Shown: positions 1 through 64,000 of the stretch, in pieces
Layout of the letters: each line of letters begins with the position of its first letter
How positions within the stretch are numbered: position 1 is the first letter of the stretch
Program-made: the position numbers and the translations under genes
Source: Insolitispirillum peregrinum
Lineage (GTDB): Bacteria; Pseudomonadota; Alphaproteobacteria; Rhodospirillales; Rhodospirillaceae
Assembly: GCF_900156605.1 (NCBI RefSeq)
Contig: NZ_FTOA01000003.1
Span: forward strand, 310,001 to 374,000
Reading direction: 5' to 3'
DNA: 64,000 nucleotides
The notes under the pieces: generated by a model
What the model was told of the DNA's origin: nothing
What the model saw: only the letters and a program-made list of their open reading frames with translations
The model's database searches: none

Positions 1-81
1 ACAGGGGGTTGTTCCGGCCGGGCGGCTCCGGTACTGCTGTTGCTGTCGTTGTCGGGGTATCCTGTGGAGCATGTAGAATGA
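1..81 (+). CDS. C-terminal tail of an upstream gene (partial)
   Basis: Frame 1 is open from the window edge to a TGA at 79-81, giving a 26-residue tail that ends GYPVEHVE. The stop overlaps the ATG at 78 of the next gene in an ATGA arrangement, which is typical of translationally coupled genes. That overlap is the main reason to believe this frame. The tail is too short to identify. Given the B2-like gene downstream it may belong to a peptide-modification cluster, but that is inference. Confidence 0.45.
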   Translation, partial: TGGCSGRAAPVLLLLSLSGYPVEHVE

Positions 82-656
82 GCGTGATGGCTGGTCACCT
101 GTCTGGCAAAGGCAAGGCTTTCGGTTTCCCCTCTCCGGCGCGGCCCGCCGAACGGGGGGCGATTTTACGGATTGCCGGATGGCGCCTGCGGCCCGCAACG
201 CGTAAGGATGAGGGCTTTTTGCGCACGCTGTATGCCAGCCTGCGGGCCGAGGAATTGCGTCCCTCGGGATGGTCTGATCAGGCCAGGGCCGATTTCTGCA
301 CCAGCCAGTTTGACTTGCAGCATGCCGACTGGACCCGCCGCTATCCGTTGGCGCAGTTTCTGGTGATCATGGACGGTGAGCGGCGGATTGGCCGTCTGTA
401 TGTTGACCTGTCGTCCTCTGTCGTGCGGTTGATTGATATCGGCTTGCTGCCGGACTGGCAGGGCAAGGGGATCGGATCGGCGGTTCTGCGGGCCTTGCAG
501 GAGCGGGCGCAGGCGGTGGGTGGTCAGGTGGGGCTGTCGGTGCTGGACGATAATCTTCGGGCTTTGGCGCTGTATCAGCGGGCCGGTTTTGTGGTCAGCG
601 GGCAGACAGGGATGCACTGGCAGATGGTCTGGCAGCCTGCTCCGCTGGGGGCATAG
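78..656 (+). CDS. GNAT family N-acetyltransferase
   Basis: This is a 192-residue protein with the GNAT fold. The acetyl-CoA pyrophosphate-binding motif A is clear (LLPDWQGKGIGSAVLRAL, Q/R-x-x-G-x-G/A type), followed by the beta5/alpha4 segment LSVLDDNLRALALYQRAGF. GNAT enzymes transfer an acetyl group from acetyl-CoA to an amine; the substrate cannot be read here. The start at 78 is preferred over an in-frame start at 9 because it overlaps the preceding stop (ATGA) and the upstream extension has no GNAT character. It ends immediately before the B2-like gene, so the two are probably co-transcribed. Confidence 0.8.
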   Translation: MSVMAGHLSGKGKAFGFPSPARPAERGAILRIAGWRLRPATRKDEGFLRTLYASLRAEELRPSGWSDQARADFCTSQFDLQHADWTRRYPLAQFLVIMDGERRIGRLYVDLSSSVVRLIDIGLLPDWQGKGIGSAVLRALQERAQAVGGQVGLSVLDDNLRALALYQRAGFVVSGQTGMHWQMVWQPAPLGA

Positions 657-1120
657 TGGTGACCGGTCTCCGTTACACCCTGCGGCAGTGGCGCGGGCGG
701 GTTGGCTTGCCGGTGGAGGCGATGGTGTGCCTTGCGCTGGCGCGGCTGGCCTGTCTGGTGATGCCCTTTCGTCTGGCGCTGCGGCTGGTGGGGTTGCGGC
801 CGGTGCCGCAGTCGGCGGACAGGACGGGACCACTCGGGCCGCTGGACCCACGGATTTCGGCGGTGGCCGGGATGATTGCCCGCATGGCGGCGCGGGCACC
901 GTTTCGGGCGGTGTGTTTGCAGCAATCGTTTGCTGCTGCCTTGATGCTGCGGCGGCGTGGCCTGCCGGTGGATGTGCATCTGGGTGTCCGGCGAGAGAAC
1001 GGAGTGTTTGCCGCCCACGCCTGGAGCCTGAGCAATGGTCATCCGGTGACGGGCGTTCCCGAGGCCGGGGTGTACCAGACGGTGGCCATCCTGCGGGCGG
1101 GGCAGGAGCATGAGTGTTAA
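656..1120 (+). CDS. Lasso peptide B2-like transglutaminase-fold protein
   Basis: This 154-residue protein resembles the lasso-peptide biosynthesis B2 family (Transglut_core3), the leader peptidase of lasso RiPP pathways. The family signature is visible: Cys87 in RAVCLQQSFAAALMLRRRG, then LGVRR, then His121 in FAAHAWSL. The third triad position, usually Asp a few residues after the His, is Asn127 here (SLSNGHPV), so activity is uncertain. The gene starts with GTG at 656 (or GTG 659) directly at the stop of the GNAT gene, after a G-rich ribosome-binding site. No lasso cyclase or RRE domain lies inside the window; they could lie upstream of position 1. Confidence 0.72.
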   Translation: MVTGLRYTLRQWRGRVGLPVEAMVCLALARLACLVMPFRLALRLVGLRPVPQSADRTGPLGPLDPRISAVAGMIARMAARAPFRAVCLQQSFAAALMLRRRGLPVDVHLGVRRENGVFAAHAWSLSNGHPVTGVPEAGVYQTVAILRAGQEHEC

Positions 1121-1204
1121 CGTTCTTGGGTATCCGGCAAATCCGGTGAGGCAGACGGGCTGGTCTGTTCGGAGTTGCTTTCAAATCTGATGGAGGAGTG
1201 CCTT

Positions 1205-1597
1205 ATGCGTTTTGGCTACACGATTATTTATGTTGCTTCGGTCGCCCACACCTTGGCCTTCTATGAGACGGCTTTTGGTTTCAAAACAAGATTTTTACAT
1301 GACTCAGGGGAGTACGGTGAGCTGGAGACCGGCTCCACGACGCTGGCCTTTGCCTCTCTGGAGCTGGCTGAGGCCAATTTCCACGGGGCTTGTGCCCCTG
1401 TAAAGCCCGACGCGCTTCCCCCCGGCATTGAGCTGGCTTTTGTCACCGAAGATGTTGCGCAGTCCTATCAGACCGCGGTTGATGCCGGTGCGACCCCGGT
1501 CCATCCGCCGGTCGAAAAGCCGTGGGGGCAGACGATTGCCTACGTTCGATCGCTGGAAGGCACGCTGATCGAACTCTGCACCCCCGTCGGGGGGTGA
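1205..1597 (+). CDS. VOC family protein (glyoxalase/bleomycin resistance-like)
   Basis: This 130-residue single-module protein has the vicinal oxygen chelate fold. The N-terminal repeat shows the usual YVASVAHTLAFYETAFGF pattern, and the second half contains GIELAFVTEDV and a C-terminal metal-ligand-like Glu in GTLIELCTP. VOC proteins act as lyases, dioxygenases or drug-binding proteins, and the substrate is not evident. Start 1205 is chosen over 1175 because a GGAGG ribosome-binding site lies at about 1192-1196 and the family begins at this Met. It stands alone, about 85 bases after the B2-like gene. Confidence 0.85.
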   Translation: MRFGYTIIYVASVAHTLAFYETAFGFKTRFLHDSGEYGELETGSTTLAFASLELAEANFHGACAPVKPDALPPGIELAFVTEDVAQSYQTAVDAGATPVHPPVEKPWGQTIAYVRSLEGTLIELCTPVGG

Positions 1598-1655
1598 GCA
1601 GCGTGTAAAGATCGCGGCCGCACCGGGGCGCAACGATAGAGGTCAGGGGGCGGGG

Positions 1656-2945
1656 TCAGGGGGTGGTTTGCCCCTTTGTCCCGTCTTCCATAAAGCGGGC
1701 GAGGGGGTTGGCATCGGTCAGGGTGCCTGCCTGAGTGTCACGCAGCGGCAGGGTGACGAGGAAGAAGCCGTTGCGGGCTTCGACCAGCAGGGCGGCGTTG
1801 GCGGCCGAGCGGTCATCTGTGGCCGGGGCCTGCAAGGCGGTGGTGATGTGGGCAATGGATGGCGGAGCACTCTGGTTGACCGACCAGATCACATGGCCCG
1901 GTGCCAGTCCGGCCTGATGGGCCAGGCTGCCTGCCTCAACCCGGGTGACCACCAGTCCTTGTGAGGACCAGCGCAGGCGCATGTCCTTGCGGCGGGCATC
2001 GGTCAGGGTGGCAACCGACAACCCAAGGTGATCCAGAGCCTGTTCCTGATCAGCCGGAGACGGCAGGGGGGATGGCATGGCGGGCAGTGTCCCTGCCCGG
2101 GAAGGCAAGGGGGCCGTATTGGTCGAGCCGGGGTAGGAGGTTGTGGCCACATCCATCACAAACGGGCCATCGGCCAGTTTGGCGGCAAGGACGGTGCCGG
2201 TGGCAACCACCGGAGCCTTGTCCATTGATGGCCCGGCCAGAAACACCTGATTGTCACGTTCGACCAGCAGGTACCAATGATCGCCCATCCGGGCCAGAAG
2301 TTGATCGGCATCAGCCGGATTGCTGATCAACTGACGGCCAACACTGACAATCAGGTCGCCCGCTTCGAGGCCCCATTTGAGCGCGGGGGCGTTGCTGTCG
2401 AGGGAGCGGATCAGGACACCGGTGCGTCCCCAGCGCAGGCCCGCGTTCTCGCGCACCTCGGGCGTAAGGGCAACCAGCGTCAACCCCAGACGGGGGACAA
2501 CGGCGGCGGCGTTGGTCCGGATGTCCCAGCCCGTCGGCCAGGTGGACAGGGCGATGGTTTGCGGGTTGCTTTTGCCGCCGTGCCAGCGGGTGAAGGCGAC
2601 CGTCTGCCCCGGCTTGGTGCCTTGCATGTAGGCCACCAGCTGATTCAGGCTCTGGATGCTGACGCCATCAAAATCCGTCAGGATGTCACCACGCTGTAGC
2701 CCGGCCTGTTCAGAGGGGCTGCCGGGCATGATGTCGCGGATGATGATGCCCCCGTGTCCGTCCTTCAGTCCGACAGCCTGCCGCAATCCCTGATCTGCAG
2801 CCTGAATTTCCATACCGGTAAAGCCGGACTCGGCGGCGAACGCGGTCAGGGGGGGCAACAGCAACAGGGCAAAGCCGAACGCCAGCGGGCGAAGGATGCG
2901 GGACAAGCATTGCAGATGCCGGGCATGGGAAAGAAAGACGCGCAT
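1656..2945 (-). CDS. Periplasmic PDZ-domain protein without a protease domain
   Basis: This 429-residue protein begins with a signal peptide (basic MRVFLSHARHLQCLSRILR, then a hydrophobic core ending LTAFAAES). Mature residues contain a first PDZ domain (GLRQAVGLKDGHGGIIIRDIMPGSPSEQAGLQRGD), a second PDZ-like unit (GLTLVALTPEVRENAGLRWG...LEAGDLIVSVG) and a third C-terminal one (LRWSSQGLVVTRVEAGSLAHQAGLAPGHVIWSV). The series resembles the PDZ part of DegP/Do proteins, but no GNSGG serine-protease domain precedes it. It is probably a substrate-binding or scaffold protein of the envelope. Start 2945 was chosen because the upstream in-frame extension runs through a dispersed repeat and lacks protein character. 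Confidence 0.78.
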   Translation of the reverse strand: MRVFLSHARHLQCLSRILRPLAFGFALLLLPPLTAFAAESGFTGMEIQAADQGLRQAVGLKDGHGGIIIRDIMPGSPSEQAGLQRGDILTDFDGVSIQSLNQLVAYMQGTKPGQTVAFTRWHGGKSNPQTIALSTWPTGWDIRTNAAAVVPRLGLTLVALTPEVRENAGLRWGRTGVLIRSLDSNAPALKWGLEAGDLIVSVGRQLISNPADADQLLARMGDHWYLLVERDNQVFLAGPSMDKAPVVATGTVLAAKLADGPFVMDVATTSYPGSTNTAPLPSRAGTLPAMPSPLPSPADQEQALDHLGLSVATLTDARRKDMRLRWSSQGLVVTRVEAGSLAHQAGLAPGHVIWSVNQSAPPSIAHITTALQAPATDDRSAANAALLVEARNGFFLVTLPLRDTQAGTLTDANPLARFMEDGTKGQTTP

Positions 2946-3362
2946 GGTCGTTCGATAAACCTGAGGGAGCGGCGGATATGGTATGATCGCACTTCTACCA
3001 TAGTATATCGTGCAGAGTGCATATTGGCTAGACCAGCGTGTGGTGAACCTGACGCCACAGTACACGACAGTTGGTGAAAAATGGCGGACTGCCGTCCGAA
3101 TCTGCCCGGGGGCGATGCCCCCGAATCCCACATTTTTTCTTTCAATATCAATACAATGGGGTCTGATACCTCAAGGCCCTAGCGAGGTTTGGAGCAGCGC
3201 TCCATGATCGTTTTGTTTTTGCCGTGTACCGAGAGGCAGGGGGCGAACTTTTCGGCAAGGGATTGAAGGGGCTTCGTGGAATGACGACATCTCGCTATAA
3301 CCCTTCCTTCGATGCAAAGCGTATGGGGTTGATCCCGTACGGTTTTTATGCAGGACGTTTCG
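2946..3362. other. Divergent intergenic region containing a long dispersed repeat
   Basis: This 417-base gap separates the PDZ gene (minus) from the thioredoxin/NHL gene (plus), so promoters for both should lie here. The stretch just upstream of the PDZ start is AT-rich (TATGGTATGATCGCAC, ACCATAGTATATCGTGC). About half of the gap, 3029-3231, is one copy of a repeat found again inverted near 20.6 kb. ORFs read through it are artefacts of the repeat. Confidence 0.7.
3029..3231 (+). repeat. Long dispersed repeat, copy 1
   Basis: This roughly 203-bp segment matches the reverse complement of 20544-20775. Shared blocks, in order, are ACCAGCGTG/AGCAGCGTG, CACGACAGTTGGTG, ATGGCGG.CTGCCGTCCG, CTTTCAATATCAA, GAGGTTTGGAGCAGCGCTCC and GTGTACCG. 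Differences between the copies are scattered substitutions and a longer GC-rich centre in copy 2. No coding capacity is apparent. It may be a non-autonomous mobile unit. Confidence 0.75.
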
Positions 3363-4904
3363 ATGATTGGTCTATCGCGTGCTCCGGAAATTGATCGTCC
3401 CGGCTTGATGTGGCTGAACAGCCCTTCGCCCCTGTCGCTGCAGAGCCTGCGGGGCAGGCTGGTGATACTCGACTTCTGGACCTTTTGCTGCATCAACTGC
3501 ATGCATGTGCTGCCAACCCTGCATCAGGTGGAAGAGGCCTTTCCCGGTCTGGTGCAGGTGATCGGGGTGCATTCGCCCAAGTTTTCCGCCGAACACGACA
3601 GCGCCAATGTGCGGGCGGCCATTGATCGCTATCAGATCCGCCATCCGGTGATCCATGATCCCGACATGCAGCTGTGGCAGGAATACGCCGTGCGGGCATG
3701 GCCAACGCTGGTGCTGGTGTCCCCCGATGGCTATGTGATCGGGCAGGTGTCGGGCGAACCTGATCCTGAACGCCTGATTCAGGGGCTGGGGGCCATTTTG
3801 CATGGCTTTGTCGAACGGAGGGAAATCGTCCCGGCGGATTTGTTGCCGTTTCCGGTTGAGGATGCTCCGATGCTGGATGGTGCGCTGGCGTTCCCCGGCA
3901 AGATCAAGCCGCTTCCGGTGCCTCCGGCCTTTGCCAACAGGGCGCGCTGGGCGGTGGCCGATGCCGGGCACCATCAGATTGTCCTGTTGGATCAAGATGG
4001 GGCGGTGTGTGCCCGTCTTGGCAGCGGGCAGGCTGCTTTGCAGGACGGAACGATGGGCAAAGCCTGTTTCCGCTCGCCGCAAGGACTGGTGGCTGACAGT
4101 CACGCGCTGTACGTGGCAGATACCGGGAACCATGCCCTGCGGCGGATTGATCTGGCTGACGGAACGGTATCGACGCTGGCCGGAAGCGGTCGACGCGGAG
4201 GGGTGATCAGGACGGGCGAACAGGTGGCTGTGGGGGACCGTCTGGAACTGGCATCGCCATGGGATGTGGAGGTTGTCGCCAGTGCCGGGCCCCTGTTGTA
4301 CGTCGCCAATGCCGGAACGCATCAGTTGTTGGGATTGCAGGTCCAGCCGGATGGTGGGGTGCAGGTGGTGGCCGTTGTCGGTACGGGGGGCGAGAATATC
4401 GTTGACGGGCCGGTGGAGACGGCTCTGCTGGCCCAGCCCAGCGGGCTGGTCCTGGATCGGCAGCGCGGGATTTTGTGGTTTGCCGACAGTGAAACATCGG
4501 CCCTGCGCGGTCTGACGCTGGAGGCTGATGCGGACAGGCAACAGGTGTTTACCATGATCGGGCGTGGACTGTTCGAGTTCGGCCATCGGGATGGGGAGAT
4601 CCGGCAGGCGCAGTTACAGCATCCGCTGGGGGTGTGCCTGTTACCGGATGAGCAGCCGGATCAACTGGCGAGCCTGCTGGTTGCCGACAGCTATAATGCC
4701 GTTCTGCGCCACGTCATTCCCCATCAGCAGCAGGTATCAACGCTGGATCTGGGGCAATGTCTGGATCCGCTGTGTCGGCCTTTGGGGGAGCCTGCCGGGG
4801 TGTGGGCCGAAAATGCCCGTCGCGTGCTGATCAGTGATACCAATAACCACCGCATCGTATCGGTGGATCTTGCGGCCGGGGTTTATCGGGTTTTTTGCCA
4901 GTGA
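3363..4904 (+). CDS. Thioredoxin-like/NHL-repeat protein (NHLRC2-like)
   Basis: This 513-residue protein joins an N-terminal thioredoxin-like domain (residues ~10-150) to a C-terminal NHL beta-propeller. The thioredoxin part has a CxxC-type site in WTFCCINCMHVLPTL and the cis-Pro region AVRAWPTLVLVSPDG. The propeller shows repeated motifs such as RSPQGLVADSHALYVADTGNHALRRI and QPSGLVLDRQRGILWFADSETSALR. There is no signal peptide, so a cytoplasmic location is expected. The layout matches the conserved NHLRC2 family, whose bacterial role is poorly defined. Start 3363 is preferred over 3348 because an AGGA box lies at the right distance before it. Confidence 0.85.
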   Translation: MIGLSRAPEIDRPGLMWLNSPSPLSLQSLRGRLVILDFWTFCCINCMHVLPTLHQVEEAFPGLVQVIGVHSPKFSAEHDSANVRAAIDRYQIRHPVIHDPDMQLWQEYAVRAWPTLVLVSPDGYVIGQVSGEPDPERLIQGLGAILHGFVERREIVPADLLPFPVEDAPMLDGALAFPGKIKPLPVPPAFANRARWAVADAGHHQIVLLDQDGAVCARLGSGQAALQDGTMGKACFRSPQGLVADSHALYVADTGNHALRRIDLADGTVSTLAGSGRRGGVIRTGEQVAVGDRLELASPWDVEVVASAGPLLYVANAGTHQLLGLQVQPDGGVQVVAVVGTGGENIVDGPVETALLAQPSGLVLDRQRGILWFADSETSALRGLTLEADADRQQVFTMIGRGLFEFGHRDGEIRQAQLQHPLGVCLLPDEQPDQLASLLVADSYNAVLRHVIPHQQQVSTLDLGQCLDPLCRPLGEPAGVWAENARRVLISDTNNHRIVSVDLAAGVYRVFCQ

Positions 4905-4943
4905 TGGCAAGGGGGCTGGTTCCAGAGTATCCGCACAAAACCG

Positions 4944-4983
4944 CACAGGGGTCGATCGTTATCCAGAACGATCGACCCCTGTG
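4944..4983. terminator. Bidirectional terminator-like hairpin
   Basis: Two perfect 17-base arms (4944-4960 and 4967-4983, CACAGGGGTCGATCGTT and its complement) enclose a 6-base loop. The hairpin lies between the convergent NHL-protein and chemoreceptor genes, where it could end both transcripts. Confidence 0.8.
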
Positions 4984-5005
4984 GTGTTGTATTCCAGAGT
5001 AGCCA

Positions 5006-6493
5006 TCAGGTGTTGTCGATGAACTTCTGGATGTTGCCGCGCAATTCCGAGCTTGAGTCGGTGATTTCATTGGCCGACGACAGGGTTTCGATCGAGCTTT
5101 TGCTGCTGTCGCACGACGCCTGATAAACGTGATCGATGCTGGCCCCGATTTCGCTGGTGGCGGCAGACTGTTCCTGAATGGCGGCGGCAATCTGCACGGT
5201 GATTTCGGTCATCTGGCGGGATTGCGCCAGAACCGTGTCGGCCACCTCGCTGCACTTGCGGACGATGGTTTGCACGGTGTTGATGTGGCCGGTAATTTTC
5301 TCGGTGGACGAGGCGGTCAGGCGAGCCAGGCTTTTCACTTCATTGGCCACCACGGCAAAGCCTTTGCCAGCTTCACCGGCGCGGGCGGCTTCGATGGTGG
5401 CGTTGAGGGCCAACAGGTTGGTCTGGCTGGCGATGGTGTTGATCAGGGACACCACTTCACCAATCTCGCGCGAGGTTTCGGACAGGTCGCCGATCAGGGT
5501 ATTGACTTCTTCCATCCCGCCCAGACTGTGGGTGCTGATGTCGGCAGCGGCGGTGGTGCGCTGGCCGATTTCTTCGATAGAGCTGTGAAGCTGTTCGGTC
5601 GCAGCCTGCAGGCTTTGCGTTTGCGCCGATGTTTCTTCGGCGGCGGCGGCTCCGGCAGCCGCCTGCGATTGCAGGTTCTGGCTGATCGAGCCGAGGCGGG
5701 AGGTCATCTCGGTCACCGCCAGTGACAGGTTCACCTGCTCGGTAATTACCGCCCAGGTCAGCATGGTGCCGATCACCTCGCCCTTACCGTTCCGCACGGC
5801 ATTGATGGTCAGGTCAAGGTGCTGATCGGCCAGCTTGACCTTTGCCCGGTGCGGCAGGGACGCATGGTTGCTGACGATCTTGCGCTGGTGCTGGGGATGA
5901 CGATGAAAGATGTCATAGGTCTGGCCGATGATCTGGTCAGGCTTGCACGGCAGGTAGGATGCCAGCGTTTCCAGTGTCTTTCTGGCCGTACTGTTGATGT
6001 AGGTGATCACCCCATCCAGATCACAGTACAGGACATTGACCGGCATGTTGTCGAGCATCTGCAGGTGGCTGTAGTTTTCGGCTTCGATGGCCAGACGCTG
6101 GGTGGCCACCGACCATGTCAGGGCTGCGGCGTAATAGCTGCCAGCCTCGTCAAGGATCGGGGAGATATGCAGGTCGAGCTTTTCGTCACCGAGGGAAACG
6201 ATGGTGTGATAGGGCAGGTTTTTCACATCGCGCAGCAAGGTCCGCTGACGGTCGGGTACCTTGTGGAAGACATCAATCGATGAACCGACAACTGAATCAA
6301 CGGGAATGGGCAGCAGGGATGCAACAGAGCGGAGCATTTTCATGCTGGCACGATTGGCGTAGATGATGGTGAAGCTCTGCAGGTCCATCACCATGATCGA
6401 GGTGGGCTGATTGTCCAATGCGGCAATCAGCGTTGACGCCATCTTTTTCGACAAGGCCACCGCAGATTTTTTAGAGCCGAATTCCATCAGCAT
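5006..6493 (-). CDS. Soluble methyl-accepting chemotaxis protein with two PAS domains
   Basis: This 495-residue chemoreceptor has no membrane segment and no HAMP domain. Two PAS domains fill roughly residues 15-125 ([26 protein letters not shown]) and 140-255 ([26 protein letters not shown]). A coiled-coil signalling domain follows, with the highly conserved hairpin tip at ~360-400 ([36 protein letters not shown]). It should control CheA/CheW from the cytoplasm in response to an internal, perhaps redox or energy, signal. Start 6493 is chosen because GGAGG sits 5 bases before this ATG. No che genes are nearby. Confidence 0.92.
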
Positions 6494-7036
6494 GCCACCC
6501 TCCATTTGCACCATTCATAATGTGACAAGCATGAAACGTGCCATTGATATGAATTGCATGTCATCAATCATATGCTGGGCAACGATCTGATTCTGAATGA
6601 AACTATTTGAGTGTGCTGTGTGGATATATATTTTTTTTATTTATTTTAGGGATAATTTTGCATTTTGCGTTGCAGGAAGGTGATGGCAGATGCATTTTGC
6701 AATGTATTCTAAGAAGTATGTGTTTCTGATATATGTCCAATTCTGTTGAGTGAAAACAGGATTCTCTTTTTTGTGATTTTAATTTTGCAATTATTGTTGA
6801 CATGTGTAGTTGTTTCATTGGTATTCACCGTTCATTTTTGCTATTTATAGTTGTTTTTATTGATTTGATACTCTTGATGCCTAATTTGCCGCGTGGTCTG
6901 AGCAACCGTCACGCGAGTCATGTCGAAAGGCTGTCCCCGCGTAATTCCGACCATCCCGGATCGGGATGCCCTTGACAGCATGATATCTACGGTTCTATCA
7001 ATTTCTCAATTAGCGAAATGATAGTGGCGAAGGGTC
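6494..7036. other. AT-rich intergenic region
   Basis: This is 543 bases without a credible gene. From about 6590 to 6890 the DNA is strikingly AT-rich, with long T runs, against a GC-rich background. A possible 71-residue ORF at 6603-6818 on the minus strand is Lys/Ile/His-rich, resembles no family I recognise, and is best explained by base composition. The stretch probably contains the chemoreceptor promoter, and its right end holds the ars promoter/operator. Confidence 0.6.
6972..7022 (+). promoter_or_regulatory. Candidate ars promoter and ArsR operator
   Basis: TTGACA at 6972-6977 is followed after 18 bases by TATCAA at 6996-7001. Overlapping the -10 box is an imperfect palindrome at 6997-7022 (ATCAATTTC ... 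GAAATGAT), the size and AT-richness expected of an ArsR/SmtB-family site. It lies 14 bases before the arsR start, fitting autorepression relieved by arsenite. Confidence 0.55.
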
Positions 7037-7471
7037 ATGCTGGAAACATTCGAAATCGTTGCCAAGGCAATCGCGGACCCCAGTCGGGTGCGGATAGTGA
7101 AACTGCTGGCCAGCGGCGAGCTGTGCGTGTGCCAGATCACCACTGTTCTGGGGCTGGCTCCGGCGACCATCTCCAAGCACCTGTCGGCACTGAAGGGCGC
7201 GGGGCTGGTGCAGCAGCGGCGGGAGGGCAAGTGGGTTTATTACCGTCTGGCTGATCGTCCTTTGAACGCGGATGCCCCGCGCTTTTTGGCGGTGGTGGCC
7301 GATGCCCTGTCTGATTGCCCGACCATTGCCGAGGATCGGCGTGTGCTGGCACAGGTCAACAGGGTTCCTCTTCAGGTGTTGTGTGATCAGGGGCGCTCGG
7401 CACTGGACGGGATGATCCTGAACGATGATGCAGGTGCGGTGCAGCCCTGCTGTGGGAGGCCATCAGAATGA
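7037..7471 (+). CDS. arsR: ArsR family arsenic-responsive repressor
   Basis: This 144-residue winged-helix repressor has the ArsR signature. IADPSRVRIVKLL is followed by ELCVCQI with Cys30 and Cys32 forming the As(III)-sensing pair, then the recognition helix LAPATISKHLSALKGAGLV and the wing REGKWVYYRL. The extended C-terminus ends with a CC pair (QPCCGRPSE) that may also bind metalloid. It heads a three-gene operon, with its stop overlapping the arsC start in ATGA fashion. It would repress the operon from the palindrome just upstream until arsenite binds. Confidence 0.92.
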   Translation: MLETFEIVAKAIADPSRVRIVKLLASGELCVCQITTVLGLAPATISKHLSALKGAGLVQQRREGKWVYYRLADRPLNADAPRFLAVVADALSDCPTIAEDRRVLAQVNRVPLQVLCDQGRSALDGMILNDDAGAVQPCCGRPSE

Positions 7472-7926
7472 ACGGGACGGTTCATAATGTGCTGGTGTTG
7501 TGTACTGGCAACAGTGCGCGGTCGGTTCTGGCCGAGTGTCTGATCAATGATCTGGGGGGCGGTGCCTGGAAAGCCTATAGCGCGGGCAGTCATCCAACGG
7601 GGGTGGTCAATCCGCTATCGCTGGAAATCCTGCAGGAAAAGGGCCATGCCACTGCGGGCCTGCGGTCAAAGTCATGGGATGAATTTGCCCGCCCCGATGC
7701 GCCGGTGATGGATCTGGTGATCACTGTTTGTGATAACGCCGCCGGTGAAGTCTGTCCGCTGTGGCCGGGCGTGCCGCGCAAGCTGCATGTCGGGTTCCCC
7801 GATCCCGCCGCCGCCGAGGGCAGCCACCAGCAACGGCTGGCGGTGTTCCGCGAGGTTTACGAGATGATCTCTGTCCGCATGCAGCGGCTGATCACGCTGG
7901 GACTTGAGAAGGCGGGGGAGGTCTGA
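7468..7926 (+). CDS. arsC: Arsenate reductase, low-molecular-weight phosphatase type
   Basis: This 152-residue enzyme reduces arsenate to arsenite. It has the LMW-PTP phosphate loop CTGNSARS (Cys12 to Arg18), the second and third redox cysteines Cys88 and Cys96 in VITVCDNAAGEVCPLW, and the general-acid segment FPDP. The arrangement matches thioredoxin-coupled ArsC of the S. aureus pI258 type rather than the glutaredoxin-type ArsC. It overlaps arsR by four bases and is followed directly by the arsenite exporter, so reduction and export are coupled. Confidence 0.93.
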   Translation: MNGTVHNVLVLCTGNSARSVLAECLINDLGGGAWKAYSAGSHPTGVVNPLSLEILQEKGHATAGLRSKSWDEFARPDAPVMDLVITVCDNAAGEVCPLWPGVPRKLHVGFPDPAAAEGSHQQRLAVFREVYEMISVRMQRLITLGLEKAGEV

Positions 7927-7927
7927 G

Positions 7928-8974
7928 ATGTCCGACGGACAGGAAAAACCGGCCATGGGCTTTTTTGAACGCTATCTGACGCTGTGGGTTGCCCTGTGCA
8001 TCGTTGCCGGGGTGGCGCTGGGGCATCTGTTTCCCGGACCATTCCACGCGATTGCAGGGCTGGAAATGGCGCAGGTCAACCTGCCGGTGGCGGTGCTGAT
8101 CTGGCTGATGATCATCCCGATGCTGCTGAAAATCGACTTTGGCGCCTTGCATCAGGTCGGCCAGCACTGGAAAGGGATCGGGGTTACGCTGTTCATCAAC
8201 TGGGCGGTCAAGCCGTTCTCGATGGCCTTGCTGGGCTGGCTGTTCATCGCCACCCTGTTCCGGCCCTTGCTGCCCGCCGACCAGATTGACAGCTATATCG
8301 CCGGGTTGATCCTGCTGGCGGCGGCCCCCTGCACGGCGATGGTCTTTGTCTGGTCCAACCTGACCCGTGGCGAGCCGCACTTTACCCTGTCGCAGGTGGC
8401 GTTGAACGACGCGATCATGGTGGTGGCTTTTGCGCCGATTGTTGGCCTGCTGCTGGGGCTGTCGGCCATTTCGGTGCCGTGGGATACCCTGTTGCTGTCG
8501 GTGGTGCTGTATATCGTCGTACCGGTGGCGCTGTCACAACTGTGGCGGCGGGTGCTGCTGGCGCGTGGGCCGCAGGCTTTGGCCGGGGTGCTGGCGGTTT
8601 TGGGGCCGGTGTCCCTGACCGCTTTGCTGGCGACGCTGGTGCTGTTGTTCGGCTTTCAGGGGGAACAGATCATCGCCCAGCCGATGGTGATTTTGCTGTT
8701 GGCGGTGCCGATCACCATTCAGGTCTATTTCAATTCCGGTCTGGCCTATCTGCTGAACAAAAAGCTGGGGGTTGCCCATTGCGTGGCCGGGCCGTCGGCC
8801 CTGATCGGGGCCAGCAATTTCTTTGAACTGGCAGTGGCGGCGGCGATCAGCCTGTTCGGCTTTCAGTCGGGGGCGGCGTTGGCGACCGTGGTCGGTGTGC
8901 TGATCGAGGTGCCGGTGATGCTGTCGGTGGTGCGGATCGTCAATGCCTCCAAGGGCTGGTACGAGGCCAAATAA
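7928..8974 (+). CDS. acr3: ACR3 family arsenite efflux permease
   Basis: This 348-residue inner-membrane protein has about ten hydrophobic segments. Family hallmarks are the opening FFERYLTLWVALCIVAG and the segment AAAPCTAMVFVWSNLTRG, which carries the conserved cysteine needed for As(III) transport. The later GPSALIGASNFFELAVA is also characteristic. It expels arsenite using the proton motive force. Start 7928 follows a GGGGAGG site and lies one base after the arsC stop; the in-frame ATG at 7904 lies inside arsC. Confidence 0.93.
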   Translation: MSDGQEKPAMGFFERYLTLWVALCIVAGVALGHLFPGPFHAIAGLEMAQVNLPVAVLIWLMIIPMLLKIDFGALHQVGQHWKGIGVTLFINWAVKPFSMALLGWLFIATLFRPLLPADQIDSYIAGLILLAAAPCTAMVFVWSNLTRGEPHFTLSQVALNDAIMVVAFAPIVGLLLGLSAISVPWDTLLLSVVLYIVVPVALSQLWRRVLLARGPQALAGVLAVLGPVSLTALLATLVLLFGFQGEQIIAQPMVILLLAVPITIQVYFNSGLAYLLNKKLGVAHCVAGPSALIGASNFFELAVAAAISLFGFQSGAALATVVGVLIEVPVMLSVVRIVNASKGWYEAK

Positions 8975-8977
8975 GGG

Positions 8978-9007
8978 GCCCGGGACGGGCCAAAGCCAAT
9001 CCCGGGC
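8978..9007. terminator. Hairpin between convergent genes
   Basis: GCCCGGGA (8978-8985) pairs with TCCCGGGC (9000-9007) between the convergent acr3 and AhpD-like genes. There is no T tract, so it is only a candidate terminator. Confidence 0.4.
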
Positions 9008-9018
9008 GGAGGGGCCTG

Positions 9019-9597
9019 TCAGCGGCCCATGCTGTAAAACTCGGCGTTCGGGCGCAGGCTGGTGACGTTGGCAAGGCGGTTTGACATGCCAAAGAAGGCC
9101 GAGATGGCCGCCATGTCCCAGATGTCGTCTTCGCTAAAGCCGTGTCCGGCCAGTGCCTCGAAGTCGCTTTCGCCGACCAGATGGGCGGTCTGCGAGACTT
9201 TCACGGCGAAGTCCAGCATCGCTTTCTGGCGGTCGCTGAGGTCGGCCTTGCGGTAGTTGGTTGCCACCTGATCGGCAATCAGCGGGTCTTTGGCCCGGAT
9301 GCGCAGGATGGCACCATGAGCCACCACGCAATACTGGCACTGGTTGATGCTGCTGGTGGCGACCACGATCATTTCCCGCTCGGCCTTGGTCAGGGCGCCG
9401 GGCTTGTCCATCAGGGCGTCGTGATAGGCAAAGAAGGCGCGGAATTCGTCCGGGCGATGGGCGAGGGTGAGGAAGACGTTCGGGATGAAGCCGGACTTTT
9501 CCTGTACCGCAAGAATACGCTCACGAATATCGTCGGGCATGTCAGCCAGCGCCGGGACGGTGAAACGGCTGACCGGCCGGGTGTCATTCTGAGGCAT
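9019..9597 (-). CDS. AhpD-like peroxidase-related protein
   Basis: This 192-residue protein of the carboxymuconolactone decarboxylase/AhpD superfamily carries the characteristic redox motif in SSINQCQYCVVAHGA (CxxC followed by His three residues on). The flanking helices match peroxidase-related enzymes, which reduce peroxides through a reactive cysteine pair; the exact donor is unknown. Start 9597 is chosen because the segment upstream is the end of acuI read in another frame. It lies 28 bases after acuI and is probably the last gene of the acuR-acuI operon. Confidence 0.82.
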   Translation of the reverse strand: MPQNDTRPVSRFTVPALADMPDDIRERILAVQEKSGFIPNVFLTLAHRPDEFRAFFAYHDALMDKPGALTKAEREMIVVATSSINQCQYCVVAHGAILRIRAKDPLIADQVATNYRKADLSDRQKAMLDFAVKVSQTAHLVGESDFEALAGHGFSEDDIWDMAAISAFFGMSNRLANVTSLRPNAEFYSMGR

Positions 9598-9625
9598 GAA
9601 AGAAGCCTTTCTGATGTGTCTGCTG

Positions 9626-10609
9626 TTAGCGGTTGACGTCGACGACCAGTCGCCCGCGTACCGCGCCGTCCAGCAGGCGGGGAGCGAGGGAGAGAGCTTC
9701 TGCAAGGCTCACTTCCTGACCGATGGTTCCGAGTTTTTCGAGGTCAAGGTCGGTGGCCAGCCGTTGCCAGGCGCGCAGGCGGTCAGCCCGTGGGCACATC
9801 ACGCTGTCAATGCCTGCCAATGTCACCCCGCGCAGGATGAACGGAGCCACCGTTGCCGGGAAATCCATTCCCGCCGCCAGACCGCAGGCGGTGACCACCC
9901 CACGGTATTTGGTAGTGGCGCAAACGTTGGCCAGAACGTGGCTGCCGACCACATCGACCGCCCCGGCCCAGCGTTCTTTCCCCAGCGGCTTGCCCGGTGA
10001 GGTAAACAGCGCGCGGTCAATGATCTCGGCGGCGCCAAGGTGGGTCAGGTAATCGCTGTCGTTGGGGCGGCCGGTCATGGCGACCACCGTGTAGCCTAGC
10101 TTGGCCAGCAGGGCCACCGCCACACTGCCAACACCACCAGCGGCGCCGGTGACCAGAATTTCGCCATCGGTCGGTGTGACGCCGTGCTGTTCCAGCGCCA
10201 GCACGCACAGCATGGCGGTGTAGCCCGCCGTGCCAATGGTCATCGCCTGTTGCGGCGAAAAGGCTGCTGGCAGCGGCACCAGCCAGTCACCATTCAGGCG
10301 GGCCTTTTGCGCCAGCCCACCCCAATGGCTTTCGCCGACCCCCCAGCCATTGAGGATCACCTGATCACCGGCACCGTAGTCCGGGTGGCTGCTGTCTTCG
10401 ACGGTGCCGACCAGATCAATGCCGGGGACCATCGGGAATTTGCGCACCACCGGGCCTTTGCCGGTGATGGCGAGGGCGTCTTTGTAGTTGAGGGTTGAGT
10501 GACTGACCCGGACGGTGACGTTCCCGTCTGGCAGGGCGCTGTCGTCGATCTCTTGCAGGCGGGCGTGATAGCCGGTTTGGTCTTTGTCGATCAGGATGCC
10601 TTTGGGCAT
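9626..10609 (-). CDS. acuI: Acrylyl-CoA reductase-like MDR oxidoreductase (AcuI/YhdH)
   Basis: This 327-residue medium-chain dehydrogenase lacks the zinc ligands of alcohol dehydrogenases. Hallmarks are [31 protein letters not shown] near the N-terminus and the NADPH-binding stretch [29 protein letters not shown]. AcuI reduces acryloyl-CoA to propionyl-CoA with NADPH, detoxifying acrylate from DMSP or 3-hydroxypropionate metabolism. It follows an AcuR-like TetR gene, with a TAGAC-N5-GTCTA operator between them, as in the acu operon of Rhodobacter. No DMSP lyase is visible nearby. Confidence 0.88.
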
Positions 10610-10627
10610 GATTTCCTCCCGGGATAT

Positions 10628-10642
10628 TAGACTGATCGTCTA
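10628..10642. promoter_or_regulatory. AcuR-type operator, site 2
   Basis: Perfect inverted repeat TAGAC-TGATC-GTCTA in the 50-base gap between the TetR gene and acuI. It matches the site upstream of the TetR gene at 14 of 15 positions, which strongly suggests both bind the same repressor. Confidence 0.75.
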
Positions 10643-10659
10643 GAGACTGGTAAAAAAAC

Positions 10660-11298
10660 TCAGCGACGGGGCAGGCAGGTAAAAAAATGGTCGGCGAAGG
10701 TGTCGAGCGGCGACAGGCTTTGTTCCAGCTTGGCGCGCAGAACGGCGCCTTCCCAGCCGATCCAGAAAAAAGCCGCCAGTTGGTCAACGTCGGCGGTATC
10801 GGCGATTTCGTTCGCCTGTCTGGCAGCGTTCAGGCAGCCGGCGAGGCGGTCTTGCCAGTCCTTGAAAGTCCCGTGCAGGCGAAGGCGGAAGCTTTCCGGC
10901 AAGGCCCCCATTTCCTGCCCCAGATTGCCGATCAGGCACCCACGGCGATAGCCGTAGCGGGCCATACCGTCTTTGGCGTCGTCGATAAAGGCCCGGACCC
11001 GTGCCAGTGGCGACAGGGTGTGATTGTGAAAATGCCGGTCCAGCTTTTTGGCAAAGAACGCGCCGTACAGGCTGACCAGCTCCAGCCCGAAAGCCTCTTT
11101 GCTGTCGAAGTAGTGGTAAAACGAGCCTTTCGGAACACCGACCTGCTTCAGGATTTCATCAAGGCCGGTGGCAGAGAATCCTTTTTCCGTCAGGACTTCC
11201 AGCCCGGCACGCAGCAACAGGGCACGCGTATCGACAAGCTCGTCGCGCTGTTTGGGGGGTCTTCCCCGGCGGCGGGGGGATGTGGGGTGCGTGTCCAT
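10660..11298 (-). CDS. acuR: TetR family regulator, AcuR-like
   Basis: This 212-residue regulator has an N-terminal TetR DNA-binding domain (residues ~25-75: RALLLRAGLEVLTEKGFSATGLDEILKQVGVPKGSFYHYFDSKEAFGLEL). A ligand domain with GCLIGNLGQEMG follows. A basic RRRGRPPK arm precedes the helix-turn-helix. The genomic pairing with acuI and the twin operators point to AcuR, the acrylate-responsive repressor. It should repress itself and acuI, with acrylate as inducer; the ligand is inferred from the family, not read from the sequence. Confidence 0.85.
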   Translation of the reverse strand: MDTHPTSPRRRGRPPKQRDELVDTRALLLRAGLEVLTEKGFSATGLDEILKQVGVPKGSFYHYFDSKEAFGLELVSLYGAFFAKKLDRHFHNHTLSPLARVRAFIDDAKDGMARYGYRRGCLIGNLGQEMGALPESFRLRLHGTFKDWQDRLAGCLNAARQANEIADTADVDQLAAFFWIGWEGAVLRAKLEQSLSPLDTFADHFFTCLPRR

Positions 11299-11309
11299 GG
11301 GATGGATAT

Positions 11310-11324
11310 TAGACTGGTCGTCTA
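11310..11324. promoter_or_regulatory. AcuR-type operator, site 1
   Basis: Perfect inverted repeat TAGAC-TGGTC-GTCTA lying 11 bases before the acuR start codon. It pairs with the near-identical site before acuI and would serve autorepression. Confidence 0.75.
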
Positions 11325-11385
11325 TAAAATGGCAATGGGAGAAATTCAGCCCGTTTTCGCATGCAGATGGCCAATCTCGGCAGGG

Positions 11386-11490
11386 TCAGTCGTAGTTGCC
11401 GCTTCCGCCTTGCCGGAAAATCTTGATCGCTTCAAGGGCAGCCTTCGGCTTGAACTCTACCGAATATAGTTTCCGTGTAACCTTACCCAT
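11386..11490 (-). pseudogene. Remnant of an IS3-type transposase OrfA N-terminus
   Basis: Read on the minus strand from an ATG at 11490, the first ~23 codons give MGKVTRKLYSVEFKPKAALEAIK. This matches the typical start of IS3-family OrfA proteins (KR.YS.EFKAKVALEA). The frame runs into unrelated residues and stops at codon 35, whereas OrfA is normally about 90-100 residues. An AAGGACGG ribosome-binding site precedes the ATG. It is the left stub of an otherwise deleted insertion sequence. Confidence 0.5.
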
Positions 11491-11551
11491 TTTTCCGTCC
11501 TTTATCAGGTCGGGATTAGCTTATCACTCTGTCCGATTTTCCGAGGCTACC

Positions 11552-11836
11552 TCATTCCAACAGCCCAGTCTCATCGGGCGTCAGGTCGAAAAGCTGGTAA
11601 ACGATCTTATCAATCTGGGCTTCGGCTTGGGTGGTTTCTGCCGATAGGCGGGTCATTTCGGCACGGTCACGGGTGATCCAGTCTTCCCGGTCGGACCGTT
11701 CAGATAACGGAATATCGGCTTTGAAAACCTTTTTTATCTCGGCTCGGAAGGCGGCGAAGTCAGGTAGAAGCCGCCATTCTTTTAACTTGGTGCTTAGTTT
11801 AGGCCCTCGCCCATTTGTCCAAAGGGACGGGGCCAT
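11552..11836 (-). pseudogene. C-terminal remnant of a restriction-modification DNA methylase
   Basis: This 94-residue ORF matches the extreme C-terminus of large N6-adenine DNA methylase/restriction proteins. It reads IPLSERSDREDWITRDRAEMTRLS, then EAQIDKIVYQLFDLTPDETGLLE, the usual EIDRLVYxLYGLTxEEIxLVE ending. The catalytic NPPY and helicase or nuclease parts (hundreds of residues) are missing. Upstream DNA runs into a dispersed repeat and the methyltransferase gene. It is therefore a truncated relic rather than a working gene, next to an IS relic that may explain the loss. Confidence 0.65.
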
Positions 11837-11911
11837 CTCATAATGCCATCTTCCTGTCGAGAGGCTATCAGGGTAAGCTGCCCCGCGAATGAGTGGAAAT
11901 GCTGCTTCTCT

Positions 11912-11970
11912 AGAGCATTGCGCGAAGAGCGGGAACCAGTTCTCGCAAAAACAATGCGGTAAAACAAAAG
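11912..11970 (+). repeat. Short dispersed palindromic repeat, copy 1
   Basis: Matches the family consensus AGAGCATT.TGCGAAAAGTG followed by GGAACCGGTTTTCGC and AACAATGCG..AAAACAAAAG, with several substitutions. It lies in the gap between the restriction remnant and the methyltransferase gene. Confidence 0.75.
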
Positions 11971-12033
11971 CCTGGAGCTGTGAGTGCTGTCCACATTCAA
12001 GGCTCTGGCCCTAAGGAATATGGAGACCGAAGG

Positions 12034-12741
12034 ATGCCGGAATACGATCCTTTAAAGAAGTTCGGTGGAAAAGAAGGTGCGGATTGGCGTTACTTCGCAC
12101 AGGATTTTATGGAACACCGCCAACCGCATTGGATGTCCATCTATTATCAGTGCAGTGTCGCAGCGCAACGCCCGGATATCACATCTGTTCTGGAATTCGG
12201 TGGTGGTCGGGATGTGACCAGAACCCTGATGCGCCATATTGGTTTGGACTATACAAGCGTCGATGCTATTGATAGATTTTATCCGGATGTAGTATCGACT
12301 ATTGATGATTTCCCGTTTGATGGGAAAACGTATGATATGGTCTGTTCTTTCCAATGTCTTGAGCACAATCCTTATGAGAATGTGCCGGGCATGCTGAAGC
12401 ACATGGCGCGCTTCTCAGGCAAATACGTCTATATTTCAGTTCCATATAGCGGGGCATGGTTCGGTCTGTCCTGGACGCTGCGGATTCCGTTCAGGTCGTG
12501 GTCAAAGACCATCACCTTTACCGCCGATGGACTGGGTGGCCGTGCGATTGATAGTCGTCCATTTCACCAGCTTCCCAAAGAGGCCCAATTCGCCAAGCAC
12601 TGGTGGGAGGTTGGCCGTCCGGGATTGCCGAAAAAGCGTTTCATTCGGATGGCTGAGACGGCGATGGATATGCGGCTTATCGACATGATGCATAATCCCC
12701 ATATGCCCCATCACCTGTTTTTATTGTTCTCCCGCCCCTAG
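12034..12741 (+). CDS. Class I SAM-dependent methyltransferase
   Basis: This 235-residue protein has a Rossmann-type methyltransferase core. SAM-binding motif I is ITSVLEFGGGRDVTRTLM, motif II is YTSVDAIDRFYPDVV, and the post-motif region is YDMVCSFQCLEHNPYENVPGMLKHMARFSGKYVYISVPYSG. The C-terminus is rich in His and Met (MDMRLIDMMHNPHMPHHLF). The substrate is unknown; similar proteins often modify cell-surface sugars or small molecules. Its DNA is less GC-rich than its neighbours, and mobile-DNA relics and repeats flank it, which suggests acquisition. The stop codon TAG is the first part of a dispersed repeat. Confidence 0.75.
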   Translation: MPEYDPLKKFGGKEGADWRYFAQDFMEHRQPHWMSIYYQCSVAAQRPDITSVLEFGGGRDVTRTLMRHIGLDYTSVDAIDRFYPDVVSTIDDFPFDGKTYDMVCSFQCLEHNPYENVPGMLKHMARFSGKYVYISVPYSGAWFGLSWTLRIPFRSWSKTITFTADGLGGRAIDSRPFHQLPKEAQFAKHWWEVGRPGLPKKRFIRMAETAMDMRLIDMMHNPHMPHHLFLLFSRP

Positions 12742-12808
12742 AGCATTGTGCGAAAAGTGGGAACCGGTTTTCGCAAGAACAATGCGACAAAACAAAAGGT
12801 TAGAGCAG
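12740..12808 (+). repeat. Short dispersed palindromic repeat, copy 2
   Basis: A near-consensus copy (core GGGAACCGGTTTTCGC) that begins at the stop codon of the methyltransferase gene: TAG of 12739-12741 is part of TAGAGCATTG. It runs directly into a hairpin at 12802-12841. Confidence 0.85.
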
Positions 12809-12841
12809 CGTGCCTGCGTCCGGTTTAACGCACGCTGCTCT
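12802..12841. repeat. Hairpin partner of the dispersed repeat
   Basis: AGAGCAGCGTGC (12802-12813) pairs perfectly with GCACGCTGCTCT (12830-12841) around a 16-base loop. Similar AGxxCAGCGTGC arms recur at 33236-33273 and at the ends of the long repeat copies, so this is a recurring second module. Confidence 0.75.
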
Positions 12842-12850
12842 AAACAGGAT

Positions 12851-12893
12851 TTGGGGCATCGGCCTCCTGGTCAGATACACCCTGATGCCCCAA
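12851..12893. repeat. Inverted repeat
   Basis: TTGGGGCATC (12851-12860) pairs with GATGCCCCAA (12884-12893). It is the second of three consecutive hairpins in the 345-base gap after the methyltransferase gene. Confidence 0.6.
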
Positions 12894-12897
12894 ACGC

Positions 12898-12929
12898 AAC
12901 GGGCGGCCCTCCCGACCAGGCCGCCCGTT
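12898..12929 (+). terminator. Strong GC hairpin, probable terminator
   Basis: AACGGGCGGCC (12898-12908) pairs with GGCCGCCCGTT (12919-12929), 11 bp with a 10-base loop, followed by GTTCTTT. It is probably the transcription terminator downstream of the methyltransferase gene. Confidence 0.65.
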
Positions 12930-12973
12930 GTTCTTTGGCGCATGACAGCCATGCCATATGATCCGCATCGGCC

Positions 12974-13014
12974 TTTTCGCAACAACAATACGACAAAACA
13001 AAAAGTTAGAGCAG
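12974..13014 (+). repeat. Short dispersed palindromic repeat, half copy
   Basis: Only the second half of the unit is present: TTTTCGCAACAACAATACG, then the AAAACAAAAAG tract and AGAGCAG. It ends shortly before the end of higA. Confidence 0.65.
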
Positions 13015-13086
13015 CGAGCCTGCAGAAGATCACAAGCGGGGAAGTGGCAGCAAGAAACGTGGTGTCCTTGCACCAGCGTTGAGCGG

Positions 13087-13401
13087 TCAGAAGGGGGCCA
13101 TCCGGGCCGGGGCCTGATCTGCAATCAGGGGGACGATGTGACTGAGATCCAGCGTCCGCCCGGTGGCGTTCAGGTCGTACAGGGTTTGCAGGTTCATCCA
13201 GAATTCGGCACCGGTATTGAACACCCGCCCCAGCCGCAAGGCCGTATCGGCGGTGATCGGGGTTGCCTCTTTGGCCAGCCGCTCGATGCGGGTGCGGGGA
13301 ATGCCACAGGCTTTGGCGACGGCATAGGCGCTGAGATTCAGCGGCACCAGAAACTCTTCCCGCAGGATTTCGCCGGGGTGAATGGCGGGACCGTGCATCA
13401 T
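13087..13401 (-). CDS. higA: HigA family antitoxin
   Basis: This 104-residue Xre-family protein has the HigA opening HPGEILREEFLVPLNLSAYAVAKACGIPRTRIERLAKE, which includes the helix-turn-helix. The family C-terminal stretch TALRLGRVFNTGAEFWMNLQTLYDL follows. It neutralises the HigB mRNA interferase and represses the operon. It starts 12 bases after the higB stop with a GGAGG site, in the toxin-first order typical of higBA. Confidence 0.93.
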   Translation of the reverse strand: MMHGPAIHPGEILREEFLVPLNLSAYAVAKACGIPRTRIERLAKEATPITADTALRLGRVFNTGAEFWMNLQTLYDLNATGRTLDLSHIVPLIADQAPARMAPF

Positions 13402-13413
13402 GGCAGCGCCTCC

Positions 13414-13695
13414 TTAATGGTAGTCAACGATTTCAACATCTTCAGCGGCCCCGTCTGACCAGCGAAAGCAAACGCGCCACTGGTCGTTAATGCGGATGCT
13501 GTGCTGTCCCTTGCGGTCCCCGCTCAGGGCTTCCAGCCGGTTTCCCGGTGGCTGGCGCAGGGCATTCAGGTCAACAGCAGCCATGATCATGACCAGCTTG
13601 CGCTGGGCGGTCCGCAGGACGTCGGCGGGGAAGCCTTTGGGGGACTGTCCGGCCCAGATGGCTTCGGCATGCTTCCCTTTAAACGATCGGATCAC
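13414..13695 (-). CDS. higB: HigB family toxin (RelE/ParE-like mRNA interferase)
   Basis: This 93-residue toxin begins with GTG at 13695 (MIRSFKGKHAEAIW) and ends with the typical SIRINDQWRVCFRWSDGAAEDVEIVDYH strand pair. HigB cleaves translated mRNA at the ribosome. The central RRKL-like helix (RTAQRKLVMIMAAVDLNALRQPPGNRLEAL) and the basic residues of the active surface are present, so it looks intact. It is transcribed first in the operon, from a promoter overlapping a perfect palindrome. Confidence 0.92.
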   Translation of the reverse strand: MIRSFKGKHAEAIWAGQSPKGFPADVLRTAQRKLVMIMAAVDLNALRQPPGNRLEALSGDRKGQHSIRINDQWRVCFRWSDGAAEDVEIVDYH

Positions 13696-13725
13696 AACGG
13701 CGGTCCTGATTGTTATACTGTAATT

Positions 13726-13742
13726 GTATCATCAAATGATAC
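13726..13742. promoter_or_regulatory. Palindromic operator upstream of higBA
   Basis: GTATCATCAAATGATAC is a perfect palindrome (7-bp arms, 3-bp centre) located 31 bases before the higB start, in AT-rich promoter-like DNA. HigA is the likely ligand. Confidence 0.65.
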
Positions 13743-13841
13743 CATGAGCAAGGTCAGCACCCTCTTTTTCTGGCGCCAGAAATTAGACCAGCGCCAAACA
13801 CTTGCCGGGGTCCAACCTGTGCAATGATCACAGCCCCCCGA

Positions 13842-15440
13842 TCAAAACTGATCGGTCAGCCAGTCAAACAGGGTCAACACCCCAAATCCGGTGGGACCAA
13901 CCGGCATATGCGCCGTTGCGGTGGCCCGTTCGCTCACCCCGGCAATATCAAGGTGCGCCCATGGCGTTCCGTCGGGAACGAAGTGCGACAGAAAGCGCGC
14001 CGCGTGCAAGGCGTCGGGCAACAGGCGCCCGGCCGAGGCACATTGCTTCAGATCGGCACAGTCGCTTTTCAGATCTTCATCCAGCGCCTCGCTCAACGGC
14101 ATCCGCCACAACAGTTCGTCGGTTGACTGCCCCGAGCGGATCAGCCCGCGTGCCAGCGCATCATCGCTACAGAACAATCCGGCATGATGATGCCCCAGCG
14201 CCACCACAATGCTGCCGGTCAGGGTCGCCAGATCAATCACCGCCTTGGGGTTTTCGGTGGCACAGCCCCACGACAGGGCATCGGCCAGCACCATCCGGCC
14301 TTCGGCATCGGTATCAATCACTTCGACGGTCAGACCGGCATGGCTGGTGTAAACATCGCCGGGCCGATAGGCGGCGCCATCGGTCATGTTTTCGGCCAGT
14401 GCCATGATCCCGGTGACATTGACCGGCGTCTGGGCGGTGGCAACGGCATGCAACAGCCCCAGCACCGTGGCTGCGCCGCCCATGTCGCCCTTCATCTCTT
14501 CCATCCCGGCGGCTGGCTTGATGCACAGCCCACCGCTGTCAAAGGTCAGCCCCTTGCCGACCACCAGCACTGGCGCACTGCCATCCCCAGCCCCGCGCCA
14601 GCGCATCACCACCAGAGCAGGCGGATGGGCACTGCCGCGACCAACGGCCAGATGCAAGTTCATGCCTTCGGCGGCCAGACGCTCGGCATCGAGCACCTCG
14701 ACACTGACGCGCAGCTTGCTCAAGCCTTGCGCCTTTTCGATCATCCGGGCCGGAGTCAAAATATTGGCCGGTTCTGCCGTCAGACGGCGGGCCAGTTCCA
14801 CGCCTTCAGCGGCGGCGCGCAACTGGGCCCACGCCGTTTCGGCCATTCTGGGATCACCGACCCGCACGCTGATCAGCCGCAACGGGCGCGGAGCCTCCGG
14901 CCCATCAGCCTCATGGCGGCGATAGTCGGGCATCGGCGCACAACGCAACCGCAGCCCCAGCACAAAGAACGCCGCCATCAGCGGCTCCAGCCCCAGATCG
15001 ATGGCCGCCGAGGTAATGCCATTGGCCATCAGGACAGCGCCGACCTCGGCACCGCAGCGCCGGGCGGTTTCGGCATCCATCGCGCCAAACTGCCCCAATC
15101 CGGTCAGCACGACCTGCGCAGGCAGCGGCGTTCCACTGTCATCACAACGGGGGGGATGCAGCAGCAAGGCGTTGCCGCTTTTGCCGGTAAAGGCAGGCAG
15201 ACGGCGCAGCGCCTGCCCGATCCAGCGGTCGGCCCCCAGGGCACGGGCGGCGGCGGTTGGATTGCCGCCTTCCCACACCCCCAGCACCAGCGCCTCGGCC
15301 TGCGCCAGAGGACGCCCGGTGAACTGGACCTCGACCGGAGACACCGCCCGTTTCCCCGGGTTTGAACGGGACGCCGCAGCAGAGGCTGCCCCACGCTCCC
15401 GCCCGCCCGGTGACCGGGCGGCAGTCTCCATGCTGCTCAT
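13842..15440 (-). CDS. Leucyl aminopeptidase family protein (M17 paralogue)
   Basis: This 532-residue protein is a full-length M17 metallopeptidase. The catalytic C-terminal domain keeps both signature blocks: VGKGLTFDSGGLCIKPAAGMEEMKGDMGGA, with the metal-binding Lys and Asp, and DTDAEGRMVLADAL, with Asp, Glu and the catalytic Arg. The metal and catalytic residues look complete, but the N-terminal domain differs strongly from the neighbouring pepA. The gene starts three bases after the pepA stop, so the two paralogues form an operon. It may have a distinct peptide specificity. Confidence 0.88.
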   Translation of the reverse strand: MSSMETAARSPGGRERGAASAAASRSNPGKRAVSPVEVQFTGRPLAQAEALVLGVWEGGNPTAAARALGADRWIGQALRRLPAFTGKSGNALLLHPPRCDDSGTPLPAQVVLTGLGQFGAMDAETARRCGAEVGAVLMANGITSAAIDLGLEPLMAAFFVLGLRLRCAPMPDYRRHEADGPEAPRPLRLISVRVGDPRMAETAWAQLRAAAEGVELARRLTAEPANILTPARMIEKAQGLSKLRVSVEVLDAERLAAEGMNLHLAVGRGSAHPPALVVMRWRGAGDGSAPVLVVGKGLTFDSGGLCIKPAAGMEEMKGDMGGAATVLGLLHAVATAQTPVNVTGIMALAENMTDGAAYRPGDVYTSHAGLTVEVIDTDAEGRMVLADALSWGCATENPKAVIDLATLTGSIVVALGHHHAGLFCSDDALARGLIRSGQSTDELLWRMPLSEALDEDLKSDCADLKQCASAGRLLPDALHAARFLSHFVPDGTPWAHLDIAGVSERATATAHMPVGPTGFGVLTLFDWLTDQF

Positions 15441-15442
15441 GC

Positions 15443-16945
15443 TCAGGCCTTGTCTTCGTACTGTTCCGCCACCAGACGATCCAGCAGACGGACACCGAAC
15501 GCGGTCCCGCCCTTTGGCACCAGCGGCTTGTCCTTACTGCCCCAGGTCACGCCCGCGATATCGAGGTGGGCCCACGGCGTGCCCTTGTCGATGAAGCGTT
15601 GCAGGAACTGCGCAGCGGTGATCGACCCGGCCTCGCGACCGCCGACGTTCTTCATGTCGGCAATGTCGGACTTGATCTGCTTGTCATAGGCTTCGCCCAG
15701 CGGCATCCGCCACAGCTTTTCGCCGGTGGCCTTGCCTGCGGCGGTCAGAGCGTCGGACAGGCTGTCATCGTTCGAGAACAGGCCGGCATGCTCGCTGCCC
15801 AGACTGATGATGATCGCGCCGGTCAGGGTCGCCAGATCGACGATCGCCTTCGGCTTGTATTCCTGCTGGCAATAGGTCAGCACATCGCACAGCACCAGAC
15901 GGCCTTCGGCGTCGGTGTTGATCACTTCGATGGTCTGCCCGGACATCGAGGTCACCACGTCGCCCGGACGCTGGGCGGTCCCCGACGGCATGTTTTCCAC
16001 CAGACCGACCAGACCGACGACGTTGACCTTCGCCTTGCGACCGGCCAGTGCCTTCATCAGGCCAACGGTGACGCCAGCGCCGCCCATGTCCCACTTCATG
16101 TCTTCCATGCCGCCGGCCGGCTTGATCGAAATGCCGCCGCTGTCAAAGCAGACACCCTTGCCAACGATCGCCAGCGGAGCCGTATCCTTTTCAGCCGCAC
16201 CAGTCCATTCCATCACCACCAGCTGGCTTTCGCGCGCCGAGCCCTGACCGACCCCCAGCAGGGCGCCCATCCCCAGCTTGCGCATGTCCTTTTCACCGAG
16301 CACGGTGACCTTGACACCCAGCTTTTCCAGACGGGTGCATTCCTTGGCCAGTTCTTCGGGGCCGAGGATGTTGGCCGGTTCGGATTGCAGGTCGCGGGTC
16401 AGGAACACCCCGTCGGCCACCGCATCCAGCAGGCCAAAGGTCTTTTTGGCGTCATTGCCAACCGCCGACAGGATTTCCAGTTTTTCAAGCTGCGGCTTGT
16501 CTTCCTTCTTTTCCTTCGTACGGTACTTGTCAAAGCGATAGCTGCGCAGACGCGCGCCATAGCCGACATTGGCCGCCGCCTGCACCGCGTCCAGATCGCT
16601 GTCAGCGGGCAGGTCCAGCGCAATCGCGCCATGCTTTTCGGTTCCGCTGGACAGGGCGGCACAGGCCACACCGCCAAAGGTCTGCAGCGACGCCAGCGAC
16701 AGGTCTCCCGGCTCGCCCAGTCCAATGGCAATCACCCGGGTCACATCGACGCCCGACGGGCACAGCAGACTGAGGGTCTGCTCGGCCTTCCCGTCAAAAC
16801 GGGCGGCGTCCATCGCACGGGTCAGGGTACCACCGGTGGCGTCATCGACCAGACGGGCCGTGGCCGACAGCGCACGGTTGGCGAACACACCAACCACCAG
16901 CGCACCGGCCTTCGGCAGGCCGGATTTGGCAAAGCTGATCTTCAT
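15443..16945 (-). CDS. pepA: Leucyl aminopeptidase PepA
   Basis: This 500-residue cytosolic M17 aminopeptidase removes N-terminal residues from peptides using two metal ions. Metal and catalytic motifs are VGKGVCFDSGGISIKPAGGMEDMKWDMGGAG and NTDAEGRLVLCDVL. The start at 16945 (MKISFAKSGLPKAGALVVG) is the family start; the in-frame extension upstream is not conserved-looking. It is transcribed before a paralogous M17 gene, so two M17 enzymes are made from one transcript. pepA is often near the lpt genes in this group, as here. Confidence 0.93.
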   Translation of the reverse strand: MKISFAKSGLPKAGALVVGVFANRALSATARLVDDATGGTLTRAMDAARFDGKAEQTLSLLCPSGVDVTRVIAIGLGEPGDLSLASLQTFGGVACAALSSGTEKHGAIALDLPADSDLDAVQAAANVGYGARLRSYRFDKYRTKEKKEDKPQLEKLEILSAVGNDAKKTFGLLDAVADGVFLTRDLQSEPANILGPEELAKECTRLEKLGVKVTVLGEKDMRKLGMGALLGVGQGSARESQLVVMEWTGAAEKDTAPLAIVGKGVCFDSGGISIKPAGGMEDMKWDMGGAGVTVGLMKALAGRKAKVNVVGLVGLVENMPSGTAQRPGDVVTSMSGQTIEVINTDAEGRLVLCDVLTYCQQEYKPKAIVDLATLTGAIIISLGSEHAGLFSNDDSLSDALTAAGKATGEKLWRMPLGEAYDKQIKSDIADMKNVGGREAGSITAAQFLQRFIDKGTPWAHLDIAGVTWGSKDKPLVPKGGTAFGVRLLDRLVAEQYEDKA

Positions 16946-17151
16946 TGATACGGGAACTCCTGCGGAGAGGCGATCAGGGAAACGGGCATACAGAAAGCAC
17001 TGTAAACCTTTGGCCGCCAAAAGGAAGGGGAAGATAAGCACGCGCCCGGCGAGCGGGTTTTCGTCCTATAGATGGCGTTATATTCATGCTATAGTATCCT
17101 CATAAGAGGGGATCGTCCCCCAAAAACAACATCGGCCATAGGGGGGAGGGC

Positions 17152-18261
17152 ATGCGCCTACCACACTGGATGTGGCGTCTTTTAGGCGTTTTGCCAGCCC
17201 TTTTGCTGGCTGCCTTGCTGGTCTTTCAGGCCGCCGGTACGCCGGACCCCGATCAGGAAGCCCGCCAGCGGCAAGACGAAGCCCTGCGGCTGGCCGAATC
17301 CGCCCTGCGCAATGAAGCAAACCATGCACATACCTACCTCAGCACGCAGCAACAGTCTGTCCTGACCACCCTCAAACAGCGGCTGGCCGAACAGGTTGAT
17401 GGTGCCCATGCCATCATCAGCGCCATTTACAGCACATCCTCGCCGGTCCTGCCCCCCAATACCCTGAAGACCCTGATCCGGGACAGCCTGCGGAACATCC
17501 GCTTTTTCGCGGGCCGGGGCTATTTTTTCATTGATGGCATGAATGGCGATGTGGTGCTGATGCCCCTGCATCCGCAAAACGAGGGCCGCAACCTGCTGGA
17601 AAACCGCGATGATCAAGGCACCTTCATCATGAAGGGGTTGATCCATGCGGCGCAACAGCCGGGAGGATCAGGGTATTTTTCCTATCGCTGGTATGCCCCC
17701 GACAGCACGGAGCGGATGGTCGAGAAAATCGCCTACGTCCGGTATTTCGCCCCCTATGACTGGCTGATCGGTGCGGGCGAGTACGTCCCGGCGATGGAGC
17801 GCAGCATCATCGACGAAGCCACCCCGGGTCTGTCCGCCGTCCACTTTGGTCAGTCAGGTGCCATCGGCCTTGCTGACCCGATGGGGCAGATGGTGCTGTT
17901 CCCCGAGGTCAGCCAGAACCAGCGCGTGCCGCAGGACACCTTTTCCATCGCCAACGGTGCCGCCGTGCAAGCCCTGATCCTGCACAAAGCCCATGAAGGC
18001 GGCGGTCTGGTGCTGTTTGACTGGCCCCACCCGGACTCTGGCCGCCAGAGCAAGCGAGCCGCCTGGGTCGAGCGCCTGAATGACGGCAGTGTGGAATGGG
18101 TGGTCTATGCCTCTGCCCACCTCAGCGACTTCATGCCCCCAGCAGCCCTGCCCCGCCTGCCGGTGTTGCTGACACCCGAACGCCTGTACGGCTTTGCCTT
18201 CCTCCTCCTTTTGGCAGCCGTGCTTGTGGCATGGCTCTGGCCGGTGCGCCATGGCTCGTGA
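17152..18261 (+). CDS. Membrane-anchored Cache-domain sensor protein
   Basis: This 369-residue protein has an N-terminal membrane segment (LLGVLPALLLAALLVFQAAG), a long helix, and a clear Cache domain (residues ~110-215: NIRFFAGRGYFFIDGMNGDVVLMP...GYFSYRWYAPDSTERMVEKIAYVRYFAPYDWLIGAGEYV). A second, weaker Cache-like unit and a C-terminal membrane helix (YGFAFLLLLAAVLVAWLWPV) follow. It has no output domain. Its last 11 bases overlap the start of a histidine kinase gene, so it may be the ligand-binding partner of that kinase. Confidence 0.78.
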   Translation: MRLPHWMWRLLGVLPALLLAALLVFQAAGTPDPDQEARQRQDEALRLAESALRNEANHAHTYLSTQQQSVLTTLKQRLAEQVDGAHAIISAIYSTSSPVLPPNTLKTLIRDSLRNIRFFAGRGYFFIDGMNGDVVLMPLHPQNEGRNLLENRDDQGTFIMKGLIHAAQQPGGSGYFSYRWYAPDSTERMVEKIAYVRYFAPYDWLIGAGEYVPAMERSIIDEATPGLSAVHFGQSGAIGLADPMGQMVLFPEVSQNQRVPQDTFSIANGAAVQALILHKAHEGGGLVLFDWPHPDSGRQSKRAAWVERLNDGSVEWVVYASAHLSDFMPPAALPRLPVLLTPERLYGFAFLLLLAAVLVAWLWPVRHGS

Positions 18262-20482
18262 AACCTTTTCCCTGCTGACCTGGCCCCAGCGGTTGTTCCT
18301 GCTGGCCTTTATGGCTGCTGCGCTACTGCTGGCGGCAATCGTCTGGCATGGCGAACAGACCAGCCAGAACAAGGCCATCGAAACGACATTTGAAAGTGAC
18401 GTCGACAAACTGGCCCAAAGCGTTGCCGAAAGAATGCGGCTGTACCAGATGACCCTGCGCAGTGGTGCGTCATTCTGGGAAACATCACCTTTTGCCAGCC
18501 GCAAAGACTGGCAGGCCTATCTGGACCGGCAAAAGCTGTGGAGCAACTTCCCCGGCCTTGATGCCCTTGCCTATGCCCAGCCGGTCACCGATCAGGATCT
18601 CGATGCCTTTCTGCTGCGCATGCGGCAAGAGATCAGTCCCGACTTTGCCCTGCAAAGCCATAGCCAGGACGATCGCAATCCGTCGGATTTAACAGACCAT
18701 CAGCACATCATCATCACCCACTTTGAACCCTATCTCCAGAACCGGAACACCCTGCTGGGGCTGGACCTCAGCCAGAACAGCACCCGCCGGGATACCGCCT
18801 TGCAGGCGCGTGACAGCGGAGAAACCGTCCTCAGTCCGCCGTTGCAACTGATCACCGCAGGAAGCACCAATGTTGATTTCCTGATGGTCACCCCGGTCTA
18901 CAAATCGTTTTTCCCCACCAGCACCATCGAACAGCGCCGCCTTGCCTTGCAGGGCTGGGTGAGTTTGGGGCTACACGGCAACAGTCTGGCGCAAACCCTG
19001 TTCGGCACCGCCCGCACACGGGGGTATGATGCCCACCTGCTGGTCAGCAAGGCAGACGGCCAACTGATCAGCATGGATGACCACCCGGATACCGACCCAA
19101 GCCAGCCGCGGTTAAGCAGCGAGCGGACCTTGATCATCGCCGGGCAAAGCTGGCTGATGAGAGTCCACAGCACCCCGAGTCTGGAAGCCCGGCTGTATCG
19201 GGACCCATGGTCTTCGCTGATTGCCAACATCCTGCTGGCGCTGGCCCTGTCGGCCGGGGCCTACCTGCTGCTGATTTCCCGCCAGCAATCCCGCCTGCTC
19301 GCCGTCCAGACACTGCAGCAGCTCAATGACCGCGAGCGTCATTACCAGTCGGTCGTCGAAGGAACTGTGGAAGGGTACTGGCAAATCGACCCGATCACCC
19401 GCCAGACGGTGGCGGTCAATTCCAGCCTGTGCACAATGCTGGGCTATGAACGGCATGAAATCATTGGTCACTCCCCCATCCGCTTCTGCGCACCCGAACT
19501 GGTGGAAGATTTCAGCCAGCAGATTGACTCACTGTGGAGCCGGGAGCATCGGGTGTACGACATCACCCTGATCCGCAAGGATGGCTCGCCGCTGATTGCC
19601 CATATCGCCGCCTCAACCCTGCGGGATGAAAACGGAGCCATTGACAGCGTGTTCGCCATGGTTACCGATATCACCGATGCCACCATGCTGCGTAATGCCC
19701 TGACGGAAAAGACCCGCGCCCTGGAAAGCTCGAACTCTGACCTGCAACAGTTTGCCTATGTGGCCTCGCATGACTTGCAGGCACCATTACGGGTGGTTTC
19801 CAGCTATCTGCAACTTTTGGAACGGCGGTATGGCAACACGCTCGACAAGGAAGCCCACGAGTTTATCGATTTTGCCGTTCAGGGCGCACGGCGCATGTCA
19901 CGGCTGATCAATGACCTGTTGACGTTTTCCCGTGTTGAAACGGCCGGAGAACGCATGCAGCCAACCCAGCTTCCCCAGTGCATCCGGCAGGCCCTGACCA
20001 ACCTGGCCGTTTCCATCGAAGCCAGGCAGGCCACCATCGACGTCCCCGCCAGCATGCCACCGGTGATGGGCGACACCGGGCAAATCACCAGCCTGTTCCA
20101 GAATCTGGTCGGCAACGCACTGAAATATTGCCCCGACGAACGCCCTCCGCATGTGGTCATCACCGCCAGTCTCAATCACGATATGGTTGAAATCGACATC
20201 GCAGACAACGGTATCGGCATCCCCCCGGATCAATACACCCGTATTTTCCTGATTTTTCAGCGTCTGCACGGCCCGGAAGAATATGAAGGAACAGGCATTG
20301 GCCTTGCTCTGGTGAAACGTATCCTTGAACGGCACAAAGGGCGGGTCTGGATTACCCCCAACCACCGCGCCGATGGCACCCCGGAAGGCACCATTTTCCA
20401 CGTCTGCCTGCCTGCGGCACCAACAGACAGCCAGGACACTGAGGACAAGGGGGCCCTCGAAACCCTCTACGGTCCCCGTTAG
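18251..20482 (+). CDS. CHASE-PAS sensor histidine kinase
   Basis: This 743-residue membrane kinase has TM1 near residues 12-32, a periplasmic CHASE domain (~60-250), TM2 near 335-355, a PAS domain (~375-490) and then HisKA and HATPase_c. The phosphorylatable residue is His507 in VASHDLQAPLRVV. The N box is NLVGNALKYC, the G1 box is DNGIGIP and the G2 box is EGTGIGLALVKRI. There is no receiver domain, and no response regulator is adjacent. The ATG at 18251 lies inside the Cache gene, indicating tight coupling. The stop codon TAG falls within a dispersed repeat. Confidence 0.88.
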   Translation: MARETFSLLTWPQRLFLLAFMAAALLLAAIVWHGEQTSQNKAIETTFESDVDKLAQSVAERMRLYQMTLRSGASFWETSPFASRKDWQAYLDRQKLWSNFPGLDALAYAQPVTDQDLDAFLLRMRQEISPDFALQSHSQDDRNPSDLTDHQHIIITHFEPYLQNRNTLLGLDLSQNSTRRDTALQARDSGETVLSPPLQLITAGSTNVDFLMVTPVYKSFFPTSTIEQRRLALQGWVSLGLHGNSLAQTLFGTARTRGYDAHLLVSKADGQLISMDDHPDTDPSQPRLSSERTLIIAGQSWLMRVHSTPSLEARLYRDPWSSLIANILLALALSAGAYLLLISRQQSRLLAVQTLQQLNDRERHYQSVVEGTVEGYWQIDPITRQTVAVNSSLCTMLGYERHEIIGHSPIRFCAPELVEDFSQQIDSLWSREHRVYDITLIRKDGSPLIAHIAASTLRDENGAIDSVFAMVTDITDATMLRNALTEKTRALESSNSDLQQFAYVASHDLQAPLRVVSSYLQLLERRYGNTLDKEAHEFIDFAVQGARRMSRLINDLLTFSRVETAGERMQPTQLPQCIRQALTNLAVSIEARQATIDVPASMPPVMGDTGQITSLFQNLVGNALKYCPDERPPHVVITASLNHDMVEIDIADNGIGIPPDQYTRIFLIFQRLHGPEEYEGTGIGLALVKRILERHKGRVWITPNHRADGTPEGTIFHVCLPAAPTDSQDTEDKGALETLYGPR

Positions 20483-20528
20483 AGCATTATGCGAAAAGTG
20501 GGAACCGGTTTTCGCAAAAACAATGCGG
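20481..20528 (+). repeat. Short dispersed palindromic repeat, copy 4
   Basis: A near-consensus copy (AGAGCATTATGCGAAAAGTG, then GGAACCGGTTTTCGC) that begins inside the stop codon of the histidine kinase gene (20480-20482). It is followed 15 bases later by copy 2 of the long repeat. Confidence 0.85.
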
Positions 20529-20543
20529 CCCTGCGTCAGATTA

Positions 20544-20775
20544 CGGTACACGACAAACAGAAAACAGGATCATGGAGCGCTGCTCCAAACCTCGCCGGGG
20601 CCTTGAGGCCCCGGACCCCGTTCTTTTGATATTGAAAGAAAAAGTGTGTGGGGGGGGGAGCATCGTCCCCAAGTGAACGTTCGGGGCCGGAGGCCCCGGG
20701 CAGGCGCGGACGGCAGCCCGCCATTCTCCACCAACTGTCGTGTCCTGTGGCATCAGATTTAACGCACGCTGCTCT
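20544..20775 (-). repeat. Long dispersed repeat, copy 2 (inverted)
   Basis: Reverse-complement partner of 3029-3231. Beyond the shared blocks it has extra GC-rich hairpin sequence in the middle (GGGGCCTTGAGGCCCC and GGGGCCGGAGGCCCC, plus a run of nine or more G). It ends at the CGCACGCTGCTCT module. It fills most of the 303-base gap between the histidine kinase gene and the next gene, and I see no other function there. Confidence 0.75.
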
Positions 20776-20785
20776 TAGGCTCCGG

Positions 20786-21385
20786 CTACATCTGGACGCA
20801 ATCATACAGTGCCCGCCCGATCACCCGCGCCCCGTCCTCTCCGGCGGCCCGCACCAGACGGGCACGGGTAATCGCCGGGCCCCATTGCTCCCGCTCGACC
20901 AGAGCCTGTAAAATCCCGGAAATGTTTTCAGCCGTATAAACACTCTGTGACCGGTCCCAGAAACAACCGCAGCTCACCCGTTGCATGGACTCCTGACAGG
21001 TCTGCATGACCGCCGGAGAAAAATCCTCTGCGGCAGCAATCCTGTCTGAATGCCCCCCGCCTGCCAGCAACAAGGCCGTCAACCACAACCCGCCAACAAA
21101 AGCCAGCACTCCGGCAAGGCCAGCCCCCACGACGACCAGCCAGCGATACCGCCGCCAGAACAAATGCCGCGCAACACGCCGGTGGCGCTGGCGGCGAATG
21201 TGTGGATCGCGCCGTTCATGGGGCTGATGAGGAATGCTGCGTGGCGTCACGGCAGCCGAAGCAGCAGGGGAGGACTGGGAGGGCTGTTCCGGGCCACGGC
21301 CCCCCGAAGCCCGGTCCGGCCCATGATGCCGCAAAGCCCTGTCAGAGCCGGAATGTCCTGTGGCTGGAGGTTTATGGCTATCCAA
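20786..21385 (-). CDS. Hypothetical single-pass membrane protein
   Basis: I do not recognise this family. The proposed start is TTG at 21385, because GGGAGG lies six bases before it; an ATG at 21424 is the alternative. The N-terminal half is hydrophilic and rich in Arg, His, Pro and Ser. A very basic stretch (RRQRHRRVARHLFWRRYR) precedes one membrane helix (WLVVVGAGLAGVLAFVGGLWLTALLLAGG). The ~85-residue C-terminal part would be periplasmic and has four Cys (TCQES, SCGCFW, YDCVQM). It is divergent to lptF, so an envelope role is possible. Confidence 0.55.
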   Translation of the reverse strand: MDSHKPPATGHSGSDRALRHHGPDRASGGRGPEQPSQSSPAASAAVTPRSIPHQPHERRDPHIRRQRHRRVARHLFWRRYRWLVVVGAGLAGVLAFVGGLWLTALLLAGGGHSDRIAAAEDFSPAVMQTCQESMQRVSCGCFWDRSQSVYTAENISGILQALVEREQWGPAITRARLVRAAGEDGARVIGRALYDCVQM

Positions 21386-21734
21386 TATGTACCTCCCGAA
21401 TGACGTTGCGAACGCCTTGTTCATCCCTGCCTTCTGGCAGATTGTATTGGCAAAGGTGCCATGTCTGGCGTCTGCCGTCCAATCCTCTTGTGGATACCCC
21501 ATGTGGATCAGATCCTGCACCATGCCGGAACCATGGCAAGGGATGGCGGCACAACCCCCACTGTACCATCAGGGCAATGATCCCGCTACCGATGGTCATG
21601 ACCCCGCCGGGCCATCACCGCAAAACCCTGACCATCAGGCCAAGATCTTTCCCCTGCCCCGGATGCCGCATTTTCCATCCTCGCCACTTTTCCCTCTGGT
21701 TATGCCGGATGGGAACGCTATACTCCGCGCCACA
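21386..21734. other. Divergent promoter region before lptF
   Basis: This is 349 bases between a minus-strand hypothetical gene and lptF. The only feature I can point to is a TATACT box at 21719-21724, about ten bases before the proposed lptF start, without a convincing -35 box. In-frame upstream extension of lptF into this region lacks protein character. Confidence 0.4.
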
Positions 21735-22853
21735 ATGGGTCGGATCACACTCTATATTCTGCGACAGCTTGTAACGGGAACCGTGCTGGTCACGGTCGGC
21801 CTGCTTTGCATCCTGTGGCTTACACAGTCCCTTCGTTTCATTGATCTCATCGTCAATGAAGGGGCTTCCGTCGGCACGTTTCTCAGCCTGACCGGGTTGT
21901 TGCTGCCCAACTTCCTGATTTTCGTCTTGCCCATCTCCCTGTTTGGCGTGGTGTTGTTCAGCTACAACAAGCTCAATACCGACCGCGAGCTGGTGGTGAT
22001 GCGCGCCGCAGGTCTCAGCCCGTTGGGGCTGGCCCGCCCGGCCCTGCTGCTGGCTGGCGTGCTCAGCCTGACGGGCTGGTTTCTGACCCTTTACGCCGTC
22101 CCGGAGTCTGTGCGCGCCTTTCGCGAAATGCAGTGGACTGTCCGCAATGACGTCGGCCGCCTGCTGATCCGCGAAGGCGCCTTCAACACGGTGATGCCCG
22201 GCGTAACGGTTTACGTCCGGTCGCGGCTGGCCAGTGGCGTCCTGCAGGGCTTGCTGGTACAGGACTCCCGCAAGCCGGAACAGACGGTTACCCTGATGGC
22301 CGAACGGGGTGCCTTGCTGGCAGGCGAGCACGGCCCGCGCGTCCTGATGGTCAACGGCAACCGTCAGGAAGTCACCACCGGTACCGGGCAGATGTCCCTG
22401 TTGTACTTCGACAGCTATACCCTGGACCTGAAGACCAGCGGTGGCGGGGAAAAATCCGACCGCTTCCGCGATGCCCGCGAACGTCCCCTGTCCGAATTGC
22501 TGACCATTCACAGTGGGAGCGACGCCTCGGTGTCCGAAAACGACATCCATCGTTTCCGCGTCGAAGCCCATCAGCGCATTGCCAATCCCCTGAGCGCCGT
22601 CTCGCTGACCCTGATCGCTCTGGCGTTTCTGCTGACCGGTTCCTTTGACCGGCGCGGATCGGGCAAGCGGTTGCTGTTTGCCGTCGGCGCGCTGGTGTTG
22701 GTGGAAATCCTGATGATCGGTTCCGGTAACATGGCGGTCAAAAGCCTGATGCTGATCCCGCTGATCTATCTTTCTGTCCTTCTCCCCGGGGGGCTGGCGC
22801 TGTTGGTGCTGGTGCGGCCCCAGGTTCTGCGGTATCTGCTCAGACGGAAATAG
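21735..22853 (+). CDS. lptF: LPS export ABC transporter permease LptF
   Basis: This 372-residue permease has six predicted membrane helices (three N-terminal, three C-terminal) flanking a periplasmic jellyroll. Family motifs include LCILWLTQSLRFIDLIVNEG, FVLPISLFGVVLFSYNKLNTDRELVVMRAAGLSPLGLARPAL and the C-terminal HQRIANPLSAVSLTLIALAFLL. With LptG and the ATPase LptB it extracts LPS from the inner membrane and passes it to LptC. Start 21735 (MGRITLYILRQL) is the family start. Unusually, lptD follows immediately, where lptG is normally found. Confidence 0.92.
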   Translation: MGRITLYILRQLVTGTVLVTVGLLCILWLTQSLRFIDLIVNEGASVGTFLSLTGLLLPNFLIFVLPISLFGVVLFSYNKLNTDRELVVMRAAGLSPLGLARPALLLAGVLSLTGWFLTLYAVPESVRAFREMQWTVRNDVGRLLIREGAFNTVMPGVTVYVRSRLASGVLQGLLVQDSRKPEQTVTLMAERGALLAGEHGPRVLMVNGNRQEVTTGTGQMSLLYFDSYTLDLKTSGGGEKSDRFRDARERPLSELLTIHSGSDASVSENDIHRFRVEAHQRIANPLSAVSLTLIALAFLLTGSFDRRGSGKRLLFAVGALVLVEILMIGSGNMAVKSLMLIPLIYLSVLLPGGLALLVLVRPQVLRYLLRRK

Positions 22854-22929
22854 ATTTCCTGCCCCAAAGGTTCCCTGCTTCCTGCGCCCATCCTTTTTCT
22901 GGCCACCTTCCTGGTACGAGCACCGTTCG

Positions 22930-25185
22930 ATGATCCGAGCCCTGCACGGCAGTACAGCCCTTAGAACAGTCCTGGCCCCCCTGACGGCCATGGCCGTGCT
23001 GTGGCCTGCCTTGCTCCTGCCGCATCAGGTCCGGGCGGCCGCCCAGCCGTCTTCGACCAGCGGCAAGACCGTCACCCCGAAAAACGGCGCCCCACTCGAA
23101 GGCCCCGGTTCAGCGCAGGATGAACGGGCGCAGATTACTGCCGACGAGCTGATCCACGACAAGACCCTTGATACGGTCACCGCCCGTGGGGGGGTTGAAA
23201 TCCAGTATGGCGGTCGCATCCTGCTGGCCGATACCGTCAACTATCAGCCCGGCAAGGACCATGCCAGCGCCACCGGCAACGTCACCATCCTCGAGGCCGA
23301 CGGAAACACCCTGTTTGCCGAACATGTCGAGCTGGATGACAAGCTGACCGCCGGGGTGGCCAAAGAATTCCGCCTGATCCTGACCGATGGCTCGCGCGCC
23401 GCAGCCCGTCAGGCCGTCCGCAGCGGTGGCAACCGGACCGAAATGGACCACGCCGTTTATTCGGCATGCGACAGCTGCGCCAAAGACCCGTCTGCGCCTC
23501 CCCTGTGGCAGATCAAGGCCCTGAAGGTGGTCCATGATCAGGAGGCCAAAGACGTCACCTATCACGATGCCTGGGTCGAGCTGGCTGGCGTTCCGGTGAT
23601 GTATACCCCCTACATGTCGCACCCCGATCCGTCGGTGAAACGGCAATCGGGCTTTCTCGCCCCCAGCTACGGCGGCACGTCAGGGTTGGGAGCAACGCTC
23701 ACCACGCCATATTACTTTGCCATCTCGCCCTATCAGGATTTCACCTTTTCTCCGATGTTTACCACCGATGAAGGGGTGATGCTGGGCGGGGAATATCGTC
23801 TGCGCGGAACCAAGGGCGAGCTGAAAATGGAAGGCTCGATCACCAAGGACAATGACGAGCGGATCCGCAACCACTTCAAGCTGTTCAGCAAGCTGGCGAT
23901 TGATGATACCTGGCGGGCCGGAGCCGATATCAATCTGACCTCGGACGACACCTACATGCGTCGCTACGGGTTCCGGTCACAATCGTTCCTGATCAGCCGC
24001 CCCTATGTCGAAGCCTTCAGCCGCCGCTCCTATGCAGTGATGGAAGGCTATTACTTCCAGGATCTGCGCAGCTCCAGCTCGACCATCGAAGCGCCGGTGG
24101 TGGTGCCATCCCTGCAATGGAACTACAGCAGTGCCCCAACCAGCAAGGGGGCCTATCACACCGCCGATCTGGGCTTTGTCTCGCTGTTGCGCGACAGCAC
24201 CAACACCAGCCAGTCTGCCGACAGCCGTCGCCTGTCGGCCAGCTATGGCTGGCACCTCCCCTACGTTGGTCCTATTGGTGATGTCTACAAAATGGACCTG
24301 TCGGTGCGCGGGGATGCCTATAGCGTCGAGGACGTGCTGCAGACAGACGGCAGCCTCTACACCGGCACCGTCGGTCGCGTGATCCCCGAAGCAGCCTTTA
24401 CCTGGTCGCTCCCCTTTGACCGCACGCAACGCAAGTACCATGAAATCATCGAGCCGATGGTTCAGGCGGTGGTCAGTCCGCGCGGCCAGAACAGCGACAA
24501 GATTCCCAACGAAGACAGCATCGATTTTGAATTCGATGACACCAACCTGTTCAGCACCAACCGCTTCACTGGTCGGGACCGGACGGAAAGCGGCACGCGC
24601 GTCAACTACGCCATGCGCTATTCGGCCTACAACAACGCCAACGGCAAGATTGATGTCGCCCTGGGGCAGACCTGGCATGCGACGCCGGATGGAACCTTTG
24701 ATACCCTGTCGGGTCTGAGCGAAGAGTTCTCCGACTACGTTGGACGGGTCCAGGTCCGGCCCACCAGCAACTTCGATGTGCTGTACCGCTTCCGCTTTGA
24801 CAAGGATTCACTCGAAGCCCGCCGTAACGAGGTCGGGCTGCGGGTTGGCCCGCCGACCCTGCGGTTTTCCAGCACCTATGACATGCTCGACAGCAAGCCG
24901 CTGACCACTGGTAGCGAACGCGAGCAGGAGCAACTGAAGGTCGGCCTCAGCTCGCAGGTATCGCGCTACTGGCGTCTGGGCCTTGAAACCTACCATGACC
25001 TCGGGGAGAATGGTGGCCCCTTGCGTGTCACCGGCACCGCCCGCTATGACGATGAATGCTTTACCATGGATCTCAGTGCCGGGCGCGATTACACCTATGA
25101 TCGCGACTATGAGGATGGCTACCGCATCGGTTTGCGGGTGACATTCAAGACACTGGGTGAAGTTCAGACCTCTGCGTCGCAATAA
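22930..25185 (+). CDS. lptD: LPS-assembly outer-membrane protein LptD
   Basis: This 751-residue protein starts with a signal peptide (LAPLTAMAVLWPALLLPHQVRAAAQ). It has an OstA-type periplasmic jellyroll at ~65-180 (ITADELIHDKTLDTVTARGGVEIQYGGRILLADTVNYQ) and a long C-terminal beta-barrel of alternating aromatic strands ending FKTLGEVQTSASQ. Two Cys lie in YSACDSCAKDP, with a late one in YDDECFTM, as potential disulfide partners. It inserts LPS into the outer leaflet with LptE. It lies 76 bases after lptF and 15 before surA, which encodes its chaperone. Confidence 0.93.
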   Translation: MIRALHGSTALRTVLAPLTAMAVLWPALLLPHQVRAAAQPSSTSGKTVTPKNGAPLEGPGSAQDERAQITADELIHDKTLDTVTARGGVEIQYGGRILLADTVNYQPGKDHASATGNVTILEADGNTLFAEHVELDDKLTAGVAKEFRLILTDGSRAAARQAVRSGGNRTEMDHAVYSACDSCAKDPSAPPLWQIKALKVVHDQEAKDVTYHDAWVELAGVPVMYTPYMSHPDPSVKRQSGFLAPSYGGTSGLGATLTTPYYFAISPYQDFTFSPMFTTDEGVMLGGEYRLRGTKGELKMEGSITKDNDERIRNHFKLFSKLAIDDTWRAGADINLTSDDTYMRRYGFRSQSFLISRPYVEAFSRRSYAVMEGYYFQDLRSSSSTIEAPVVVPSLQWNYSSAPTSKGAYHTADLGFVSLLRDSTNTSQSADSRRLSASYGWHLPYVGPIGDVYKMDLSVRGDAYSVEDVLQTDGSLYTGTVGRVIPEAAFTWSLPFDRTQRKYHEIIEPMVQAVVSPRGQNSDKIPNEDSIDFEFDDTNLFSTNRFTGRDRTESGTRVNYAMRYSAYNNANGKIDVALGQTWHATPDGTFDTLSGLSEEFSDYVGRVQVRPTSNFDVLYRFRFDKDSLEARRNEVGLRVGPPTLRFSSTYDMLDSKPLTTGSEREQEQLKVGLSSQVSRYWRLGLETYHDLGENGGPLRVTGTARYDDECFTMDLSAGRDYTYDRDYEDGYRIGLRVTFKTLGEVQTSASQ

Positions 25186-25200
25186 ACCGGATAGGGACAG

Positions 25201-26508
25201 ATGCTGCCGATGACCCCTCGCAAGCCCTTGTGGACCGCCCGCTCTGCCATGACGACCAGCATCGTGATCGCAGCCCTGTGGTCCGGCGTCCTGACGGTCC
25301 CCCACGATGCGCGCGCGCAAGCCCAGCAGGTGCAGCGTATTGCTGCCGTGGTGAACGATGACATCATCTCGATCCGCGATGTGCAGGAACGGCTGGCCCT
25401 GACGATGGTGACATCGGCCATTCCCAACACCCCGGAAAACCAGCAAAAAATCCTGCCCAACGTGGTGCGGGCGCTGGTTGATGACCAGCTGCGCGAACAG
25501 GAAGCCAAACGGCTGAAAATCACCATCAGCGATGCCGACGTGATGAGCGCCATCCGCCGCATCGAAGAAAACAACAACCTGCCCGCCGGTGCCACCGAAG
25601 GCATGATGAGCCGCGCCGGTGTCCCCTATGACGCGTTGAAACGTCAGGTGCATGCCCAGGTGGCCTGGGTCAAGGCGGCCCAGCAGTCCCTGCGCCGCCA
25701 GATCATCATCCAGCCGGAAGAAATCGATGCCACGCTGGCCCAGCTTGCCAATGCACAAGGCAAGCCGCAACGGCGTCTGGCGGAACTGGTGGTACCGGTC
25801 AACAGCGCCGATCAGGAACAGCAGGCCCGCTCTCTGGCCGAACGACTGATCGAACAACTGCAACAGGGGGCCAAGTTCAGCGCGCTGGCCCAACAGTTTT
25901 CGGCAGCAGCCACCGCCGGACGCGGCGGCGATCTGGGATGGCTGGTCGAAGGCCAGCTCTCGCCGGAACTGGATGAGGCCGCAACCCGCCTCAGCCCCGG
26001 TCAGGTCAGCCCCCCCATCCGCACGGCGACCGGCTATACCCTGCTGCTGCTGATTGACCAGCACCAGCCAGCGGCGGCAAACCCGGCCAACATCCGCTAC
26101 GCCCTCAGCCAGATCTATATGCCGCTCAGTGGGCGAATCGCCGTGACGCCGGAAAGACGCGCCTCTCTTGAACAGGCGGCGCAAAAGGCCACCAGCTGCG
26201 AAGACCTGAACCTGCTTGCCGAGCGGGAAAAACTGCCCAGCTCGGGCGATATCGGCCAGCAGCGCCTGTCTGACCTTCCCCCGGCAATTGCCCAGGCCAT
26301 ACAGGGTCTGCCGGAGCAAAAGGTCAGTCCGCCGGTCAACATGGGGGATGCCGAAGTACTGCTGATGGTCTGCAAGCGCATCGACCCCAACGGCCTGCCC
26401 AGCCGGGACGACGTGTCCAGCCGTCTGGAACGGGAAAAACTTGAACGTCTGGCCGACCGCCGTCTGCGCGACCTGCGCCGTCAGGCATTGATCGACGTCC
26501 GCCTGTAA
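25201..26508 (+). CDS. surA: Periplasmic peptidyl-prolyl isomerase/chaperone SurA
   Basis: This 435-residue protein has a signal peptide (TTSIVIAALWSGVLTVPHDARAQ), the SurA N-terminal chaperone domain (QRIAAVVNDDIISIRDVQERLAL...LVDDQLREQEAKRLKITISDADV), and one clear parvulin domain (RLAELVVPV...GGDLGWLVEGQLSPELDEAATRLSPGQVSPPIRTATGYTLLLLID). A more divergent C-terminal segment follows. It escorts outer-membrane proteins, LptD among them. ATG 25201 and ATG 25210 are both possible starts. It is part of the lptF-lptD-surA-pdxA-rsmA series. Confidence 0.9.
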   Translation: MLPMTPRKPLWTARSAMTTSIVIAALWSGVLTVPHDARAQAQQVQRIAAVVNDDIISIRDVQERLALTMVTSAIPNTPENQQKILPNVVRALVDDQLREQEAKRLKITISDADVMSAIRRIEENNNLPAGATEGMMSRAGVPYDALKRQVHAQVAWVKAAQQSLRRQIIIQPEEIDATLAQLANAQGKPQRRLAELVVPVNSADQEQQARSLAERLIEQLQQGAKFSALAQQFSAAATAGRGGDLGWLVEGQLSPELDEAATRLSPGQVSPPIRTATGYTLLLLIDQHQPAAANPANIRYALSQIYMPLSGRIAVTPERRASLEQAAQKATSCEDLNLLAEREKLPSSGDIGQQRLSDLPPAIAQAIQGLPEQKVSPPVNMGDAEVLLMVCKRIDPNGLPSRDDVSSRLEREKLERLADRRLRDLRRQALIDVRL

Positions 26509-26569
26509 CACCCCTGCGACCGTCTGTCCCGCTCGACAGACCCAACCGGCAGGAAAAGGAGGTTCCACC

Positions 26570-27631
26570 ATGTCTCGTATGCCAAAGCTGCCCCTTGCCG
26601 TCACCATGGGCGAGCCTGCCGGGATCGGCGGGGACATCCTGCTGAAAGCCTGGGTCGAGCATGGTGGTGCCCTGCCGCCCTTTTTCGTCATTGATGAACC
26701 GGCCCGTCTGATCGGTCTGGCCCGTCGTCTGGGCCTTGAGGTGCCGGTCAGGGAAATCACCACCCCCGCCGAAGCCCGCGACACATTCCATCAGGCCCTG
26801 CCGGTGCTGGCGCAGTCGCTGGCAACGTCGGTCATCCCCGGTTCACCCGATCCCCGCAATGCCCCGGCAGTGATCGCCTCGATCGACCGGGCGGTTGCCC
26901 TGACTCTGGGCGGTGAGGCCGCTGGCGTGGTGACCCTGCCGATCTCCAAGCACATCCTGCATCAAGGGGGCTTCACCCACCCCGGCCATACCGAATACCT
27001 CGCGGAACTGGCACAAAAGGCCGGGCACCCTGCTGTTGCCCCGATCATGATGCTGTCCTGTGATGCGGTCAAAGTGATCCCGGTGACAGTCCATCTGTCC
27101 CTGCGCGATGCCATCGTCTCGCTGACCAGCGAAGCCATTGTCACTGCCGGTCGGCAGGTTGCCCAGTCCCTGCGGGATTTCTTTGCCCGTCCGAATCCCC
27201 GTCTGGCGGTGGCCGCCCTTAATCCGCACGGCGGAGAAAACGGCGACATGGGCCGCGAGGAAATCGACATCATCGCCCCGGCGGTAGCGCAATTGCAGGC
27301 CGAAGGCATTGATGCCTTTGGACCGACCCCGGCCGATACCCTGTTCCATCCCGAAGCCCGTGATGGCTATGATGCCTGCCTGTGCATGTATCATGATCAG
27401 GCCCTGATCCCGATCAAGACCATTGATTTCCATCACGGAGTCAATGTCACCCTCGGGCTGCCGTTCATCCGCACGTCGCCGGACCATGGCACCGCCTTCG
27501 GGATTGCCGGCAGCGGCAAGGCCAACCCGTCCAGCTTTGTTGCCGCCCTGCGACAAGCCGCCGAAATGGTGATCCGCCACGAGCGGGCCGTCCTGGCCGC
27601 CGAGCGGGCTGCGGCACACACCCCGTCCTGA
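26570..27631 (+). CDS. pdxA: 4-hydroxythreonine-4-phosphate dehydrogenase PdxA
   Basis: This 353-residue enzyme oxidises 4-phosphohydroxy-L-threonine in pyridoxal-phosphate synthesis, using NAD and a divalent metal. The conserved opening is [20 protein letters not shown]. Metal ligands sit in [14 protein letters not shown] and in the [39 protein letters not shown] block. An AAAAGGAGG ribosome-binding site precedes the ATG. Its position between surA and rsmA is the classic order in proteobacteria. Confidence 0.95.
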
Positions 27632-27665
27632 TCTTTCCTGTTCTCCCACACGAGTCCCAGTCCCG

Positions 27666-28553
27666 ATGAGCGATCAAAATCCGTCAACGCCGTCTCCCCT
27701 TCCCCCGTTGCGCGACGTGATCGCAGCCCATGGGCTCAGTGCGAAAAAACAGCTCGGCCAAAACTTCCTGTTTGACCTCAACCTCACCGGTCGCATCGCC
27801 CGGGGCGCAGGCACGCTGGAGGAAGGCACCTGCATCGAAGTCGGCCCCGGCCCCGGCGGGCTGACCCGTGCACTGCTGGATAACGGTGCCCGGCGGGTGA
27901 TTGCCATCGAGCGGGACGAGCGGACCCGCCCGATTCTGTCGGAGATACAGGCAGCCTACCCCGGTCGCCTTGAGGTCATCGAAGGCGACGCGCTCGAAAT
28001 CCAGGCCCACACCCTTGGCGAGGCCCCTCGCCGGATCGTCGCCAACCTGCCCTATAACGTCGGTACCGTCCTGCTGTTCCAGTGGTACCGCCACATCACC
28101 GACTTTGAATGTCTGGTGGTGATGCTGCAAAAGGAAGTGGTGGACCGTCTGGCCGCCCAGCCCCGGACCAAGGACTATGGCCGCCTGTCGGTGATGACCC
28201 AATGGCTGTGTACGGTCGAACCGCTGTTTGACGTTAACCCCCGCGCCTTCACCCCGCCGCCGAAAGTGACCTCGACAGTTGTCCGCCTGACACCGCGCCC
28301 GCAGCCTTTGGTTCCCTGCCGCTTTGATGTCATGGAAGCTGTTGTGGCTGCGGCCTTCAACCAGCGCCGCAAGATGCTGCGCGCCAGCCTCAAGGGGCTG
28401 TCAGGCCGTTATCCCGGTATGCCTTCGCCCGAAGAGCTGTGTGCCAAGGCAGGCATTGAACCGACGATGCGGGCCGAGGAGCTGAGCGTGGTGGACTTCT
28501 GTATGTTGACATGTACCTTGGAACCATTTACCGACCCCACCCGGAATGCGTAG
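27666..28553 (+). CDS. rsmA: 16S rRNA dimethyladenosine transferase RsmA (KsgA)
   Basis: This 295-residue methyltransferase dimethylates two adjacent adenines in the 3'-terminal hairpin of 16S rRNA. Diagnostic motifs are [11 protein letters not shown], the SAM site [14 protein letters not shown], the acidic IAIERDER and the catalytic NLPYNVGT. The C-terminal helical domain has [16 protein letters not shown]. It ends the outer-membrane/pdxA operon. Confidence 0.96.
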
Positions 28554-28635
28554 AGTACAACCGCATATGAAACCCTGTATATGCAAGACAGCGCCTTTCC
28601 CGGGGACATAAGACGCAGGGCAGACAGGAACGAGA

Positions 28636-29595
28636 ATGGTTGCTACTTATTTCTATACGTACGTCACGGTTCAGATCGCGATCGTCGAACCGGTCCTGCG
28701 ACAGGCCGTGCGTAGCAACCTGTATCATCTGGGCTGCCGCGAAATCAGCTTCACCAATGACCTGAGCGTCCTGCGCGAACGCCTGGACTCGGCCCCCTGT
28801 GACCTGCTGATGCTACAGGCCGATATCGGCAGCCCCAGAACGGCCCCGGCCATGGTGAACGCCATCCGCCACGGGGAACTGGCCTCCAATCCGTTCCTGC
28901 CGGTCGTCGCGGTAACCCACAATCCGACGGCGGAACAGGTCAAGGCCCTGGTTGATGCCGGTGTCGATGACATTTTGCCCTACCCGTGGAGCGAGAGCTA
29001 CGTCGATGCCCGGCTGGAAAACCTGATCCACAATCGCAAACCGTTCGTGGTGACCTCGGACTACATCGGGCCGGACCGGCGCCAAAAGAGCCGCGACGAG
29101 GCCAACGCCGCCATGGTCAAACCCTTTACCGTGCCCAACCCGCTGAAGGCCAAAGCCCTTGACCGGCTCAGCAACGCCACCCTCGAAGACCAGATCCGCG
29201 CCATGGCCCAGCGGGTCAGCATCGACAAGATTTTGCGGCTGGCAGAACTCTGCATCCGCCTTGCGGGCGAAATCACCGCGCTGGGGGCCGCAGGCCAGCA
29301 AAGCAGCTCGGTGGCCCGCAATGGCCTCGCCCGCCTGTCTGACGCAAGCCGCGCCCTGATCCGCCGTGCTGGCGACAGCAGCTATGCCCGTGCCTGCACC
29401 AATATCAACACCCTGCACCGCACCGCGCAGGTGATGCTGCAGGCCATTGATTCCGGTGTGGAACCCGAACTGCAACTGCTGGAACGACTGGCGTTGCAGG
29501 CGGTGCACGACTTTGGGGTCAATCCCAACCTGTTCCATGCCCCCCTGACGCAAGATGTGATCAAAAAGCGTATCTCCGCCACCAAAGGTGCCTGA
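28636..29595 (+). CDS. Degenerate CheY-like receiver protein with helical C-terminal domain
   Basis: This 319-residue protein begins with a receiver-like fold (residues ~12-125). The phosphoacceptor position reads Gln61 in CDLLMLQADIG instead of Asp. The normal Lys near beta5 appears as Tyr in DDILPYPWSESYV, and only one acidic residue remains at the end of beta1 (IVEPV). A TSDYIGPDRRQ motif follows, known from receiver proteins of Rhodospirillales. The rest is an uncharacterised, mainly helical region (~165-319). It is probably a phosphorylation-independent signalling adaptor. It precedes a NarL-type regulator on the same strand. Confidence 0.7.
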   Translation: MVATYFYTYVTVQIAIVEPVLRQAVRSNLYHLGCREISFTNDLSVLRERLDSAPCDLLMLQADIGSPRTAPAMVNAIRHGELASNPFLPVVAVTHNPTAEQVKALVDAGVDDILPYPWSESYVDARLENLIHNRKPFVVTSDYIGPDRRQKSRDEANAAMVKPFTVPNPLKAKALDRLSNATLEDQIRAMAQRVSIDKILRLAELCIRLAGEITALGAAGQQSSSVARNGLARLSDASRALIRRAGDSSYARACTNINTLHRTAQVMLQAIDSGVEPELQLLERLALQAVHDFGVNPNLFHAPLTQDVIKKRISATKGA

Positions 29596-29625
29596 CAGCT
29601 CTCCGGTGGGGAGCACAGCGGTGTG

Positions 29626-29664
29626 GCGAAAAAGCAATTCCCACTTTTTCTCATGATGCTTTAG
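29626..29664 (-). repeat. Short dispersed palindromic repeat, degenerate copy
   Basis: GCGAAAAAGCAATTCCCACT, then TTTTCTCATGATGCTTTAG, matches the family with several substitutions. It lies just after the degenerate receiver gene in the 205-base gap before the response regulator gene. Confidence 0.5.
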
Positions 29665-29800
29665 AATAGCCTCACGGATGCCATAACAATCCCCCCCGCC
29701 ATACCGCGCCGACAAGAGCGCCCGGGGACGGGATGGTGCCGTATGACAGCCGTCATGGCTCAGGGAGGAGAAAGCACCATGACAGTACGGACGCACGGCC

Positions 29801-30484
29801 ATGCTTGAGCAATCCATGGCCCCCCCCCACAGCAAGATCCTGATTGCGGACGATCACCCGCTGTTCCGCGATGCCCTGCAGCAAGTGGTTGATCAGGCAT
29901 TCCCGGACGCCGCTGTACTGGAAGCCAGCACCCTCGACGAAGCGATGATCATCGCCGCCCATGATGACCTTGATCTGTTGCTGCTCGACATCAACATGCC
30001 GGGCATGAACGGATTCAACGGCCTGATCGCCCTGCGCAATGCCGTTCCGGCCACGCCGATCGTGGTGGTTTCAGCCGACGAGGAACGGGAAACCATCCAG
30101 CAGGCCCTGACCCTTGGCGCTGCGGGTTTCATTCCCAAATCGATGGCCAAAGCCAGCATGGTGCAGGGGCTGCACGAGGTGATCAGCGGCAAGGTCTATA
30201 TGCCGGTTGACCTCAGTGCTCCGCTCACCCGTGGCCAGATGATGATTGATGATGATTTCCAGCAAGGCTATGCCGCCCTGACCGGCCAGCAACGGCGGGT
30301 GCTGGAAATGCTGGTCCTCGGCAAGTCCAACAAGGTGATTGCCTTTGAACTGGATATTGCCGAAAGCACTGTAAAGGCGCATGTTTCGGCCATCTTGCGC
30401 AAGCTGCGCGTCAACAGCCGAACGCAGGCCGTGCTGAATGCCAGCAAAATGCTGGGGACGGTCCGGGCGATGCCATCCCTGTGA
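29801..30484 (+). CDS. NarL/FixJ family response regulator (LuxR-type output)
   Basis: This 227-residue two-domain regulator has a receiver (residues ~10-130) with the acidic pair in ILIADDHPLFRDAL, the phosphoacceptor Asp in DLLLLDINMPGMNG and the Lys in GFIPKSM. A LuxR-type HTH follows (~155-220: LTGQQRRVLEMLVLGKSNKVIAFELDIAESTVKAHVSAILRKL). It should bind DNA when phosphorylated. The start may be 29801 or 29816. No kinase is adjacent. It is followed directly by a membrane PAS/exonuclease gene, which may be its partner. Confidence 0.9.
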   Translation: MLEQSMAPPHSKILIADDHPLFRDALQQVVDQAFPDAAVLEASTLDEAMIIAAHDDLDLLLLDINMPGMNGFNGLIALRNAVPATPIVVVSADEERETIQQALTLGAAGFIPKSMAKASMVQGLHEVISGKVYMPVDLSAPLTRGQMMIDDDFQQGYAALTGQQRRVLEMLVLGKSNKVIAFELDIAESTVKAHVSAILRKLRVNSRTQAVLNASKMLGTVRAMPSL

Positions 30485-30516
30485 AGGGGCGGCGCAGAAA
30501 CAGGCGAGGAACAGTC

Positions 30517-32115
30517 ATGGCGACGGGAAAACTCCCGGTGTCCTTGCGGGGCATGACCACCGCCCTGCTCAGCATTGGGGCTGGAATTGCGCTGGCCGGG
30601 GCCATCTGGGCTGCGGCGGCGCTTCTGTTCGAAACTCCCTTTCCGGCCTTGCCGGATGCACCGCCGCGTGCCTTTGCCTGGCTGACGCTGGCGGGGGGCC
30701 TGATCCTGACGCTGGCAATGATTGCCGTGCAGGTCTGCCTGCAGCAACATTTCCGCAGCCTGGAACGGTTGCGGGCGGCGCTGTTGATTGCCTCGGCCAA
30801 CCCGGATGGGCGCCTGCCCGCCTTTCCGGCCCTGAAACACCTGCCCTTGCGCCGCGAGGCCGACCGCCTGCGCCATGCCGCTGAAATCCTGATCAGCCGT
30901 CGCCTGTTCCCCAATGCCACCACCGACGAACGGCTGCGCGCCGTTCTGGGGGCGATCGACGAAGGCATTCTGGTGGTCACTGAACACGGGCAGATCAGCC
31001 TGACCAACACCGCCGCCAAAACCATGCTGGGTGAAGACCGCCTGCATCTGGGGGCGTCGGCCTTTGCCTGCTTTGAGCGCCTGCAACTGGTCGGAGCCAT
31101 CGAGCAGGCCCGAAGCGCCAGTGGCCCCATTTCGTGGACATTGGCGGATGTGGACGGAACGCATTACACCGCCCGCATCACCCATTTGCGCGGCCACTCG
31201 GGGACGGTGATCCGCCTCAGCCCCGATGCCAGCCAGCGGGCCCGACCGCCTGCCCCGGTGGCCCACGCCCCCCGTCCGGCGCTGTCGCTGGTGGCAGCAT
31301 CGGACAGCAACGGCCCGACCAGTGTCCCGGCCCTCCCCCGTGAACGGCCCACCCTGCGCTGCTTTAACAACGACGAAGACATTGCCAGCCGGGCCATCGC
31401 CGCCTCTATGGGGACAACCACCCCCAGCGAGTGGGATCTCAGCCTGCATGATCGCCCGGCCCCCGATGTGAATGACCCGTCCCCCCTGTTGATCCCCCGC
31501 GATACCCCGCTGGAAGACCTGCCGGTGCTGGTCTTTGATGCCGAAACCACCGGGCTGGATGTCAAAGGCGACCGGCTGGTGCAGGTCGGCGGCGTCCGCC
31601 TGCACGGGGCACGGATTTTCCATGTCGCCACCATTGACCGCCTGATCAATCCACAGCGCCCCATCCCCCCTCATGCCACTGCCATTCACGGTATCAGCAA
31701 TGACATGGTGCGTGATGCGGCCCCCTTCACCGAGGTTTGGGAAGCGCTGGAACCCCTGTTCCGGGGTGCGGTGGTGATCGGCCACAATATTGGCTTTGAT
31801 ATTGCCATGGTCCGGCGGGAATGTGGGTTGGCGGGCCTTCCATTCATCCAGCCCCCCACCCTCGATACGGTCCTGCTGGCCAGCCTGCTGTTGCCTGCGG
31901 GGTCGGCCCTGACTCTGGACCGGGTGGCCGAGGCACTGGAGGTTGACATCCACGGACGCCACACCGCTCTGGGGGATGCCCTGGTGACAGCAGACGTCTA
32001 CGTCCGCCTGCTGCCGCTACTGGAAGCCGCCGGGGTCCATACCTATGCCGAAGCCTATGCCTTCAGCCGCAAGGCAACCCAATTGCTGGCCCGCCAGCAG
32101 GCGATGGGCTGGTAA
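30517..32115 (+). CDS. Membrane-anchored PAS-DEDDh 3'-5' exonuclease
   Basis: This 532-residue protein combines two N-terminal membrane helices (LLSIGAGIALAGAIWAAAALL and WLTLAGGLILTLAMIAVQVCL), a PAS-like domain (AIDEGILVVTEHGQISLTNTAAKTMLG) and a C-terminal DnaQ-like exonuclease. The exonuclease DEDDh residues are visible: VFDAETTGLD, IGHNIGFDIAMVRREC, and HTALGDALVTADVYVRLL. Similar proteins are usually called DNA polymerase III epsilon-like, but this one is tied to the membrane and fused to a sensor. ATG 30517 follows GAGGAACAG; an earlier GTG overlaps the regulator stop. Confidence 0.82.
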   Translation: MATGKLPVSLRGMTTALLSIGAGIALAGAIWAAAALLFETPFPALPDAPPRAFAWLTLAGGLILTLAMIAVQVCLQQHFRSLERLRAALLIASANPDGRLPAFPALKHLPLRREADRLRHAAEILISRRLFPNATTDERLRAVLGAIDEGILVVTEHGQISLTNTAAKTMLGEDRLHLGASAFACFERLQLVGAIEQARSASGPISWTLADVDGTHYTARITHLRGHSGTVIRLSPDASQRARPPAPVAHAPRPALSLVAASDSNGPTSVPALPRERPTLRCFNNDEDIASRAIAASMGTTTPSEWDLSLHDRPAPDVNDPSPLLIPRDTPLEDLPVLVFDAETTGLDVKGDRLVQVGGVRLHGARIFHVATIDRLINPQRPIPPHATAIHGISNDMVRDAAPFTEVWEALEPLFRGAVVIGHNIGFDIAMVRRECGLAGLPFIQPPTLDTVLLASLLLPAGSALTLDRVAEALEVDIHGRHTALGDALVTADVYVRLLPLLEAAGVHTYAEAYAFSRKATQLLARQQAMGW

Positions 32116-32123
32116 GACGGTTT

Positions 32124-33041
32124 TTACAGGGGTTTCAAACGCCGCATCAGCAGAGGCATCACTTCGACCGCCATGATCCCGCCTAAAATCAGCGCCGCGC
32201 CGCTGATTTGCAGGCCATTCATCCGCTCGCCCAGCACGATCGCGGCGGCAATGGCGGCAAACAGCATCTCGGAACTGAGGATGATCGCCGCTGCCGCCGG
32301 GTGGGTGTGACTCTGGCCCACCACCTGCAGGGTAAACGCCACCCCGACCGACAGCAGGCCGGTATAGGCCAGTTCAAACGTCGAGGCTTGAAAAGCGGCC
32401 AGCGTCGGCGCCTCGATGATGGCCCCGCTGACAATCCCCAGCACACCGGCCAGAGCGAACTGTGATACCGCCAGCCGCAGAGGACTTTGGGTCCGCGCGG
32501 CCACGATCCCGACCACCGTTACATGACAGCCCCAGAACAGGGCCCCGACCAGCACCCACAGGTCACCGGTGCCAAAGGCCGTCAGCGAGGCATTGTTGAG
32601 CAGAAACGCCCCAAAGGCGGTACAGGCCGCCGCAGGCCACACCACCCAGTAGGGCCGCTTTTTGAACACCAGCAACGCCAGCACCGGCACAATCGGCACA
32701 TAGAGAGCGGTCAGGAAACCGGCATTGGAGACGGTGGTCAGAATGATCCCCACCTGCTGGGCATAGGACCCGGCAAACAGCGCCAGCCCACAAACAGCAA
32801 ACCCCAGCCAGTCGCCCACGGAGAACGATCCCCCTTGCTGCCGACCTTCCCGCCAGGCAAACGGCGCCACCACCAGCGCCCCGATCAGGAAGCGGGTACC
32901 GGTGAAGGTCAACGGGCCAACGCCATTATGGAGCTGGGCAGTCCCGTCGGCGCCGACAAAGGCCAGCTTTTGGGCGACGAAGGCCGTCCCCCAGATAAAG
33001 GCGGTCAGCAAAAGCAGCAGGTTGGCGGTCATGCGAGACAT
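32124..33041 (-). CDS. EamA/DMT family transporter
   Basis: This 305-residue inner-membrane protein has ten predicted helices as two EamA repeats. The first opens LLLLLTAFIWGTAFVAQKLAFV and the second DLWVLVGALFWGCHVTVVGIVAART. It is a drug/metabolite-superfamily exporter whose substrate cannot be predicted. It converges on the exonuclease gene with only eight bases between stops, and I see no hairpin there. Confidence 0.85.
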   Translation of the reverse strand: MSRMTANLLLLLTAFIWGTAFVAQKLAFVGADGTAQLHNGVGPLTFTGTRFLIGALVVAPFAWREGRQQGGSFSVGDWLGFAVCGLALFAGSYAQQVGIILTTVSNAGFLTALYVPIVPVLALLVFKKRPYWVVWPAAACTAFGAFLLNNASLTAFGTGDLWVLVGALFWGCHVTVVGIVAARTQSPLRLAVSQFALAGVLGIVSGAIIEAPTLAAFQASTFELAYTGLLSVGVAFTLQVVGQSHTHPAAAAIILSSEMLFAAIAAAIVLGERMNGLQISGAALILGGIMAVEVMPLLMRRLKPL

Positions 33042-33235
33042 GGTGGGGGAACCATCGGCTGGAGGATCGTGCAGGGCACGCGATCAGGTTACACACAGGA
33101 CAGGCAGGTTACAAAAAGGACAGGTGCCGTTTTTACCTGAACTTCACGGAGAATGCATTGTCAGAAAACAGGGAGGAAAATCTGGACGCCGCCCGCCAAA
33201 TCCCGCTTGATGGATGCTCTCTTTCGTTCACTCTG

Positions 33236-33273
33236 GACCAGCGTGCGGTAAATGTGACGAAGGCACGCTGGTC
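33236..33273. repeat. Hairpin partner of the dispersed repeat
   Basis: GACCAGCGTGC (33236-33246) pairs with GCACGCTGGTC (33263-33273). It abuts the short dispersed repeat, as the similar hairpin does at 12802-12841. Confidence 0.7.
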
Positions 33274-33338
33274 TAACCTTTTGGCGCGCCGCATTGTTGT
33301 TGCGAAAACCGGTTCCCACTTTTCGCACAATACTCTAA
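33270..33338 (-). repeat. Short dispersed palindromic repeat, copy 5
   Basis: Near-consensus copy in minus orientation (TTGCGAAAACCGGTTCCCAC, then TTTTCGCACAATACTCTA). It lies immediately upstream of the esterase ribosome-binding site. Confidence 0.85.
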
Positions 33339-33351
33339 AGGAGCCTTCCCC

Positions 33352-34053
33352 GTGACCACCCCGTCCTTTTGCCTGAACGGCCCTTCACGCCCCGCCGCCT
33401 CGGGCCAGACCGACAGCGCCGTTGTTTTCCTGCACGGCTATGGCGCCGATGGCAACGACCTGATCAGCCTCGCCCCCTATTTTGCCCGCCAGTTGCCGAA
33501 TACGGCCTTTCACGCCCCCGACGCCCCCGAAGAATGCGAAATCTCGGCCTTCGGGCGACAGTGGTTTTCGCTCAACGACTATGACCCCGAGCTGCTGCGC
33601 CGGAACCCGCATACCTTCGCCGCTGCCATGGATACCTTGTACAGCGGCACGGCTCAGGCGGCAGATCGTCTCAACCAGTATCTGGAGGAACTCTGCACCG
33701 CCTATCAGATCGGCCATCAAAAGCTGGCGTTGATCGCTTTCTCGCAAGGCTCGATGATGGCCCTGCATGTCGCCCTGCGTCACGCCGAGCCGGTCGCTGG
33801 TGTGGTCACCTTCTCCGGGGCGCTGACCGGAGCCAGCCGTCTGGCCGCCGAGATCACCGCCCGCCCGCCGGTCCTGCTGGTTCACGGCGAGCAGGACGAC
33901 ATCCTGCCGGTACGGGCGCTGGCTCTGGTCGAAGACGCCCTGACCGCAGCAGCGGTTCCCCACGACGTCCTCCGCCGCCCCCGTTTGGGGCACGGCATTG
34001 ATGAGGTTGGCGTCGAGCGGGCGATTGCCTTTTTGACGCCGCGCCTGCGTTAA
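33352..34053 (+). CDS. Alpha/beta hydrolase, phospholipase/carboxylesterase family
   Basis: This 233-residue cytosolic serine hydrolase is of the PF02230 type. It opens with VVFLHGYGADGNDLISL (oxyanion-hole region). The nucleophile elbow is AFSQGSMMALH (Ser), followed by Asp in VHGEQDDILPVR and His in RLGHGIDEVG. Family members hydrolyse short acyl esters or lysophospholipids. Its stop overlaps the stop of the convergent EamA gene by four bases. Confidence 0.88.
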   Translation: MTTPSFCLNGPSRPAASGQTDSAVVFLHGYGADGNDLISLAPYFARQLPNTAFHAPDAPEECEISAFGRQWFSLNDYDPELLRRNPHTFAAAMDTLYSGTAQAADRLNQYLEELCTAYQIGHQKLALIAFSQGSMMALHVALRHAEPVAGVVTFSGALTGASRLAAEITARPPVLLVHGEQDDILPVRALALVEDALTAAAVPHDVLRRPRLGHGIDEVGVERAIAFLTPRLR

Positions 34054-34958
34054 CGCCGGACCACCAGCGCCACCCCGGCCATCGCCACCGCCATGCCCCC
34101 CAGAGCCATCAGGCCCAGACGCTCGTCGAACAGACCCCAGGCGATCAGGGCGGTGACGGGGGGCACCATGTACAGAAAGCTCGCCACCTGAGCCACCGCC
34201 CCCCGGCGGATCATCACCATCAACAGGCTGATCGCCCCGATCGACAGCACGAACACCAGCCACAGGACGGCAAAGATGAACTCGTGGCTCCAGTGGATCT
34301 CCATCGTTTCGAGGGACAGCGCCGCCACCCCGTTCACCGCCGCAGCAGCAAGATACTGAATCGCCGTACCGGTGCGCAGCTCCATCCCGCTACAGAATTT
34401 CTTCTGGTACAAGGTGCCAACGGTCATCGCCAGCAAGGACGCCGCCGCCAGGGCAAAGCCGCTCCAGCTCAGGCCGACATGGTTGGCGGCCAGCAGCTTT
34501 TCCAGCACCACCAGCACTACCCCGCACAGGCCGAGCAAAAAGCCGATCCACTGGCGACCGCTGACCCGCTCGCCCAGAAACGGCCCGACCGCCACCGCCG
34601 TCAACAGTGGCTGCAAGCCGACCACCAGCGAGGTCAACCCCGCCGACAGGCCGTGCGCAATGGCGAGAAAAACACCCCCCAGATAGATCGCATGGACCAG
34701 CACCCCGGACACCGCGATATGCCCGGCCAGCCGCCAGTTCGGCCAGCGCGCCCGGCTGAGGATGGCAAACGGCACCAGCAGGACCACCAGCAGCAGATAA
34801 CGCACCTCCAGAAAGGTCAGTGGCTCGGCATAGGGCAGCCCGAACTTGGCGCCGATAAAGCCGGTGGACCACAGCAGCACGAACAGCAGCGGCATCAACG
34901 ACAGATACCACGCCGGAGAGGCGGTCGGAGAAGCAGACGACACAAAAGCCTCCATCAC
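34050..34958 (-). CDS. EamA/DMT family transporter (second)
   Basis: This 302-residue ten-helix transporter has two EamA repeats, starting LMPLLFVLLWSTGFIGAKFGLPYAEPLTFLEVRYLLLVVLLVP. It is not closely similar to the EamA protein at 32.1-33.0 kb. The substrate is unknown. Its stop overlaps the end of the esterase gene tail to tail. Confidence 0.85.
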   Translation of the reverse strand: MMEAFVSSASPTASPAWYLSLMPLLFVLLWSTGFIGAKFGLPYAEPLTFLEVRYLLLVVLLVPFAILSRARWPNWRLAGHIAVSGVLVHAIYLGGVFLAIAHGLSAGLTSLVVGLQPLLTAVAVGPFLGERVSGRQWIGFLLGLCGVVLVVLEKLLAANHVGLSWSGFALAAASLLAMTVGTLYQKKFCSGMELRTGTAIQYLAAAAVNGVAALSLETMEIHWSHEFIFAVLWLVFVLSIGAISLLMVMIRRGAVAQVASFLYMVPPVTALIAWGLFDERLGLMALGGMAVAMAGVALVVRR

Positions 34959-35066
34959 GGCAGGATCACGGGGAGCGTCTGATGCTGGTACAGGGCCACG
35001 TCAGGAGCCGCAAGAGCGAGAAAGGGGGAGCCCGATAAAAAATCACAAAAAAACGCAGATAACCTA

Positions 35067-35095
35067 TTGACGCCCCCCTCGATTTCCTCTAAAAA
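35067..35095 (+). promoter_or_regulatory. Candidate promoter of tRNA-Ser
   Basis: TTGACG at 35067-35072 and TAAAAA at 35090-35095 are separated by 17 bases. They lie 43 bases before the tRNA, preceded by an A-rich stretch. Confidence 0.6.
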
Positions 35096-35137
35096 CCGGC
35101 TCCTCAGCCAAGCCCGACAGGGCGAACGTACTGCTAC

Positions 35138-35229
35138 GGAGCGGTGGGTGAGTGGCTGAAACCAGCAGTTTGCTAAACTGTCGTACTTGGTAACAGGTAC
35201 CGAGGGTTCGAATCCCTCCCGCTCCGCCA
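35138..35229 (+). tRNA. tRNA-Ser (anticodon GCT)
   Basis: This is a 92-base tRNA including an encoded CCA. The acceptor stem GGAGCGG pairs with CCGCTCC. The anticodon stem-loop CAGTTTGCTAAACTG presents GCT, which reads AGC/AGT serine codons. A long variable arm (TACTTGGTAACAGGTA region), as in all serine tRNAs, is followed by the T arm GAGGGTTCGAATCCCTC. It has a promoter upstream and an intrinsic terminator downstream, so it is a stand-alone unit. Confidence 0.97.
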
Positions 35230-35230
35230 C

Positions 35231-35268
35231 AAAAAGCCGTTTGTCTCCAGCAGACAGACGGCTTTTTT
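35231..35268 (+). terminator. Intrinsic terminator of tRNA-Ser
   Basis: AAAAAGCCGTTTGTCT pairs with AGACAGACGGCTTTTT (one G-T wobble), followed by a T run. It begins two bases after the tRNA. Confidence 0.9.
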
Positions 35269-35314
35269 GTTGCCTGAGACAAACATCACCGTATCAGGTC
35301 GGTACCGTGTGCCC

Positions 35315-35384
35315 TAGAGCATTGTGCGAAAATTGGGAACCGGTTTTCGCATAAACAATGCGACAGAACAAAAGCTTAGAGCAG
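35315..35384 (+). repeat. Short dispersed palindromic repeat, copy 6
   Basis: Near-consensus copy (AGAGCATTGTGCGAAAATTG, then GGAACCGGTTTTCGC) between the tRNA terminator and the DUF2076 gene. It runs into a long hairpin. Confidence 0.85.
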
Positions 35385-35445
35385 TAAGCGCAAAAGCGGT
35401 TCCGGTTTTGTGCAAAACAAGAACCACTTTTGCGCTCACTGCTCT
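35378..35445 (-). terminator. Long hairpin at the 3' end of the DUF2076 gene
   Basis: AGAGCAGT-AGCGCAAAAG...GGTTC pairs with GAACC...CTTTTGCGCT-ACTGCTCT, about 23 paired bases over 68 nucleotides. The outer CTAGAGCAG on the minus strand includes the DUF2076 stop codon. It is a repeat-derived structure that may act as a terminator. Confidence 0.65.
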
Positions 35446-36076
35446 AGAAGAAGCTCTCTTCGTCGCCGCCGCCAAAGTCAGCCATGCCGTCAAGGAAGCC
35501 TGCGCCTTCTTCGGCCACCGGGGCAACGCTGTCGGTGACAGCGGTGGCGGCTTCGGTCACGCTGGCCGCCGCATCACCGGCGAACATCGAGGACAGGGCG
35601 TTGCCCAGCATCACGCCACCGGCAACGCCGACGGCGGTCTGCATCGCACCAGCCAGAAAGCCGCCGCCCTGCGGGGCCGGGTTGAACGGGCGACCCTGCT
35701 GTCCATATCCGGGCTGTCCATAGCCGGGCTGCCCGTAGCCCTGCTGATAGGCTTGCTGCGGCTGCGGCTGCGGGCGACGCGGGGCGCTGGAACCACCACC
35801 GAACAGGCTGCTGAGGAAGCCACCGCTGGCGGCCGGGCGGCTGGCCAGTTCCTGTTCGAGCTGTTCAACGCGGGCGGTCAGGGCCTGCAGGGCCTGTTCC
35901 TGCATCACGATGGCCTGAGCCATGTAATACGGGGCGTTCGGCAGGGCGGTGACCTTGTCGCGGATCAGGGCCAGGGCTTCGCGTTCGGGCATCTGGCCAG
36001 AGCTGACAGAGGTGCGTTCGGCCTGTTCCAGTTTGCCGAACAGTTGTTCAATCATTTCACGTTCAGCAGAGTTCAT
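35444..36076 (-). CDS. DUF2076 family protein
   Basis: This 210-residue protein matches DUF2076. It has the N-terminal helical region MNSAEREMIEQLFGKLEQAER...LIRDKVTALPNAPYYMAQAIVMQEQALQAL with a coiled-coil. A low-complexity linker follows, with three GYGQPGYGQ-type repeats. The Gly-rich hydrophobic segment GGFLAGAMQTAVGVAGGVMLGNALSSMF comes next, and the tail is acidic (FGGGDEESFF). Its function is not established. Start 36076 is the family start. The stop codon TAG is part of the hairpin repeat. Confidence 0.85.
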   Translation of the reverse strand: MNSAEREMIEQLFGKLEQAERTSVSSGQMPEREALALIRDKVTALPNAPYYMAQAIVMQEQALQALTARVEQLEQELASRPAASGGFLSSLFGGGSSAPRRPQPQPQQAYQQGYGQPGYGQPGYGQQGRPFNPAPQGGGFLAGAMQTAVGVAGGVMLGNALSSMFAGDAAASVTEAATAVTDSVAPVAEEGAGFLDGMADFGGGDEESFF

Positions 36077-36221
36077 GGTGTCCTCGGTCTGTCTTTCTGT
36101 GGGGATCGGTTCTTTTGGGAACCGGTCGATGAACAGACTGTAATGTTTTTCTTGTGATAGGTCTAATTGATATGTAGTGAATTTTTGATAGGTATAAACT
36201 ATCAGTGTGGCCGAAAGAAAA

Positions 36222-36249
36222 GCCCGCACCAGAGGCACCCGGTGCGGGC
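36222..36249 (-). terminator. Intrinsic terminator (minus strand)
   Basis: GCCCGCACC (36222-36230) pairs with GGTGCGGGC (36241-36249). On the minus strand it is followed by TTTTCTTTC, a usable T tract. Confidence 0.75.
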
Positions 36250-36395
36250 CAAGAGACGAGGGGACCGTTGCAGCAGTAACGTCCCTCAAGCTCTTTATCA
36301 GCGATAGGCTGTTAACACTTGATGAATAAGCTAAATATAGATCCCATCCTTCATCCGGTATAGGTCAAAAGGATGGTGATTCCAATAACAACAAC

Positions 36396-36430
36396 ACCCT
36401 GCCATGCCGGAAACACGGCAGTGGCAGGGT
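36396..36430 (-). terminator. Hairpin downstream of ccrM
   Basis: ACCCTGCCA and GCCG pair with CGGC and TGGCAGGGT in an extended stem 37 bases past the ccrM stop. It is the first terminator candidate for ccrM. Confidence 0.7.
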
Positions 36431-36466
36431 GCAGAGTTGGGGAAAATTTCCCGAAGACCCGCAAAT

Positions 36467-37642
<1,176 letters not shown>

Positions 37643-37666
37643 CTAACTGTTGTTCATGGGGCAAGG

Positions 37667-37902
37667 GAATCGTTTTCCCTCGAACCGAGTCGCACGTCAA
37701 GAGTCGTTGCGACTCGGCATGAATCCACCGAGTCGCATTTTAGGGTCCCAAAGCATGTCTGCATCACAGTATTTTGTGGAAAAGCAAGGCCAAAGGCACA
37801 CGGGATAGCGGGTCTGTGACAAAAGAGTCACAGCAATAAAAAACAGATTTTCAGGAATCATGCCGAGTCGCTCCGAGTCGCGAACGGGTGTTTTTGCGAC
37901 TC
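37667..37902. promoter_or_regulatory. Cluster of eleven GANTC sites upstream of ccrM
   Basis: GANTC occurs at 37667, 37687, 37701, 37711, 37721, 37730, 37825, 37855, 37865, 37875 and 37898. Chance predicts about one in this length. Six of them lie in a longer shared motif, CCGAGTCGC or its complement GCGACTCGG (two slightly shorter). The cluster directly precedes the gene whose product should methylate these sites. Confidence 0.75.
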
Positions 37903-37950
37903 TGGGCGATGGTTCAGAATGTGAAGCGGCTCGCGTCGCAGGGGGCTTGA

Positions 37951-38109
37951 GCGAAAACCGCTACCCACGTTTCGTATGATGCTCTGGGCTTTTGTATTGC
38001 CGCGTTGTTTTTGCGAAAACCGGTTCCCACTTTTCACACAACGCTCTGGCCTTTTGTTCTGTCGCGTTGTTTTTGCGAAAACCGGTTCCCACTTTTCACA
38101 CAACGCTCT
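37951..38109 (-). repeat. Tandem triplet of the short dispersed repeat
   Basis: There are three head-to-tail units: a short diverged one at 37951-37985 and two nearly identical ~61-bp units at 37986-38046 and 38047-38109. Each has the core GCGAAAACCGGTTCCCACTT and ends ACAACGCTCT. They lie between the ccrM upstream region and pmbA and push pmbA away from any upstream promoter. Confidence 0.85.
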
Positions 38110-38165
38110 ATACCCGAAAGGGAACACCATATCGACCGCCTGTCTGGCGTGGGGGAGTTGCGTCT

Positions 38166-39506
38166 ATGTCCGATACCCTGTCGTTGCTTGACGACCTGAT
38201 TACCGCCGCCCGCAAGGCCGGAGCCGATGCCGCCGATGCCCTGTTGCTGGAAGGGCGCTCGATTTCGGTAGGGTGCCGGTTGGGCAAACTCGAGACGCTG
38301 GAGAGCTCGGAAGGTGGGGATATCGGTTTGCGGGTGCTGATCGGCACCCGCACCGCCATTGTTTCCTCAGCGGACCGCAGCAAGGCGGCGCTGGCCGAGC
38401 TGGTCGAGCGGGCCGTTGCCATGGCCCGTCTGGTCCCCGAGGACCCCTATGCCGGTCTGGCTGATCCTGAACAGATTTTCCGTGGTCCGTACCCCGAAAT
38501 TGACCAGTTCGATCCGACCGAGCAAACCGCCGAACAGCTGATTGCCGCCGCCACGCTGGCCGAACAGGCGGCGATGTCGGTCAAAGGCGTGACCAATTCC
38601 GAAGGCGCCGAAGCCGGTTGGGGCCACTACACGGTGTCGCTGGTCGCTTCGAACGGTTTTTCCTGCTGCTATCCGTCGTCTGGTTCATCGCTGTCGGTGG
38701 CGGTGCTGGCCGGGGATGCCGAACAGGGGATGGAACGCGATTACGATTATACCTCGGCGGTGTATGTCGGTGATCTGCGCACCCCCGAAGATGTCGGGCG
38801 CAGTGCTGGCGGACGGGCCGTGCGGCGGGTGGGGGCCCAGCGGGCCAAGACCTGCAAGGTGCCGGTGATCTTTGACAACCGCGTTGCCCGTGGTGTGGTT
38901 GGTCATCTGCTGGGGGCAATCAGCGGCCCGTCGGTGGCGCGGGGCACCACGTTCCTGAAGGACTCCCTCGGGCAGCAGATTTTTGCCCCGAACATCTCGA
39001 TCATCGAAGACCCGCACCGGGCGCGCGGGGCCCGCTCCAAGCCGGTGGATGCCGAGGGGCTGGCAACGGTGCGCCGCAAGCTGATTGATCAAGGCGTGCT
39101 GACCACCTGGTTGCTTGATTTGCGCTCGGCCCGCCAGTTGGGGATGACCCCGACCGGCCACGCCGCCCGTGGAACCTCGTCGCAGCCGTCACCCTCGCCG
39201 GGGAACGTCTGGCTGGAAGCTGGCGAGCGTTCGGTGGTCGACATGATCGGCGAGATCGAGCAGGGCTTTTATGTCACCGAAGTGTTCGGGCAGGGCGTCA
39301 ACGGCGTGACCGGCGACTATTCGCGCGGGGCGTCGGGCTTCTGGATCGAGGACGGTGAGCTGACGGTGCCGGTCAATGAAATGACCATCGCCAGCAATCT
39401 GAAGGACATGTTCCTCAGTCTGGAAGCCGCCAGCGATCTGGACATTCAGCACGGCACCGATGCACCGTCGGTGCGGGTGGCGGCGATGACGGTGGCCGGG
39501 GCCTGA
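38166..39506 (+). CDS. pmbA: PmbA/TldE, metalloprotease subunit
   Basis: This 446-residue protein of the TldD/PmbA family opens SLLDDLITAARKAGADAADALLLEGRSISVGCRLGKLETLESSEGGDIGLRVLIG. It ends with the conserved GASGFWIEDGELTVPVNEMTIASNLKDMFL. TldE pairs with the zinc subunit TldD to degrade unfolded or leader peptides, for example in microcin maturation and CcdA turnover. As expected for the E subunit it lacks the HExxxH zinc site. tldD is not in the window. Start 38166 is used because the in-frame extension upstream reads through the tandem repeats. Confidence 0.92.
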   Translation: MSDTLSLLDDLITAARKAGADAADALLLEGRSISVGCRLGKLETLESSEGGDIGLRVLIGTRTAIVSSADRSKAALAELVERAVAMARLVPEDPYAGLADPEQIFRGPYPEIDQFDPTEQTAEQLIAAATLAEQAAMSVKGVTNSEGAEAGWGHYTVSLVASNGFSCCYPSSGSSLSVAVLAGDAEQGMERDYDYTSAVYVGDLRTPEDVGRSAGGRAVRRVGAQRAKTCKVPVIFDNRVARGVVGHLLGAISGPSVARGTTFLKDSLGQQIFAPNISIIEDPHRARGARSKPVDAEGLATVRRKLIDQGVLTTWLLDLRSARQLGMTPTGHAARGTSSQPSPSPGNVWLEAGERSVVDMIGEIEQGFYVTEVFGQGVNGVTGDYSRGASGFWIEDGELTVPVNEMTIASNLKDMFLSLEAASDLDIQHGTDAPSVRVAAMTVAGA

Positions 39507-39517
39507 GAACAATAAAG

Positions 39518-39554
39518 AAAACCCCGCAGACATGGTTCCTGTCTGCGGGGTTTT
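39518..39554. terminator. Bidirectional intrinsic terminator
   Basis: AAAACCCCGCAGAC (39518-39531) pairs with GTCTGCGGGGTTTT (39541-39554), with A and T tracts on the two sides. It serves both convergent genes, pmbA and the flavocytochrome. Confidence 0.92.
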
Positions 39555-39576
39555 TTACGGTGTGCGGTGGTCAGGC

Positions 39577-40920
39577 TTACCGCATCGAGAACAGTTCCTG
39601 ATGGAACTTACGACCAACGTTCAGGCCCTTGCTGGCAAAGTCGCGGCGCAGGCTGAGGCCGAAGCCCGCCGGGCCGCAGAACCACAGGCTGGCCTGCTGC
39701 CATTCACCGACCGTGGTGCGGATTTTGTCGCCATCCAGCAGGCCATCCTGCGGCGTGACCAGCAGGTGCAACCGGACACCGGCGGCGCTGGCAGCGGCTT
39801 TCAGGCGGGCAATCACCCCGTCATCGGCTTCGGCGGCGCAGTGGAAGAAATCGATCTGCTTGCCGCTGTCCGGGCTTTTGGCCAGTTGCTCGAGGCGGGC
39901 GAGGAACGGGGTCAGGCCGATGCCGCCCGAGACCCAGATTTGCCGTGGGCTGCGATCTTCGAAGGTGAAGCGGCCATAGGGGCCTTCGACTGTGACCGGC
40001 TGGCCGATGGTCAGTTTTTGTTGCAGGCGGCGGGTGTGGTCGCCCAGTTCCTTGACCATGAAGGTCAGGCGCGGCGTGCTGGCATCCCACGCCGAGGCAA
40101 TGGTGTAGGGGTGCGGGCCTTCCGACGGATCGGACATGGCAAAGGCGAACTGTCCCGCCTGATGGCCGGGCCAATTGGCCGGAACCTCGACGTCGATTTC
40201 CAGCGTGCGCATGGTCGGGTGATAGCGCAGGTCGCGGATGGTGCCGTTGACTTTGCGGTCACGGGCAACCCGGCGCAGCAGGACGATCACCGCCGCAACG
40301 ACCCCACTGGTCAGCAACACGCCCATCACCGCGCCCAGCGGCGTGGCCCAATAGGAAAACTTCAGCAGGACGGCGGCATGGAATGCCAGCACCAGATAGG
40401 TGACGGCGAGCAGACGGTGAGTCTTGAAGAACAGGCGGTAGGGGAACCATTTGATCAGCGCCAGTACCATCAGGGCGGCGGCACCGTAGAAGGCCCACTC
40501 CCCGACATCTTCGGCAAAGCCGCGCAGCGAGGACAGAGCCGCTTCAACCGTGCCGCTTTCCAGTTGCGGGCGCGGGCCGCGCTGGGGGCGTTCCAGCAGG
40601 CCCAAACCAACCGCCCACTTCGGACCCTTGGCCCACAGCCAGTGGGTGACCGACAGCACCAGCGCCGAGATTCCCAGCCATTTGTGCAGGCGATACATCT
40701 TGTCGAGGCCGCCAATCCAGCCTTCCAGCCAGCGGGGCCGCAGGGCGAGGATCATGATGACGCTCATGCACCCCATGGCGAGGATGCCGAAATATTGCAC
40801 CATGTTGCCGCGCAGGGAGAAAAACGGGGCGAAGGTATAGGCGTTCGGCTCAAAGACCAGCCACAGGATGCTAAGGGCAATCAGGCTGCCCCATAGGGAA
40901 ATATGCAATCTGGACATCAT
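39577..40920 (-). CDS. Ferric-reductase-like transmembrane flavoprotein
   Basis: This 447-residue protein has an N-terminal ferric-reductase-like membrane domain of about six helices. Two pairs of histidines suit b-heme binding (MYRLHKWLGISALVLSVTHWLW and LFFKTHRLLAVTYLVLAFHAAVLL). The C-terminal ferredoxin-NADP reductase module (~215-447) has PYTIAS for FAD binding, GPYGRF, and the NAD(P)H site SGGIGLTPFLARL with the terminal CGPAGFG. It should move electrons from NAD(P)H across the membrane to an external acceptor such as Fe(III) or oxygen. The precise acceptor is unknown. Confidence 0.88.
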   Translation of the reverse strand: MMSRLHISLWGSLIALSILWLVFEPNAYTFAPFFSLRGNMVQYFGILAMGCMSVIMILALRPRWLEGWIGGLDKMYRLHKWLGISALVLSVTHWLWAKGPKWAVGLGLLERPQRGPRPQLESGTVEAALSSLRGFAEDVGEWAFYGAAALMVLALIKWFPYRLFFKTHRLLAVTYLVLAFHAAVLLKFSYWATPLGAVMGVLLTSGVVAAVIVLLRRVARDRKVNGTIRDLRYHPTMRTLEIDVEVPANWPGHQAGQFAFAMSDPSEGPHPYTIASAWDASTPRLTFMVKELGDHTRRLQQKLTIGQPVTVEGPYGRFTFEDRSPRQIWVSGGIGLTPFLARLEQLAKSPDSGKQIDFFHCAAEADDGVIARLKAAASAAGVRLHLLVTPQDGLLDGDKIRTTVGEWQQASLWFCGPAGFGLSLRRDFASKGLNVGRKFHQELFSMR

Positions 40921-41078
40921 ACTGCTCTGTAAAACCGCACGGCTCGATGCGGCCTGACCGGTCTTCTGCCAATCAGGGGCATGGCACGGATGCGTTGGGT
41001 GTCAGGCTATCCTGACGAGAATTTAATCCGCCGCATCTGAACTTGTGATGAACTGAGCCTGTCGGAACCAAAAAAATG

Positions 41079-41106
41079 GGGCCTCTGCGCCGGGCGCAAG
41101 AGGCCC
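41079..41106 (-). terminator. Intrinsic terminator of the hydrolase gene
   Basis: GGGCCTCTGCGC pairs with GCGCAAGAGGCCC (one bulged A). On the minus strand it is followed by ATTTTTTTGG, starting seven bases after the hydrolase stop. Confidence 0.88.
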
Positions 41107-41112
41107 TGTGGG

Positions 41113-41952
41113 TCAGGCCGCCAATTGGCAACGGCGCAGGAAATCGTGCGTTACGGCAATGGTTTGGTCGGGTTGCTCCAGATGCGGGATATGGCCGCAG
41201 CCGGGCAGCAGGGCTGCCACGGGCGGGCAGGTGGGGGTGCCTTGGGTAATGCCGGCCACAATGTCTTCGACCTGCTGGAGGGTGCCGTACTGGTCGTCTT
41301 CGCCCTGGATGACCAGTGTCGGGCAGGTGATGCGCGGCAGGCAGGGGCGCATGTCAAAGCTGGCAAATTCCGGCTTCAGCCAGGTGTCGTGCCAGCCGCG
41401 ATAGACTGCCTCGGTTTTGTCGCCGTGATAGCGGGCCAGTTTGGCGGGCAGGTTGCCGCCGTCGCTGCCTGCCTGCCACAGCGTGCCAAAGGCGCGAATT
41501 CCGGCAACGGTGATCTGTTCGAGGATCACATGGGCGGCCAGCGAGACAGCAGCGGCGGTCGGATGGCGGGCGGCAAAGTACAGCGCAATCGACCCGCCGT
41601 CGGAGTGCCCGAACAGAATCGGCGGCGTGGTGATCCCGGCGGCATTCAGGCAGGCGGGGAGCCAGTCTTCACCCTGTTCGCGCAGGTAATCGGGGGTACG
41701 GTCGGCGGGTAGAGGGTCGGAGCCGCCATAGCCGATGCGATCAAAGACATAACCCCGCAGGCCAAGGGTGGCGCACAGGGTTTGCGGAAAGCTTTTCCAT
41801 TGTCCGATCGAGCCAAGGGCCTCGTGCAGAAAGACCACCGTCGGGCTGTCGGGGCGGACAGTCTGCGGGGTCAGGTGACGGCCCAGCAGCCGGTGGCCGT
41901 GGACGGTGACCACCTGATCGTGGCTGGTAACAGGGGACGAAAGCACAGTCAT
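41113..41952 (-). CDS. Alpha/beta fold hydrolase
   Basis: This 279-residue hydrolase has the motif VVFLHEALGSIGQWK (HE in place of the usual HG), the nucleophile elbow LFGHSDGGSIALYFA, Asp in VIQGEDDQYGT and His in LPGCGHIPHLEQPD. A cap region between strands 6 and 7 is Trp-rich. It resembles small esterases and haloalkane/epoxide-hydrolase-like enzymes, and the substrate is unknown. It diverges from the MFS operon, whose promoter region they share. Confidence 0.85.
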   Translation of the reverse strand: MTVLSSPVTSHDQVVTVHGHRLLGRHLTPQTVRPDSPTVVFLHEALGSIGQWKSFPQTLCATLGLRGYVFDRIGYGGSDPLPADRTPDYLREQGEDWLPACLNAAGITTPPILFGHSDGGSIALYFAARHPTAAAVSLAAHVILEQITVAGIRAFGTLWQAGSDGGNLPAKLARYHGDKTEAVYRGWHDTWLKPEFASFDMRPCLPRITCPTLVIQGEDDQYGTLQQVEDIVAGITQGTPTCPPVAALLPGCGHIPHLEQPDQTIAVTHDFLRRCQLAA

Positions 41953-42125
41953 GGCATGCCTTGTGTGGGGAGGGCATCGTGCAGATGCTCTGGTGGATCC
42001 ATGGGCCGGATCAGCAATGATAGTGGCAGGAAGTTACCGCCGAAACAAATGTCGGCGTGGGCGAGGGCCTCCCATTTTTCAGGGCTGTCGTTACGTCAGG
42101 GTTGACGGGCAGGGCGGAAACCGAC

Positions 42126-42149
42126 ACCATACCTACCAGTAGGTATGGT
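42126..42149. promoter_or_regulatory. Palindromic operator upstream of the MFS-GST-tetR operon
   Basis: Perfect 11-bp arms ACCATACCTAC and GTAGGTATGGT are separated by CA. It lies 21 bases before the MFS start, where it would block transcription. The length and symmetry suit a TetR dimer, and a TetR gene is the third gene downstream. Confidence 0.75.
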
Positions 42150-42170
42150 AATCCGTGCAAAGGAACCGGC

Positions 42171-43361
42171 ATGTCTTCTCCCCCAGTGGCGGCTGCACCC
42201 GCTGAGTCTGCCCCTGTCGAGAATGCTCCTTCAGCCTGGCTGTTGGGGGTATTGGGCCTGCTGGCGACCTTTACCGCCATCGGTCTGGGGCGCTTTTCCT
42301 TCACGCCGCTGATGCCGATGCTGGTGGCCGAAGGCACCGGGACATCGGTGGCGGTGACGCAAGGGGCGGCCTGGATGATGGCGGGCTACACCGTTGGCGC
42401 ACTGGTGGCGGCCCCGTTGGGGCGGCGGTGGGGTGGGCGGCCTCTGGTCCGGCTGTCGCTGCTGGTCATTCTGCTGGCGTTGGCGCTGGAGTCCCTGCCG
42501 CTGTCGCTGGCGATGCATATTGTGTTGCGTGCCCTGTGCGGTGTCTTTGGGGCGGTGATCATGGTGCTGGGACCGTCGCTGGTTTTGCGCAGTGCCTCGG
42601 CCAGCGGGCGGGCACGGGTGGCTGGCCTGACTTATACCGGCATCGGGGCCGGGACATTGGTCTCGGGGGCTTTGGTGCCGCTGACCGGAACCGTGTCGTC
42701 GGCCTCGCTGGCGCTGGCCGGGTTGGCCGTGCTGGCGGTGATTGCCAGCCTGTGGTTTCCCGTTGGGCCGCCGCAGGCTGCCGCCAGTGGAGTGCCCGGT
42801 GGGGGCAAACGCTCTGCCTCTGTTGTGGCTGTTACGATTGCCTACGCCATTTCCGGGTTTGCCTATATTCCCCATACCGCCCTGTGGGGAAACTTTGTCG
42901 CGCAGGAACTGGGGCGGGGGGTGGTGCTGGCCGGGCATCACTGGATGCTGTTCGGCATCGGGGCAATCAGCGGCCCGCTGATCCTGTCGCGCGTCGCCCA
43001 GTGCTGGGGGGTGCGGCCGACGCTGGTGGCGGTGATGGCGACCAAAAGCCTGATGGTGAGCTTGCCGTGGCTGTCGCAGTCGCCGCTTGCCCTCAGTGTG
43101 TCAATCACCATGGTCGGTGCGTTCTCTCCCGGCATCGTGGCGCTGGTCTCGGCCCGTCTGGCCGAACTGGGGATTGAGCGACTGGCCGCCCGCTGGGGGC
43201 TGGCGACCACCATTTTTGCCATCGTTCAGGCCGCAGGCGGTTGGGCGCATGCGGCGCTGTATGCCCATTTCCACAGTTACCTGCCGCTGTTCCCGATTGC
43301 GGGAGCATCGTTGCTGGTTGCCGCCGCACTGGTGGCCTTTATCCAAGGAGAACAGTCGTGA
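42171..43361 (+). CDS. MFS transporter, YbfB/YjiJ family
   Basis: This 396-residue twelve-helix transporter has the family hallmark IGLGRFSFTPLMPMLVAEG in helix 1 and GAPLGRRWGGRPLVRLSLLV-type loop residues (VAAPLGRRWGGRPLVRLS). It is probably an exporter of a small organic molecule. ATG 42171 follows AAAGGAACCGGC. It is the first gene of a three-gene operon with a GST and a TetR regulator, suggesting export and detoxification of a shared toxic compound. Confidence 0.87.
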   Translation: MSSPPVAAAPAESAPVENAPSAWLLGVLGLLATFTAIGLGRFSFTPLMPMLVAEGTGTSVAVTQGAAWMMAGYTVGALVAAPLGRRWGGRPLVRLSLLVILLALALESLPLSLAMHIVLRALCGVFGAVIMVLGPSLVLRSASASGRARVAGLTYTGIGAGTLVSGALVPLTGTVSSASLALAGLAVLAVIASLWFPVGPPQAAASGVPGGGKRSASVVAVTIAYAISGFAYIPHTALWGNFVAQELGRGVVLAGHHWMLFGIGAISGPLILSRVAQCWGVRPTLVAVMATKSLMVSLPWLSQSPLALSVSITMVGAFSPGIVALVSARLAELGIERLAARWGLATTIFAIVQAAGGWAHAALYAHFHSYLPLFPIAGASLLVAAALVAFIQGEQS

Positions 43362-43969
43362 GCCTTCCGTCCCTGTCGCTGTTGCTGTCGTTTGCCTCGC
43401 CGTTTGCCAACAAGGTGATGAAAAGCGCCCGTTACCTTGATATCCCGCTGGAGTACATCGAAGAGGCCCCCTATGACAGCACCGAGCGGCTGCTGTCGGC
43501 CAATCCGCTGTCAAAGGTGCCTGCCTTGCTGATCGGGGCCTGGCCGGACGGCGGCTCGCCCGAACCGCAGACCATCTTTGACAGTGCGGTGATCTGCCAT
43601 ACGCTGGAACAACTGGCGCAGCAGGTTGGCCGGTCGCAGGAGCTGTTGCCAGCCCGTGGGCCGGGGCGCTGGCGGGCCTTGCGCGACGAAGCCCTGTGCG
43701 ATGGCATTTCCGAGGCCGCCTTGCTGCTGACCATCGAAGGCCGTCGTCCGCCGGAACAGCAATCAGAAAGCTGGCAGGAGCGTTGGCAGGCTGCCATCTG
43801 GCGCGGACTGGCCGATCTGGACCAGCGTCAGGATGAGATTGCTGCCGGGGCGGCCCTGCCGCGCATTGCTTTGGGGGCGGCGCTCGATTACCTCGATCTG
43901 CGCCACGCCGACCGCATCGACTGGCGCAGCCGCCATCCGGCGCTGGAGGCTTTGGCTCTGCGGCCGTGA
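43358..43969 (+). CDS. Glutathione S-transferase family protein
   Basis: This 203-residue protein starts at GTG 43358, overlapping the MFS stop, with AAGGAG upstream. The thioredoxin-like N-terminal domain shows SFASPFANKVMKSARYLDIPLEYIE, with a Ser at the catalytic position, then LSKVPALLI (cis-Pro), IFDSAVICHTLEQL (glutathione-binding ES/DS) and an alpha-helical C-terminal domain. It probably conjugates or isomerises an electrophile with glutathione. It is coupled to the MFS gene upstream and the TetR gene downstream. Confidence 0.86.
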   Translation: MSLPSLSLLLSFASPFANKVMKSARYLDIPLEYIEEAPYDSTERLLSANPLSKVPALLIGAWPDGGSPEPQTIFDSAVICHTLEQLAQQVGRSQELLPARGPGRWRALRDEALCDGISEAALLLTIEGRRPPEQQSESWQERWQAAIWRGLADLDQRQDEIAAGAALPRIALGAALDYLDLRHADRIDWRSRHPALEALALRP

Positions 43970-44055
43970 GATCGGGGAGGGTGGGGGAGGCAGTGATGCC
44001 TCTCCTGCTTTGTTTGTCCTCTTTGGTGGATTGGCTGATATACTGGGGGCTTGCC

Positions 44056-44706
44056 ATGATCAAAAGGACGCCCGCTTCCGTGCCTGATCCAATCTATGCC
44101 CCTCCCGCTGTGTCTGCGCAGTCTTCGGCGCGGGATCGTTTGCTCGCCAGTGCCCAGCGCTTGCTGTGGGAGCTGGGCTATGACGCAATGAGCCCCCGGA
44201 TGGTGCTGGAGGATTCCGGCGTCGGGCAGGGCAGTCTGTACCATCACTTCAAGACCAAGAAAGACCTGGCCCATGCCGCGCTGGAGGGGATCACCGATAG
44301 CCTGATTGCGCGGGCCGATGAGATCTTGCGGGCATCGGAACGCCCGCCGTTGCAGCGCATCAGGGACTGGCTGTCGGTGCCCCGCGATGCCCTGAAGGGC
44401 TGCCGGGTCGGGCGGCTGGTCAATGAGCAGGCGATCCACGATGCGGCCATCGGCGATCCGGTGGGACGGTACTTTGTGGCGGTGCAGGCAGCGTTGCGCG
44501 ATGCGCTGGAGGATGCCCGCCAAACGGGCGAGCTGCGCCCTGACGTTGACGCGGTGGCGGTGGCGGCCATGCTGGTGGCAGCGGTGCAGGGCGGCTATGT
44601 GCTGGCGCGGGGCAGTGGGGACCCGGTGGCGCTGCAGGCGGCCTTGAAAGGGGCGTGGCAGCTTTTGGAAGGACTGGCCGGTGAAAAATATCAAAAACAG
44701 GGTTGA
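44056..44706 (+). CDS. TetR family transcriptional regulator
   Basis: This 216-residue regulator has a TetR DNA-binding domain (ARDRLLASAQRLLWELGYDAMSPRMVLEDSGVGQGSLYHHFKTKKDLAHAALEGI) and a ligand-binding domain. The C-terminal part is TetR_C_16/LmrA-like, with GCRVGRLVNEQAI in the middle. Start 44056 is preferred; an ATG at 43996 has a good GGAGG site but adds a hydrophobic stretch not expected in TetR proteins. As the last gene of the MFS-GST operon it probably represses that operon at the 42126-42149 palindrome. Confidence 0.85.
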   Translation: MIKRTPASVPDPIYAPPAVSAQSSARDRLLASAQRLLWELGYDAMSPRMVLEDSGVGQGSLYHHFKTKKDLAHAALEGITDSLIARADEILRASERPPLQRIRDWLSVPRDALKGCRVGRLVNEQAIHDAAIGDPVGRYFVAVQAALRDALEDARQTGELRPDVDAVAVAAMLVAAVQGGYVLARGSGDPVALQAALKGAWQLLEGLAGEKYQKQG

Positions 44707-44731
44707 CGTTCTTTTTTTGTTCGCGTAATGT
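44703..44731 (+). promoter_or_regulatory. Candidate promoter at the left edge of the phage cassette
   Basis: TTGACG (44703-44708), a 17-base T-rich spacer and TAATGT (44726-44731). It begins at the tetR stop codon and points into the terminase genes, with a terminator-like hairpin in between. Confidence 0.5.
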
Positions 44732-44774
44732 CGCATTATACAGACTGAGGTAATTCTGTCTGGGTCGATTTCAC

Positions 44775-44810
44775 AAAGCCGCCCGCCCGTGTCTCACGGC
44801 GGGCGGCTTT
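44775..44810. terminator. Strong hairpin before the phage cassette
   Basis: AAAGCCGCCCGCC (44775-44787) pairs perfectly with GGCGGGCGGCTTT (44798-44810), 13 bp. It would end transcription from the tetR operon and insulates the phage genes from it. Confidence 0.75.
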
Positions 44811-44831
44811 GCTTTGTGGAGGAAGATGCGG

Positions 44832-45311
44832 ATGGGGAACGAACAGACCATCCAGCGCAGGGGGCGTGCGGCGGCACAGCGAAAGGCATTTCTGGCGGCG
44901 CTGTCCGACGGGCTGAGCGTCAGTGGGGCGGCCCGGCAGGCCGGTGTGGCGCGGGGAACCATGTATTACTGGCGGGAGGAAGACCCCGGGTTTGCGGCAG
45001 ACTGGAAAGAGGCGGAAGAAGCCGGGGCCGATGCGCTGGAAGACGAAGCCCTGCGGCGGGCGGTGTCGGGATTGGTCGAGCCGGTGTTTTACGGCGGCAA
45101 GGAAGTCGGCGAGGTGCGGAAATATTCCGATAGCCTGCTGGTGTTTTTGCTGAAAGCCCGCCGTCCTGACAAATACCGCGATCGGGTCAGCACGGAAGTC
45201 TCGGGGCCCCATGGTGGGCCGGTTGAGTTGAGTGACACCGAACGCGAGGCGCGGATCCAGTCCTTGCTGGCGCTGGCAGCCGAACGATCGGGGGCGAAAC
45301 AGGGGTTCTGA
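44832..45311 (+). CDS. Phage terminase small subunit-like protein
   Basis: This 159-residue protein has an N-terminal helix-turn-helix (FLAALSDGLSVSGAARQAGVARGTMYYWREEDPGFAADW) typical of terminase small subunits. A helical middle (EAEEAGADALEDEALRRAVSGL), FLLKARRPDKYRDRV and a tail complete the family layout. It would recognise phage DNA and start packaging together with the large subunit. Either ATG 44826 or ATG 44832 is possible; 44832 has better spacing from GGAGG. It opens the cassette and lies 96 bases before terL. Confidence 0.78.
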   Translation: MGNEQTIQRRGRAAAQRKAFLAALSDGLSVSGAARQAGVARGTMYYWREEDPGFAADWKEAEEAGADALEDEALRRAVSGLVEPVFYGGKEVGEVRKYSDSLLVFLLKARRPDKYRDRVSTEVSGPHGGPVELSDTEREARIQSLLALAAERSGAKQGF

Positions 45312-45407
45312 TCATCAGGTTGGTTTTCCGCCAACGTCCGCGTGTGATGAGAGCTTCATCATGGCGGGCTTTTTGTTGTCCCGATGGGGTGAAAACGAGA
45401 CACCAAG

Positions 45408-46931
45408 ATGAAGAGCGACAGTGTGAAGCACCTGCTCGCCCACCTGACCCCCGATGAGCTGGCCGAGCTGGACAGCCTGCTGACGGTGGGCAAGGTGTGG
45501 ATGCCGCTGCCGGGGCCGCAGGCGGTGGCCTATGACAGCCGGGCCGATGTGATCGGCTACGGCGGGTCTGCTGGCGGCGGGAAAACCGATCTGGCCCTGG
45601 GGATGGCGCTGACGAAACACACCGTCAGCGCCATTTTTCGTCGCGAGGCGACCCAGTTGCACGGGATCATTGAACGCCTTGCCGAGCTGCGGCAGGGCCG
45701 TGACGGCTATAACGGTTCGGAAAAAATCTGGCGTCTGGGTGATGGCAAGCGGATCGAGTTCGGATCAGCCCCCAATGCGGGCGATGAAACCCGCTATCAG
45801 GGTCGCCCGAAAGACCTGTTGGTGATCGACGAGGCAACCAACTTTCTGGAACAGCAGGTTCGCTTTCTCATGGGCTGGGTGCGCACCACCATCCCCGGCC
45901 AGCACTGCCAGACGTTGATGACCTTCAACCCGCCGACCAATGCCGACGGGCAATGGATCATCGCCTTTTTTGCCCCGTGGCTGGACCGCACACACCCCAA
46001 CCCGGCGCAGGCCGGAGAGGTGCGCTGGTTCGCCAGCCTGGACGGGCGCGACGTGGAACTGACCAGCCCCGAGCCGTTCAGCCACAACGGCGAACTGATC
46101 AAGCCGCAGTCGCGCACCTTCATTCCGTCGCGCATCACCGACAACCCCTATCTGATGGGAACCGGCTACATGGCAACGCTGCAATCTTTGCCCGAGCCGT
46201 TGCGCTCGCAGATGCTGCACGGCGACTTTACCGCCGGGCTGGAGGATGACGCCTATCAGGTGATTCCGTCGGCGTGGGTGATCGCGGCACAGGACCGTTG
46301 GCAGCCGCGTGATGTGTCCGGCAAAGGTCCGATGGACAGCATGGGGGTGGACGTGGCGCGTGGTGGGCGCGATGAGACAGTGATCGTCCGCCGTCACGGG
46401 GCATGGTTTGACGAACTGGTGACCCATCCGGGCAGCGCCTCGCCCGATGGTCCCAGTGTGGCGGCGCAGGTGCTGGCGGTGCGGCGCGATGCTGCCCCGG
46501 TCCACATCGACGTGGTCGGCTGGGGAGCCAGTCCGTTCGACTTCCTGCTGTCGAACGGGGTGCAGACGCTGGGCATCAACGGGGCGTCAAAGTCCCATGG
46601 CACCAGCCGCGAGGGCGGGTTGCGCTTTGTCAACCGCCGCGCCGAAGTGTGGTGGCGGCTGCGTGAGGCGCTTGACCCCTTAAGCCCGCAACCGCTGGCC
46701 CTGCCGAAAGACCCGCGCCTGCGGGCTGATCTGTGCGCCCCGAAATGGACGCTGGGAACCGGCGGCATCCAGATTGAAAGCAAGGACGACATTATTGCCC
46801 GGCTGGGCCGCTCGCCTGACCGGGGCGATGCGGTGGCGCTGGCGCTGATTTCCACCCTGAAAGACAACGTGCGGGCGTCGGCTCCGGCCTTTGCGGTCGG
46901 GGCGGACTATGACCCCTTTGGAGGACAGTAA
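45408..46931 (+). CDS. terL: Phage terminase large subunit
   Basis: This 507-residue packaging motor has an N-terminal ATPase with Walker A GGSAGGGKT (residues 52-60) and Walker B LLVIDEAT (137-144). The C-terminal RuvC-like nuclease has acidic residues at Asp315 in MGVDVARGGRDETVIV, in VHIDVVGWGASPFDFL and in SPDRGDAVALALIS. All expected catalytic residues are present, so packaging and cleavage could work. The upstream gap holds a small TGATGAGAGCTTCATCA hairpin. Confidence 0.93.
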   Translation: MKSDSVKHLLAHLTPDELAELDSLLTVGKVWMPLPGPQAVAYDSRADVIGYGGSAGGGKTDLALGMALTKHTVSAIFRREATQLHGIIERLAELRQGRDGYNGSEKIWRLGDGKRIEFGSAPNAGDETRYQGRPKDLLVIDEATNFLEQQVRFLMGWVRTTIPGQHCQTLMTFNPPTNADGQWIIAFFAPWLDRTHPNPAQAGEVRWFASLDGRDVELTSPEPFSHNGELIKPQSRTFIPSRITDNPYLMGTGYMATLQSLPEPLRSQMLHGDFTAGLEDDAYQVIPSAWVIAAQDRWQPRDVSGKGPMDSMGVDVARGGRDETVIVRRHGAWFDELVTHPGSASPDGPSVAAQVLAVRRDAAPVHIDVVGWGASPFDFLLSNGVQTLGINGASKSHGTSREGGLRFVNRRAEVWWRLREALDPLSPQPLALPKDPRLRADLCAPKWTLGTGGIQIESKDDIIARLGRSPDRGDAVALALISTLKDNVRASAPAFAVGADYDPFGGQ

Positions 46932-46932
46932 G

Positions 46933-47145
46933 ATGGGATTGTTTGGCGGCAGCAGCGCCACCCCGACGGTGGCAACGATCACTCCGACCAAGGCGGCAAG
47001 CATGGCTGATAGCGCCGTGCAGGACGCCTATGCGGCGTCGCGCAAACGCTATAGCGCGGCGGGCACCAACACCACCGTTCTGACCAGTGGCAGCGGGGCT
47101 AGCGGGGCCACCACCACCGGCGGCAAGACCCTGCTGGGCCAGTAA
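46933..47145 (+). CDS. Small phage protein of unknown function
   Basis: This 70-residue protein (MGLFGGSSATPTVATITPTK...TTGGKTLLGQ) is rich in Ala, Thr, Ser and Gly. A GGAGGACAGTAAG ribosome-binding site precedes it, one base after the terL stop. Similar short proteins often sit between terminase and portal in podoviruses. I see no domain. Confidence 0.7.
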   Translation: MGLFGGSSATPTVATITPTKAASMADSAVQDAYAASRKRYSAAGTNTTVLTSGSGASGATTTGGKTLLGQ

Positions 47146-47146
47146 G

Positions 47147-48964
47147 ATGGAAACGCTTCTCCAAAAGGCGCAGCCCCCCTCCGGTGCCGCCCCGCCGCGT
47201 CCGGTGCCGCCGCGCCCACCGGCGACCAAAACCATCAGCGTCTCCCCCGCCGAGGCCACCCGCATTCGCCAGCAGGTGCAACAGCGCCACGCCGCCCTGA
47301 AGTCCGAGCGCGAAAGCTGGGTCGATCACTGGCGGCAGGTGTCGGACGTGGTTCTGCCGCGCCGGGGGCGGTTCCTGACCAGCGACCGCAACAAGGGCAG
47401 CCGCCGGAACCGCAAGGTGATCGACAACACTGCCACGCTGGCGTTGCGTGATCTGGCCTCGGGGTTAATGGGCGGGGTCACCTCTCCGGCCCGCCCGTGG
47501 TTCCGCCTGTCCACCCAGCGGCCCGGCCTGATCGAAGACGGTGACGCCAGTCGCTGGCTGGCGGACGTCGAGCGGCTGATGCGGGAAATCTTCAACCGCT
47601 CGAACACCTACAACGCCCTGTTCTCGGTCTATGAGGAACTGGCCGCGTTCGGAACGGCGGCGATGCTGGTCTATGAGGATTACGATACCGTTATCTCCTG
47701 CGAAACCCTGACTGCCGGGCAGTACTGCGTTGCCCCCGACAAGCACGGGCGGGTGCATGCCCTGTACCGTGACCACGCGATGACCGTCGAACAGGTGGTG
47801 CAGGAGTTCGTTGAAACCGCGCCTGGCGATTATGACTGGTCGGTTGTCTCTGACGCGGTGCGCCAGCAGTGGGAGCGCGGCCAGCGTGACGGCTGGGTGG
47901 ACGTGGTGCAGGCCATCGAGCCGAACCCCGACCACCGTCCGGACAGCAAGCTAGCCCGTCATGCCCGGTTTCGTTCGCTGTGGCTGGAAGTCGGTGGCCG
48001 GCCTGACCGGCTGTTGCGGCTGTCGGGCTTTCAGGAGTTTCCCGCCCTCTGTCCGCGCTGGAACATCGCCGGGGCGGACATCTACGGCACCTCACCGGCG
48101 ATGGACGCGCTGGGCGATGTTGAACAGTTGCAGATGCAGGAACGCGAAAAGGCCAAGGCCATTCAAAAGATGGTCAACCCGCCACTGAACGTGCCGACCA
48201 GCACCCAGCGCAATGCGGTGGTCAATGCCCTGCCCAACGGCATCACCTATTTCGACCCGACCAGCGGTGGCACCACGGCGGCGATGGCAACGCCGCTGTA
48301 TCAGGTGCAGCCGCGGGTGATGGAATTGCAGCAGGACATGGAAATTGTCCGCCAGCGTGTGCGGTCAGCGTTCCATGCCGATCTGTGGCGGATGATCACC
48401 GACCTGGACCGCTCGGGCATCACCGCCACCGAGGTTGACGCCCGGCGGGAAGAAAAGCTGGTGATGCTGGGTCCGGTACTGGAGCGACTGCATCACGAGC
48501 TGCTGGACCCGCTGATTGACCGCACCTTTGCCATTGCCCAGCGGGCGGGCATCCTGCCGGAGATTCCCGAGGTGTTGGGCGGGCAGGATATCCGCGTCGA
48601 GTACATTTCGATGCTGGCGCAGGCTCAGCGGGCGGTGGCGATCAACGGTATCGAGCGGATGGTGGGCTTTGTCGGCCAGTTGGCGCAGATGGACCCGTCG
48701 GTGCTCGACAAACTGGATCGTGATCAGGCAGTGGACGAAGTGGCCGAAGCTATCGGTGCGCCGCCCCGACTGATCCGCTCTGATACCGAGGTGGGCCAGA
48801 TGCGCGAGCAACGGGCGCAGGCGCAGGCCCAGCAAGCGCAGGCGCAACAGCAGATGGCGATGATGCAGCAGGTGGCGCAGGGGGCGCAAACCCTGTCGCA
48901 GACTGACACCAGCGGGCAGAACGCCCTGACCGACCTGCTGGCGCTGACCGGGGGGGTGTTGTGA
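47147..48964 (+). CDS. Podovirus portal (head-to-tail connector) protein
   Basis: This 605-residue protein resembles head-to-tail connecting proteins of T7/BPP-1-type podoviruses. The conserved start RHAALKSERESWVDHWRQVSDVVLPRRGRFL leads into NTATLALRDLASGLMGGVTSPARPWFRL. The middle contains the FGTAAMLVYEDYD and AGADIYGTSPAMDALGDVEQLQ segments. A Gln/Ala-rich coiled-coil barrel (~560-590) precedes the C-terminus. It forms the dodecameric ring through which DNA is packaged. It begins one base after the preceding stop and overlaps the next ATG. Confidence 0.9.
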   Translation: METLLQKAQPPSGAAPPRPVPPRPPATKTISVSPAEATRIRQQVQQRHAALKSERESWVDHWRQVSDVVLPRRGRFLTSDRNKGSRRNRKVIDNTATLALRDLASGLMGGVTSPARPWFRLSTQRPGLIEDGDASRWLADVERLMREIFNRSNTYNALFSVYEELAAFGTAAMLVYEDYDTVISCETLTAGQYCVAPDKHGRVHALYRDHAMTVEQVVQEFVETAPGDYDWSVVSDAVRQQWERGQRDGWVDVVQAIEPNPDHRPDSKLARHARFRSLWLEVGGRPDRLLRLSGFQEFPALCPRWNIAGADIYGTSPAMDALGDVEQLQMQEREKAKAIQKMVNPPLNVPTSTQRNAVVNALPNGITYFDPTSGGTTAAMATPLYQVQPRVMELQQDMEIVRQRVRSAFHADLWRMITDLDRSGITATEVDARREEKLVMLGPVLERLHHELLDPLIDRTFAIAQRAGILPEIPEVLGGQDIRVEYISMLAQAQRAVAINGIERMVGFVGQLAQMDPSVLDKLDRDQAVDEVAEAIGAPPRLIRSDTEVGQMREQRAQAQAQQAQAQQQMAMMQQVAQGAQTLSQTDTSGQNALTDLLALTGGVL

Positions 48965-49275
48965 TGCAGGAACTTCCCTTTGCCATTGACGCCCCCGAGC
49001 AGGAACAGCGCCGCAAGGACAAGGCCAGCGAAGCCGCCGAGCGTGACGCCGCCGACCTGCGGGCGGTGCTGGCGCTGCCCGAGGGCCGCCGTCTGCTGGC
49101 CGCGCTGATTGCGCAGGCGGCACCGCTGGCGACCACCTTTCAGGCCGACCCGCTGACGATGGCCTTCCGCGAGGGCCACCGCAACGCCGGTCTGGCCCTG
49201 ATTGCCCGCATCAGCCAGACCGCGCCGGAGTATCTGGCCGGGCTGGTATTCCAGAACCAAGACACAACGGAGTAA
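48964..49275 (+). CDS. Bbp19 family phage protein
   Basis: This 103-residue protein carries the family core DLRAVLALPEGRRLLAALIAQAAPLATTFQADPLTMAFREGHRNAGLALIARI, matching proteins named after gene bbp19 of Bordetella phage BPP-1. Its role is not known. The ATG overlaps the portal stop (TGATG). Together with the Bbp17- and Bbp16-like proteins it ties this cassette to the BPP-1 type of podovirus. Confidence 0.82.
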   Translation: MQELPFAIDAPEQEQRRKDKASEAAERDAADLRAVLALPEGRRLLAALIAQAAPLATTFQADPLTMAFREGHRNAGLALIARISQTAPEYLAGLVFQNQDTTE

Positions 49276-49283
49276 TCCCGACC

Positions 49284-49871
49284 ATGGACCCCATTGCCAC
49301 CACCACCGCCCCGGAAGCCCCGGCGGCGGCTCCTGCTGCTGCGCCTGCGCCTGTGCCTGCGGCGGTTGAGATTGCGGCTCCTGAGGCGCCCACCCTGCTC
49401 GGGGCACTGTCTGCTGAAACTGCTCCTGACTACTCGGCCCTGGCCTTGCCCGAAGGGGCTACCGCCGATCCGGCGACCATGGACGCCTTCAAGGCGGTTC
49501 TGGGCGAACACAAGCTGCCGACCGAAAGCGCGCAAAAGCTGCTCGATCTGCATTTGCAGACTTTGCAGGCCCAGCAGCAGCAGATGCAACAGACCGTTGC
49601 TGGCTGGGCGCAACAGGTCGGGAATGACCCGGAAATTGGCGGTTCAGGGCAGGAGCAGGCCCTTGGGCTGGCCCGGCAGGCGCTGGATACCTATGGCTCG
49701 CCGGAGCTGATCAGCGTGCTGAATGATACCGGCCTTGGCAATCACCCGGCGGTGATCCGCGCCTTTTACCGCATGGGCAAGGCCATTGCCGAAGACGGGC
49801 GCAAGGGGCCGAGCCATGGTGTTGCCCCTGACCCGCTGCGGGCGCTGTATCCGACCATGTTCAAGGACTGA
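49284..49871 (+). CDS. Probable capsid scaffold protein
   Basis: This 195-residue protein has an Ala/Pro-rich N-terminus (residues 5-35) and a helical centre with a Gln-rich coiled-coil (SAQKLLDLHLQTLQAQQQQMQQTVAGWAQQV). The C-terminal region (GNHPAVIRAFYRMGKAIAEDG) is often seen in podovirus scaffold or protease-like proteins. Its position directly before the capsid gene supports a scaffolding role. There is no protease motif I can identify. Confidence 0.7.
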   Translation: MDPIATTTAPEAPAAAPAAAPAPVPAAVEIAAPEAPTLLGALSAETAPDYSALALPEGATADPATMDAFKAVLGEHKLPTESAQKLLDLHLQTLQAQQQQMQQTVAGWAQQVGNDPEIGGSGQEQALGLARQALDTYGSPELISVLNDTGLGNHPAVIRAFYRMGKAIAEDGRKGPSHGVAPDPLRALYPTMFKD

Positions 49872-49915
49872 TACCGGGTCGCCGACCAAACCCTCAAACA
49901 TAAGGACCAAATCCC

Positions 49916-50908
49916 ATGGCTACTCTCGCCAATACCAACCCGACCCTTGCCGATCTGGTGAAGGCCACCGACCCCGACGGCAGCATTGCCAGTGTGGTGG
50001 AAGTTCTGTCGCAGTCGAACGAAATCCTTGATGACATGACGTGGATTGAAGGAAACCTGCCGACCGGTCACCGGTCCACCATCCGCACCGGCCTGCCGGT
50101 GCCGACCTGGCGCAAGCTGTACGGCGGCGTGCAGCCCGCCAAGTCGGAACGGGTGCAGATCACCGACAATTGCGGCATGCTGGAAGCCTATGCCGAAATC
50201 GACAAGGCGCTGGCTGATCTGAACGGCAACACCGCCGCCTTTCGCCTGTCGGAAGACCGCGCCCACATCGAGGGCATGAGCCAGGCGATGGCGACGGCGC
50301 TGTTCTATGGCAATGAAACCACCACCCCGGCGGCCTTCACCGGGCTGGCCCCGCGTTACAACAGCCTGAGCGCCGAGAACGCCGACAACATCGTCTCGCA
50401 TGGCGGGTCTGGCAGCGACAATGCCTCGATCTGGCTGGTGGTGTGGGGGCCGGACTCGGTCCATGGCATCACGCCCAAGGGCAGCAAGGCCGGGTTGCAG
50501 AGCAGGGATCTGGGCGAAGTCACCGTCGAGGATGTCGATGGCAGCGGTGGCCGCATGCAGGCCTATCGCACGCATTATCGTTGGGATGCCGGGCTGACCG
50601 TGCGCGACTGGCGCTATGTGGTGCGCATCGCCAACATCGACGTCAGCGATCTGGGCACGCTGGCGAATACCAAAAACCTGATCACCTCGATGGTGATGGC
50701 CTCGGAACGTATCCCGGCGTTGGGCAAGGGCCGCGCCTGCTGGTACGTCAACCGCACCATCCGCGAAAAGCTGCGGCTGGGGATCACCGAAAAGATCGTC
50801 AACAACCTGAGCTGGGAAACCGTGGCGGGCAAGCGGGTGATGACCTTTGACGACATTCCGGTGCGTCGCTGCGACGTGCTGTTGAACACCGAAGCGGCTG
50901 TTTCGTAA
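49916..50908 (+). CDS. Major capsid protein (BPP-1 Bbp17-like)
   Basis: This 330-residue protein begins MATLANTNPTLADLVKATDPDGSIASVVEVLSQSNEILDDMTWIEGNLPTGHRSTIRTGLPVPTWRKLYGGV. That opening is characteristic of major capsid proteins of BPP-1-like podoviruses, which have an HK97-type fold. The stretch HIEGMSQAMATALFYGNETTTPAAFTGLAPRY is also typical. It forms the icosahedral shell and is followed by its cement protein gene. Confidence 0.88.
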   Translation: MATLANTNPTLADLVKATDPDGSIASVVEVLSQSNEILDDMTWIEGNLPTGHRSTIRTGLPVPTWRKLYGGVQPAKSERVQITDNCGMLEAYAEIDKALADLNGNTAAFRLSEDRAHIEGMSQAMATALFYGNETTTPAAFTGLAPRYNSLSAENADNIVSHGGSGSDNASIWLVVWGPDSVHGITPKGSKAGLQSRDLGEVTVEDVDGSGGRMQAYRTHYRWDAGLTVRDWRYVVRIANIDVSDLGTLANTKNLITSMVMASERIPALGKGRACWYVNRTIREKLRLGITEKIVNNLSWETVAGKRVMTFDDIPVRRCDVLLNTEAAVS

Positions 50909-50936
50909 CCGCCTCCTGCACGAAGGACACATCACG

Positions 50937-51383
50937 ATGATCATCGACACCCGAACCCAGTTCTGTTCCGCCATCGCGCTGAATACCGGCGCGGCGGGCA
51001 CCTACACCATTGGCGACGTGATCGACCTGAAAACCGCCGGGCTGGATATCGGCCACGGCGAGCCGCTGTATCTGGTGATTCAGGTCAGCACCACCGCCAC
51101 CTCCGGCGGGTCGGCCACTGCCACCTTCACCCTTGCCAGCGACAGCACCGCCAGCATCGCCACCGATGGGTCGGCCACCGTCCATTACACCACCGGGGCC
51201 ATCGCCCTGTCGGCGCTGACCGCCGGGACGATGGTGGCGGTGGTGGCCCTGCCGCAGGGCACCTATGAACGTTATTTCGGCCTGTTGCAGACCACCGGCA
51301 CTGCGGCCTTTACCGCTGGCAAGATCAACGCCTTCCTGACCCTCAACCCGCCGAAGTGGAAGGCCTATTCCGACGGCATCTGA
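50937..51383 (+). CDS. Bbp16 family capsid cement protein
   Basis: This 148-residue beta-rich protein is full of Thr, Ser, Ala and Gly (MIIDTRTQFCSAIALNTGAAGTYTIGDVIDL...). It fits the Bbp16 cement proteins that decorate and stabilise BPP-1-type capsids, and it lies directly after the capsid gene as in BPP-1. Confidence 0.83.
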   Translation: MIIDTRTQFCSAIALNTGAAGTYTIGDVIDLKTAGLDIGHGEPLYLVIQVSTTATSGGSATATFTLASDSTASIATDGSATVHYTTGAIALSALTAGTMVAVVALPQGTYERYFGLLQTTGTAAFTAGKINAFLTLNPPKWKAYSDGI

Positions 51384-51448
51384 ATCTGGTCCTGATGTGT
51401 GTTGCGGCCCCTGCCATCCGGCGGGGGCTTTTGCTTTTGGAGGTTTGA

Positions 51449-51634
51449 ATGCCGCGTTACAAAGTGATTCAGCCCTGCTTCCTCGACGGTGCCTTGCGCG
51501 ACATCGGCGATGTGGTCGAGTTCAACGGCCCGCCGGGTAAGGCCCTGTTGCTGCTGGATGATGATATCAGCGGTCCGGGGGGCAAGCCCGCCGCGCCCAA
51601 GCCTGCCGCCGCTGCCCGCAAGACGGAGGGCTGA
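51449..51634 (+). CDS. Small phage protein
   Basis: This 61-residue protein (MPRYKVIQPCFLDGALRDIGDVVEFNGPPGKALLLLDDD) has a compact N-terminal beta-like part and an Ala/Pro/Lys tail. A GGAGG site precedes it. Short proteins of this kind are common between capsid and tail adaptor genes; the function is unknown. Confidence 0.7.
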   Translation: MPRYKVIQPCFLDGALRDIGDVVEFNGPPGKALLLLDDDISGPGGKPAAPKPAAAARKTEG

Positions 51635-51638
51635 GGGT

Positions 51639-52262
51639 ATGGCTGTCTCTCCGGTTTCTGTCTGCTCGATGGCCCTGACACGTCTGGGGGGGCAGCCGAT
51701 TGCCTCGCTGTCCGAAGGTTCGAAAGAGGCCATCCTGTGCAGCGCCTTTTACGAGCTGTCGCGGGATGCCACCCTGCGCGATCACCCGTGGAACTTTGCC
51801 ACCCGCCGCCGGGCGCTGGCGATGTTGTCCAGTGGCGGCACCGATGGCGATGCGGCCATTCCGTGGGCCTGGATCTATGGCTGGCCGTCTGATTGCCTGC
51901 TGGCCCGGCGCATCCACAACCCCGGCAGCACCACCGTTGCCATCCCCTATGAGGTGGCGCTGAACAGCAGCGGCGAGCGGGTGATCTATACCGATCAGGC
52001 CACCGCCACGCTGGTTTATACCACCCGCGTCACCGACCTGACTCTGTGCGACCCGCTGTTCATCGAGGCGATGACGTGGAAGCTGGCCACCGAACTGGCG
52101 ATCCCGCTGACGCAGGACCGGGGGCTGATGCAGGTGGCAACCACCATGTACCAGAACGCCATCGCCAAGGCCCGCACGCTGGATGCCAACGAAGGCAGTG
52201 CCGACGACCTCAGCCAAGCGAGCTGGATGGAAGCGCGTTTGGGATACCAAAGCCTTTATTAG
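51639..52262 (+). CDS. Tail tubular adaptor protein (gp11-like)
   Basis: This 207-residue protein has the opening SPVSVCSMALTRLGGQPIASLSEGSKEAILCSAFYELSRDATLRDHPWNFATRRRALA, characteristic of podovirus tail adaptor (tail tubular A) proteins that dock beneath the portal. The C-terminal helix (FIEAMTWKLATELAIPLTQD) is also typical. Start 51639 follows the stop of the preceding gene by four bases. Confidence 0.82.
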   Translation: MAVSPVSVCSMALTRLGGQPIASLSEGSKEAILCSAFYELSRDATLRDHPWNFATRRRALAMLSSGGTDGDAAIPWAWIYGWPSDCLLARRIHNPGSTTVAIPYEVALNSSGERVIYTDQATATLVYTTRVTDLTLCDPLFIEAMTWKLATELAIPLTQDRGLMQVATTMYQNAIAKARTLDANEGSADDLSQASWMEARLGYQSLY

Positions 52263-52380
52263 CATGCCCTCAGGCGCCGGGCGCAGGCTCCGCCTGCTGG
52301 GCTCACGCGCCACTGGGCGCGACGCGCAGTCGCGCTTGCCTCGGCGGAGCGGACCGCCTCGGATTTAAGGAAAATCCTCC
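52263..52380. repeat. GC-rich hairpin cluster inside the phage operon
   Basis: These 118 bases without a gene contain three consecutive stem-loops: CAGGC-TCC-GCCTG, GCGCGAC-GCGCA-GTCGCGC and GGCGG-AGCGGA-CCGCC. The rest of the cassette is almost gapless. The hairpins resemble REP-type elements rather than a standard terminator, since no T tract follows. Confidence 0.6.
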
Positions 52381-54777
52381 ATGACCCAACGGATGTTCAT
52401 TCCCAGCTTTGCCGGGGGCGAGCTGTCGCCCGCGATGTATGGCCGGGTTGACCTCAGCAAGTACGCCATCGGCCTGCGGCGGTGCCGCAATTTTCTGGTC
52501 CATCGCACCGGTGGAGTGTCCAACCGGGCGGGCTTTCGCTTTCTGGGGACGGTGGCCGATGAGGATGTGGTGCCGACGCTGGTGCCGTTCCGCTTCAACA
52601 CCAGCGCCGATCAGGTGGCAATCCTTGAGTTCGGCGATTACACCATGCGCATCTGGTATCAGGGAGCGCTGATCACCGATGACAGCGATGATGTGCTGGT
52701 GGTGGCGACCCCTTACGCCGCCGCTGAGGCCGCAGTTATGGGGCGGGTGCAGTCCGGTGACGTAATGTATCTGGCCCACCCGAGCCATCCGCCGCAAAAG
52801 CTGTCGCGCACCGCCTGGGACGAGTGGAGCTTTGACGAGCTGGATTTTGTGCCGAAGTTCGAGTTGCCGACGGCTGGAGGCACCAGTTGGCGGCTGACCA
52901 AGGTACGGCAACCGAATGGCGTGAGCTTCATGCGGCCCAGCGCAAAGGGGGGCGTGATCACCATGACCACCCTGACCAGTAATCTGACGCCTTTTGCGGG
53001 ATGGCAAACCGACGATGTCGGGCGGATTGTGAAATACATGGATAGCGGTGAAATCTTTGTCACCGCCGTGTCTTCTGACCGCATCACTGCCACCGGGACC
53101 GTGCTGGGCGTTCTGCCATCGACTGAAGTTGCATTTTATGAACAATGGTCGGTCTGGGCCTATCAGTTGAGCGGCTCGACCACCGCATGGTCGGCGGCGC
53201 TGTCTGGCTCGACGCATACCTATACCGAAACGATCACCTACAAGATCACCGCCATTTCCGAAGAAACCGGCGAAGAAAGCCTGCCGTCCGATCCGGTATC
53301 CATCCTCGGCCCGACCGCTGACGACTGGCCGGTGGGAACCAAGATGATCCTCACCGGCCCGGCCAGTGGCGATACGGTGGCCTATTACCGGGTCTATAAG
53401 GAACAGAACGGTATGTACGGCTATGTCGGGCTGGCCGCCGAGGGCGAGTTCACCGACGACAACAAGACCCCGGATATTTCCGACGGCCCACCCGATGCCC
53501 GCAACCCGTTTGCCGACGAAGGCGATTACCCGGCGCTGGTCACCATTCACCAGCAACGACTGTGCTTTGCTGCCACCACCAACACTCCGAACGGGGTGTG
53601 GATGTCGCGCACCGGCTTTTTCGAGAACTTTTCCGTTGCCACCCCGACCAAGGACGATGACGCCATCACCTTTGCCATCGGATCGGGTGAAATCAACGCC
53701 GTGCGCGGGCTGGTGTCGGTCAATGACCTGATCATTCTGACCGCAGGCAGCGAGAACGTTTGTACCGGTGGCGGGACTGGCTCTGCCCTGACTCCGACCA
53801 GCATTACCGTCAAGCCACAATCCTATTGGGGCGGTGGTGATTTGCAGCCGCTGGTGTCGGGGAACCGGGCGCTGTTCATTCAGGAAATGGGCAGCGCGGT
53901 GCGCGATCTGGGCTATGAATACAGCGTCGACGGCTTCAAGGGGGCAGACCTCAGCGTGATGGCCCGCCACCTGCTGGATGGTCACAGCGTTGTTTCGTGG
54001 GCCTATGCGCAGGTGCCGGATTCGACGTTCTGGCTGGTGCGCAGCGACGGGGCGCTGTTGAGCCTGACCTATTTCAACGAACAGGAATTACAGGCGTGGG
54101 CCCTGCACACCACCCCCAACGGTTCTTTCGAGCGAGTGGCGGTGATCGAAGGTGAGGGCCGCCACGATCTGTATGCAGTGGTCCGGCGGACGGTGGATGG
54201 TGTGGAGCGGCGGTTCATCGAGCGACTGGCCCGCCGGCGGCTGGACACGATCAGTGACGCGGCGTTCCTCGATAGCCACCTGACCTACAGCGGCAGCGCG
54301 ATCAGCAGCATCAGTGGGCTGGACCATCTGGAAGGGGAGACGGTCGGCATCATGGCCGATGGCACGGTACTGGATGATGCCGTGGTCAGCGGCGGAGCCA
54401 TCAGCCTGCCGCGCGGGTTTTCGCAGGTGGTGGTCGGGCTGCGCTATGACGCCGACAGCGTGATTGAAACGCTGGATATCGACCTGGGGGCGGTGCAAGG
54501 ACTGGGCAGCGTGCAGGGCCGAAAAAAGAGCCTGACCGGTGCGACCATCCGCCTTGAGCAGTCGCGTGAGTTTTACGCCGGTCCCGACGATACCCACCTG
54601 ACGCTGACCAAGGTGACGCCATCGGTCTATGACGCCCCGCCGGACCTGTTCACCGGCGACGTGTCGTTGATGATTTCCCCGACGTGGAACAAGACAGGCC
54701 GGATCGTGCTGAAACCCGCCGGGCCGGTGCCGCTGACGGTGCTGGCAATCGCCCCGGACATCACCATCGGAGGATAA
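52381..54777 (+). CDS. Tail nozzle protein (tail tubular B-like)
   Basis: This 798-residue protein starts TQRMFIPSFAGGELSPAMYGRVDLSKYAIGLRRCRNFLVHRTGGVSNRAGFRFLG, the classic beginning of T7 gp12-like nozzle proteins. Long beta-rich repeats follow. The segment ITYKITAISEETGEESLPSDPVSI suggests a fibronectin-like insertion near residue 280-310. It forms the distal tail tube and carries fibres or spikes. Confidence 0.87.
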   Translation: MTQRMFIPSFAGGELSPAMYGRVDLSKYAIGLRRCRNFLVHRTGGVSNRAGFRFLGTVADEDVVPTLVPFRFNTSADQVAILEFGDYTMRIWYQGALITDDSDDVLVVATPYAAAEAAVMGRVQSGDVMYLAHPSHPPQKLSRTAWDEWSFDELDFVPKFELPTAGGTSWRLTKVRQPNGVSFMRPSAKGGVITMTTLTSNLTPFAGWQTDDVGRIVKYMDSGEIFVTAVSSDRITATGTVLGVLPSTEVAFYEQWSVWAYQLSGSTTAWSAALSGSTHTYTETITYKITAISEETGEESLPSDPVSILGPTADDWPVGTKMILTGPASGDTVAYYRVYKEQNGMYGYVGLAAEGEFTDDNKTPDISDGPPDARNPFADEGDYPALVTIHQQRLCFAATTNTPNGVWMSRTGFFENFSVATPTKDDDAITFAIGSGEINAVRGLVSVNDLIILTAGSENVCTGGGTGSALTPTSITVKPQSYWGGGDLQPLVSGNRALFIQEMGSAVRDLGYEYSVDGFKGADLSVMARHLLDGHSVVSWAYAQVPDSTFWLVRSDGALLSLTYFNEQELQAWALHTTPNGSFERVAVIEGEGRHDLYAVVRRTVDGVERRFIERLARRRLDTISDAAFLDSHLTYSGSAISSISGLDHLEGETVGIMADGTVLDDAVVSGGAISLPRGFSQVVVGLRYDADSVIETLDIDLGAVQGLGSVQGRKKSLTGATIRLEQSREFYAGPDDTHLTLTKVTPSVYDAPPDLFTGDVSLMISPTWNKTGRIVLKPAGPVPLTVLAIAPDITIGG

Positions 54778-54781
54778 GGCC

Positions 54782-55249
54782 ATGCGGCCAATCAGGATTG
54801 TTGCCGCGCAGGATTATCACCTGCGCGATCTGGCCCGTCGTCTGCGTGCCGGTGACCGGGCCGAAGTGGCGGCGCTGGGCTATCCCGATCCGCTGCCAGG
54901 CATTCGCGCCAGTGCGGCGGCGTCGCTGTGGGTGAAGGCCGGAGTGATCGACACTCGCCGGGGCGAACGAGTGCTGGCTGTGTGGGGGCTGGGGGCGGTG
55001 GCCGGTGAGCCGGACGTGGGCGGGCCGTGGCTGCTGTCCACCCGGTCAATCGAACGCTACCGCAGTGCCCTGCTGCGCTACGCCAAGGCCGAGATACCGG
55101 CCATGCACCAGCGATTTCCCATCCTGCGCGGGGTCGTCGATGCCCGTTATGCCGGGGCGGTGCGCTGGATCGGCTGGATGGGGTTTCAGTATGGGCCGCC
55201 GATGGAGATCAACGGTGTGCCGTTTCTGCCTTTTGAACGGAGGGTGTGA
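54782..55249 (+). CDS. Phage internal protein, DUF2833/gp13-like
   Basis: This 155-residue protein resembles DUF2833 phage proteins with a GNAT-like fold. It has RIVAAQDYHLRDLARRLRAGDRAEVAALG at the start, RGERVLAVWGLGAVAG in the middle, and IERYRSALLRYAKAEIPAMHQRFPILRGVVDARYAGAVRWIGWMGFQYGPPMEINGVPFLPF at the end. In T7-like phages the equivalent gp13 supports internal core assembly. No acetyl-CoA motif is obvious. Confidence 0.72.
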   Translation: MRPIRIVAAQDYHLRDLARRLRAGDRAEVAALGYPDPLPGIRASAAASLWVKAGVIDTRRGERVLAVWGLGAVAGEPDVGGPWLLSTRSIERYRSALLRYAKAEIPAMHQRFPILRGVVDARYAGAVRWIGWMGFQYGPPMEINGVPFLPFERRV

Positions 55250-55752
55250 TGGGATTGATGGAAGCAAGCTTGCTGACAATGGGGACCGTTCTGTCGGCTG
55301 CGGACAGCATTCGACAAGGGAATCAGCAGGCGGCGCAGGCCCGTTATCAGGCCGACATGGCGACCAACAACGCCAACATCGCCCGGCAGAACGCTGCCGA
55401 TGCAGTGACGGCTGGTAAGGCCGAAGAGCAGCGGCAGCGTATTACCAACAGCCAGAAGATAGGGAGTATGCGCGCTCAGATGGGGGCTTCGGGGGTGGAT
55501 AGCGGAATGGGGTCTGCGTTGGATGGCAGTGCGGCTCTCTCAATGATGGGGGAAGCGGATGCCTTGAATGTGCGTGATGAGTGGTTGCGCAATCAGAACA
55601 GTTATTTGCAAAAGGCGAATGACTTCGGCAATCAGGCATCACTTTATGAGAACTCCGCAAGAAACAATAAAGCAAATGGGACCTGGAAGGGATCGGAAAG
55701 TTTGCTGTCCGGTGCGCGTAGCGTTGCCAACCGCTGGGTGTCTTTGATTTAG
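55249..55752 (+). CDS. Internal virion/ejection protein (gp14-like)
   Basis: This 167-residue protein begins MGLMEASLLTMGTVLSAADSIRQGNQQAAQARYQADMATNNANIARQNAADAVTAGKAEEQRQR. It matches the pattern of podovirus gp14-like ejection proteins: a short hydrophobic start and a long helix. The ATG overlaps the preceding stop. Its second half is noticeably AT-richer than the rest of the cassette. The large gp15/gp16-type partners expected next are absent. Confidence 0.75.
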   Translation: MGLMEASLLTMGTVLSAADSIRQGNQQAAQARYQADMATNNANIARQNAADAVTAGKAEEQRQRITNSQKIGSMRAQMGASGVDSGMGSALDGSAALSMMGEADALNVRDEWLRNQNSYLQKANDFGNQASLYENSARNNKANGTWKGSESLLSGARSVANRWVSLI

Positions 55753-55858
55753 ATTGTTCTTGATTTGACCATCTACGTTCAACCTTTTTTCGCCTGATAC
55801 GCCTTGGACGGTTTCATCGCAAGTGAGGCTGCATTCGGCTTTTGACTGAGGCATTCCC

Positions 55859-58570
55859 ATGACAGTACTGACTACAAGCAGCACCGTTTCCTATCAGGGG
55901 AACGGGGCAACGAAGTCGTTCGACTTTGCGTTCAAGGTGCCGGTGGGTGCGCTGCTCATCACCATTACCGCTGCTGATGGAACGGAGAGGACCCCGGTTG
56001 AGGGGACCTATACCGTGACTGGCTATGGCAGTCCCAACGGTGGTTTTGTGACGCTTTCTACTGCTCCGGCGGTGGGTGAAACGGTGACGCTGGCCCGGCA
56101 AGTGGATTTTCTGCAGGAAGTCGCCCTGAGCACCGGGGGGGCTTTTTACGCGGAAGTGATCGAGGCGGAGCTTGATCGTCTGACGATGGTCGACCAGCAA
56201 CTACGGGAAGGTCTGGCGCGGGCGGTGAAAGTCCCGGTCGGTTCTGGCGATACGCCGGAAGCGGTTATGGAAACGTTACTGGGTGCCAGTGATGCCGTAG
56301 CCGTTGCGGCGGCCGCAGCGGCGGCCTCGGCGGTGACGGCAGAGGCCGCCGCCGAAGTTGCCTCGACCGCTGCCGGAGGGATTGTCGGTGTCTCTGTCGG
56401 GTGGTGGGGCGCCATCCCGGACGGCGTGCAACTGTCAACGGCAACGATGACCGCTGGTAGTCCGGTTTTGACGGCCAGCGATACGGTGTTCAGTGCTGAT
56501 GATGTGGGCAAGCTGGTGGTGGTTAATGGTGCCGGTGCCAATGGAGCGCCGCTGTACAGTACCATTACCGGCTGTAGCTCGGAGATGATGGTCTCGCTGG
56601 CGTCGGCTGCCGGAACCAGCGTAAGAAATGCCGAAGCGACCTATGGCACAGATCAGCATGCGGCGATCCAGAGCGCCTGTACCGCCACCTGCGGGGGAGC
56701 GATTTTCATTCCGGCAGGCATTTACATGCTGTCGGCGCCGGTTGTCCTGCCGATTGCCGCCGCGACATCCGCTTCGCAGGTGGTTGTCTCGCGGGTGCTG
56801 GGGGCCGGGATGAGCCTCACGTCTCTGGTTTGTGCGGGGGATTTTTATGCGCTGACCTATTCAGCCGGTGCGACGTTTACCGAGCTGGGCGAACTGGCAT
56901 GGCTGCGCATTCAGTCGGAGTATGGGGTAAAAATTGGCGACCGTACCGCTCTGACCACCGACGCGGGCGGGGGGGGTGCGTACAAGCAGCGTTGGTGGTG
57001 CCATCACGTCGAATTCCGTTCGCACGGGGCGGGCAGCGGGATCGGTATTGATGCCGCCAAGCTGTTCAAGTTTGCCATCACCAATTGCCATTTCAGTGGT
57101 ATCGGCACAGGCATTTTGTTGTCCGGGTGTGATAATGGTCTGATCGAAAACAATTCGATCCGTGGTTCGCGTCGATACGGGATTTATGAGCGAAGTGCCG
57201 GGAATTTCGGTTCCCAGACCATCATCATGGGGAACGAAATCCTCGGGAATGCGGACCCCAGCGCGATTTACATCAAGTCCAACAGTCGCCATGTGTCGAT
57301 TATCGACAACTATCTTGAATGCGATTTCCACGCCGTCACCATCGACCTGACCGATATCGACGCCCCGGCGTGGTTTGGGGCGAACATCGCCCAGGGGCCA
57401 TATACAATTGTTGTCCGGGACAACCGCATCGAGGGCGGCAATAACGCATCGGTCGCCCAGTACCGTGTCAACCGCGACCGGGCCTTTTCAGTGGTTATTG
57501 ATGACCGTTGGCAGGGCGGTGCGAACTGGGGGGCGGGTCTGTGGACAGACAATTCCGGGGCTGTTGTCGATAGCATCAGGCCCGCCATCAATGGCGTCTC
57601 TTCCTTGACCCTTGTCCTGGGGGAGAGTGGCCGGTGCTTTGGCGAACAGTGGGCCAACTTCAGGACGACTTCCCGGCAGCAGGTAACCAACGGGCGGTTG
57701 GTCATGCCCGCCACCGACACCCGCGCGGCCAACACGGCGGTTGATGCCAACTTTGCCTTGCGCGTGCGGGGAACACGCTGGGTGCTGCCTGCGGGGTGGT
57801 CGTCGTCTGATCCGGCCCGGCTGTACTGGCAGGGCACCGGAGCCGACAAACTGTTGACCGCCGGACGGCAGTACAAAATGAGCCTGCTGGCCCGCACCAC
57901 CTATGCTTCGGGCGGGGATGTGCTGGTAGCTGGCTATGGCTCCGGCGGGTCAATCTTCAATACCAGCTCGTTTACCCTCGCCAGCGATTTCAAGCGGTTC
58001 GAGTTCTATTTCACACCGTCGGTGGTGTCGGGGCCATTTGTCTCGCTGGGGGCCAGCACCTCGCTGGGGGATATCGAGGTTGCCGATATCACCATCGAGC
58101 AGCCGGTGGTCAGTGGTACCCCGGCGTTTTCGGCACGGGTCAACACCACGATCAGCAATACGACCGGGGCTGGCACGTCCTACAACGTGGTGCCAGAGAC
58201 AGCAAACCACAATCCGGGCGGCTATTACAATGCTTCGACCGGCATCTTCACCGCCCCGGCCACGGGGCGGTACTGGCTGTCAGCAGCAGTGCGTCTGGGG
58301 GGCATCACCAGTGCTCATACACTGGCGCTGCTGCGTATCTTGACCAGCAATCGCAGCTATCAGATCGAATTCAACCCCTATGCCGGGCTGACCTCTGACG
58401 GGCGATACAGCACCGCCCTGTCTGTCGAAGCCGATATGGATGTGGGTGATACCGCCTTTGTGCAGATAGTTGTTTTTAACGGCACCGCTGCGGTGTCGGT
58501 GATTGGCGGCAACAATTACCAGAGCTGTTTTCAAGGCCGCCTGATCGAAATCGGAGGGGCAACATGGTGA
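55859..58570 (+). CDS. Tail spike with beta-helix and C1q-like C-terminus
   Basis: This 903-residue receptor-binding protein has three parts. Residues 1-120 resemble a T7-type fibre attachment domain (SSTVSYQGNGATKSFDFAFKVPVGALLITITAADG...VTLARQVDF), followed by an Ala-rich coiled segment (~140-170). Residues ~180-560 form a pectate-lyase-type parallel beta-helix (GVSVGWWGAIPDGV...GTDQHAAIQSACTATCGGAIFIPAGIY, then NNSIRGSRRYGIY and DNYLECDFHAV). The end (~750-900) is C1q/TNF-like (GGYYNASTGIFTAPATGRYWLSAAVRL). It probably binds and may cut surface polysaccharide. Confidence 0.82.
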   Translation: MTVLTTSSTVSYQGNGATKSFDFAFKVPVGALLITITAADGTERTPVEGTYTVTGYGSPNGGFVTLSTAPAVGETVTLARQVDFLQEVALSTGGAFYAEVIEAELDRLTMVDQQLREGLARAVKVPVGSGDTPEAVMETLLGASDAVAVAAAAAAASAVTAEAAAEVASTAAGGIVGVSVGWWGAIPDGVQLSTATMTAGSPVLTASDTVFSADDVGKLVVVNGAGANGAPLYSTITGCSSEMMVSLASAAGTSVRNAEATYGTDQHAAIQSACTATCGGAIFIPAGIYMLSAPVVLPIAAATSASQVVVSRVLGAGMSLTSLVCAGDFYALTYSAGATFTELGELAWLRIQSEYGVKIGDRTALTTDAGGGGAYKQRWWCHHVEFRSHGAGSGIGIDAAKLFKFAITNCHFSGIGTGILLSGCDNGLIENNSIRGSRRYGIYERSAGNFGSQTIIMGNEILGNADPSAIYIKSNSRHVSIIDNYLECDFHAVTIDLTDIDAPAWFGANIAQGPYTIVVRDNRIEGGNNASVAQYRVNRDRAFSVVIDDRWQGGANWGAGLWTDNSGAVVDSIRPAINGVSSLTLVLGESGRCFGEQWANFRTTSRQQVTNGRLVMPATDTRAANTAVDANFALRVRGTRWVLPAGWSSSDPARLYWQGTGADKLLTAGRQYKMSLLARTTYASGGDVLVAGYGSGGSIFNTSSFTLASDFKRFEFYFTPSVVSGPFVSLGASTSLGDIEVADITIEQPVVSGTPAFSARVNTTISNTTGAGTSYNVVPETANHNPGGYYNASTGIFTAPATGRYWLSAAVRLGGITSAHTLALLRILTSNRSYQIEFNPYAGLTSDGRYSTALSVEADMDVGDTAFVQIVVFNGTAAVSVIGGNNYQSCFQGRLIEIGGATW

Positions 58571-58773
58571 CGATGACCGACGACCAGCGGGCGGTACTGG
58601 CCCATGTGGTGACTGATCCTGATGGCTGGTTGGCCCATGCCGTTGATGCCTTGGGCGAGGCCGGGGCACAGTCCGCCCTTGAGGCGAAAGTATCGCGTTG
58701 GCAGGCCGACTATCTGGCTGCGCTGGCCGATGAAGGGGGGGCATACCGCCCCCGCGCAAAGCGCGAAGAGTGA
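58564..58773 (+). CDS. Small phage protein
   Basis: This 69-residue protein (MVTMTDDQRAVLAHVVTDPDGWLAHAVDALG...) overlaps the spike gene by seven bases and has a GGAGG site inside the spike C-terminus. Its pattern suggests a short helical assembly protein. I cannot assign a function. Confidence 0.65.
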   Translation: MVTMTDDQRAVLAHVVTDPDGWLAHAVDALGEAGAQSALEAKVSRWQADYLAALADEGGAYRPRAKREE

Positions 58774-58784
58774 AGGGAGCAATC

Positions 58785-58970
58785 GTGAGCGCAAAGGTTT
58801 TGGACGGGACAGCCGTCGCGACGGCGGTTTCGGCTCCGGCATGGGCGCCGGGGCTTGATGCGATCAACGGCTGGCTGACGCTGGTCAGCCTGCTGGCCGG
58901 GTTGGTGTTTCTGGCATGGCGGTGGCGGCGGTTGTCGCGGCTGACGCCCGATTTGAAAGAGGAAGCGTGA
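58785..58970 (+). CDS. Small membrane protein, holin-like
   Basis: This 61-residue protein starts at GTG 58785, with AGGGAGC five bases before. It has one clear membrane helix (LTLVSLLAGLVFLAWRW) followed by a basic RRLSRL patch and an acidic end. Position directly before the lysozyme gene, with its stop overlapping the lysozyme ATG, supports a role in lysis, as holin or pinholin. Confidence 0.62.
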   Translation: MSAKVLDGTAVATAVSAPAWAPGLDAINGWLTLVSLLAGLVFLAWRWRRLSRLTPDLKEEA

Positions 58971-59380
58971 TGAATCTGGACCTGTTGAAAAAAGAACTTG
59001 TGCGCGATGAAGACGAGCGGCTCAAGCCCTACCGCTGCACGGCGGGCAAGTTGACTATCGGTGTCGGCCGCAATCTGGATGATGTCGGCCTGTCGGTGGA
59101 TGAATCCGCCTATCTGCTGGGTAACGACATTGCCCGCGTGATGGCGGAGTTGGACAAGGCTTTACCGTGGTGGCGGGGGCTGTCCGAAGTCCGGCAACGG
59201 GCGCTCGCCAACATGGCCTTTAACCTCGGGGTGCCGCGCCTGAAGGGCTTTGCCCGCATGCTGGCCGCCTTGCAGGCCGGGCAGTGGGATGAGGCGGCGA
59301 CGCAGGCTTTGGCCAGCAAGTGGGCGGTGCAGGTGGGCGACCGCGCGAAGCGTATTGCCACCATGATCAAGGAAGGGTGA
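58970..59380 (+). CDS. Phage lysozyme/endolysin (GH24, T4-type)
   Basis: This 136-residue muramidase begins MNLDLLKKELVRDEDERLKPYRCTAGKLTIGVGRNLDDVGLS. The catalytic E...D/T arrangement of T4-type lysozymes is seen in the ELVRDEDERLKPYRCTAGKLTIGVG block. The conserved RQRALANMAFNLGVPRLKGFARMLAAL follows. It has no signal peptide or SAR helix, so it depends on a holin to reach the peptidoglycan. Confidence 0.9.
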   Translation: MNLDLLKKELVRDEDERLKPYRCTAGKLTIGVGRNLDDVGLSVDESAYLLGNDIARVMAELDKALPWWRGLSEVRQRALANMAFNLGVPRLKGFARMLAALQAGQWDEAATQALASKWAVQVGDRAKRIATMIKEG

Positions 59381-59385
59381 AACAC

Positions 59386-59565
59386 ATGAACAAGGCTCTG
59401 TTGAAAGATTACCTGATCGCCCGCCTGAAGGAGCGGTCCACGTGGGTCGGCCTGATTGGCCTGCTGTCGGTGCTGGGCGTGGCCCTGTCGCCGGAGCAGG
59501 CCGAGGCGATTGCTACTGCCGGGGTTGCTGTTGCCGGTGTGCTGGGGGTGGTCACGCGGGGGTGA
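59386..59565 (+). CDS. Small hydrophobic phage protein, holin-like
   Basis: This 59-residue protein (MNKALLKDYLIARLKERSTWVGLIGLLSVLGVALSPEQAEAIATAGVAVAGVLGVVTRG) has two hydrophobic stretches around residues 20-35 and 42-56. The ERSTWVGL.GLLS..G pattern is typical of short holin-like proteins of alphaproteobacterial phages. It closes the phage cassette; five bases later begins the 3' end of mltG on the other strand. Confidence 0.68.
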   Translation: MNKALLKDYLIARLKERSTWVGLIGLLSVLGVALSPEQAEAIATAGVAVAGVLGVVTRG

Positions 59566-59570
59566 TGCCG

Positions 59571-60557
59571 TTATCGCTGCAGCTTTTTCCATGCGGCGAC
59601 ATTTTTGTTGTGCTCTGCCAGAGTGCTGGCAAAGGCGTGGCCGCCGGTTCCGTCAGCAACAAAATACAGGTCTTTTGTGCTGGCCGGGTGAAGAACGGCG
59701 GCCAGACTGGCAAGGCCGGGGTTGGCAATCGGTGACGTTGGCAGACCGGAACGGGTATAGGTGTTCCACGGATGATCCGTCTCGAGGTCAGAGCGCAACA
59801 GGGGCCGGCCCAGTGTCCCGGTTTCCGGAGCCAGGCCATAAATGACCGTCGGGTCAGACTGCAACGGCATGCCAAGACGCAGACGGTTGATGAAGACTGC
59901 TGCCACACGGGGCCGTTCGGCAGGCAGTCCGGTTTCCTTTTCAACGACTGACGCCAGAATGATGGCCTGCTCTTTGTTTTTGAGCGGCAAGTCAGGGGCT
60001 CTTTGTGCCCACAGGTCACTGACTGCCTTGTCCATCGCGGCCTGCATCCGGCGCACGGCGTCGTCCCGCTGGTCACCGCGCAGGAAGGCATAGGTTTCCG
60101 GCAGGAGGGTTCCTGTGGCTGGCTTGAGGGACAAGGCGCCATCCAGTTCCGGCATGGACGAGATCAGACGCAGGACTTCCGGTGACGTCAGGCCCTCGGG
60201 CACCGTCAGCGGATAGTGCACCCGGTTCCTGCCGGTACGTAAAATGTCGGTGATCTCCGCCATGCTGCTGCCTGCGGGAATGTCATATTCCCCGGCCTGC
60301 AGGGATGCTCCCTGCCTGGCGGCGGTGACCATCATCAGAAAGACATAACCATCAATCTGGCTGGGCAAAACGCCCCGTTGAGACAGGATCTGGCTGATCC
60401 GGTTCAGGCCAGCGCCACGCGGGATCTCAACTCTGACCTGTGTGGCGCTGACCGGGGCCTGATAGCGCTCTTTGCCCCAGATCCATGCCGCTCCCAGGCC
60501 CAGGCTTATCGTCAACAGCAATGAGATGAGGCCCGTCAGCAGGCGTTTGAGCAGCAT
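59571..60557 (-). CDS. mltG: Endolytic transglycosylase MltG
   Basis: This 328-residue inner-membrane protein has one N-terminal helix (GLISLLLTISLGLGAAWIWG), a LysM-like segment (VRVEIPRGAGLNRISQILSQRGV) and the YceG catalytic domain. The active Glu is at 206 in LASVVEKETGLPAERPRVAAVFINRL. It cuts nascent glycan strands and is thought to set their length. Start 60557 is used because the upstream extension lies in the fabF terminator. It follows fabF in the usual fab-mltG order. Confidence 0.93.
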   Translation of the reverse strand: MLLKRLLTGLISLLLTISLGLGAAWIWGKERYQAPVSATQVRVEIPRGAGLNRISQILSQRGVLPSQIDGYVFLMMVTAARQGASLQAGEYDIPAGSSMAEITDILRTGRNRVHYPLTVPEGLTSPEVLRLISSMPELDGALSLKPATGTLLPETYAFLRGDQRDDAVRRMQAAMDKAVSDLWAQRAPDLPLKNKEQAIILASVVEKETGLPAERPRVAAVFINRLRLGMPLQSDPTVIYGLAPETGTLGRPLLRSDLETDHPWNTYTRSGLPTSPIANPGLASLAAVLHPASTKDLYFVADGTGGHAFASTLAEHNKNVAAWKKLQR

Positions 60558-60577
60558 GGTCTTTCTTCTCCATAAAC

Positions 60578-60614
60578 AAAAACCTCCTGCCCGCACAAGC
60601 GACGGAACAGGAGG
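60578..60614 (-). terminator. Intrinsic terminator after fabF
   Basis: CCTCCTG (60583-60589) pairs with CAGGAGG (60608-60614), and the minus strand continues TTTTTG. It sits between fabF and mltG, so mltG may depend on read-through or its own promoter. Confidence 0.7.
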
Positions 60615-60644
60615 CCTTGTTGTCTGATCTGGTGCGAACCAGAC

Positions 60645-61904
60645 TTACACCTTACCGAACACCAGCGAGGCATTGGTGCCGCCAAAGCCGAACGAGTTCG
60701 ACAGGGCGTAAGACACCTGCCGTTCCTTGGCTTTCAGCGGGACCAGATCAATGTCGCAGTTGTCGGACGGATTTTCCAGATTCAGGGTCGGCGGAACGAT
60801 ACCGTTCCCCAGCGCCAGAACCGAGAAGATCGCTTCGACAGCGCCTGCGGCACCCAGCAGATGACCGATCGACGACTTGGTCGAAGACATCGACAGCTTG
60901 TAGGCATGATCGCCGAACAGGCGCTTGACCGCACTGAGTTCGATTTCATCGCCCAGCGGGGTCGAGGTTCCGTGAGCATTGACGTAGTCAATCGCTTCAA
61001 CCGGCAGTTTGGCGTCCTTCAGGGCGTTACGCATGGCACGGAAGCCACCGTTGCCGTCTTCGGCCGGAGCGGTGATGTGATAGGCATCACCGGACATGCC
61101 ATAGCCGAGCACTTCGGCATAAATCTTGGCACCACGAGCCTTGGCGTGCTCGTATTCTTCCAGCACCACCACACCGGCGCCTTCGCCCATCACAAAGCCG
61201 TCACGGCCCTTGTCCCACGGACGCGACCCACGGGTCGGTTCGTCGTTATAGCCAGTGGACAGCGCGCGGGCGGCGGCAAAACCGGCCAGCCCCAGACGGC
61301 AGACGGCGGCTTCGGCGCCACCGGCAACCATCACGTCGGCGTCGCCGTACTTGATGATCCGGCTGGCGTCACCGATGGCATGGGCCCCGGTGGAGCAGGC
61401 AGTCACCACGGCGTGGTTCGGACCCTTGAAGCCATAGCGGATCGACACATGGCCCGAGACCAGGTTGATCAGCGAGCTGGGAATGAAAAACGGGCTGATC
61501 TTGCGCGGGCCACCAGCGGTCATGGTGCGTTCGGCCTGGGCAATGTTGGGCAGACCGCCGATCCCCGAGCCGATGATCACACCGGTACGCTCAAGATCGT
61601 CTTCGTCGGTCGGCTTCCAGCCGGAGTCCTCGATGGCCTCGATCGCGGCGGCCAGACCATAGACGATGAAATCGTCCATGCGGCGGCGATCCTTGGCCGG
61701 GACCAAGGAATCAACGTCGAAACGGTAGGGATGACCCTCTTCCACCGGAATCTGCCCGGCGATGCGTGCCGGCAGGTCTTCGGTTTCAAAGCGGTCAATG
61801 GCGCGGATGCCCGAAACGCCATCAAGGAGCTGCTTCCAGGTACCCTGGACGCCCATTCCAAGCGGGGTCAGAGCCCCAACGCCAGTGACGACCACACGCC
61901 TCAT
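60645..61904 (-). CDS. fabF: Beta-ketoacyl-ACP synthase II FabF
   Basis: This 419-residue condensing enzyme elongates acyl-ACP with malonyl-ACP in fatty-acid synthesis. The catalytic triad is complete: Cys170 in VVTACSTGAHAIG, His311 in NAHGTSTPLGD and His348 in SSIGHLLGAAG. The start MRRVVVTGVGALTPLG is standard. It is downstream of acpP on the minus strand. Confidence 0.97.
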   Translation of the reverse strand: MRRVVVTGVGALTPLGMGVQGTWKQLLDGVSGIRAIDRFETEDLPARIAGQIPVEEGHPYRFDVDSLVPAKDRRRMDDFIVYGLAAAIEAIEDSGWKPTDEDDLERTGVIIGSGIGGLPNIAQAERTMTAGGPRKISPFFIPSSLINLVSGHVSIRYGFKGPNHAVVTACSTGAHAIGDASRIIKYGDADVMVAGGAEAAVCRLGLAGFAAARALSTGYNDEPTRGSRPWDKGRDGFVMGEGAGVVVLEEYEHAKARGAKIYAEVLGYGMSGDAYHITAPAEDGNGGFRAMRNALKDAKLPVEAIDYVNAHGTSTPLGDEIELSAVKRLFGDHAYKLSMSSTKSSIGHLLGAAGAVEAIFSVLALGNGIVPPTLNLENPSDNCDIDLVPLKAKERQVSYALSNSFGFGGTNASLVFGKV

Positions 61905-62238
61905 GTTATGCTTCCCGAAACTGTTATCGAGTCAGAGTAAAAGGACAGAGCCGCTTGTCGGCCTTCGCCCGGCCCGGGCAGCCAGTTCGCCGGAACCATG
62001 GTGTCACTGTAGGCGATGTGCCATGGCGATGCCAATGTTTCCGATGAACGAACGGCGCGTCTCACCCGTTCGCTTTTATCAGGAAAAGCGCAAGAGCAGG
62101 ACACGCGAACGGTCTGTCAATCGATGTAGGGTGAATGCCAGCGGACATGTCCATGGCACGAGAAAGGTGCCACTCTCACCGTTATCGATGCCCGGATGAA
62201 CCGGGGCACAGGCACGGGAAGCGGCACCTGCCTCAGAC
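61905..62238. other. Intergenic region between acpP and fabF
   Basis: This is 334 bases, longer than usual for this operon. I see short inverted elements (CCATGG...CCATGG near 61998-62023, and a CGAACG/CGTTCG pair) but no clear terminator or promoter and no credible gene. It may hold a separate fabF promoter. Confidence 0.4.
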
Positions 62239-62478
62239 TCAGCCGGCGTTCGCCGCTTCGATGAAGCTGATGGCGTCCTGAACGGTCAGGATCTTTTCCG
62301 CCGCATCGTCGGGGATTTCGACGCCGAATTCTTCTTCGAAAGCCATCACCAGCTCGACGGTGTCCAGGCTGTCGGCGCCCAGGTCGTCGATGAAGGAGGA
62401 GTTTTCGGCAACCTTGGCTTCTTCCACGCCCAGGTGCTCAATCACGATCTTCTTAACGCGATCGGCGACGTCGCTCAT
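62239..62478 (-). CDS. acpP: Acyl carrier protein
   Basis: This 79-residue acidic carrier protein holds growing acyl chains on a phosphopantetheine arm attached at Ser37 in [21 protein letters not shown]. Length, acidity and the DSL site are those of the fatty-acid synthase ACP. It lies between fabG and fabF. Confidence 0.98.
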
Positions 62479-62586
62479 GTTGATATCCTCAGTTCCAAAG
62501 TTAATAGGGGGCTAGCCTGATAGCCCGTGACAGGTATTGTGTCAGGTCGTTGTTTGTCGGCCCGATTTGAACCTTACTGCGTCCCA

Positions 62587-62734
62587 GGTCAAGCAAAATT
62601 GGCGCCCGTATCTACCACGATTGAATTGCTTTGACCACAGGGGTCTGTCGCAAGCTGTGAAGTTTTGCGCACTTTTTACACAAAACTGTCATTTTATCGT
62701 TTTAAATCAGGGCATAAGGCTCGCGGTTTTCCGC
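62587..62734 (-). promoter_or_regulatory. Upstream region and candidate promoter of acpP
   Basis: The 256-base gap before acpP is AT-richer than its surroundings. On the minus strand TTGACC (plus 62587-62592) is followed after 16 bases by TTCAAAT, a plausible promoter about 110 bases upstream of acpP. A separate strong acpP promoter is usual because ACP is made in large amounts. Confidence 0.4.
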
Positions 62735-63472
62735 TTAGATCATCGCCATGCCGCCGTTGACGTGCAGGGTCTGACCGGTGACATAGCCTGCTTCATCGCT
62801 GGAAAGATAGACGACAGCCGAGGCGATATCGTCGCTCGAGCCCATGCGGCCCATCGGGATTCCGGCGTTCAGCTTTTCTTTCTGGGCATCGGGCAGGACT
62901 TCGGTCATCGCGGTGGCAATGAAGCCCGGTGCAACGCAGTTGACGGTGATCCCGCGTGAGGCGACTTCGGCGGCCAGCGACTTGGACATGCCGATCAGGC
63001 CCGCCTTCGAGGCGGCATAGTTGCACTGGCCGGGGTTGCCGGTCACGCCAACGATCGAGGTGATGGAGATGATGCGGCCATGGCGGCGCTTCATCATGCC
63101 CTTCAGGCAGGCGCGGGCGAGCTGGAACGACGAGGTCAGGTTGACGCGCAGGACGGCATCCCAGTCTTCGTCCTTCATCCGCATCGCCAGCGTGTCACGG
63201 GTCAGGCCGGCGTTGTTGACCAGAATGTCCACCTGTCCCATTGCCTGTTCCGCCGCCGGAATCAGGGCGGCGACGCTGTCGGCATCCGACAGGTTGGCGG
63301 GGGTGACGAAAGCGCGCTCGCCAAGGCTGGCGGCCAGCTCTTCCAGCTTTTCCACCCGGGTGCCAGAGAGGGCGACGGTGGCGCCACGGGCGTGCAGGGC
63401 GGTGGCAATGGCACCACCGATGCCGCCGGTGGCACCGGTGATCAGGGCGGTCTTACCAGTCAAATCGAACAT
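62735..63472 (-). CDS. fabG: 3-oxoacyl-ACP reductase FabG
   Basis: This 245-residue short-chain dehydrogenase reduces beta-ketoacyl-ACP with NADPH. The cofactor motif is TGATGGIGGAIA, then NNAG. The catalytic set is Ser139 (ISITSIVG), Tyr152 and Lys156 (YAASK). It follows fabD and precedes acpP. Confidence 0.97.
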   Translation of the reverse strand: MFDLTGKTALITGATGGIGGAIATALHARGATVALSGTRVEKLEELAASLGERAFVTPANLSDADSVAALIPAAEQAMGQVDILVNNAGLTRDTLAMRMKDEDWDAVLRVNLTSSFQLARACLKGMMKRRHGRIISITSIVGVTGNPGQCNYAASKAGLIGMSKSLAAEVASRGITVNCVAPGFIATAMTEVLPDAQKEKLNAGIPMGRMGSSDDIASAVVYLSSDEAGYVTGQTLHVNGGMAMI

Positions 63473-63504
63473 CGTCAGATGTCCTTTCAGTTATGGGGGT
63501 CGTG

Positions 63505-63538
63505 TCAGGATCACCGTCTGCAACGGCGGTGATCCTGA
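63505..63538. other. Perfect hairpin between fabD and fabG
   Basis: TCAGGATCACCG (63505-63516) pairs perfectly with CGGTGATCCTGA (63527-63538) around a 10-base loop. No T tract follows on either strand. It could attenuate or stabilise the fab transcript. Confidence 0.55.
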
Positions 63539-63553
63539 AAACAGGGGCTGGTC

Positions 63554-64000
63554 TCAGGCGAGGCTGGCCAGGAAGACGTCGATGTCGGCCGGGGTGTTCA
63601 GGGCCTGACCACTGACCTCCTTGTCGATGCGCTTGGCAAGGCCCGACAGGACTTTGCCCGCGCCGCATTCGACCAGCGAGGTCACGCCCTGATCCTTCAG
63701 CCACAGCACGCTTTCCCGCCAGCGGACCGAGCCGGTCACCTGCTGCACCAGCAGGTCACGCAGGACGGCGGGGTTGCTTTCGGCGCGGGCGATGACGTTG
63801 GCCACCACCGGCACCACCGGAGCCTGGAAGCTGACCTCCGCCAGAGCAGCAGCCATCACCTCGGCGGCGGGCTTCATCAGGGCGCAATGGAAGGGAGCGG
63901 ACACCGGCAGCAGCATGGCGCGCTTGGCACCCTTTTCTGCGGCGATCTTTACGGCGCGTTCGACCGCGGCCCTGGAGCCGGACACCACCACCTGTCCCGG
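63554..64000 (-). CDS. fabD: Malonyl-CoA:ACP transacylase FabD (C-terminal part)
   Basis: 149 codons are visible; the N-terminus lies beyond the window edge. The segment includes the catalytic His in LLPVSAPFHCALMKPA and the end-of-domain motif VTSLVECGAGKVLSGLAKRI. FabD loads malonyl groups onto ACP, supplying fabF. It is upstream of fabG in the minus-strand fab cluster. Confidence 0.94.
   Translation of the reverse strand, partial: PGQVVVSGSRAAVERAVKIAAEKGAKRAMLLPVSAPFHCALMKPAAEVMAAALAEVSFQAPVVPVVANVIARAESNPAVLRDLLVQQVTGSVRWRESVLWLKDQGVTSLVECGAGKVLSGLAKRIDKEVSGQALNTPADIDVFLASLA

Follow-up and report, generated by a model that had tools for sequence, protein, structure and literature searches.

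A GANTC cluster upstream of ccrM in Insolitispirillum peregrinum as a probable regulatory region read through CcrM's own methylation

The ccrM gene of I. peregrinum, coding for a GANTC adenine methyltransferase, is directly preceded by eleven GANTC sites located at positions 37667–37902 of the window, i.e., of the whole stretch of 64,000 nucleotides analysed. Judged from the sequence, the cluster probably constitutes the ccrM regulatory region, read by GcrA together with sigma70 and by way of CcrM's own methylation, and CcrM very probably marks and tunes its own promoter. The evidence comes from the density of the sites, from the geometry of the ccrM core promoter conserved across Alphaproteobacteria, and from the set of regulators encoded in the genome.

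The GANTC cluster and its surroundings

The cluster lies between ccrM, transcribed from the minus strand, and a divergent PmbA/TldD gene (38166–39506). The assignment of the downstream gene as that of the GANTC methylase, proposed in the first-pass annotation, is borne out by the N6_N4_Mtase and RAMA domains of its product and by the 61–81% identity of the latter to the CcrM proteins of the other Alphaproteobacteria compared. The same annotation had pointed to eleven GANTC sites crowding this region, and exactly that number was counted, with starts at 37667, 37687, 37701, 37711, 37721, 37730, 37825, 37855, 37865, 37875, and 37898. They fall into two groups with a 95-bp step between them. The elements of the locus are as follows:

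36467–37636, minus strand: ccrM, GANTC adenine methyltransferase gene (N6_N4_Mtase PF01555 and RAMA PF18755)
37667–37734, no strand assigned: proximal GANTC group, six sites (site count)
37775–37783, minus strand: TTTTCCACA, DnaA-box-like, matching TTWTNCACA, between both GANTC groups
37825–37902, no strand assigned: distal GANTC group, five sites (site count)
37685–37904, no strand assigned: six copies of CCGAGTCGC/GCGACTCGG, one with a mismatch (sequence match)

GANTC is depleted in the window outside the cluster: the whole window contains 79 sites compared with 217 ± 13 in dinucleotide shuffles, and its next densest 236 bp hold three. The eleven sites of the cluster stand against 0.25 expected, and a count of eleven or more has a Poisson probability of 5e-15 if the rate of the window itself is taken and of 1e-9 with that of the shuffles. 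GANTC clusters were also located genome-wide by a pattern search for three close GANTC, which returned isolated single places along with two where many matches overlap. The latter, the densest GANTC clusters of the genome by this search, are the ccrM upstream region and G000:C17:170195–170478 (locus L132, 1696–1979), where 284 bp hold eleven GANTC, interspersed with DnaA-box-like repeats. The second region lies between hemE and a kinase/pyrophosphorylase gene and carries TGTGGAT/TCCACAG repeats; on account of these repeats and of the hemE neighbourhood it is regarded as the putative oriC. In three relatives of the family the putative oriC region has 6–8 GANTC per 236 bp, unlike in most other genomes, and oriC clustering as a rule for the class was rejected, since it holds for this genome and 3 of the 29 others.

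Other crowded places were noticed in passing. In two other families of the order, 13–14 GANTC crowd an intergenic region (L171 1513–1745; L173 1192–1589), among the matches listed, between a gene for a small protein of unknown function, located downstream, and a second gene in divergent orientation. In I. peregrinum itself, three GANTC, one of them within the 9-mer CCGAGTCGC, are found about 600 bp upstream of dnaA (L134 1609–1658; G000:C10:373108–373161).

The longer motif shared by a part of the sites, CCGAGTCGC/GCGACTCGG, had been assigned to six of them; five copies are exact and the sixth (37896–37904) is CAGAGTCGC, with one mismatch. The 9-mer is not a common repeat: the count run over the genome (4.64 Mb) gave 20 exact copies versus 30 for the reversed control, and five of the 20 are in the cluster.

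Several further elements of the intergenic region were considered. The TTWTNCACA consensus, matched by TTTTCCACA, is found in 6/72 ccrM regions, against 0.02 expected per region. A REP-like element, GCGAAAACCGGTTCCCACTTTTCACACAACGCTCT, is present in three copies with a 62-bp period at 37951–38109 of the window and in about 228 copies genome-wide; Rfam yielded sub-threshold matches only, to REP-like repeats (a part resembles BASRCI408). An RNA hairpin was rejected: the minus strand of 37637–37740 folds better than shuffled sequences (z −3.6), owing to palindromic sites in opposite orientation, and this segment lies mostly upstream of the putative transcription start.

The ccrM core promoter

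The upstream regions of 110 ccrM loci were compared, 99 of which remained after removal of near-duplicates. For the 99 loci the mean density within 400 bp is 11 GANTC per kb, the sites lying mostly 25–100 bp before the start codon. At least three GANTC per 236 bp are present upstream in 75/99 loci and at least six in 29/99, and inside the ccrM gene only 11/99 loci reach three per 236 bp. An absence of the cluster from close relatives, which the first-pass annotation had named as evidence against its own reading, is therefore not what the comparison gives overall; it is the size of the array that is highly variable. The counts in the ccrM regions of relatives range from 0 to 9 per 236 bp, the eleven of the window being the largest, and the array is small, nearly absent, in Haematospirillum-type relatives. 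As it varies from nearly absent to nine or more sites, the upstream array cannot be essential.

What is conserved is the geometry of the core. Of 72 non-redundant ccrM upstream regions, 32 contain a −35-like TTGAC followed by GANTC within 8 bp (TTGAC-N1-8-GANTC); the remaining sequence of these loci predicts 0.008 per region. The commonest form of this element is the 24-bp pattern TTGAC-N3-GANTC-N6-GANTC, for which 385 genomes of the class gave 58 matches, compared with three in the reversed control. Its use is nearly exclusive to ccrM: when each region was compared with CcrM, 46 of the 58 matches proved to lie at the ccrM start, on the same strand, and 12 did not; some true ccrM start codons are later than the starts extrapolated from the longer N-terminus of the query. 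Represented among the 46 promoters are 28 CcrM proteins with less than 75% identity. Every one of the 46 carries A at +24 and T at +28, corresponding to −11A and −7T with a 17-bp spacer (45/45 in the non-redundant ccrM set), and both bases are found in only four of the 12 other matches. Since −11A and −7T were not part of the search pattern and yet are invariant, they provide independent evidence of a sigma70 promoter. In 46/46 cases one GANTC lies in the spacer at about −27 and the second abuts the −10 element. Class-wide, the ccrM core is thus very probably a sigma70 promoter that carries its two GANTC at these places.

The same type of promoter, with two fixed GANTC and −11A/−7T, was also seen before ftsK (two matches) and before ribonucleotide reductase and M23 peptidase genes (the L257, L259, L258, and L255 set). 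In I. peregrinum itself, TTGAC-N2-4-GANTC was considered as a regulon marker and dropped; the 30 of its 68 matches that were examined lie mostly in long open frames and have no −10, and no regulon is claimed.

The core of the window is a variant of this promoter. Read on the minus strand from 37705 down to 37667, it is GACTC-TTGACG-TGC-GACTC-GGTTCGAGG-GAAAAC-GATTC, with the following elements:

37701–37705, minus strand: GACTC immediately upstream of the −35 element (a GANTC is likewise placed in five relatives)
37695–37700, minus strand: TTGACG, putative −35 element (class-wide TTGAC)
37687–37691, minus strand: GACTC in the putative −35/−10 spacer, inside a CGAGTCG GcrA-type motif (sequence match)
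37672–37677, minus strand: GAAAAC box, putative weak −10 without the −7 T, 17 bp from TTGACG
37667–37671, minus strand: GATTC just downstream of the putative −10 (site count)

The −35 and the spacer site agree with the class form, from which the core departs in the gap after TTGAC, N4 instead of N3, and in the −10-like box; both departures count against the proposed reading. A scan for consensus promoters finds nothing at this core, GAAAAC being at the right spacing but without the −7 T common to all 46 class-wide promoters, and the class-wide promoter profile does not score it either. GAAAAC may be a weak, activator-dependent −10. In 4 of 73 family genomes TTGACNNGCGACTCG-N7-9-GAAAAC occurs once per genome, each time upstream of ccrM and nowhere else.

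Nine GANTC, including the abutting one, are situated upstream of the −35 of the window, several of them at 9–10 bp steps. Across the ccrM loci, GANTC sites upstream of the core are 9–11 bp apart in 19 cases compared with 10.2 in jittered controls, an excess reached in 2/1000 of the latter, and spacings of 14–17 bp are rare. This hints, modestly, at binding to the same face of the helix. A general helical phasing of all GANTC was rejected, as part of the first signal came from the core, whose steps of 11 and 7 bp are fixed; with the core removed the 9–11 bp excess is smaller, still present. In two relatives (L102 and L104) the core promoter is preceded by an inverted repeat, CACTAAATTTAGTG, which is a possible regulator site.

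Candidate readers of the methylation state

The genome encodes GcrA (PF07750 at G000:C4:798697–799053; 134.9 bits for the whole protein), a sigma70 cofactor reading GANTC methylation (PMC7403470; PMC3667746). Its extended motif is YGAKTCG (PMC7987155), which is fitted by the CGAGTCG core of the 9-mer and is present as CGAGTCG in five sites of the array, including the spacer site at 37687. The first-pass annotation had taken the longer motif as pointing to a specific DNA-binding protein; the best-matched candidate is GcrA, with the reservation that conservation across the class extends to the core geometry only and not to the 9-mer. CtrA is unlikely to act at this promoter, as there is no TTAA in the intergenic region (37637–38168) and hence no CtrA box (TTAA-N7-TTAA). 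Across the class such boxes and the TTGAC-GANTC core seldom occur together: the core is found in 2/18 ccrM loci with a CtrA box versus 30/54 loci without one (Fisher P 0.001, in a test on 72 loci that ignores phylogeny and base composition).

The following scheme is proposed for I. peregrinum. The product of CcrM activity, m6A in GANTC, would be written into the ccrM core promoter and its immediate upstream DNA. The sigma70 form of RNA polymerase would use the TTGAC −35 flanked by GANTC, one of them in the −35/−10 spacer, where GcrA could bind and read the methylation state. Passage of replication would leave all eleven sites hemimethylated, a state that might permit a burst of ccrM transcription, and newly made CcrM would re-methylate the sites, so that the promoter would be damped and closed. 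With many sites spaced by about one helical turn, the shut-off might require the whole set to be finished, so that the pulse would limit itself more sharply. Of all the steps, the sign of the feedback is the least certain; what the extra upstream sites do is presumed. The earlier suggestion that the promoter can sense its own methylation state fits the conserved GANTC inside the ccrM core as well as the reports on Caulobacter, in which ccrM is transcribed only from the hemimethylated chromosome (PMC2217572) and is "most probably" itself affected by methylation (PMC3973325). The gcrA promoter region of Agrobacterium tumefaciens, whose activity falls upon methylation (PMC11514494), also speaks for the scheme.

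Methylation could also act on RNA polymerase directly, without GcrA, m6A in the spacer or next to the −10 altering promoter opening or binding and CcrM thereby repressing or activating its own gene. In the class-wide promoter two GANTC do touch or flank the −10 and −35, and methylation lowers the activity of the A. tumefaciens gcrA promoter (6 GANTC in 250 bp) even in E. coli, i.e., in the absence of alphaproteobacterial regulators (PMC11514494). Nevertheless, GcrA is encoded here, the sites match its extended motif, and the spacer position is that of the GcrA/methylation-type promoters of Caulobacter, so a purely direct effect is considered unlikely, if the strongest of the alternatives.

The properties of GcrA itself allow the loop to be drawn with the opposite sign. 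In vitro GcrA binds fully methylated DNA most strongly, above hemimethylated DNA; at ctrA P1 hemimethylated on the plus strand it gives a small footprint at the −35, and at the fully methylated promoter a footprint across it (PMC3667746). It also stimulates open complex formation at methylated promoters (PMC7403470). Given this preference, methylation could activate ccrM rather than damp it, which speaks against the scheme proposed above: GcrA–sigma70 would work best on the methylated promoter, CcrM would be self-sustaining, and the timing would come from GcrA cycling and CcrM proteolysis. Such a positive loop would not close itself, however, and the reported firing of Caulobacter ccrM from the hemimethylated chromosome alone (PMC2217572) makes it rather improbable.

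A sequestration similar to that by SeqA, in which some protein bound to hemimethylated GANTC arrays silences ccrM and oriC after replication, is more doubtful still. It would account for ccrM and the putative oriC being the two densest GANTC clusters of the genome and for the tendency of upstream sites to be 9–11 bp apart, and it has a parallel in the GATC clusters at oriC and dnaA of E. coli, which act with Dam and SeqA. However, a SeqA homologue (PF03925) is absent from the genome, the E. coli control being positive, and the clustering of GANTC at oriC is confined to this genome and 3 of 29 others, whereas that at ccrM is widespread. Least probable is that the array is covered by MucR or some other protein and thereby kept unmethylated, so that the sites record occlusion rather than serve read-out: two MucR proteins (PF05443) are encoded, and MucR shields GANTC in Caulobacter and Sinorhizobium (PMC5172544), but ccrM is not among the shielded loci in the passages covered, and promoter function accounts better for the conserved core.

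Relation to known systems and significance

The proposed reading by GcrA–sigma70 and CcrM methylation relates the ccrM promoter of I. peregrinum to the GcrA/CcrM-associated sigma70 promoters of Caulobacter, among them ctrA P1, mipZ, and podJ P2, with which it shares a GANTC downstream of the −35, here between the putative −35 and −10; in the methylation-associated promoters of Caulobacter the GANTC is at −28/−29 (ctrA P1) and −24 (podJ P2) (PMC4287350). The coupling of methylation read-out to replication, as in the ctrA P1 type, would be shared as well, and GcrA is encoded in I. peregrinum. The differences lie in the regulated gene, in this case the methylase gene itself, and in the number of GANTC: two or three in the core or next to it and a larger number upstream, compared with one. 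The ccrM promoter of Caulobacter is that of the same gene and is likewise methylatable (PMC2217572), but it is activated by CtrA, whereas ccrM of the window has no TTAA half-site. The Agrobacterium gcrA promoter (PMC11514494) is also a GANTC-dense promoter of a cell-cycle regulator that responds to methylation; the gene is different, however, and the methylase does not feed back directly on its own gene in that case. As in E. coli, dense methylation sites are found at oriC and at one regulatory promoter, the motif and the enzyme being different, SeqA lacking, and the clustered promoter belonging to the methylase gene and not to dnaA.

Methylation-responsive sigma70/GcrA promoters and the GANTC sites in the Caulobacter ccrM promoter (PMC2217572) are known parts of this picture. 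GANTC counts upstream of cell-cycle genes were published by Brilli et al. (2010), who drew no conclusion for ccrM (PMC2877005). No description of a class-wide ccrM core with two fixed GANTC or of arrays this dense was found in the part of the literature covered, and their novelty is provisional.

It may be tentatively suggested, at somewhat less than even confidence, that a dedicated, self-methylated sigma70 promoter with the fixed register TTGAC-N3-GANTC-N6-GANTC-A-N3-T drives ccrM in a large part of Alphaproteobacteria, mostly lacking a CtrA box. It would constitute a direct loop of the writer onto its own promoter, which may predate CtrA control, and dense upstream arrays like that of the window would tune it as a multi-site counter of re-methylation. 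Earlier work has not settled the timing of CcrM where a CtrA circuit of the Caulobacter type does not operate. The self-methylatable conserved core, with its two fixed GANTC, provides a concrete and mutable element in many lineages, in which the sign and the sharpness of the feedback can be tested, and it suggests an evolutionary switch between self-methylation and CtrA control of ccrM.

Follow-up and report, generated by a model that had tools for sequence, protein, structure and literature searches.

How a set of genes for a short-tailed phage particle, with no recognisable means of propagating itself, comes to lie intact between two bacterial genes is the question raised by a cassette of about 15 kb in Insolitispirillum peregrinum. 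It occupies positions 44832-59565 of the window (the whole stretch of 64,000 nucleotides that was analysed), running unbroken from terS to a holin gene between tetR and mltG, both of which read through and are intact, as the initial annotation had stated. The left end is the terS ATG at 44832 (or an upstream start at 44814 or 44826) and the right end the holin stop at 59565, separated by 5 bases from the stop codon of mltG. Gene products were assigned by PHROG and Pfam profile matches, which confirmed the terminase-to-lysis series first read from the sequence: the genes are in order and all open, the cement protein being assigned by position only.

44703-44731, plus strand: candidate promoter, TTGACG-17 nt-TAATGT, seen by eye; overlaps the tetR stop codon and reads into the cassette
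44774-44811: terminator-like hairpin, a perfect 14-bp inverted repeat with a 10-nt loop, between the candidate promoter and terS
44832-45311, plus strand: terS, small terminase with HTH (phrog_4044, 2.8e-39; Sf6_terminase PF20901); earlier starts possible at 44814/44826
45408-46931, plus strand: terL (phrog_979, phrog_2); sole match in its own genome
46891-47145, plus strand: small ORF (phrog_831), conserved in the sister copy L105
47156-48964, plus strand: portal/head-tail connector (phrog_332, 9e-169; PF12236, 2.5e-168); upstream start possible at 47087
48961-49275, plus strand: small protein (phrog_528)
49284-49871, plus strand: scaffold/protease-like protein (phrog_458, 4.6e-36; labelled protease in PHROGs)
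49916-50908, plus strand: major capsid protein (phrog_212, 1.4e-92)
50937-51383, plus strand: cement-like protein by position, which equals that of epsilon15 gp8 (phrog_427, no function given in PHROGs)
51449-51634, plus strand: small protein (phrog_590)
51636-52262, plus strand: tail tube A-like protein (phrog_394, 2.5e-55)
52381-54777, plus strand: nozzle/tail tube B-like protein (phrog_376, 7.3e-193; PF25675 below its cut-off)
54782-55249, plus strand: internal virion protein in an epsilon15 gp13-like position (phrog_308, 2e-22)
55246-55752, plus strand: internal virion protein, T7 gp14-like (phrog_418, 8e-18; PF24072, 4.9e-4, below cut-off)
55753-55858: junction of 106 bp where relatives have the large ejection genes, with no trace of them
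55859-58570, plus strand: tail spike with phage tail-fibre N-terminus, beta-helix and C1q-like C-terminus (C1q below its cut-off)
58564-58773, plus strand: small ORF, conserved in L105, no PHROG match
58770-58970, plus strand: small membrane ORF, holin candidate (hydrophobic stretch by eye, no PHROG match)
58970-59380, plus strand: phage lysozyme, endolysin (PF00959, 3.2e-11)
59386-59565, plus strand: small holin-like protein (phrog_8494, 2.8e-07; phrog_297 holin, 1.8e-04)

The Pfam search of the cassette proteins returned no match for TerL. Inspection by eye revealed the motifs GGSAGGGKT and LLVIDEA, which we take to be Walker A-like and Walker B-like, and acidic positions in GVDVARGG, HIDVVG and DRGDAVAL, presumably nuclease-like, in keeping with the earlier statement that all catalytic residues are present.

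The cassette is an epsilon15/BPP-1-type podovirus virion-and-lysis module. It displays the colinear series terS-terL-portal-scaffold-capsid-cement-tail-nozzle-internal proteins that defines the type; the epsilon15 order (terS-terL-small-portal-small-scaffold/protease-capsid-cement-small-tail-nozzle-gp13-gp14) is that of the cassette, and the layout of BPP-1, whose genes are named by number only, is similar. The portal is 43-46% identical to the epsilon15 and BPP-1 portals, the spike N-terminus matches BPP-1 Bbp9, and the window groups with BPP-1-type phages in both portal and nozzle trees. In contrast, the repressor, early and tropism-switching genes of these phages (a Uetakevirus of Salmonella and a Rauchvirus of Bordetella, respectively) are absent from the cassette, and epsilon15 gp15-gp17 and BPP-1 Bbp11/Bbp10 are without match in the window. 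Two prophages in genomes of the same taxonomic order, G178 and G184, share the gene order and have portals 55-56%, nozzles 50% and TerL 50% identical to those of the cassette, but carry downstream ORFs of 697-1179 aa matching ejection proteins, which the cassette does not. In G184, furthermore, RusA lies upstream of terL and the lysozyme gene is directly followed by a P4-type integrase, where the cassette has host genes. We infer that the absences in the cassette are losses from a G184-like prophage.

An intact temperate prophage would be expected to bring an integrase with att sites together with repressor, replication and recombination genes, and the cassette is not one: as first annotated, none of the ORFs from tetR to mltG was recognised as an integrase, repressor, replication or recombination gene. 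The genome-wide search for integrases that the initial annotation had recommended gave no match to the tyrosine recombinase family PF00589 on the 726-kb contig of the cassette and six genes of this kind elsewhere in the genome. A hidden att site was discarded, direct repeats shared by the 700-bp flanks reaching no more than 11 bp, at chance level for the window, and so was integration of the XerCD/dif type, no dif-like site with at most 3 mismatches being found. Relatives offered no clean empty site either, because the 3' neighbour of mltG varies among them (yicC lies within 1.5 kb in some and not in others) and yicC is on another contig in the cassette genome.

A further loss lies in the middle of the cassette. 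Large ejection genes had been described as missing, and only these are; the gene of a small gp14-type internal protein (phrog_418) is kept. Phages of the epsilon15/BPP-1 type are also characterised by large ejection proteins, one of lytic transglycosylase type and one giant, neither of which was found in the cassette. A tblastn search with 12 ejection-region proteins against the 64-kb window and L105 gave no match besides the spike N-terminus, and the giant ejection family had no match anywhere in the cassette genome. Viral, genome and phage searches provided 62 loci with this nozzle type, of which 25 (23 distinct, two pairs being identical in sequence) have at least 4 kb downstream. A large ejection protein was matched in 20 of the 23, the exceptions being the window, L105 and L148, in the last of which the nozzle is matched in part only and little sequence remains. 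The ejection genes of L108, L122, L169 and L181 were assigned by PHROG search. Expressed for distinct relatives with sufficient downstream sequence, the count is 20 of 21.

L105 is a metagenomic IMG/VR contig (IMGVR_UViG_3300004154_000369) from a different strain or species. It shares with the window the gene order and the internal lack of ejection genes, the distance from the gp14-like gene to the spike being 106 bp in the window and about 0.3 kb in L105, and its proteins are 65-99% identical to their counterparts. Its sequence stops inside the lysozyme gene and its left end resembles a database trim, both surroundings lying outside it. All 17 compared genes are open. The dN/dS comparison that the initial annotation had proposed yielded, over these 17 genes, a dN of 0.057 and a dS of 0.369, that is, a ratio of 0.154 with its minimum in terL (0.027), which comes from a single pair and is compatible with phage as well as host selection. 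These values show purifying selection on the module, its head and tail genes included, a property expected of gene transfer agents (GTAs). Neutral decay, and with it the decayed prophage initially listed among the possibilities, is unlikely because this diverged copy keeps its genes open, shows a low dN/dS and carries the same internal loss. On the other hand, dS is uneven (0.12 for ivp308 versus 2.1 for the neighbouring ivp418), and such sharp differences between genes suggest phage-like recombination.

Our preferred explanation, taken at slightly less than even confidence, is full or partial domestication: the cassette would be an epsilon15/BPP-1-type module for a particle that is probably GTA-like. 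Domestication had been one of the initial proposals; the selection and the shared loss seen in L105 favour it, in an analysis that covered a single genome of the genus. The early half at the left of an ancestral prophage, the integrase at its right and the large ejection genes within it would have been lost, and what is left is the series from terS to capsid, tail and spike together with the lysis genes. Domestication, if real, would be young or partial, since capsids of phage-like contigs are as much as 81% identical to that of the cassette. The alphaproteobacterial GTAs RcGTA, CcGTA and BaGTA are likewise built from phage structural genes and do not propagate themselves. Of these, RcGTA and CcGTA are of siphovirus type, whereas the cassette is podovirus-type by its genes, and no description of a podovirus-type GTA was found in the open-access literature searched.

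In such a module, expression would depend on host control that reads through the leader terminator, so that the cell builds capsids. The candidate promoter at 44703-44731 is weak, with 3 of 6 consensus bases in its -10 element, and does not figure in the promoter scan, whose one site (44762-44735, minus strand; 1 found versus 3.5 expected) faces away from the cassette. The predicted RNA fold of the leader (44740-44840) has a z of -4.7, and terminator-like sites are common in the region (26 found versus 13.7 expected). No regulator gene was recognised inside the cassette, and no structured RNA matched Rfam at gathering score within 42-62 kb. The terminator-like hairpin has a parallel in the 14-kb CcGTA cluster, which is reported to require anti-termination past its terminators (PMC11150451). 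TerS and TerL would then fill the capsids with any DNA that TerS accepts, which would be host DNA because a phage replicon is absent; lysozyme and holin would free the particles by lysis, and the spike may bind or trim the surface polysaccharide of kin cells. Without a large trans-periplasmic conduit the DNA would reach only the periplasm, and the ComEC route of the recipient would be needed. This resembles what is proposed for the Bartonella GTA, for which ComEC-dependent uptake following probable periplasmic delivery is described (PMC6899734), and what RcGTA uptake requires, its DNA entry involving ComEC, ComF and ComM (PMC10883770). By this analogy the cassette would work like a GTA, of which it is a putative member.

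A recently truncated prophage is a serious, though less probable, alternative: an ordinary epsilon15-like prophage would have had its ends and ejection genes deleted with too little time for decay, and L105 would be a related, possibly complete prophage of a lineage under phage selection. The likeness of the module to free phages (in the capsid value above and in a portal 46% identical to that of BPP-1), the mosaic dS, the end of the L105 sequence before the site where an integrase would lie, the lack of a same-locus homologue among the sequences compared, and the variable 3' neighbour of mltG all agree with this course of events. What it explains poorly is that L105 is also without ejection genes and yet has all compared genes open at a dS of 0.37; because this internal lack is shared, the L105 lineage is unlike that of an ordinary infecting podophage. 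Moreover, neither debris of the lost genes nor an att scar was seen at the locus.

The reliance on a helper elsewhere that the initial annotation had allowed for appears improbable. The cassette would obtain replication, integration and ejection from another phage or element, with which it would form a split or satellite-like system, a role to which its complete packaging and lysis genes and the six tyrosine recombinase genes elsewhere would be suited; however, TerL and the portal have one match each genome-wide, which leaves no second portal or terminase of the cassette type, and the giant ejection family has no match in the same genome. In the stretches fetched around the six recombinase genes, two of which resemble XerC/XerD, no phage structural genes were seen by eye, and when the leader was compared with the rest of the genome, the only returns besides its inverted repeat were short matches at E > 1. 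Least probable is a bacteriocin-like killing particle, a podovirus head-tail that harms competitors through its spike with DNA packaging incidental, which the intact spike and lysozyme genes under purifying selection and the lack of a delivery conduit would suit, but of which we know no podovirus-type precedent and which conflicts both with the retention of all head genes, dispensable in tailocins, and with the strongest constraint falling on terL, which fits DNA packaging.

A separate and more conserved alphaproteobacterial podovirus-type cluster was also found (loci L251-L269 and L274-L290), comprising an S24 regulator, a PF19821 capsid, terL near its end and lysis genes in about 15 kb. No integrase was recognised in it, and a search of three of its loci, L257, L269 and L275, found no large ejection genes. 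Its capsid is matched in 156 of the 317 genomes of the order, in 90 of 385 in the class sample and not in the cassette genome; gene calls in the relatives' genomes came from a codon-bias script, with conservation used for the very GC-rich L265 and L266. The cassette is not a member of this cluster, which has another capsid family and forms a clade apart in the portal and nozzle trees. Of the two, the S24/PF19821 cluster is the stronger candidate for a GTA of podovirus type, and the novelty for Alphaproteobacteria that the initial annotation had attached to a domesticated podovirus unit is better embodied by it.

It is tempting, although rather doubtful, to extend the domesticated-module explanation to the class as a whole: Alphaproteobacteria would have repeatedly domesticated podoviruses by dropping the large ejection genes, giving short-tailed GTAs that leave DNA in the periplasm for ComEC uptake, the cassette being a young, independent case of epsilon15 type and the class-wide S24/PF19821 cluster the established, older one, possibly where RcGTA-like clusters are reported as zero. 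Should the cassette yield particles filled with DNA despite having no large ejection proteins, it would amount to a short-tailed device for gene transfer and would reveal which step of podovirus infection is dispensable when the recipient provides DNA import. The cassette may also capture an early transition from prophage to cellular tool, to be compared with a cluster of similar content that is more widely conserved across the class.

The phage genes of the cassette form a single co-directional run from terS (44832) to the holin (59565), with tetR and mltG as its borders:

stop codon ending at 44706: tetR
59571-59573, minus strand: stop codon of mltG

PHROG and Pfam assignments were obtained for terS, terL, portal, scaffold, capsid, tail proteins, nozzle, two small internal virion proteins, a beta-helix spike and lysis genes, in an order matching that of gp1-gp14 in epsilon15. 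These assignments, ORF reading and a tyrosine recombinase search confirmed the initial annotation of a virion cassette devoid of integration, replication and control genes; no repressor, replication or recombination gene was recognised between tetR and mltG, and neither an att repeat at the flanks nor debris of lost genes was found. Tyrosine recombinases had no match on the contig bearing the cassette; the six matches in the same genome are all on other contigs, and inspection by eye of the stretches fetched around them revealed no phage structural genes. Elsewhere in this genome, a tyrosine recombinase gene precedes a resolvase-like gene and a sparsely coding stretch (~9.5-15.6 kb of locus L241; C3:282.5-288.6 kb); this region is probably a genomic island or an element in decay. 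The base composition of the cassette is near that of its host (GC3 of 0.64-0.86 in 12 cassette genes versus 0.69-0.79 in seven host genes).

Portal and nozzle trees placed the window beside L105, a diverged metagenomic sister (IMGVR_UViG_3300004154_000369), the loci L106 and L108, and the prophages of two genomes of the same order, all nested in a group containing epsilon15 and BPP-1; a further genome, G028, joined the window's group in the portal tree only. The two prophages lie in the following loci:

L381, L271 and L382: epsilon15-type prophage of genome G178
L383, L272 and L384: epsilon15-type prophage of genome G184

The G184 prophage reads RusA, terL, portal, tail, ejection genes, spike, lysozyme and, on the opposite strand, a P4-type integrase; a PF12684 nuclease-like gene (G184) and a YqaJ gene (G178) occur further upstream, their prophage membership being uncertain because a LysR-like gene intervenes. 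By comparison, the cassette has its left end where the early region would be expected and its right end where the integrase would be, and it lacks the ejection genes that G184 carries in mid-module, making this prophage a useful template for the missing functions.

The absence of large ejection genes was surveyed in all loci obtained by searching viral, genomic and phage sequences, 62 of which had a nozzle match, 25 of these with at least 4 kb downstream (23 distinct). At least one of 11 ejection-region proteins matched in 20/23, including five loci that were sources of queries, each of them also hit by a query taken from a different locus. The remaining three, with no match, were the window itself (as L104, its copy in IMG/VR), L105 and L148, the last with a nozzle matched in part only and ~2.4 kb left beyond the small internal virion protein gene ivp308 (phrog_308), hence little room to show ejection genes. 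The ejection genes of L108, L122, L169 and L181 were assigned to phrog_10475 (lytic transglycosylase type) and to the giant phrog_9880. The sole tblastn match of 12 ejection-region proteins to the whole window and L105 was the Bbp9 tail-fibre N-terminus, i.e. the spike. Among 61 genomes searched phrog_9880 matched in five and had no match in the window's own genome; phrog_10475 matched in 58, although in this genome the match covers only the transglycosylase domain of three proteins.

Scans of 2.9 million IMG/VR contigs, whose reach is close relatives only, yielded two such cassettes, L104 (identical to window 44832-59565) and L105, and nozzle and spike scans added none. L105 shares the gene order of the window cassette and starts exactly at the terS ATG of L104, from which we infer a provirus trim with host DNA adjoining on that side; its right end falls inside the lysozyme gene, beyond which an integrase may lie. 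The robust feature common to both copies is internal, a gp14-like gene leading to the spike without ejection genes. All 17 genes compared were open (the holin lay outside coverage and the lysozyme is truncated where the contig stops), with an overall dN of 0.057, dS of 0.369 and ratio of 0.154 in this one pair, ranging from 0.027 for terL to 0.370 for the phrog_528 protein. Thus, where decay and domestication had initially been proposed side by side, neutral decay is unlikely and a domesticated cassette is the reading that these comparisons favour. Synonymous divergence was uneven (0.12 in ivp308, 2.1 in the neighbouring ivp418, the phrog_418 gene), so both copies have probably exchanged segments with others by recombination; the jump (window 54782-55752, L105 10275-11254) is likely a recombination boundary, which implies that related donors exist as a pool.

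Upstream of terS, a candidate promoter recognised by eye (TTGACG-17-TAATGT, 44703-44731) overlaps the tetR stop; its -10 is poor and it is unlisted in the promoter scan, whose sole promoter-like site is on the opposite strand. It is followed, directly before terS, by a perfect 14-bp hairpin (fold z -4.7), which may terminate tetR transcription or serve anti-termination control. Anti-termination past terminators within the cluster is described for the gene transfer agent (GTA) CcGTA in a portion of PMC11150451, a parallel only and not evidence for the same control. Apart from its own inverted repeat, the leader gave no further significant match across the genome. A second terminator-like hairpin (51406-51429) lies between the cement-like gene and a small phrog_590 gene, a possible internal control point; the epsilon15 record annotates terminators after gp9.

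Podophage infectivity is described as requiring ejection proteins (a passage of PMC8954989); a particle without the large ones should not inject as a phage does. Excerpts on other alphaproteobacterial GTAs describe probable periplasmic delivery of BaGTA DNA with import by ComEC, ComM, ComF and DprA (PMC6899734), and RcGTA DNA entry through ComEC, ComF and ComM (PMC10883770); a GTA-like role is therefore compatible with the missing genes. Such a role, each step of which from expression to transfer we infer, may explain how ejection genes could be lost while TerL stayed most constrained.

A separate podovirus-type cluster of ~15 kb is conserved among Alphaproteobacteria, in the neighbourhoods of 19 loci (L251-L269) and 17 further ones (L274-L290). 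It comprises an S24 regulator (opposite strand), two small genes, portal (PF12236), a small gene, a scaffold-like gene, a PF19821 capsid (~272 aa), an 89-aa protein, tail protein, nozzle, fibre, TerL, a small membrane protein, a SleB-type hydrolase and a PF11351 holin; families were tested mainly on L269, and not all loci show all genes, several running past the fetched stretch. No integrase was noticed among the gene calls (as distinct from a profile search) and no ejection giants in three loci tested. The nozzle profile matched 160/317 genomes of the order (126/212 of good quality), a count including the window itself and BPP-1-type prophages. The capsid query matched 156/317 (120/212 of good quality), 90/385 in the class sample, some weakly, and none in the window's own genome. 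All 29 genomes of genus g104 (G261-G289, taken from their handles as its entire sample) have the capsid, and 28 also a nozzle match. In two g104 loci (L263, L264) a TetR-type regulator lies a few kb from the cluster, as tetR does beside the window cassette, possibly by chance, such regulators being common.

Portals (15/15, support 1.0) and nozzles (16/16, support 0.997) of this cluster each form one clade apart from the window's group under midpoint rooting. Capsid identity to the first sequence was 65-80% in nine of the ten others aligned and 56% in one, and dN/dS was 0.11-0.15 (five pairs). Flanks of eight g104 loci fall into several groups, conserved within and differing between them, a pattern that does not establish strict vertical descent. 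The best named phage homologue reaches 48% (Pelagibacter phage EXVC031P) and an unannotated faecal record 58%; a plasmid search returned no homologue. In the GTA-Hunter table of PMC6821227, the rows for Rhodospirillales, Azospirillales and Acetobacterales hold zeros, which we read as no RcGTA-like clusters in these orders. The class-wide cluster is a strong candidate for a gene transfer agent of podovirus type that has yet to be described.
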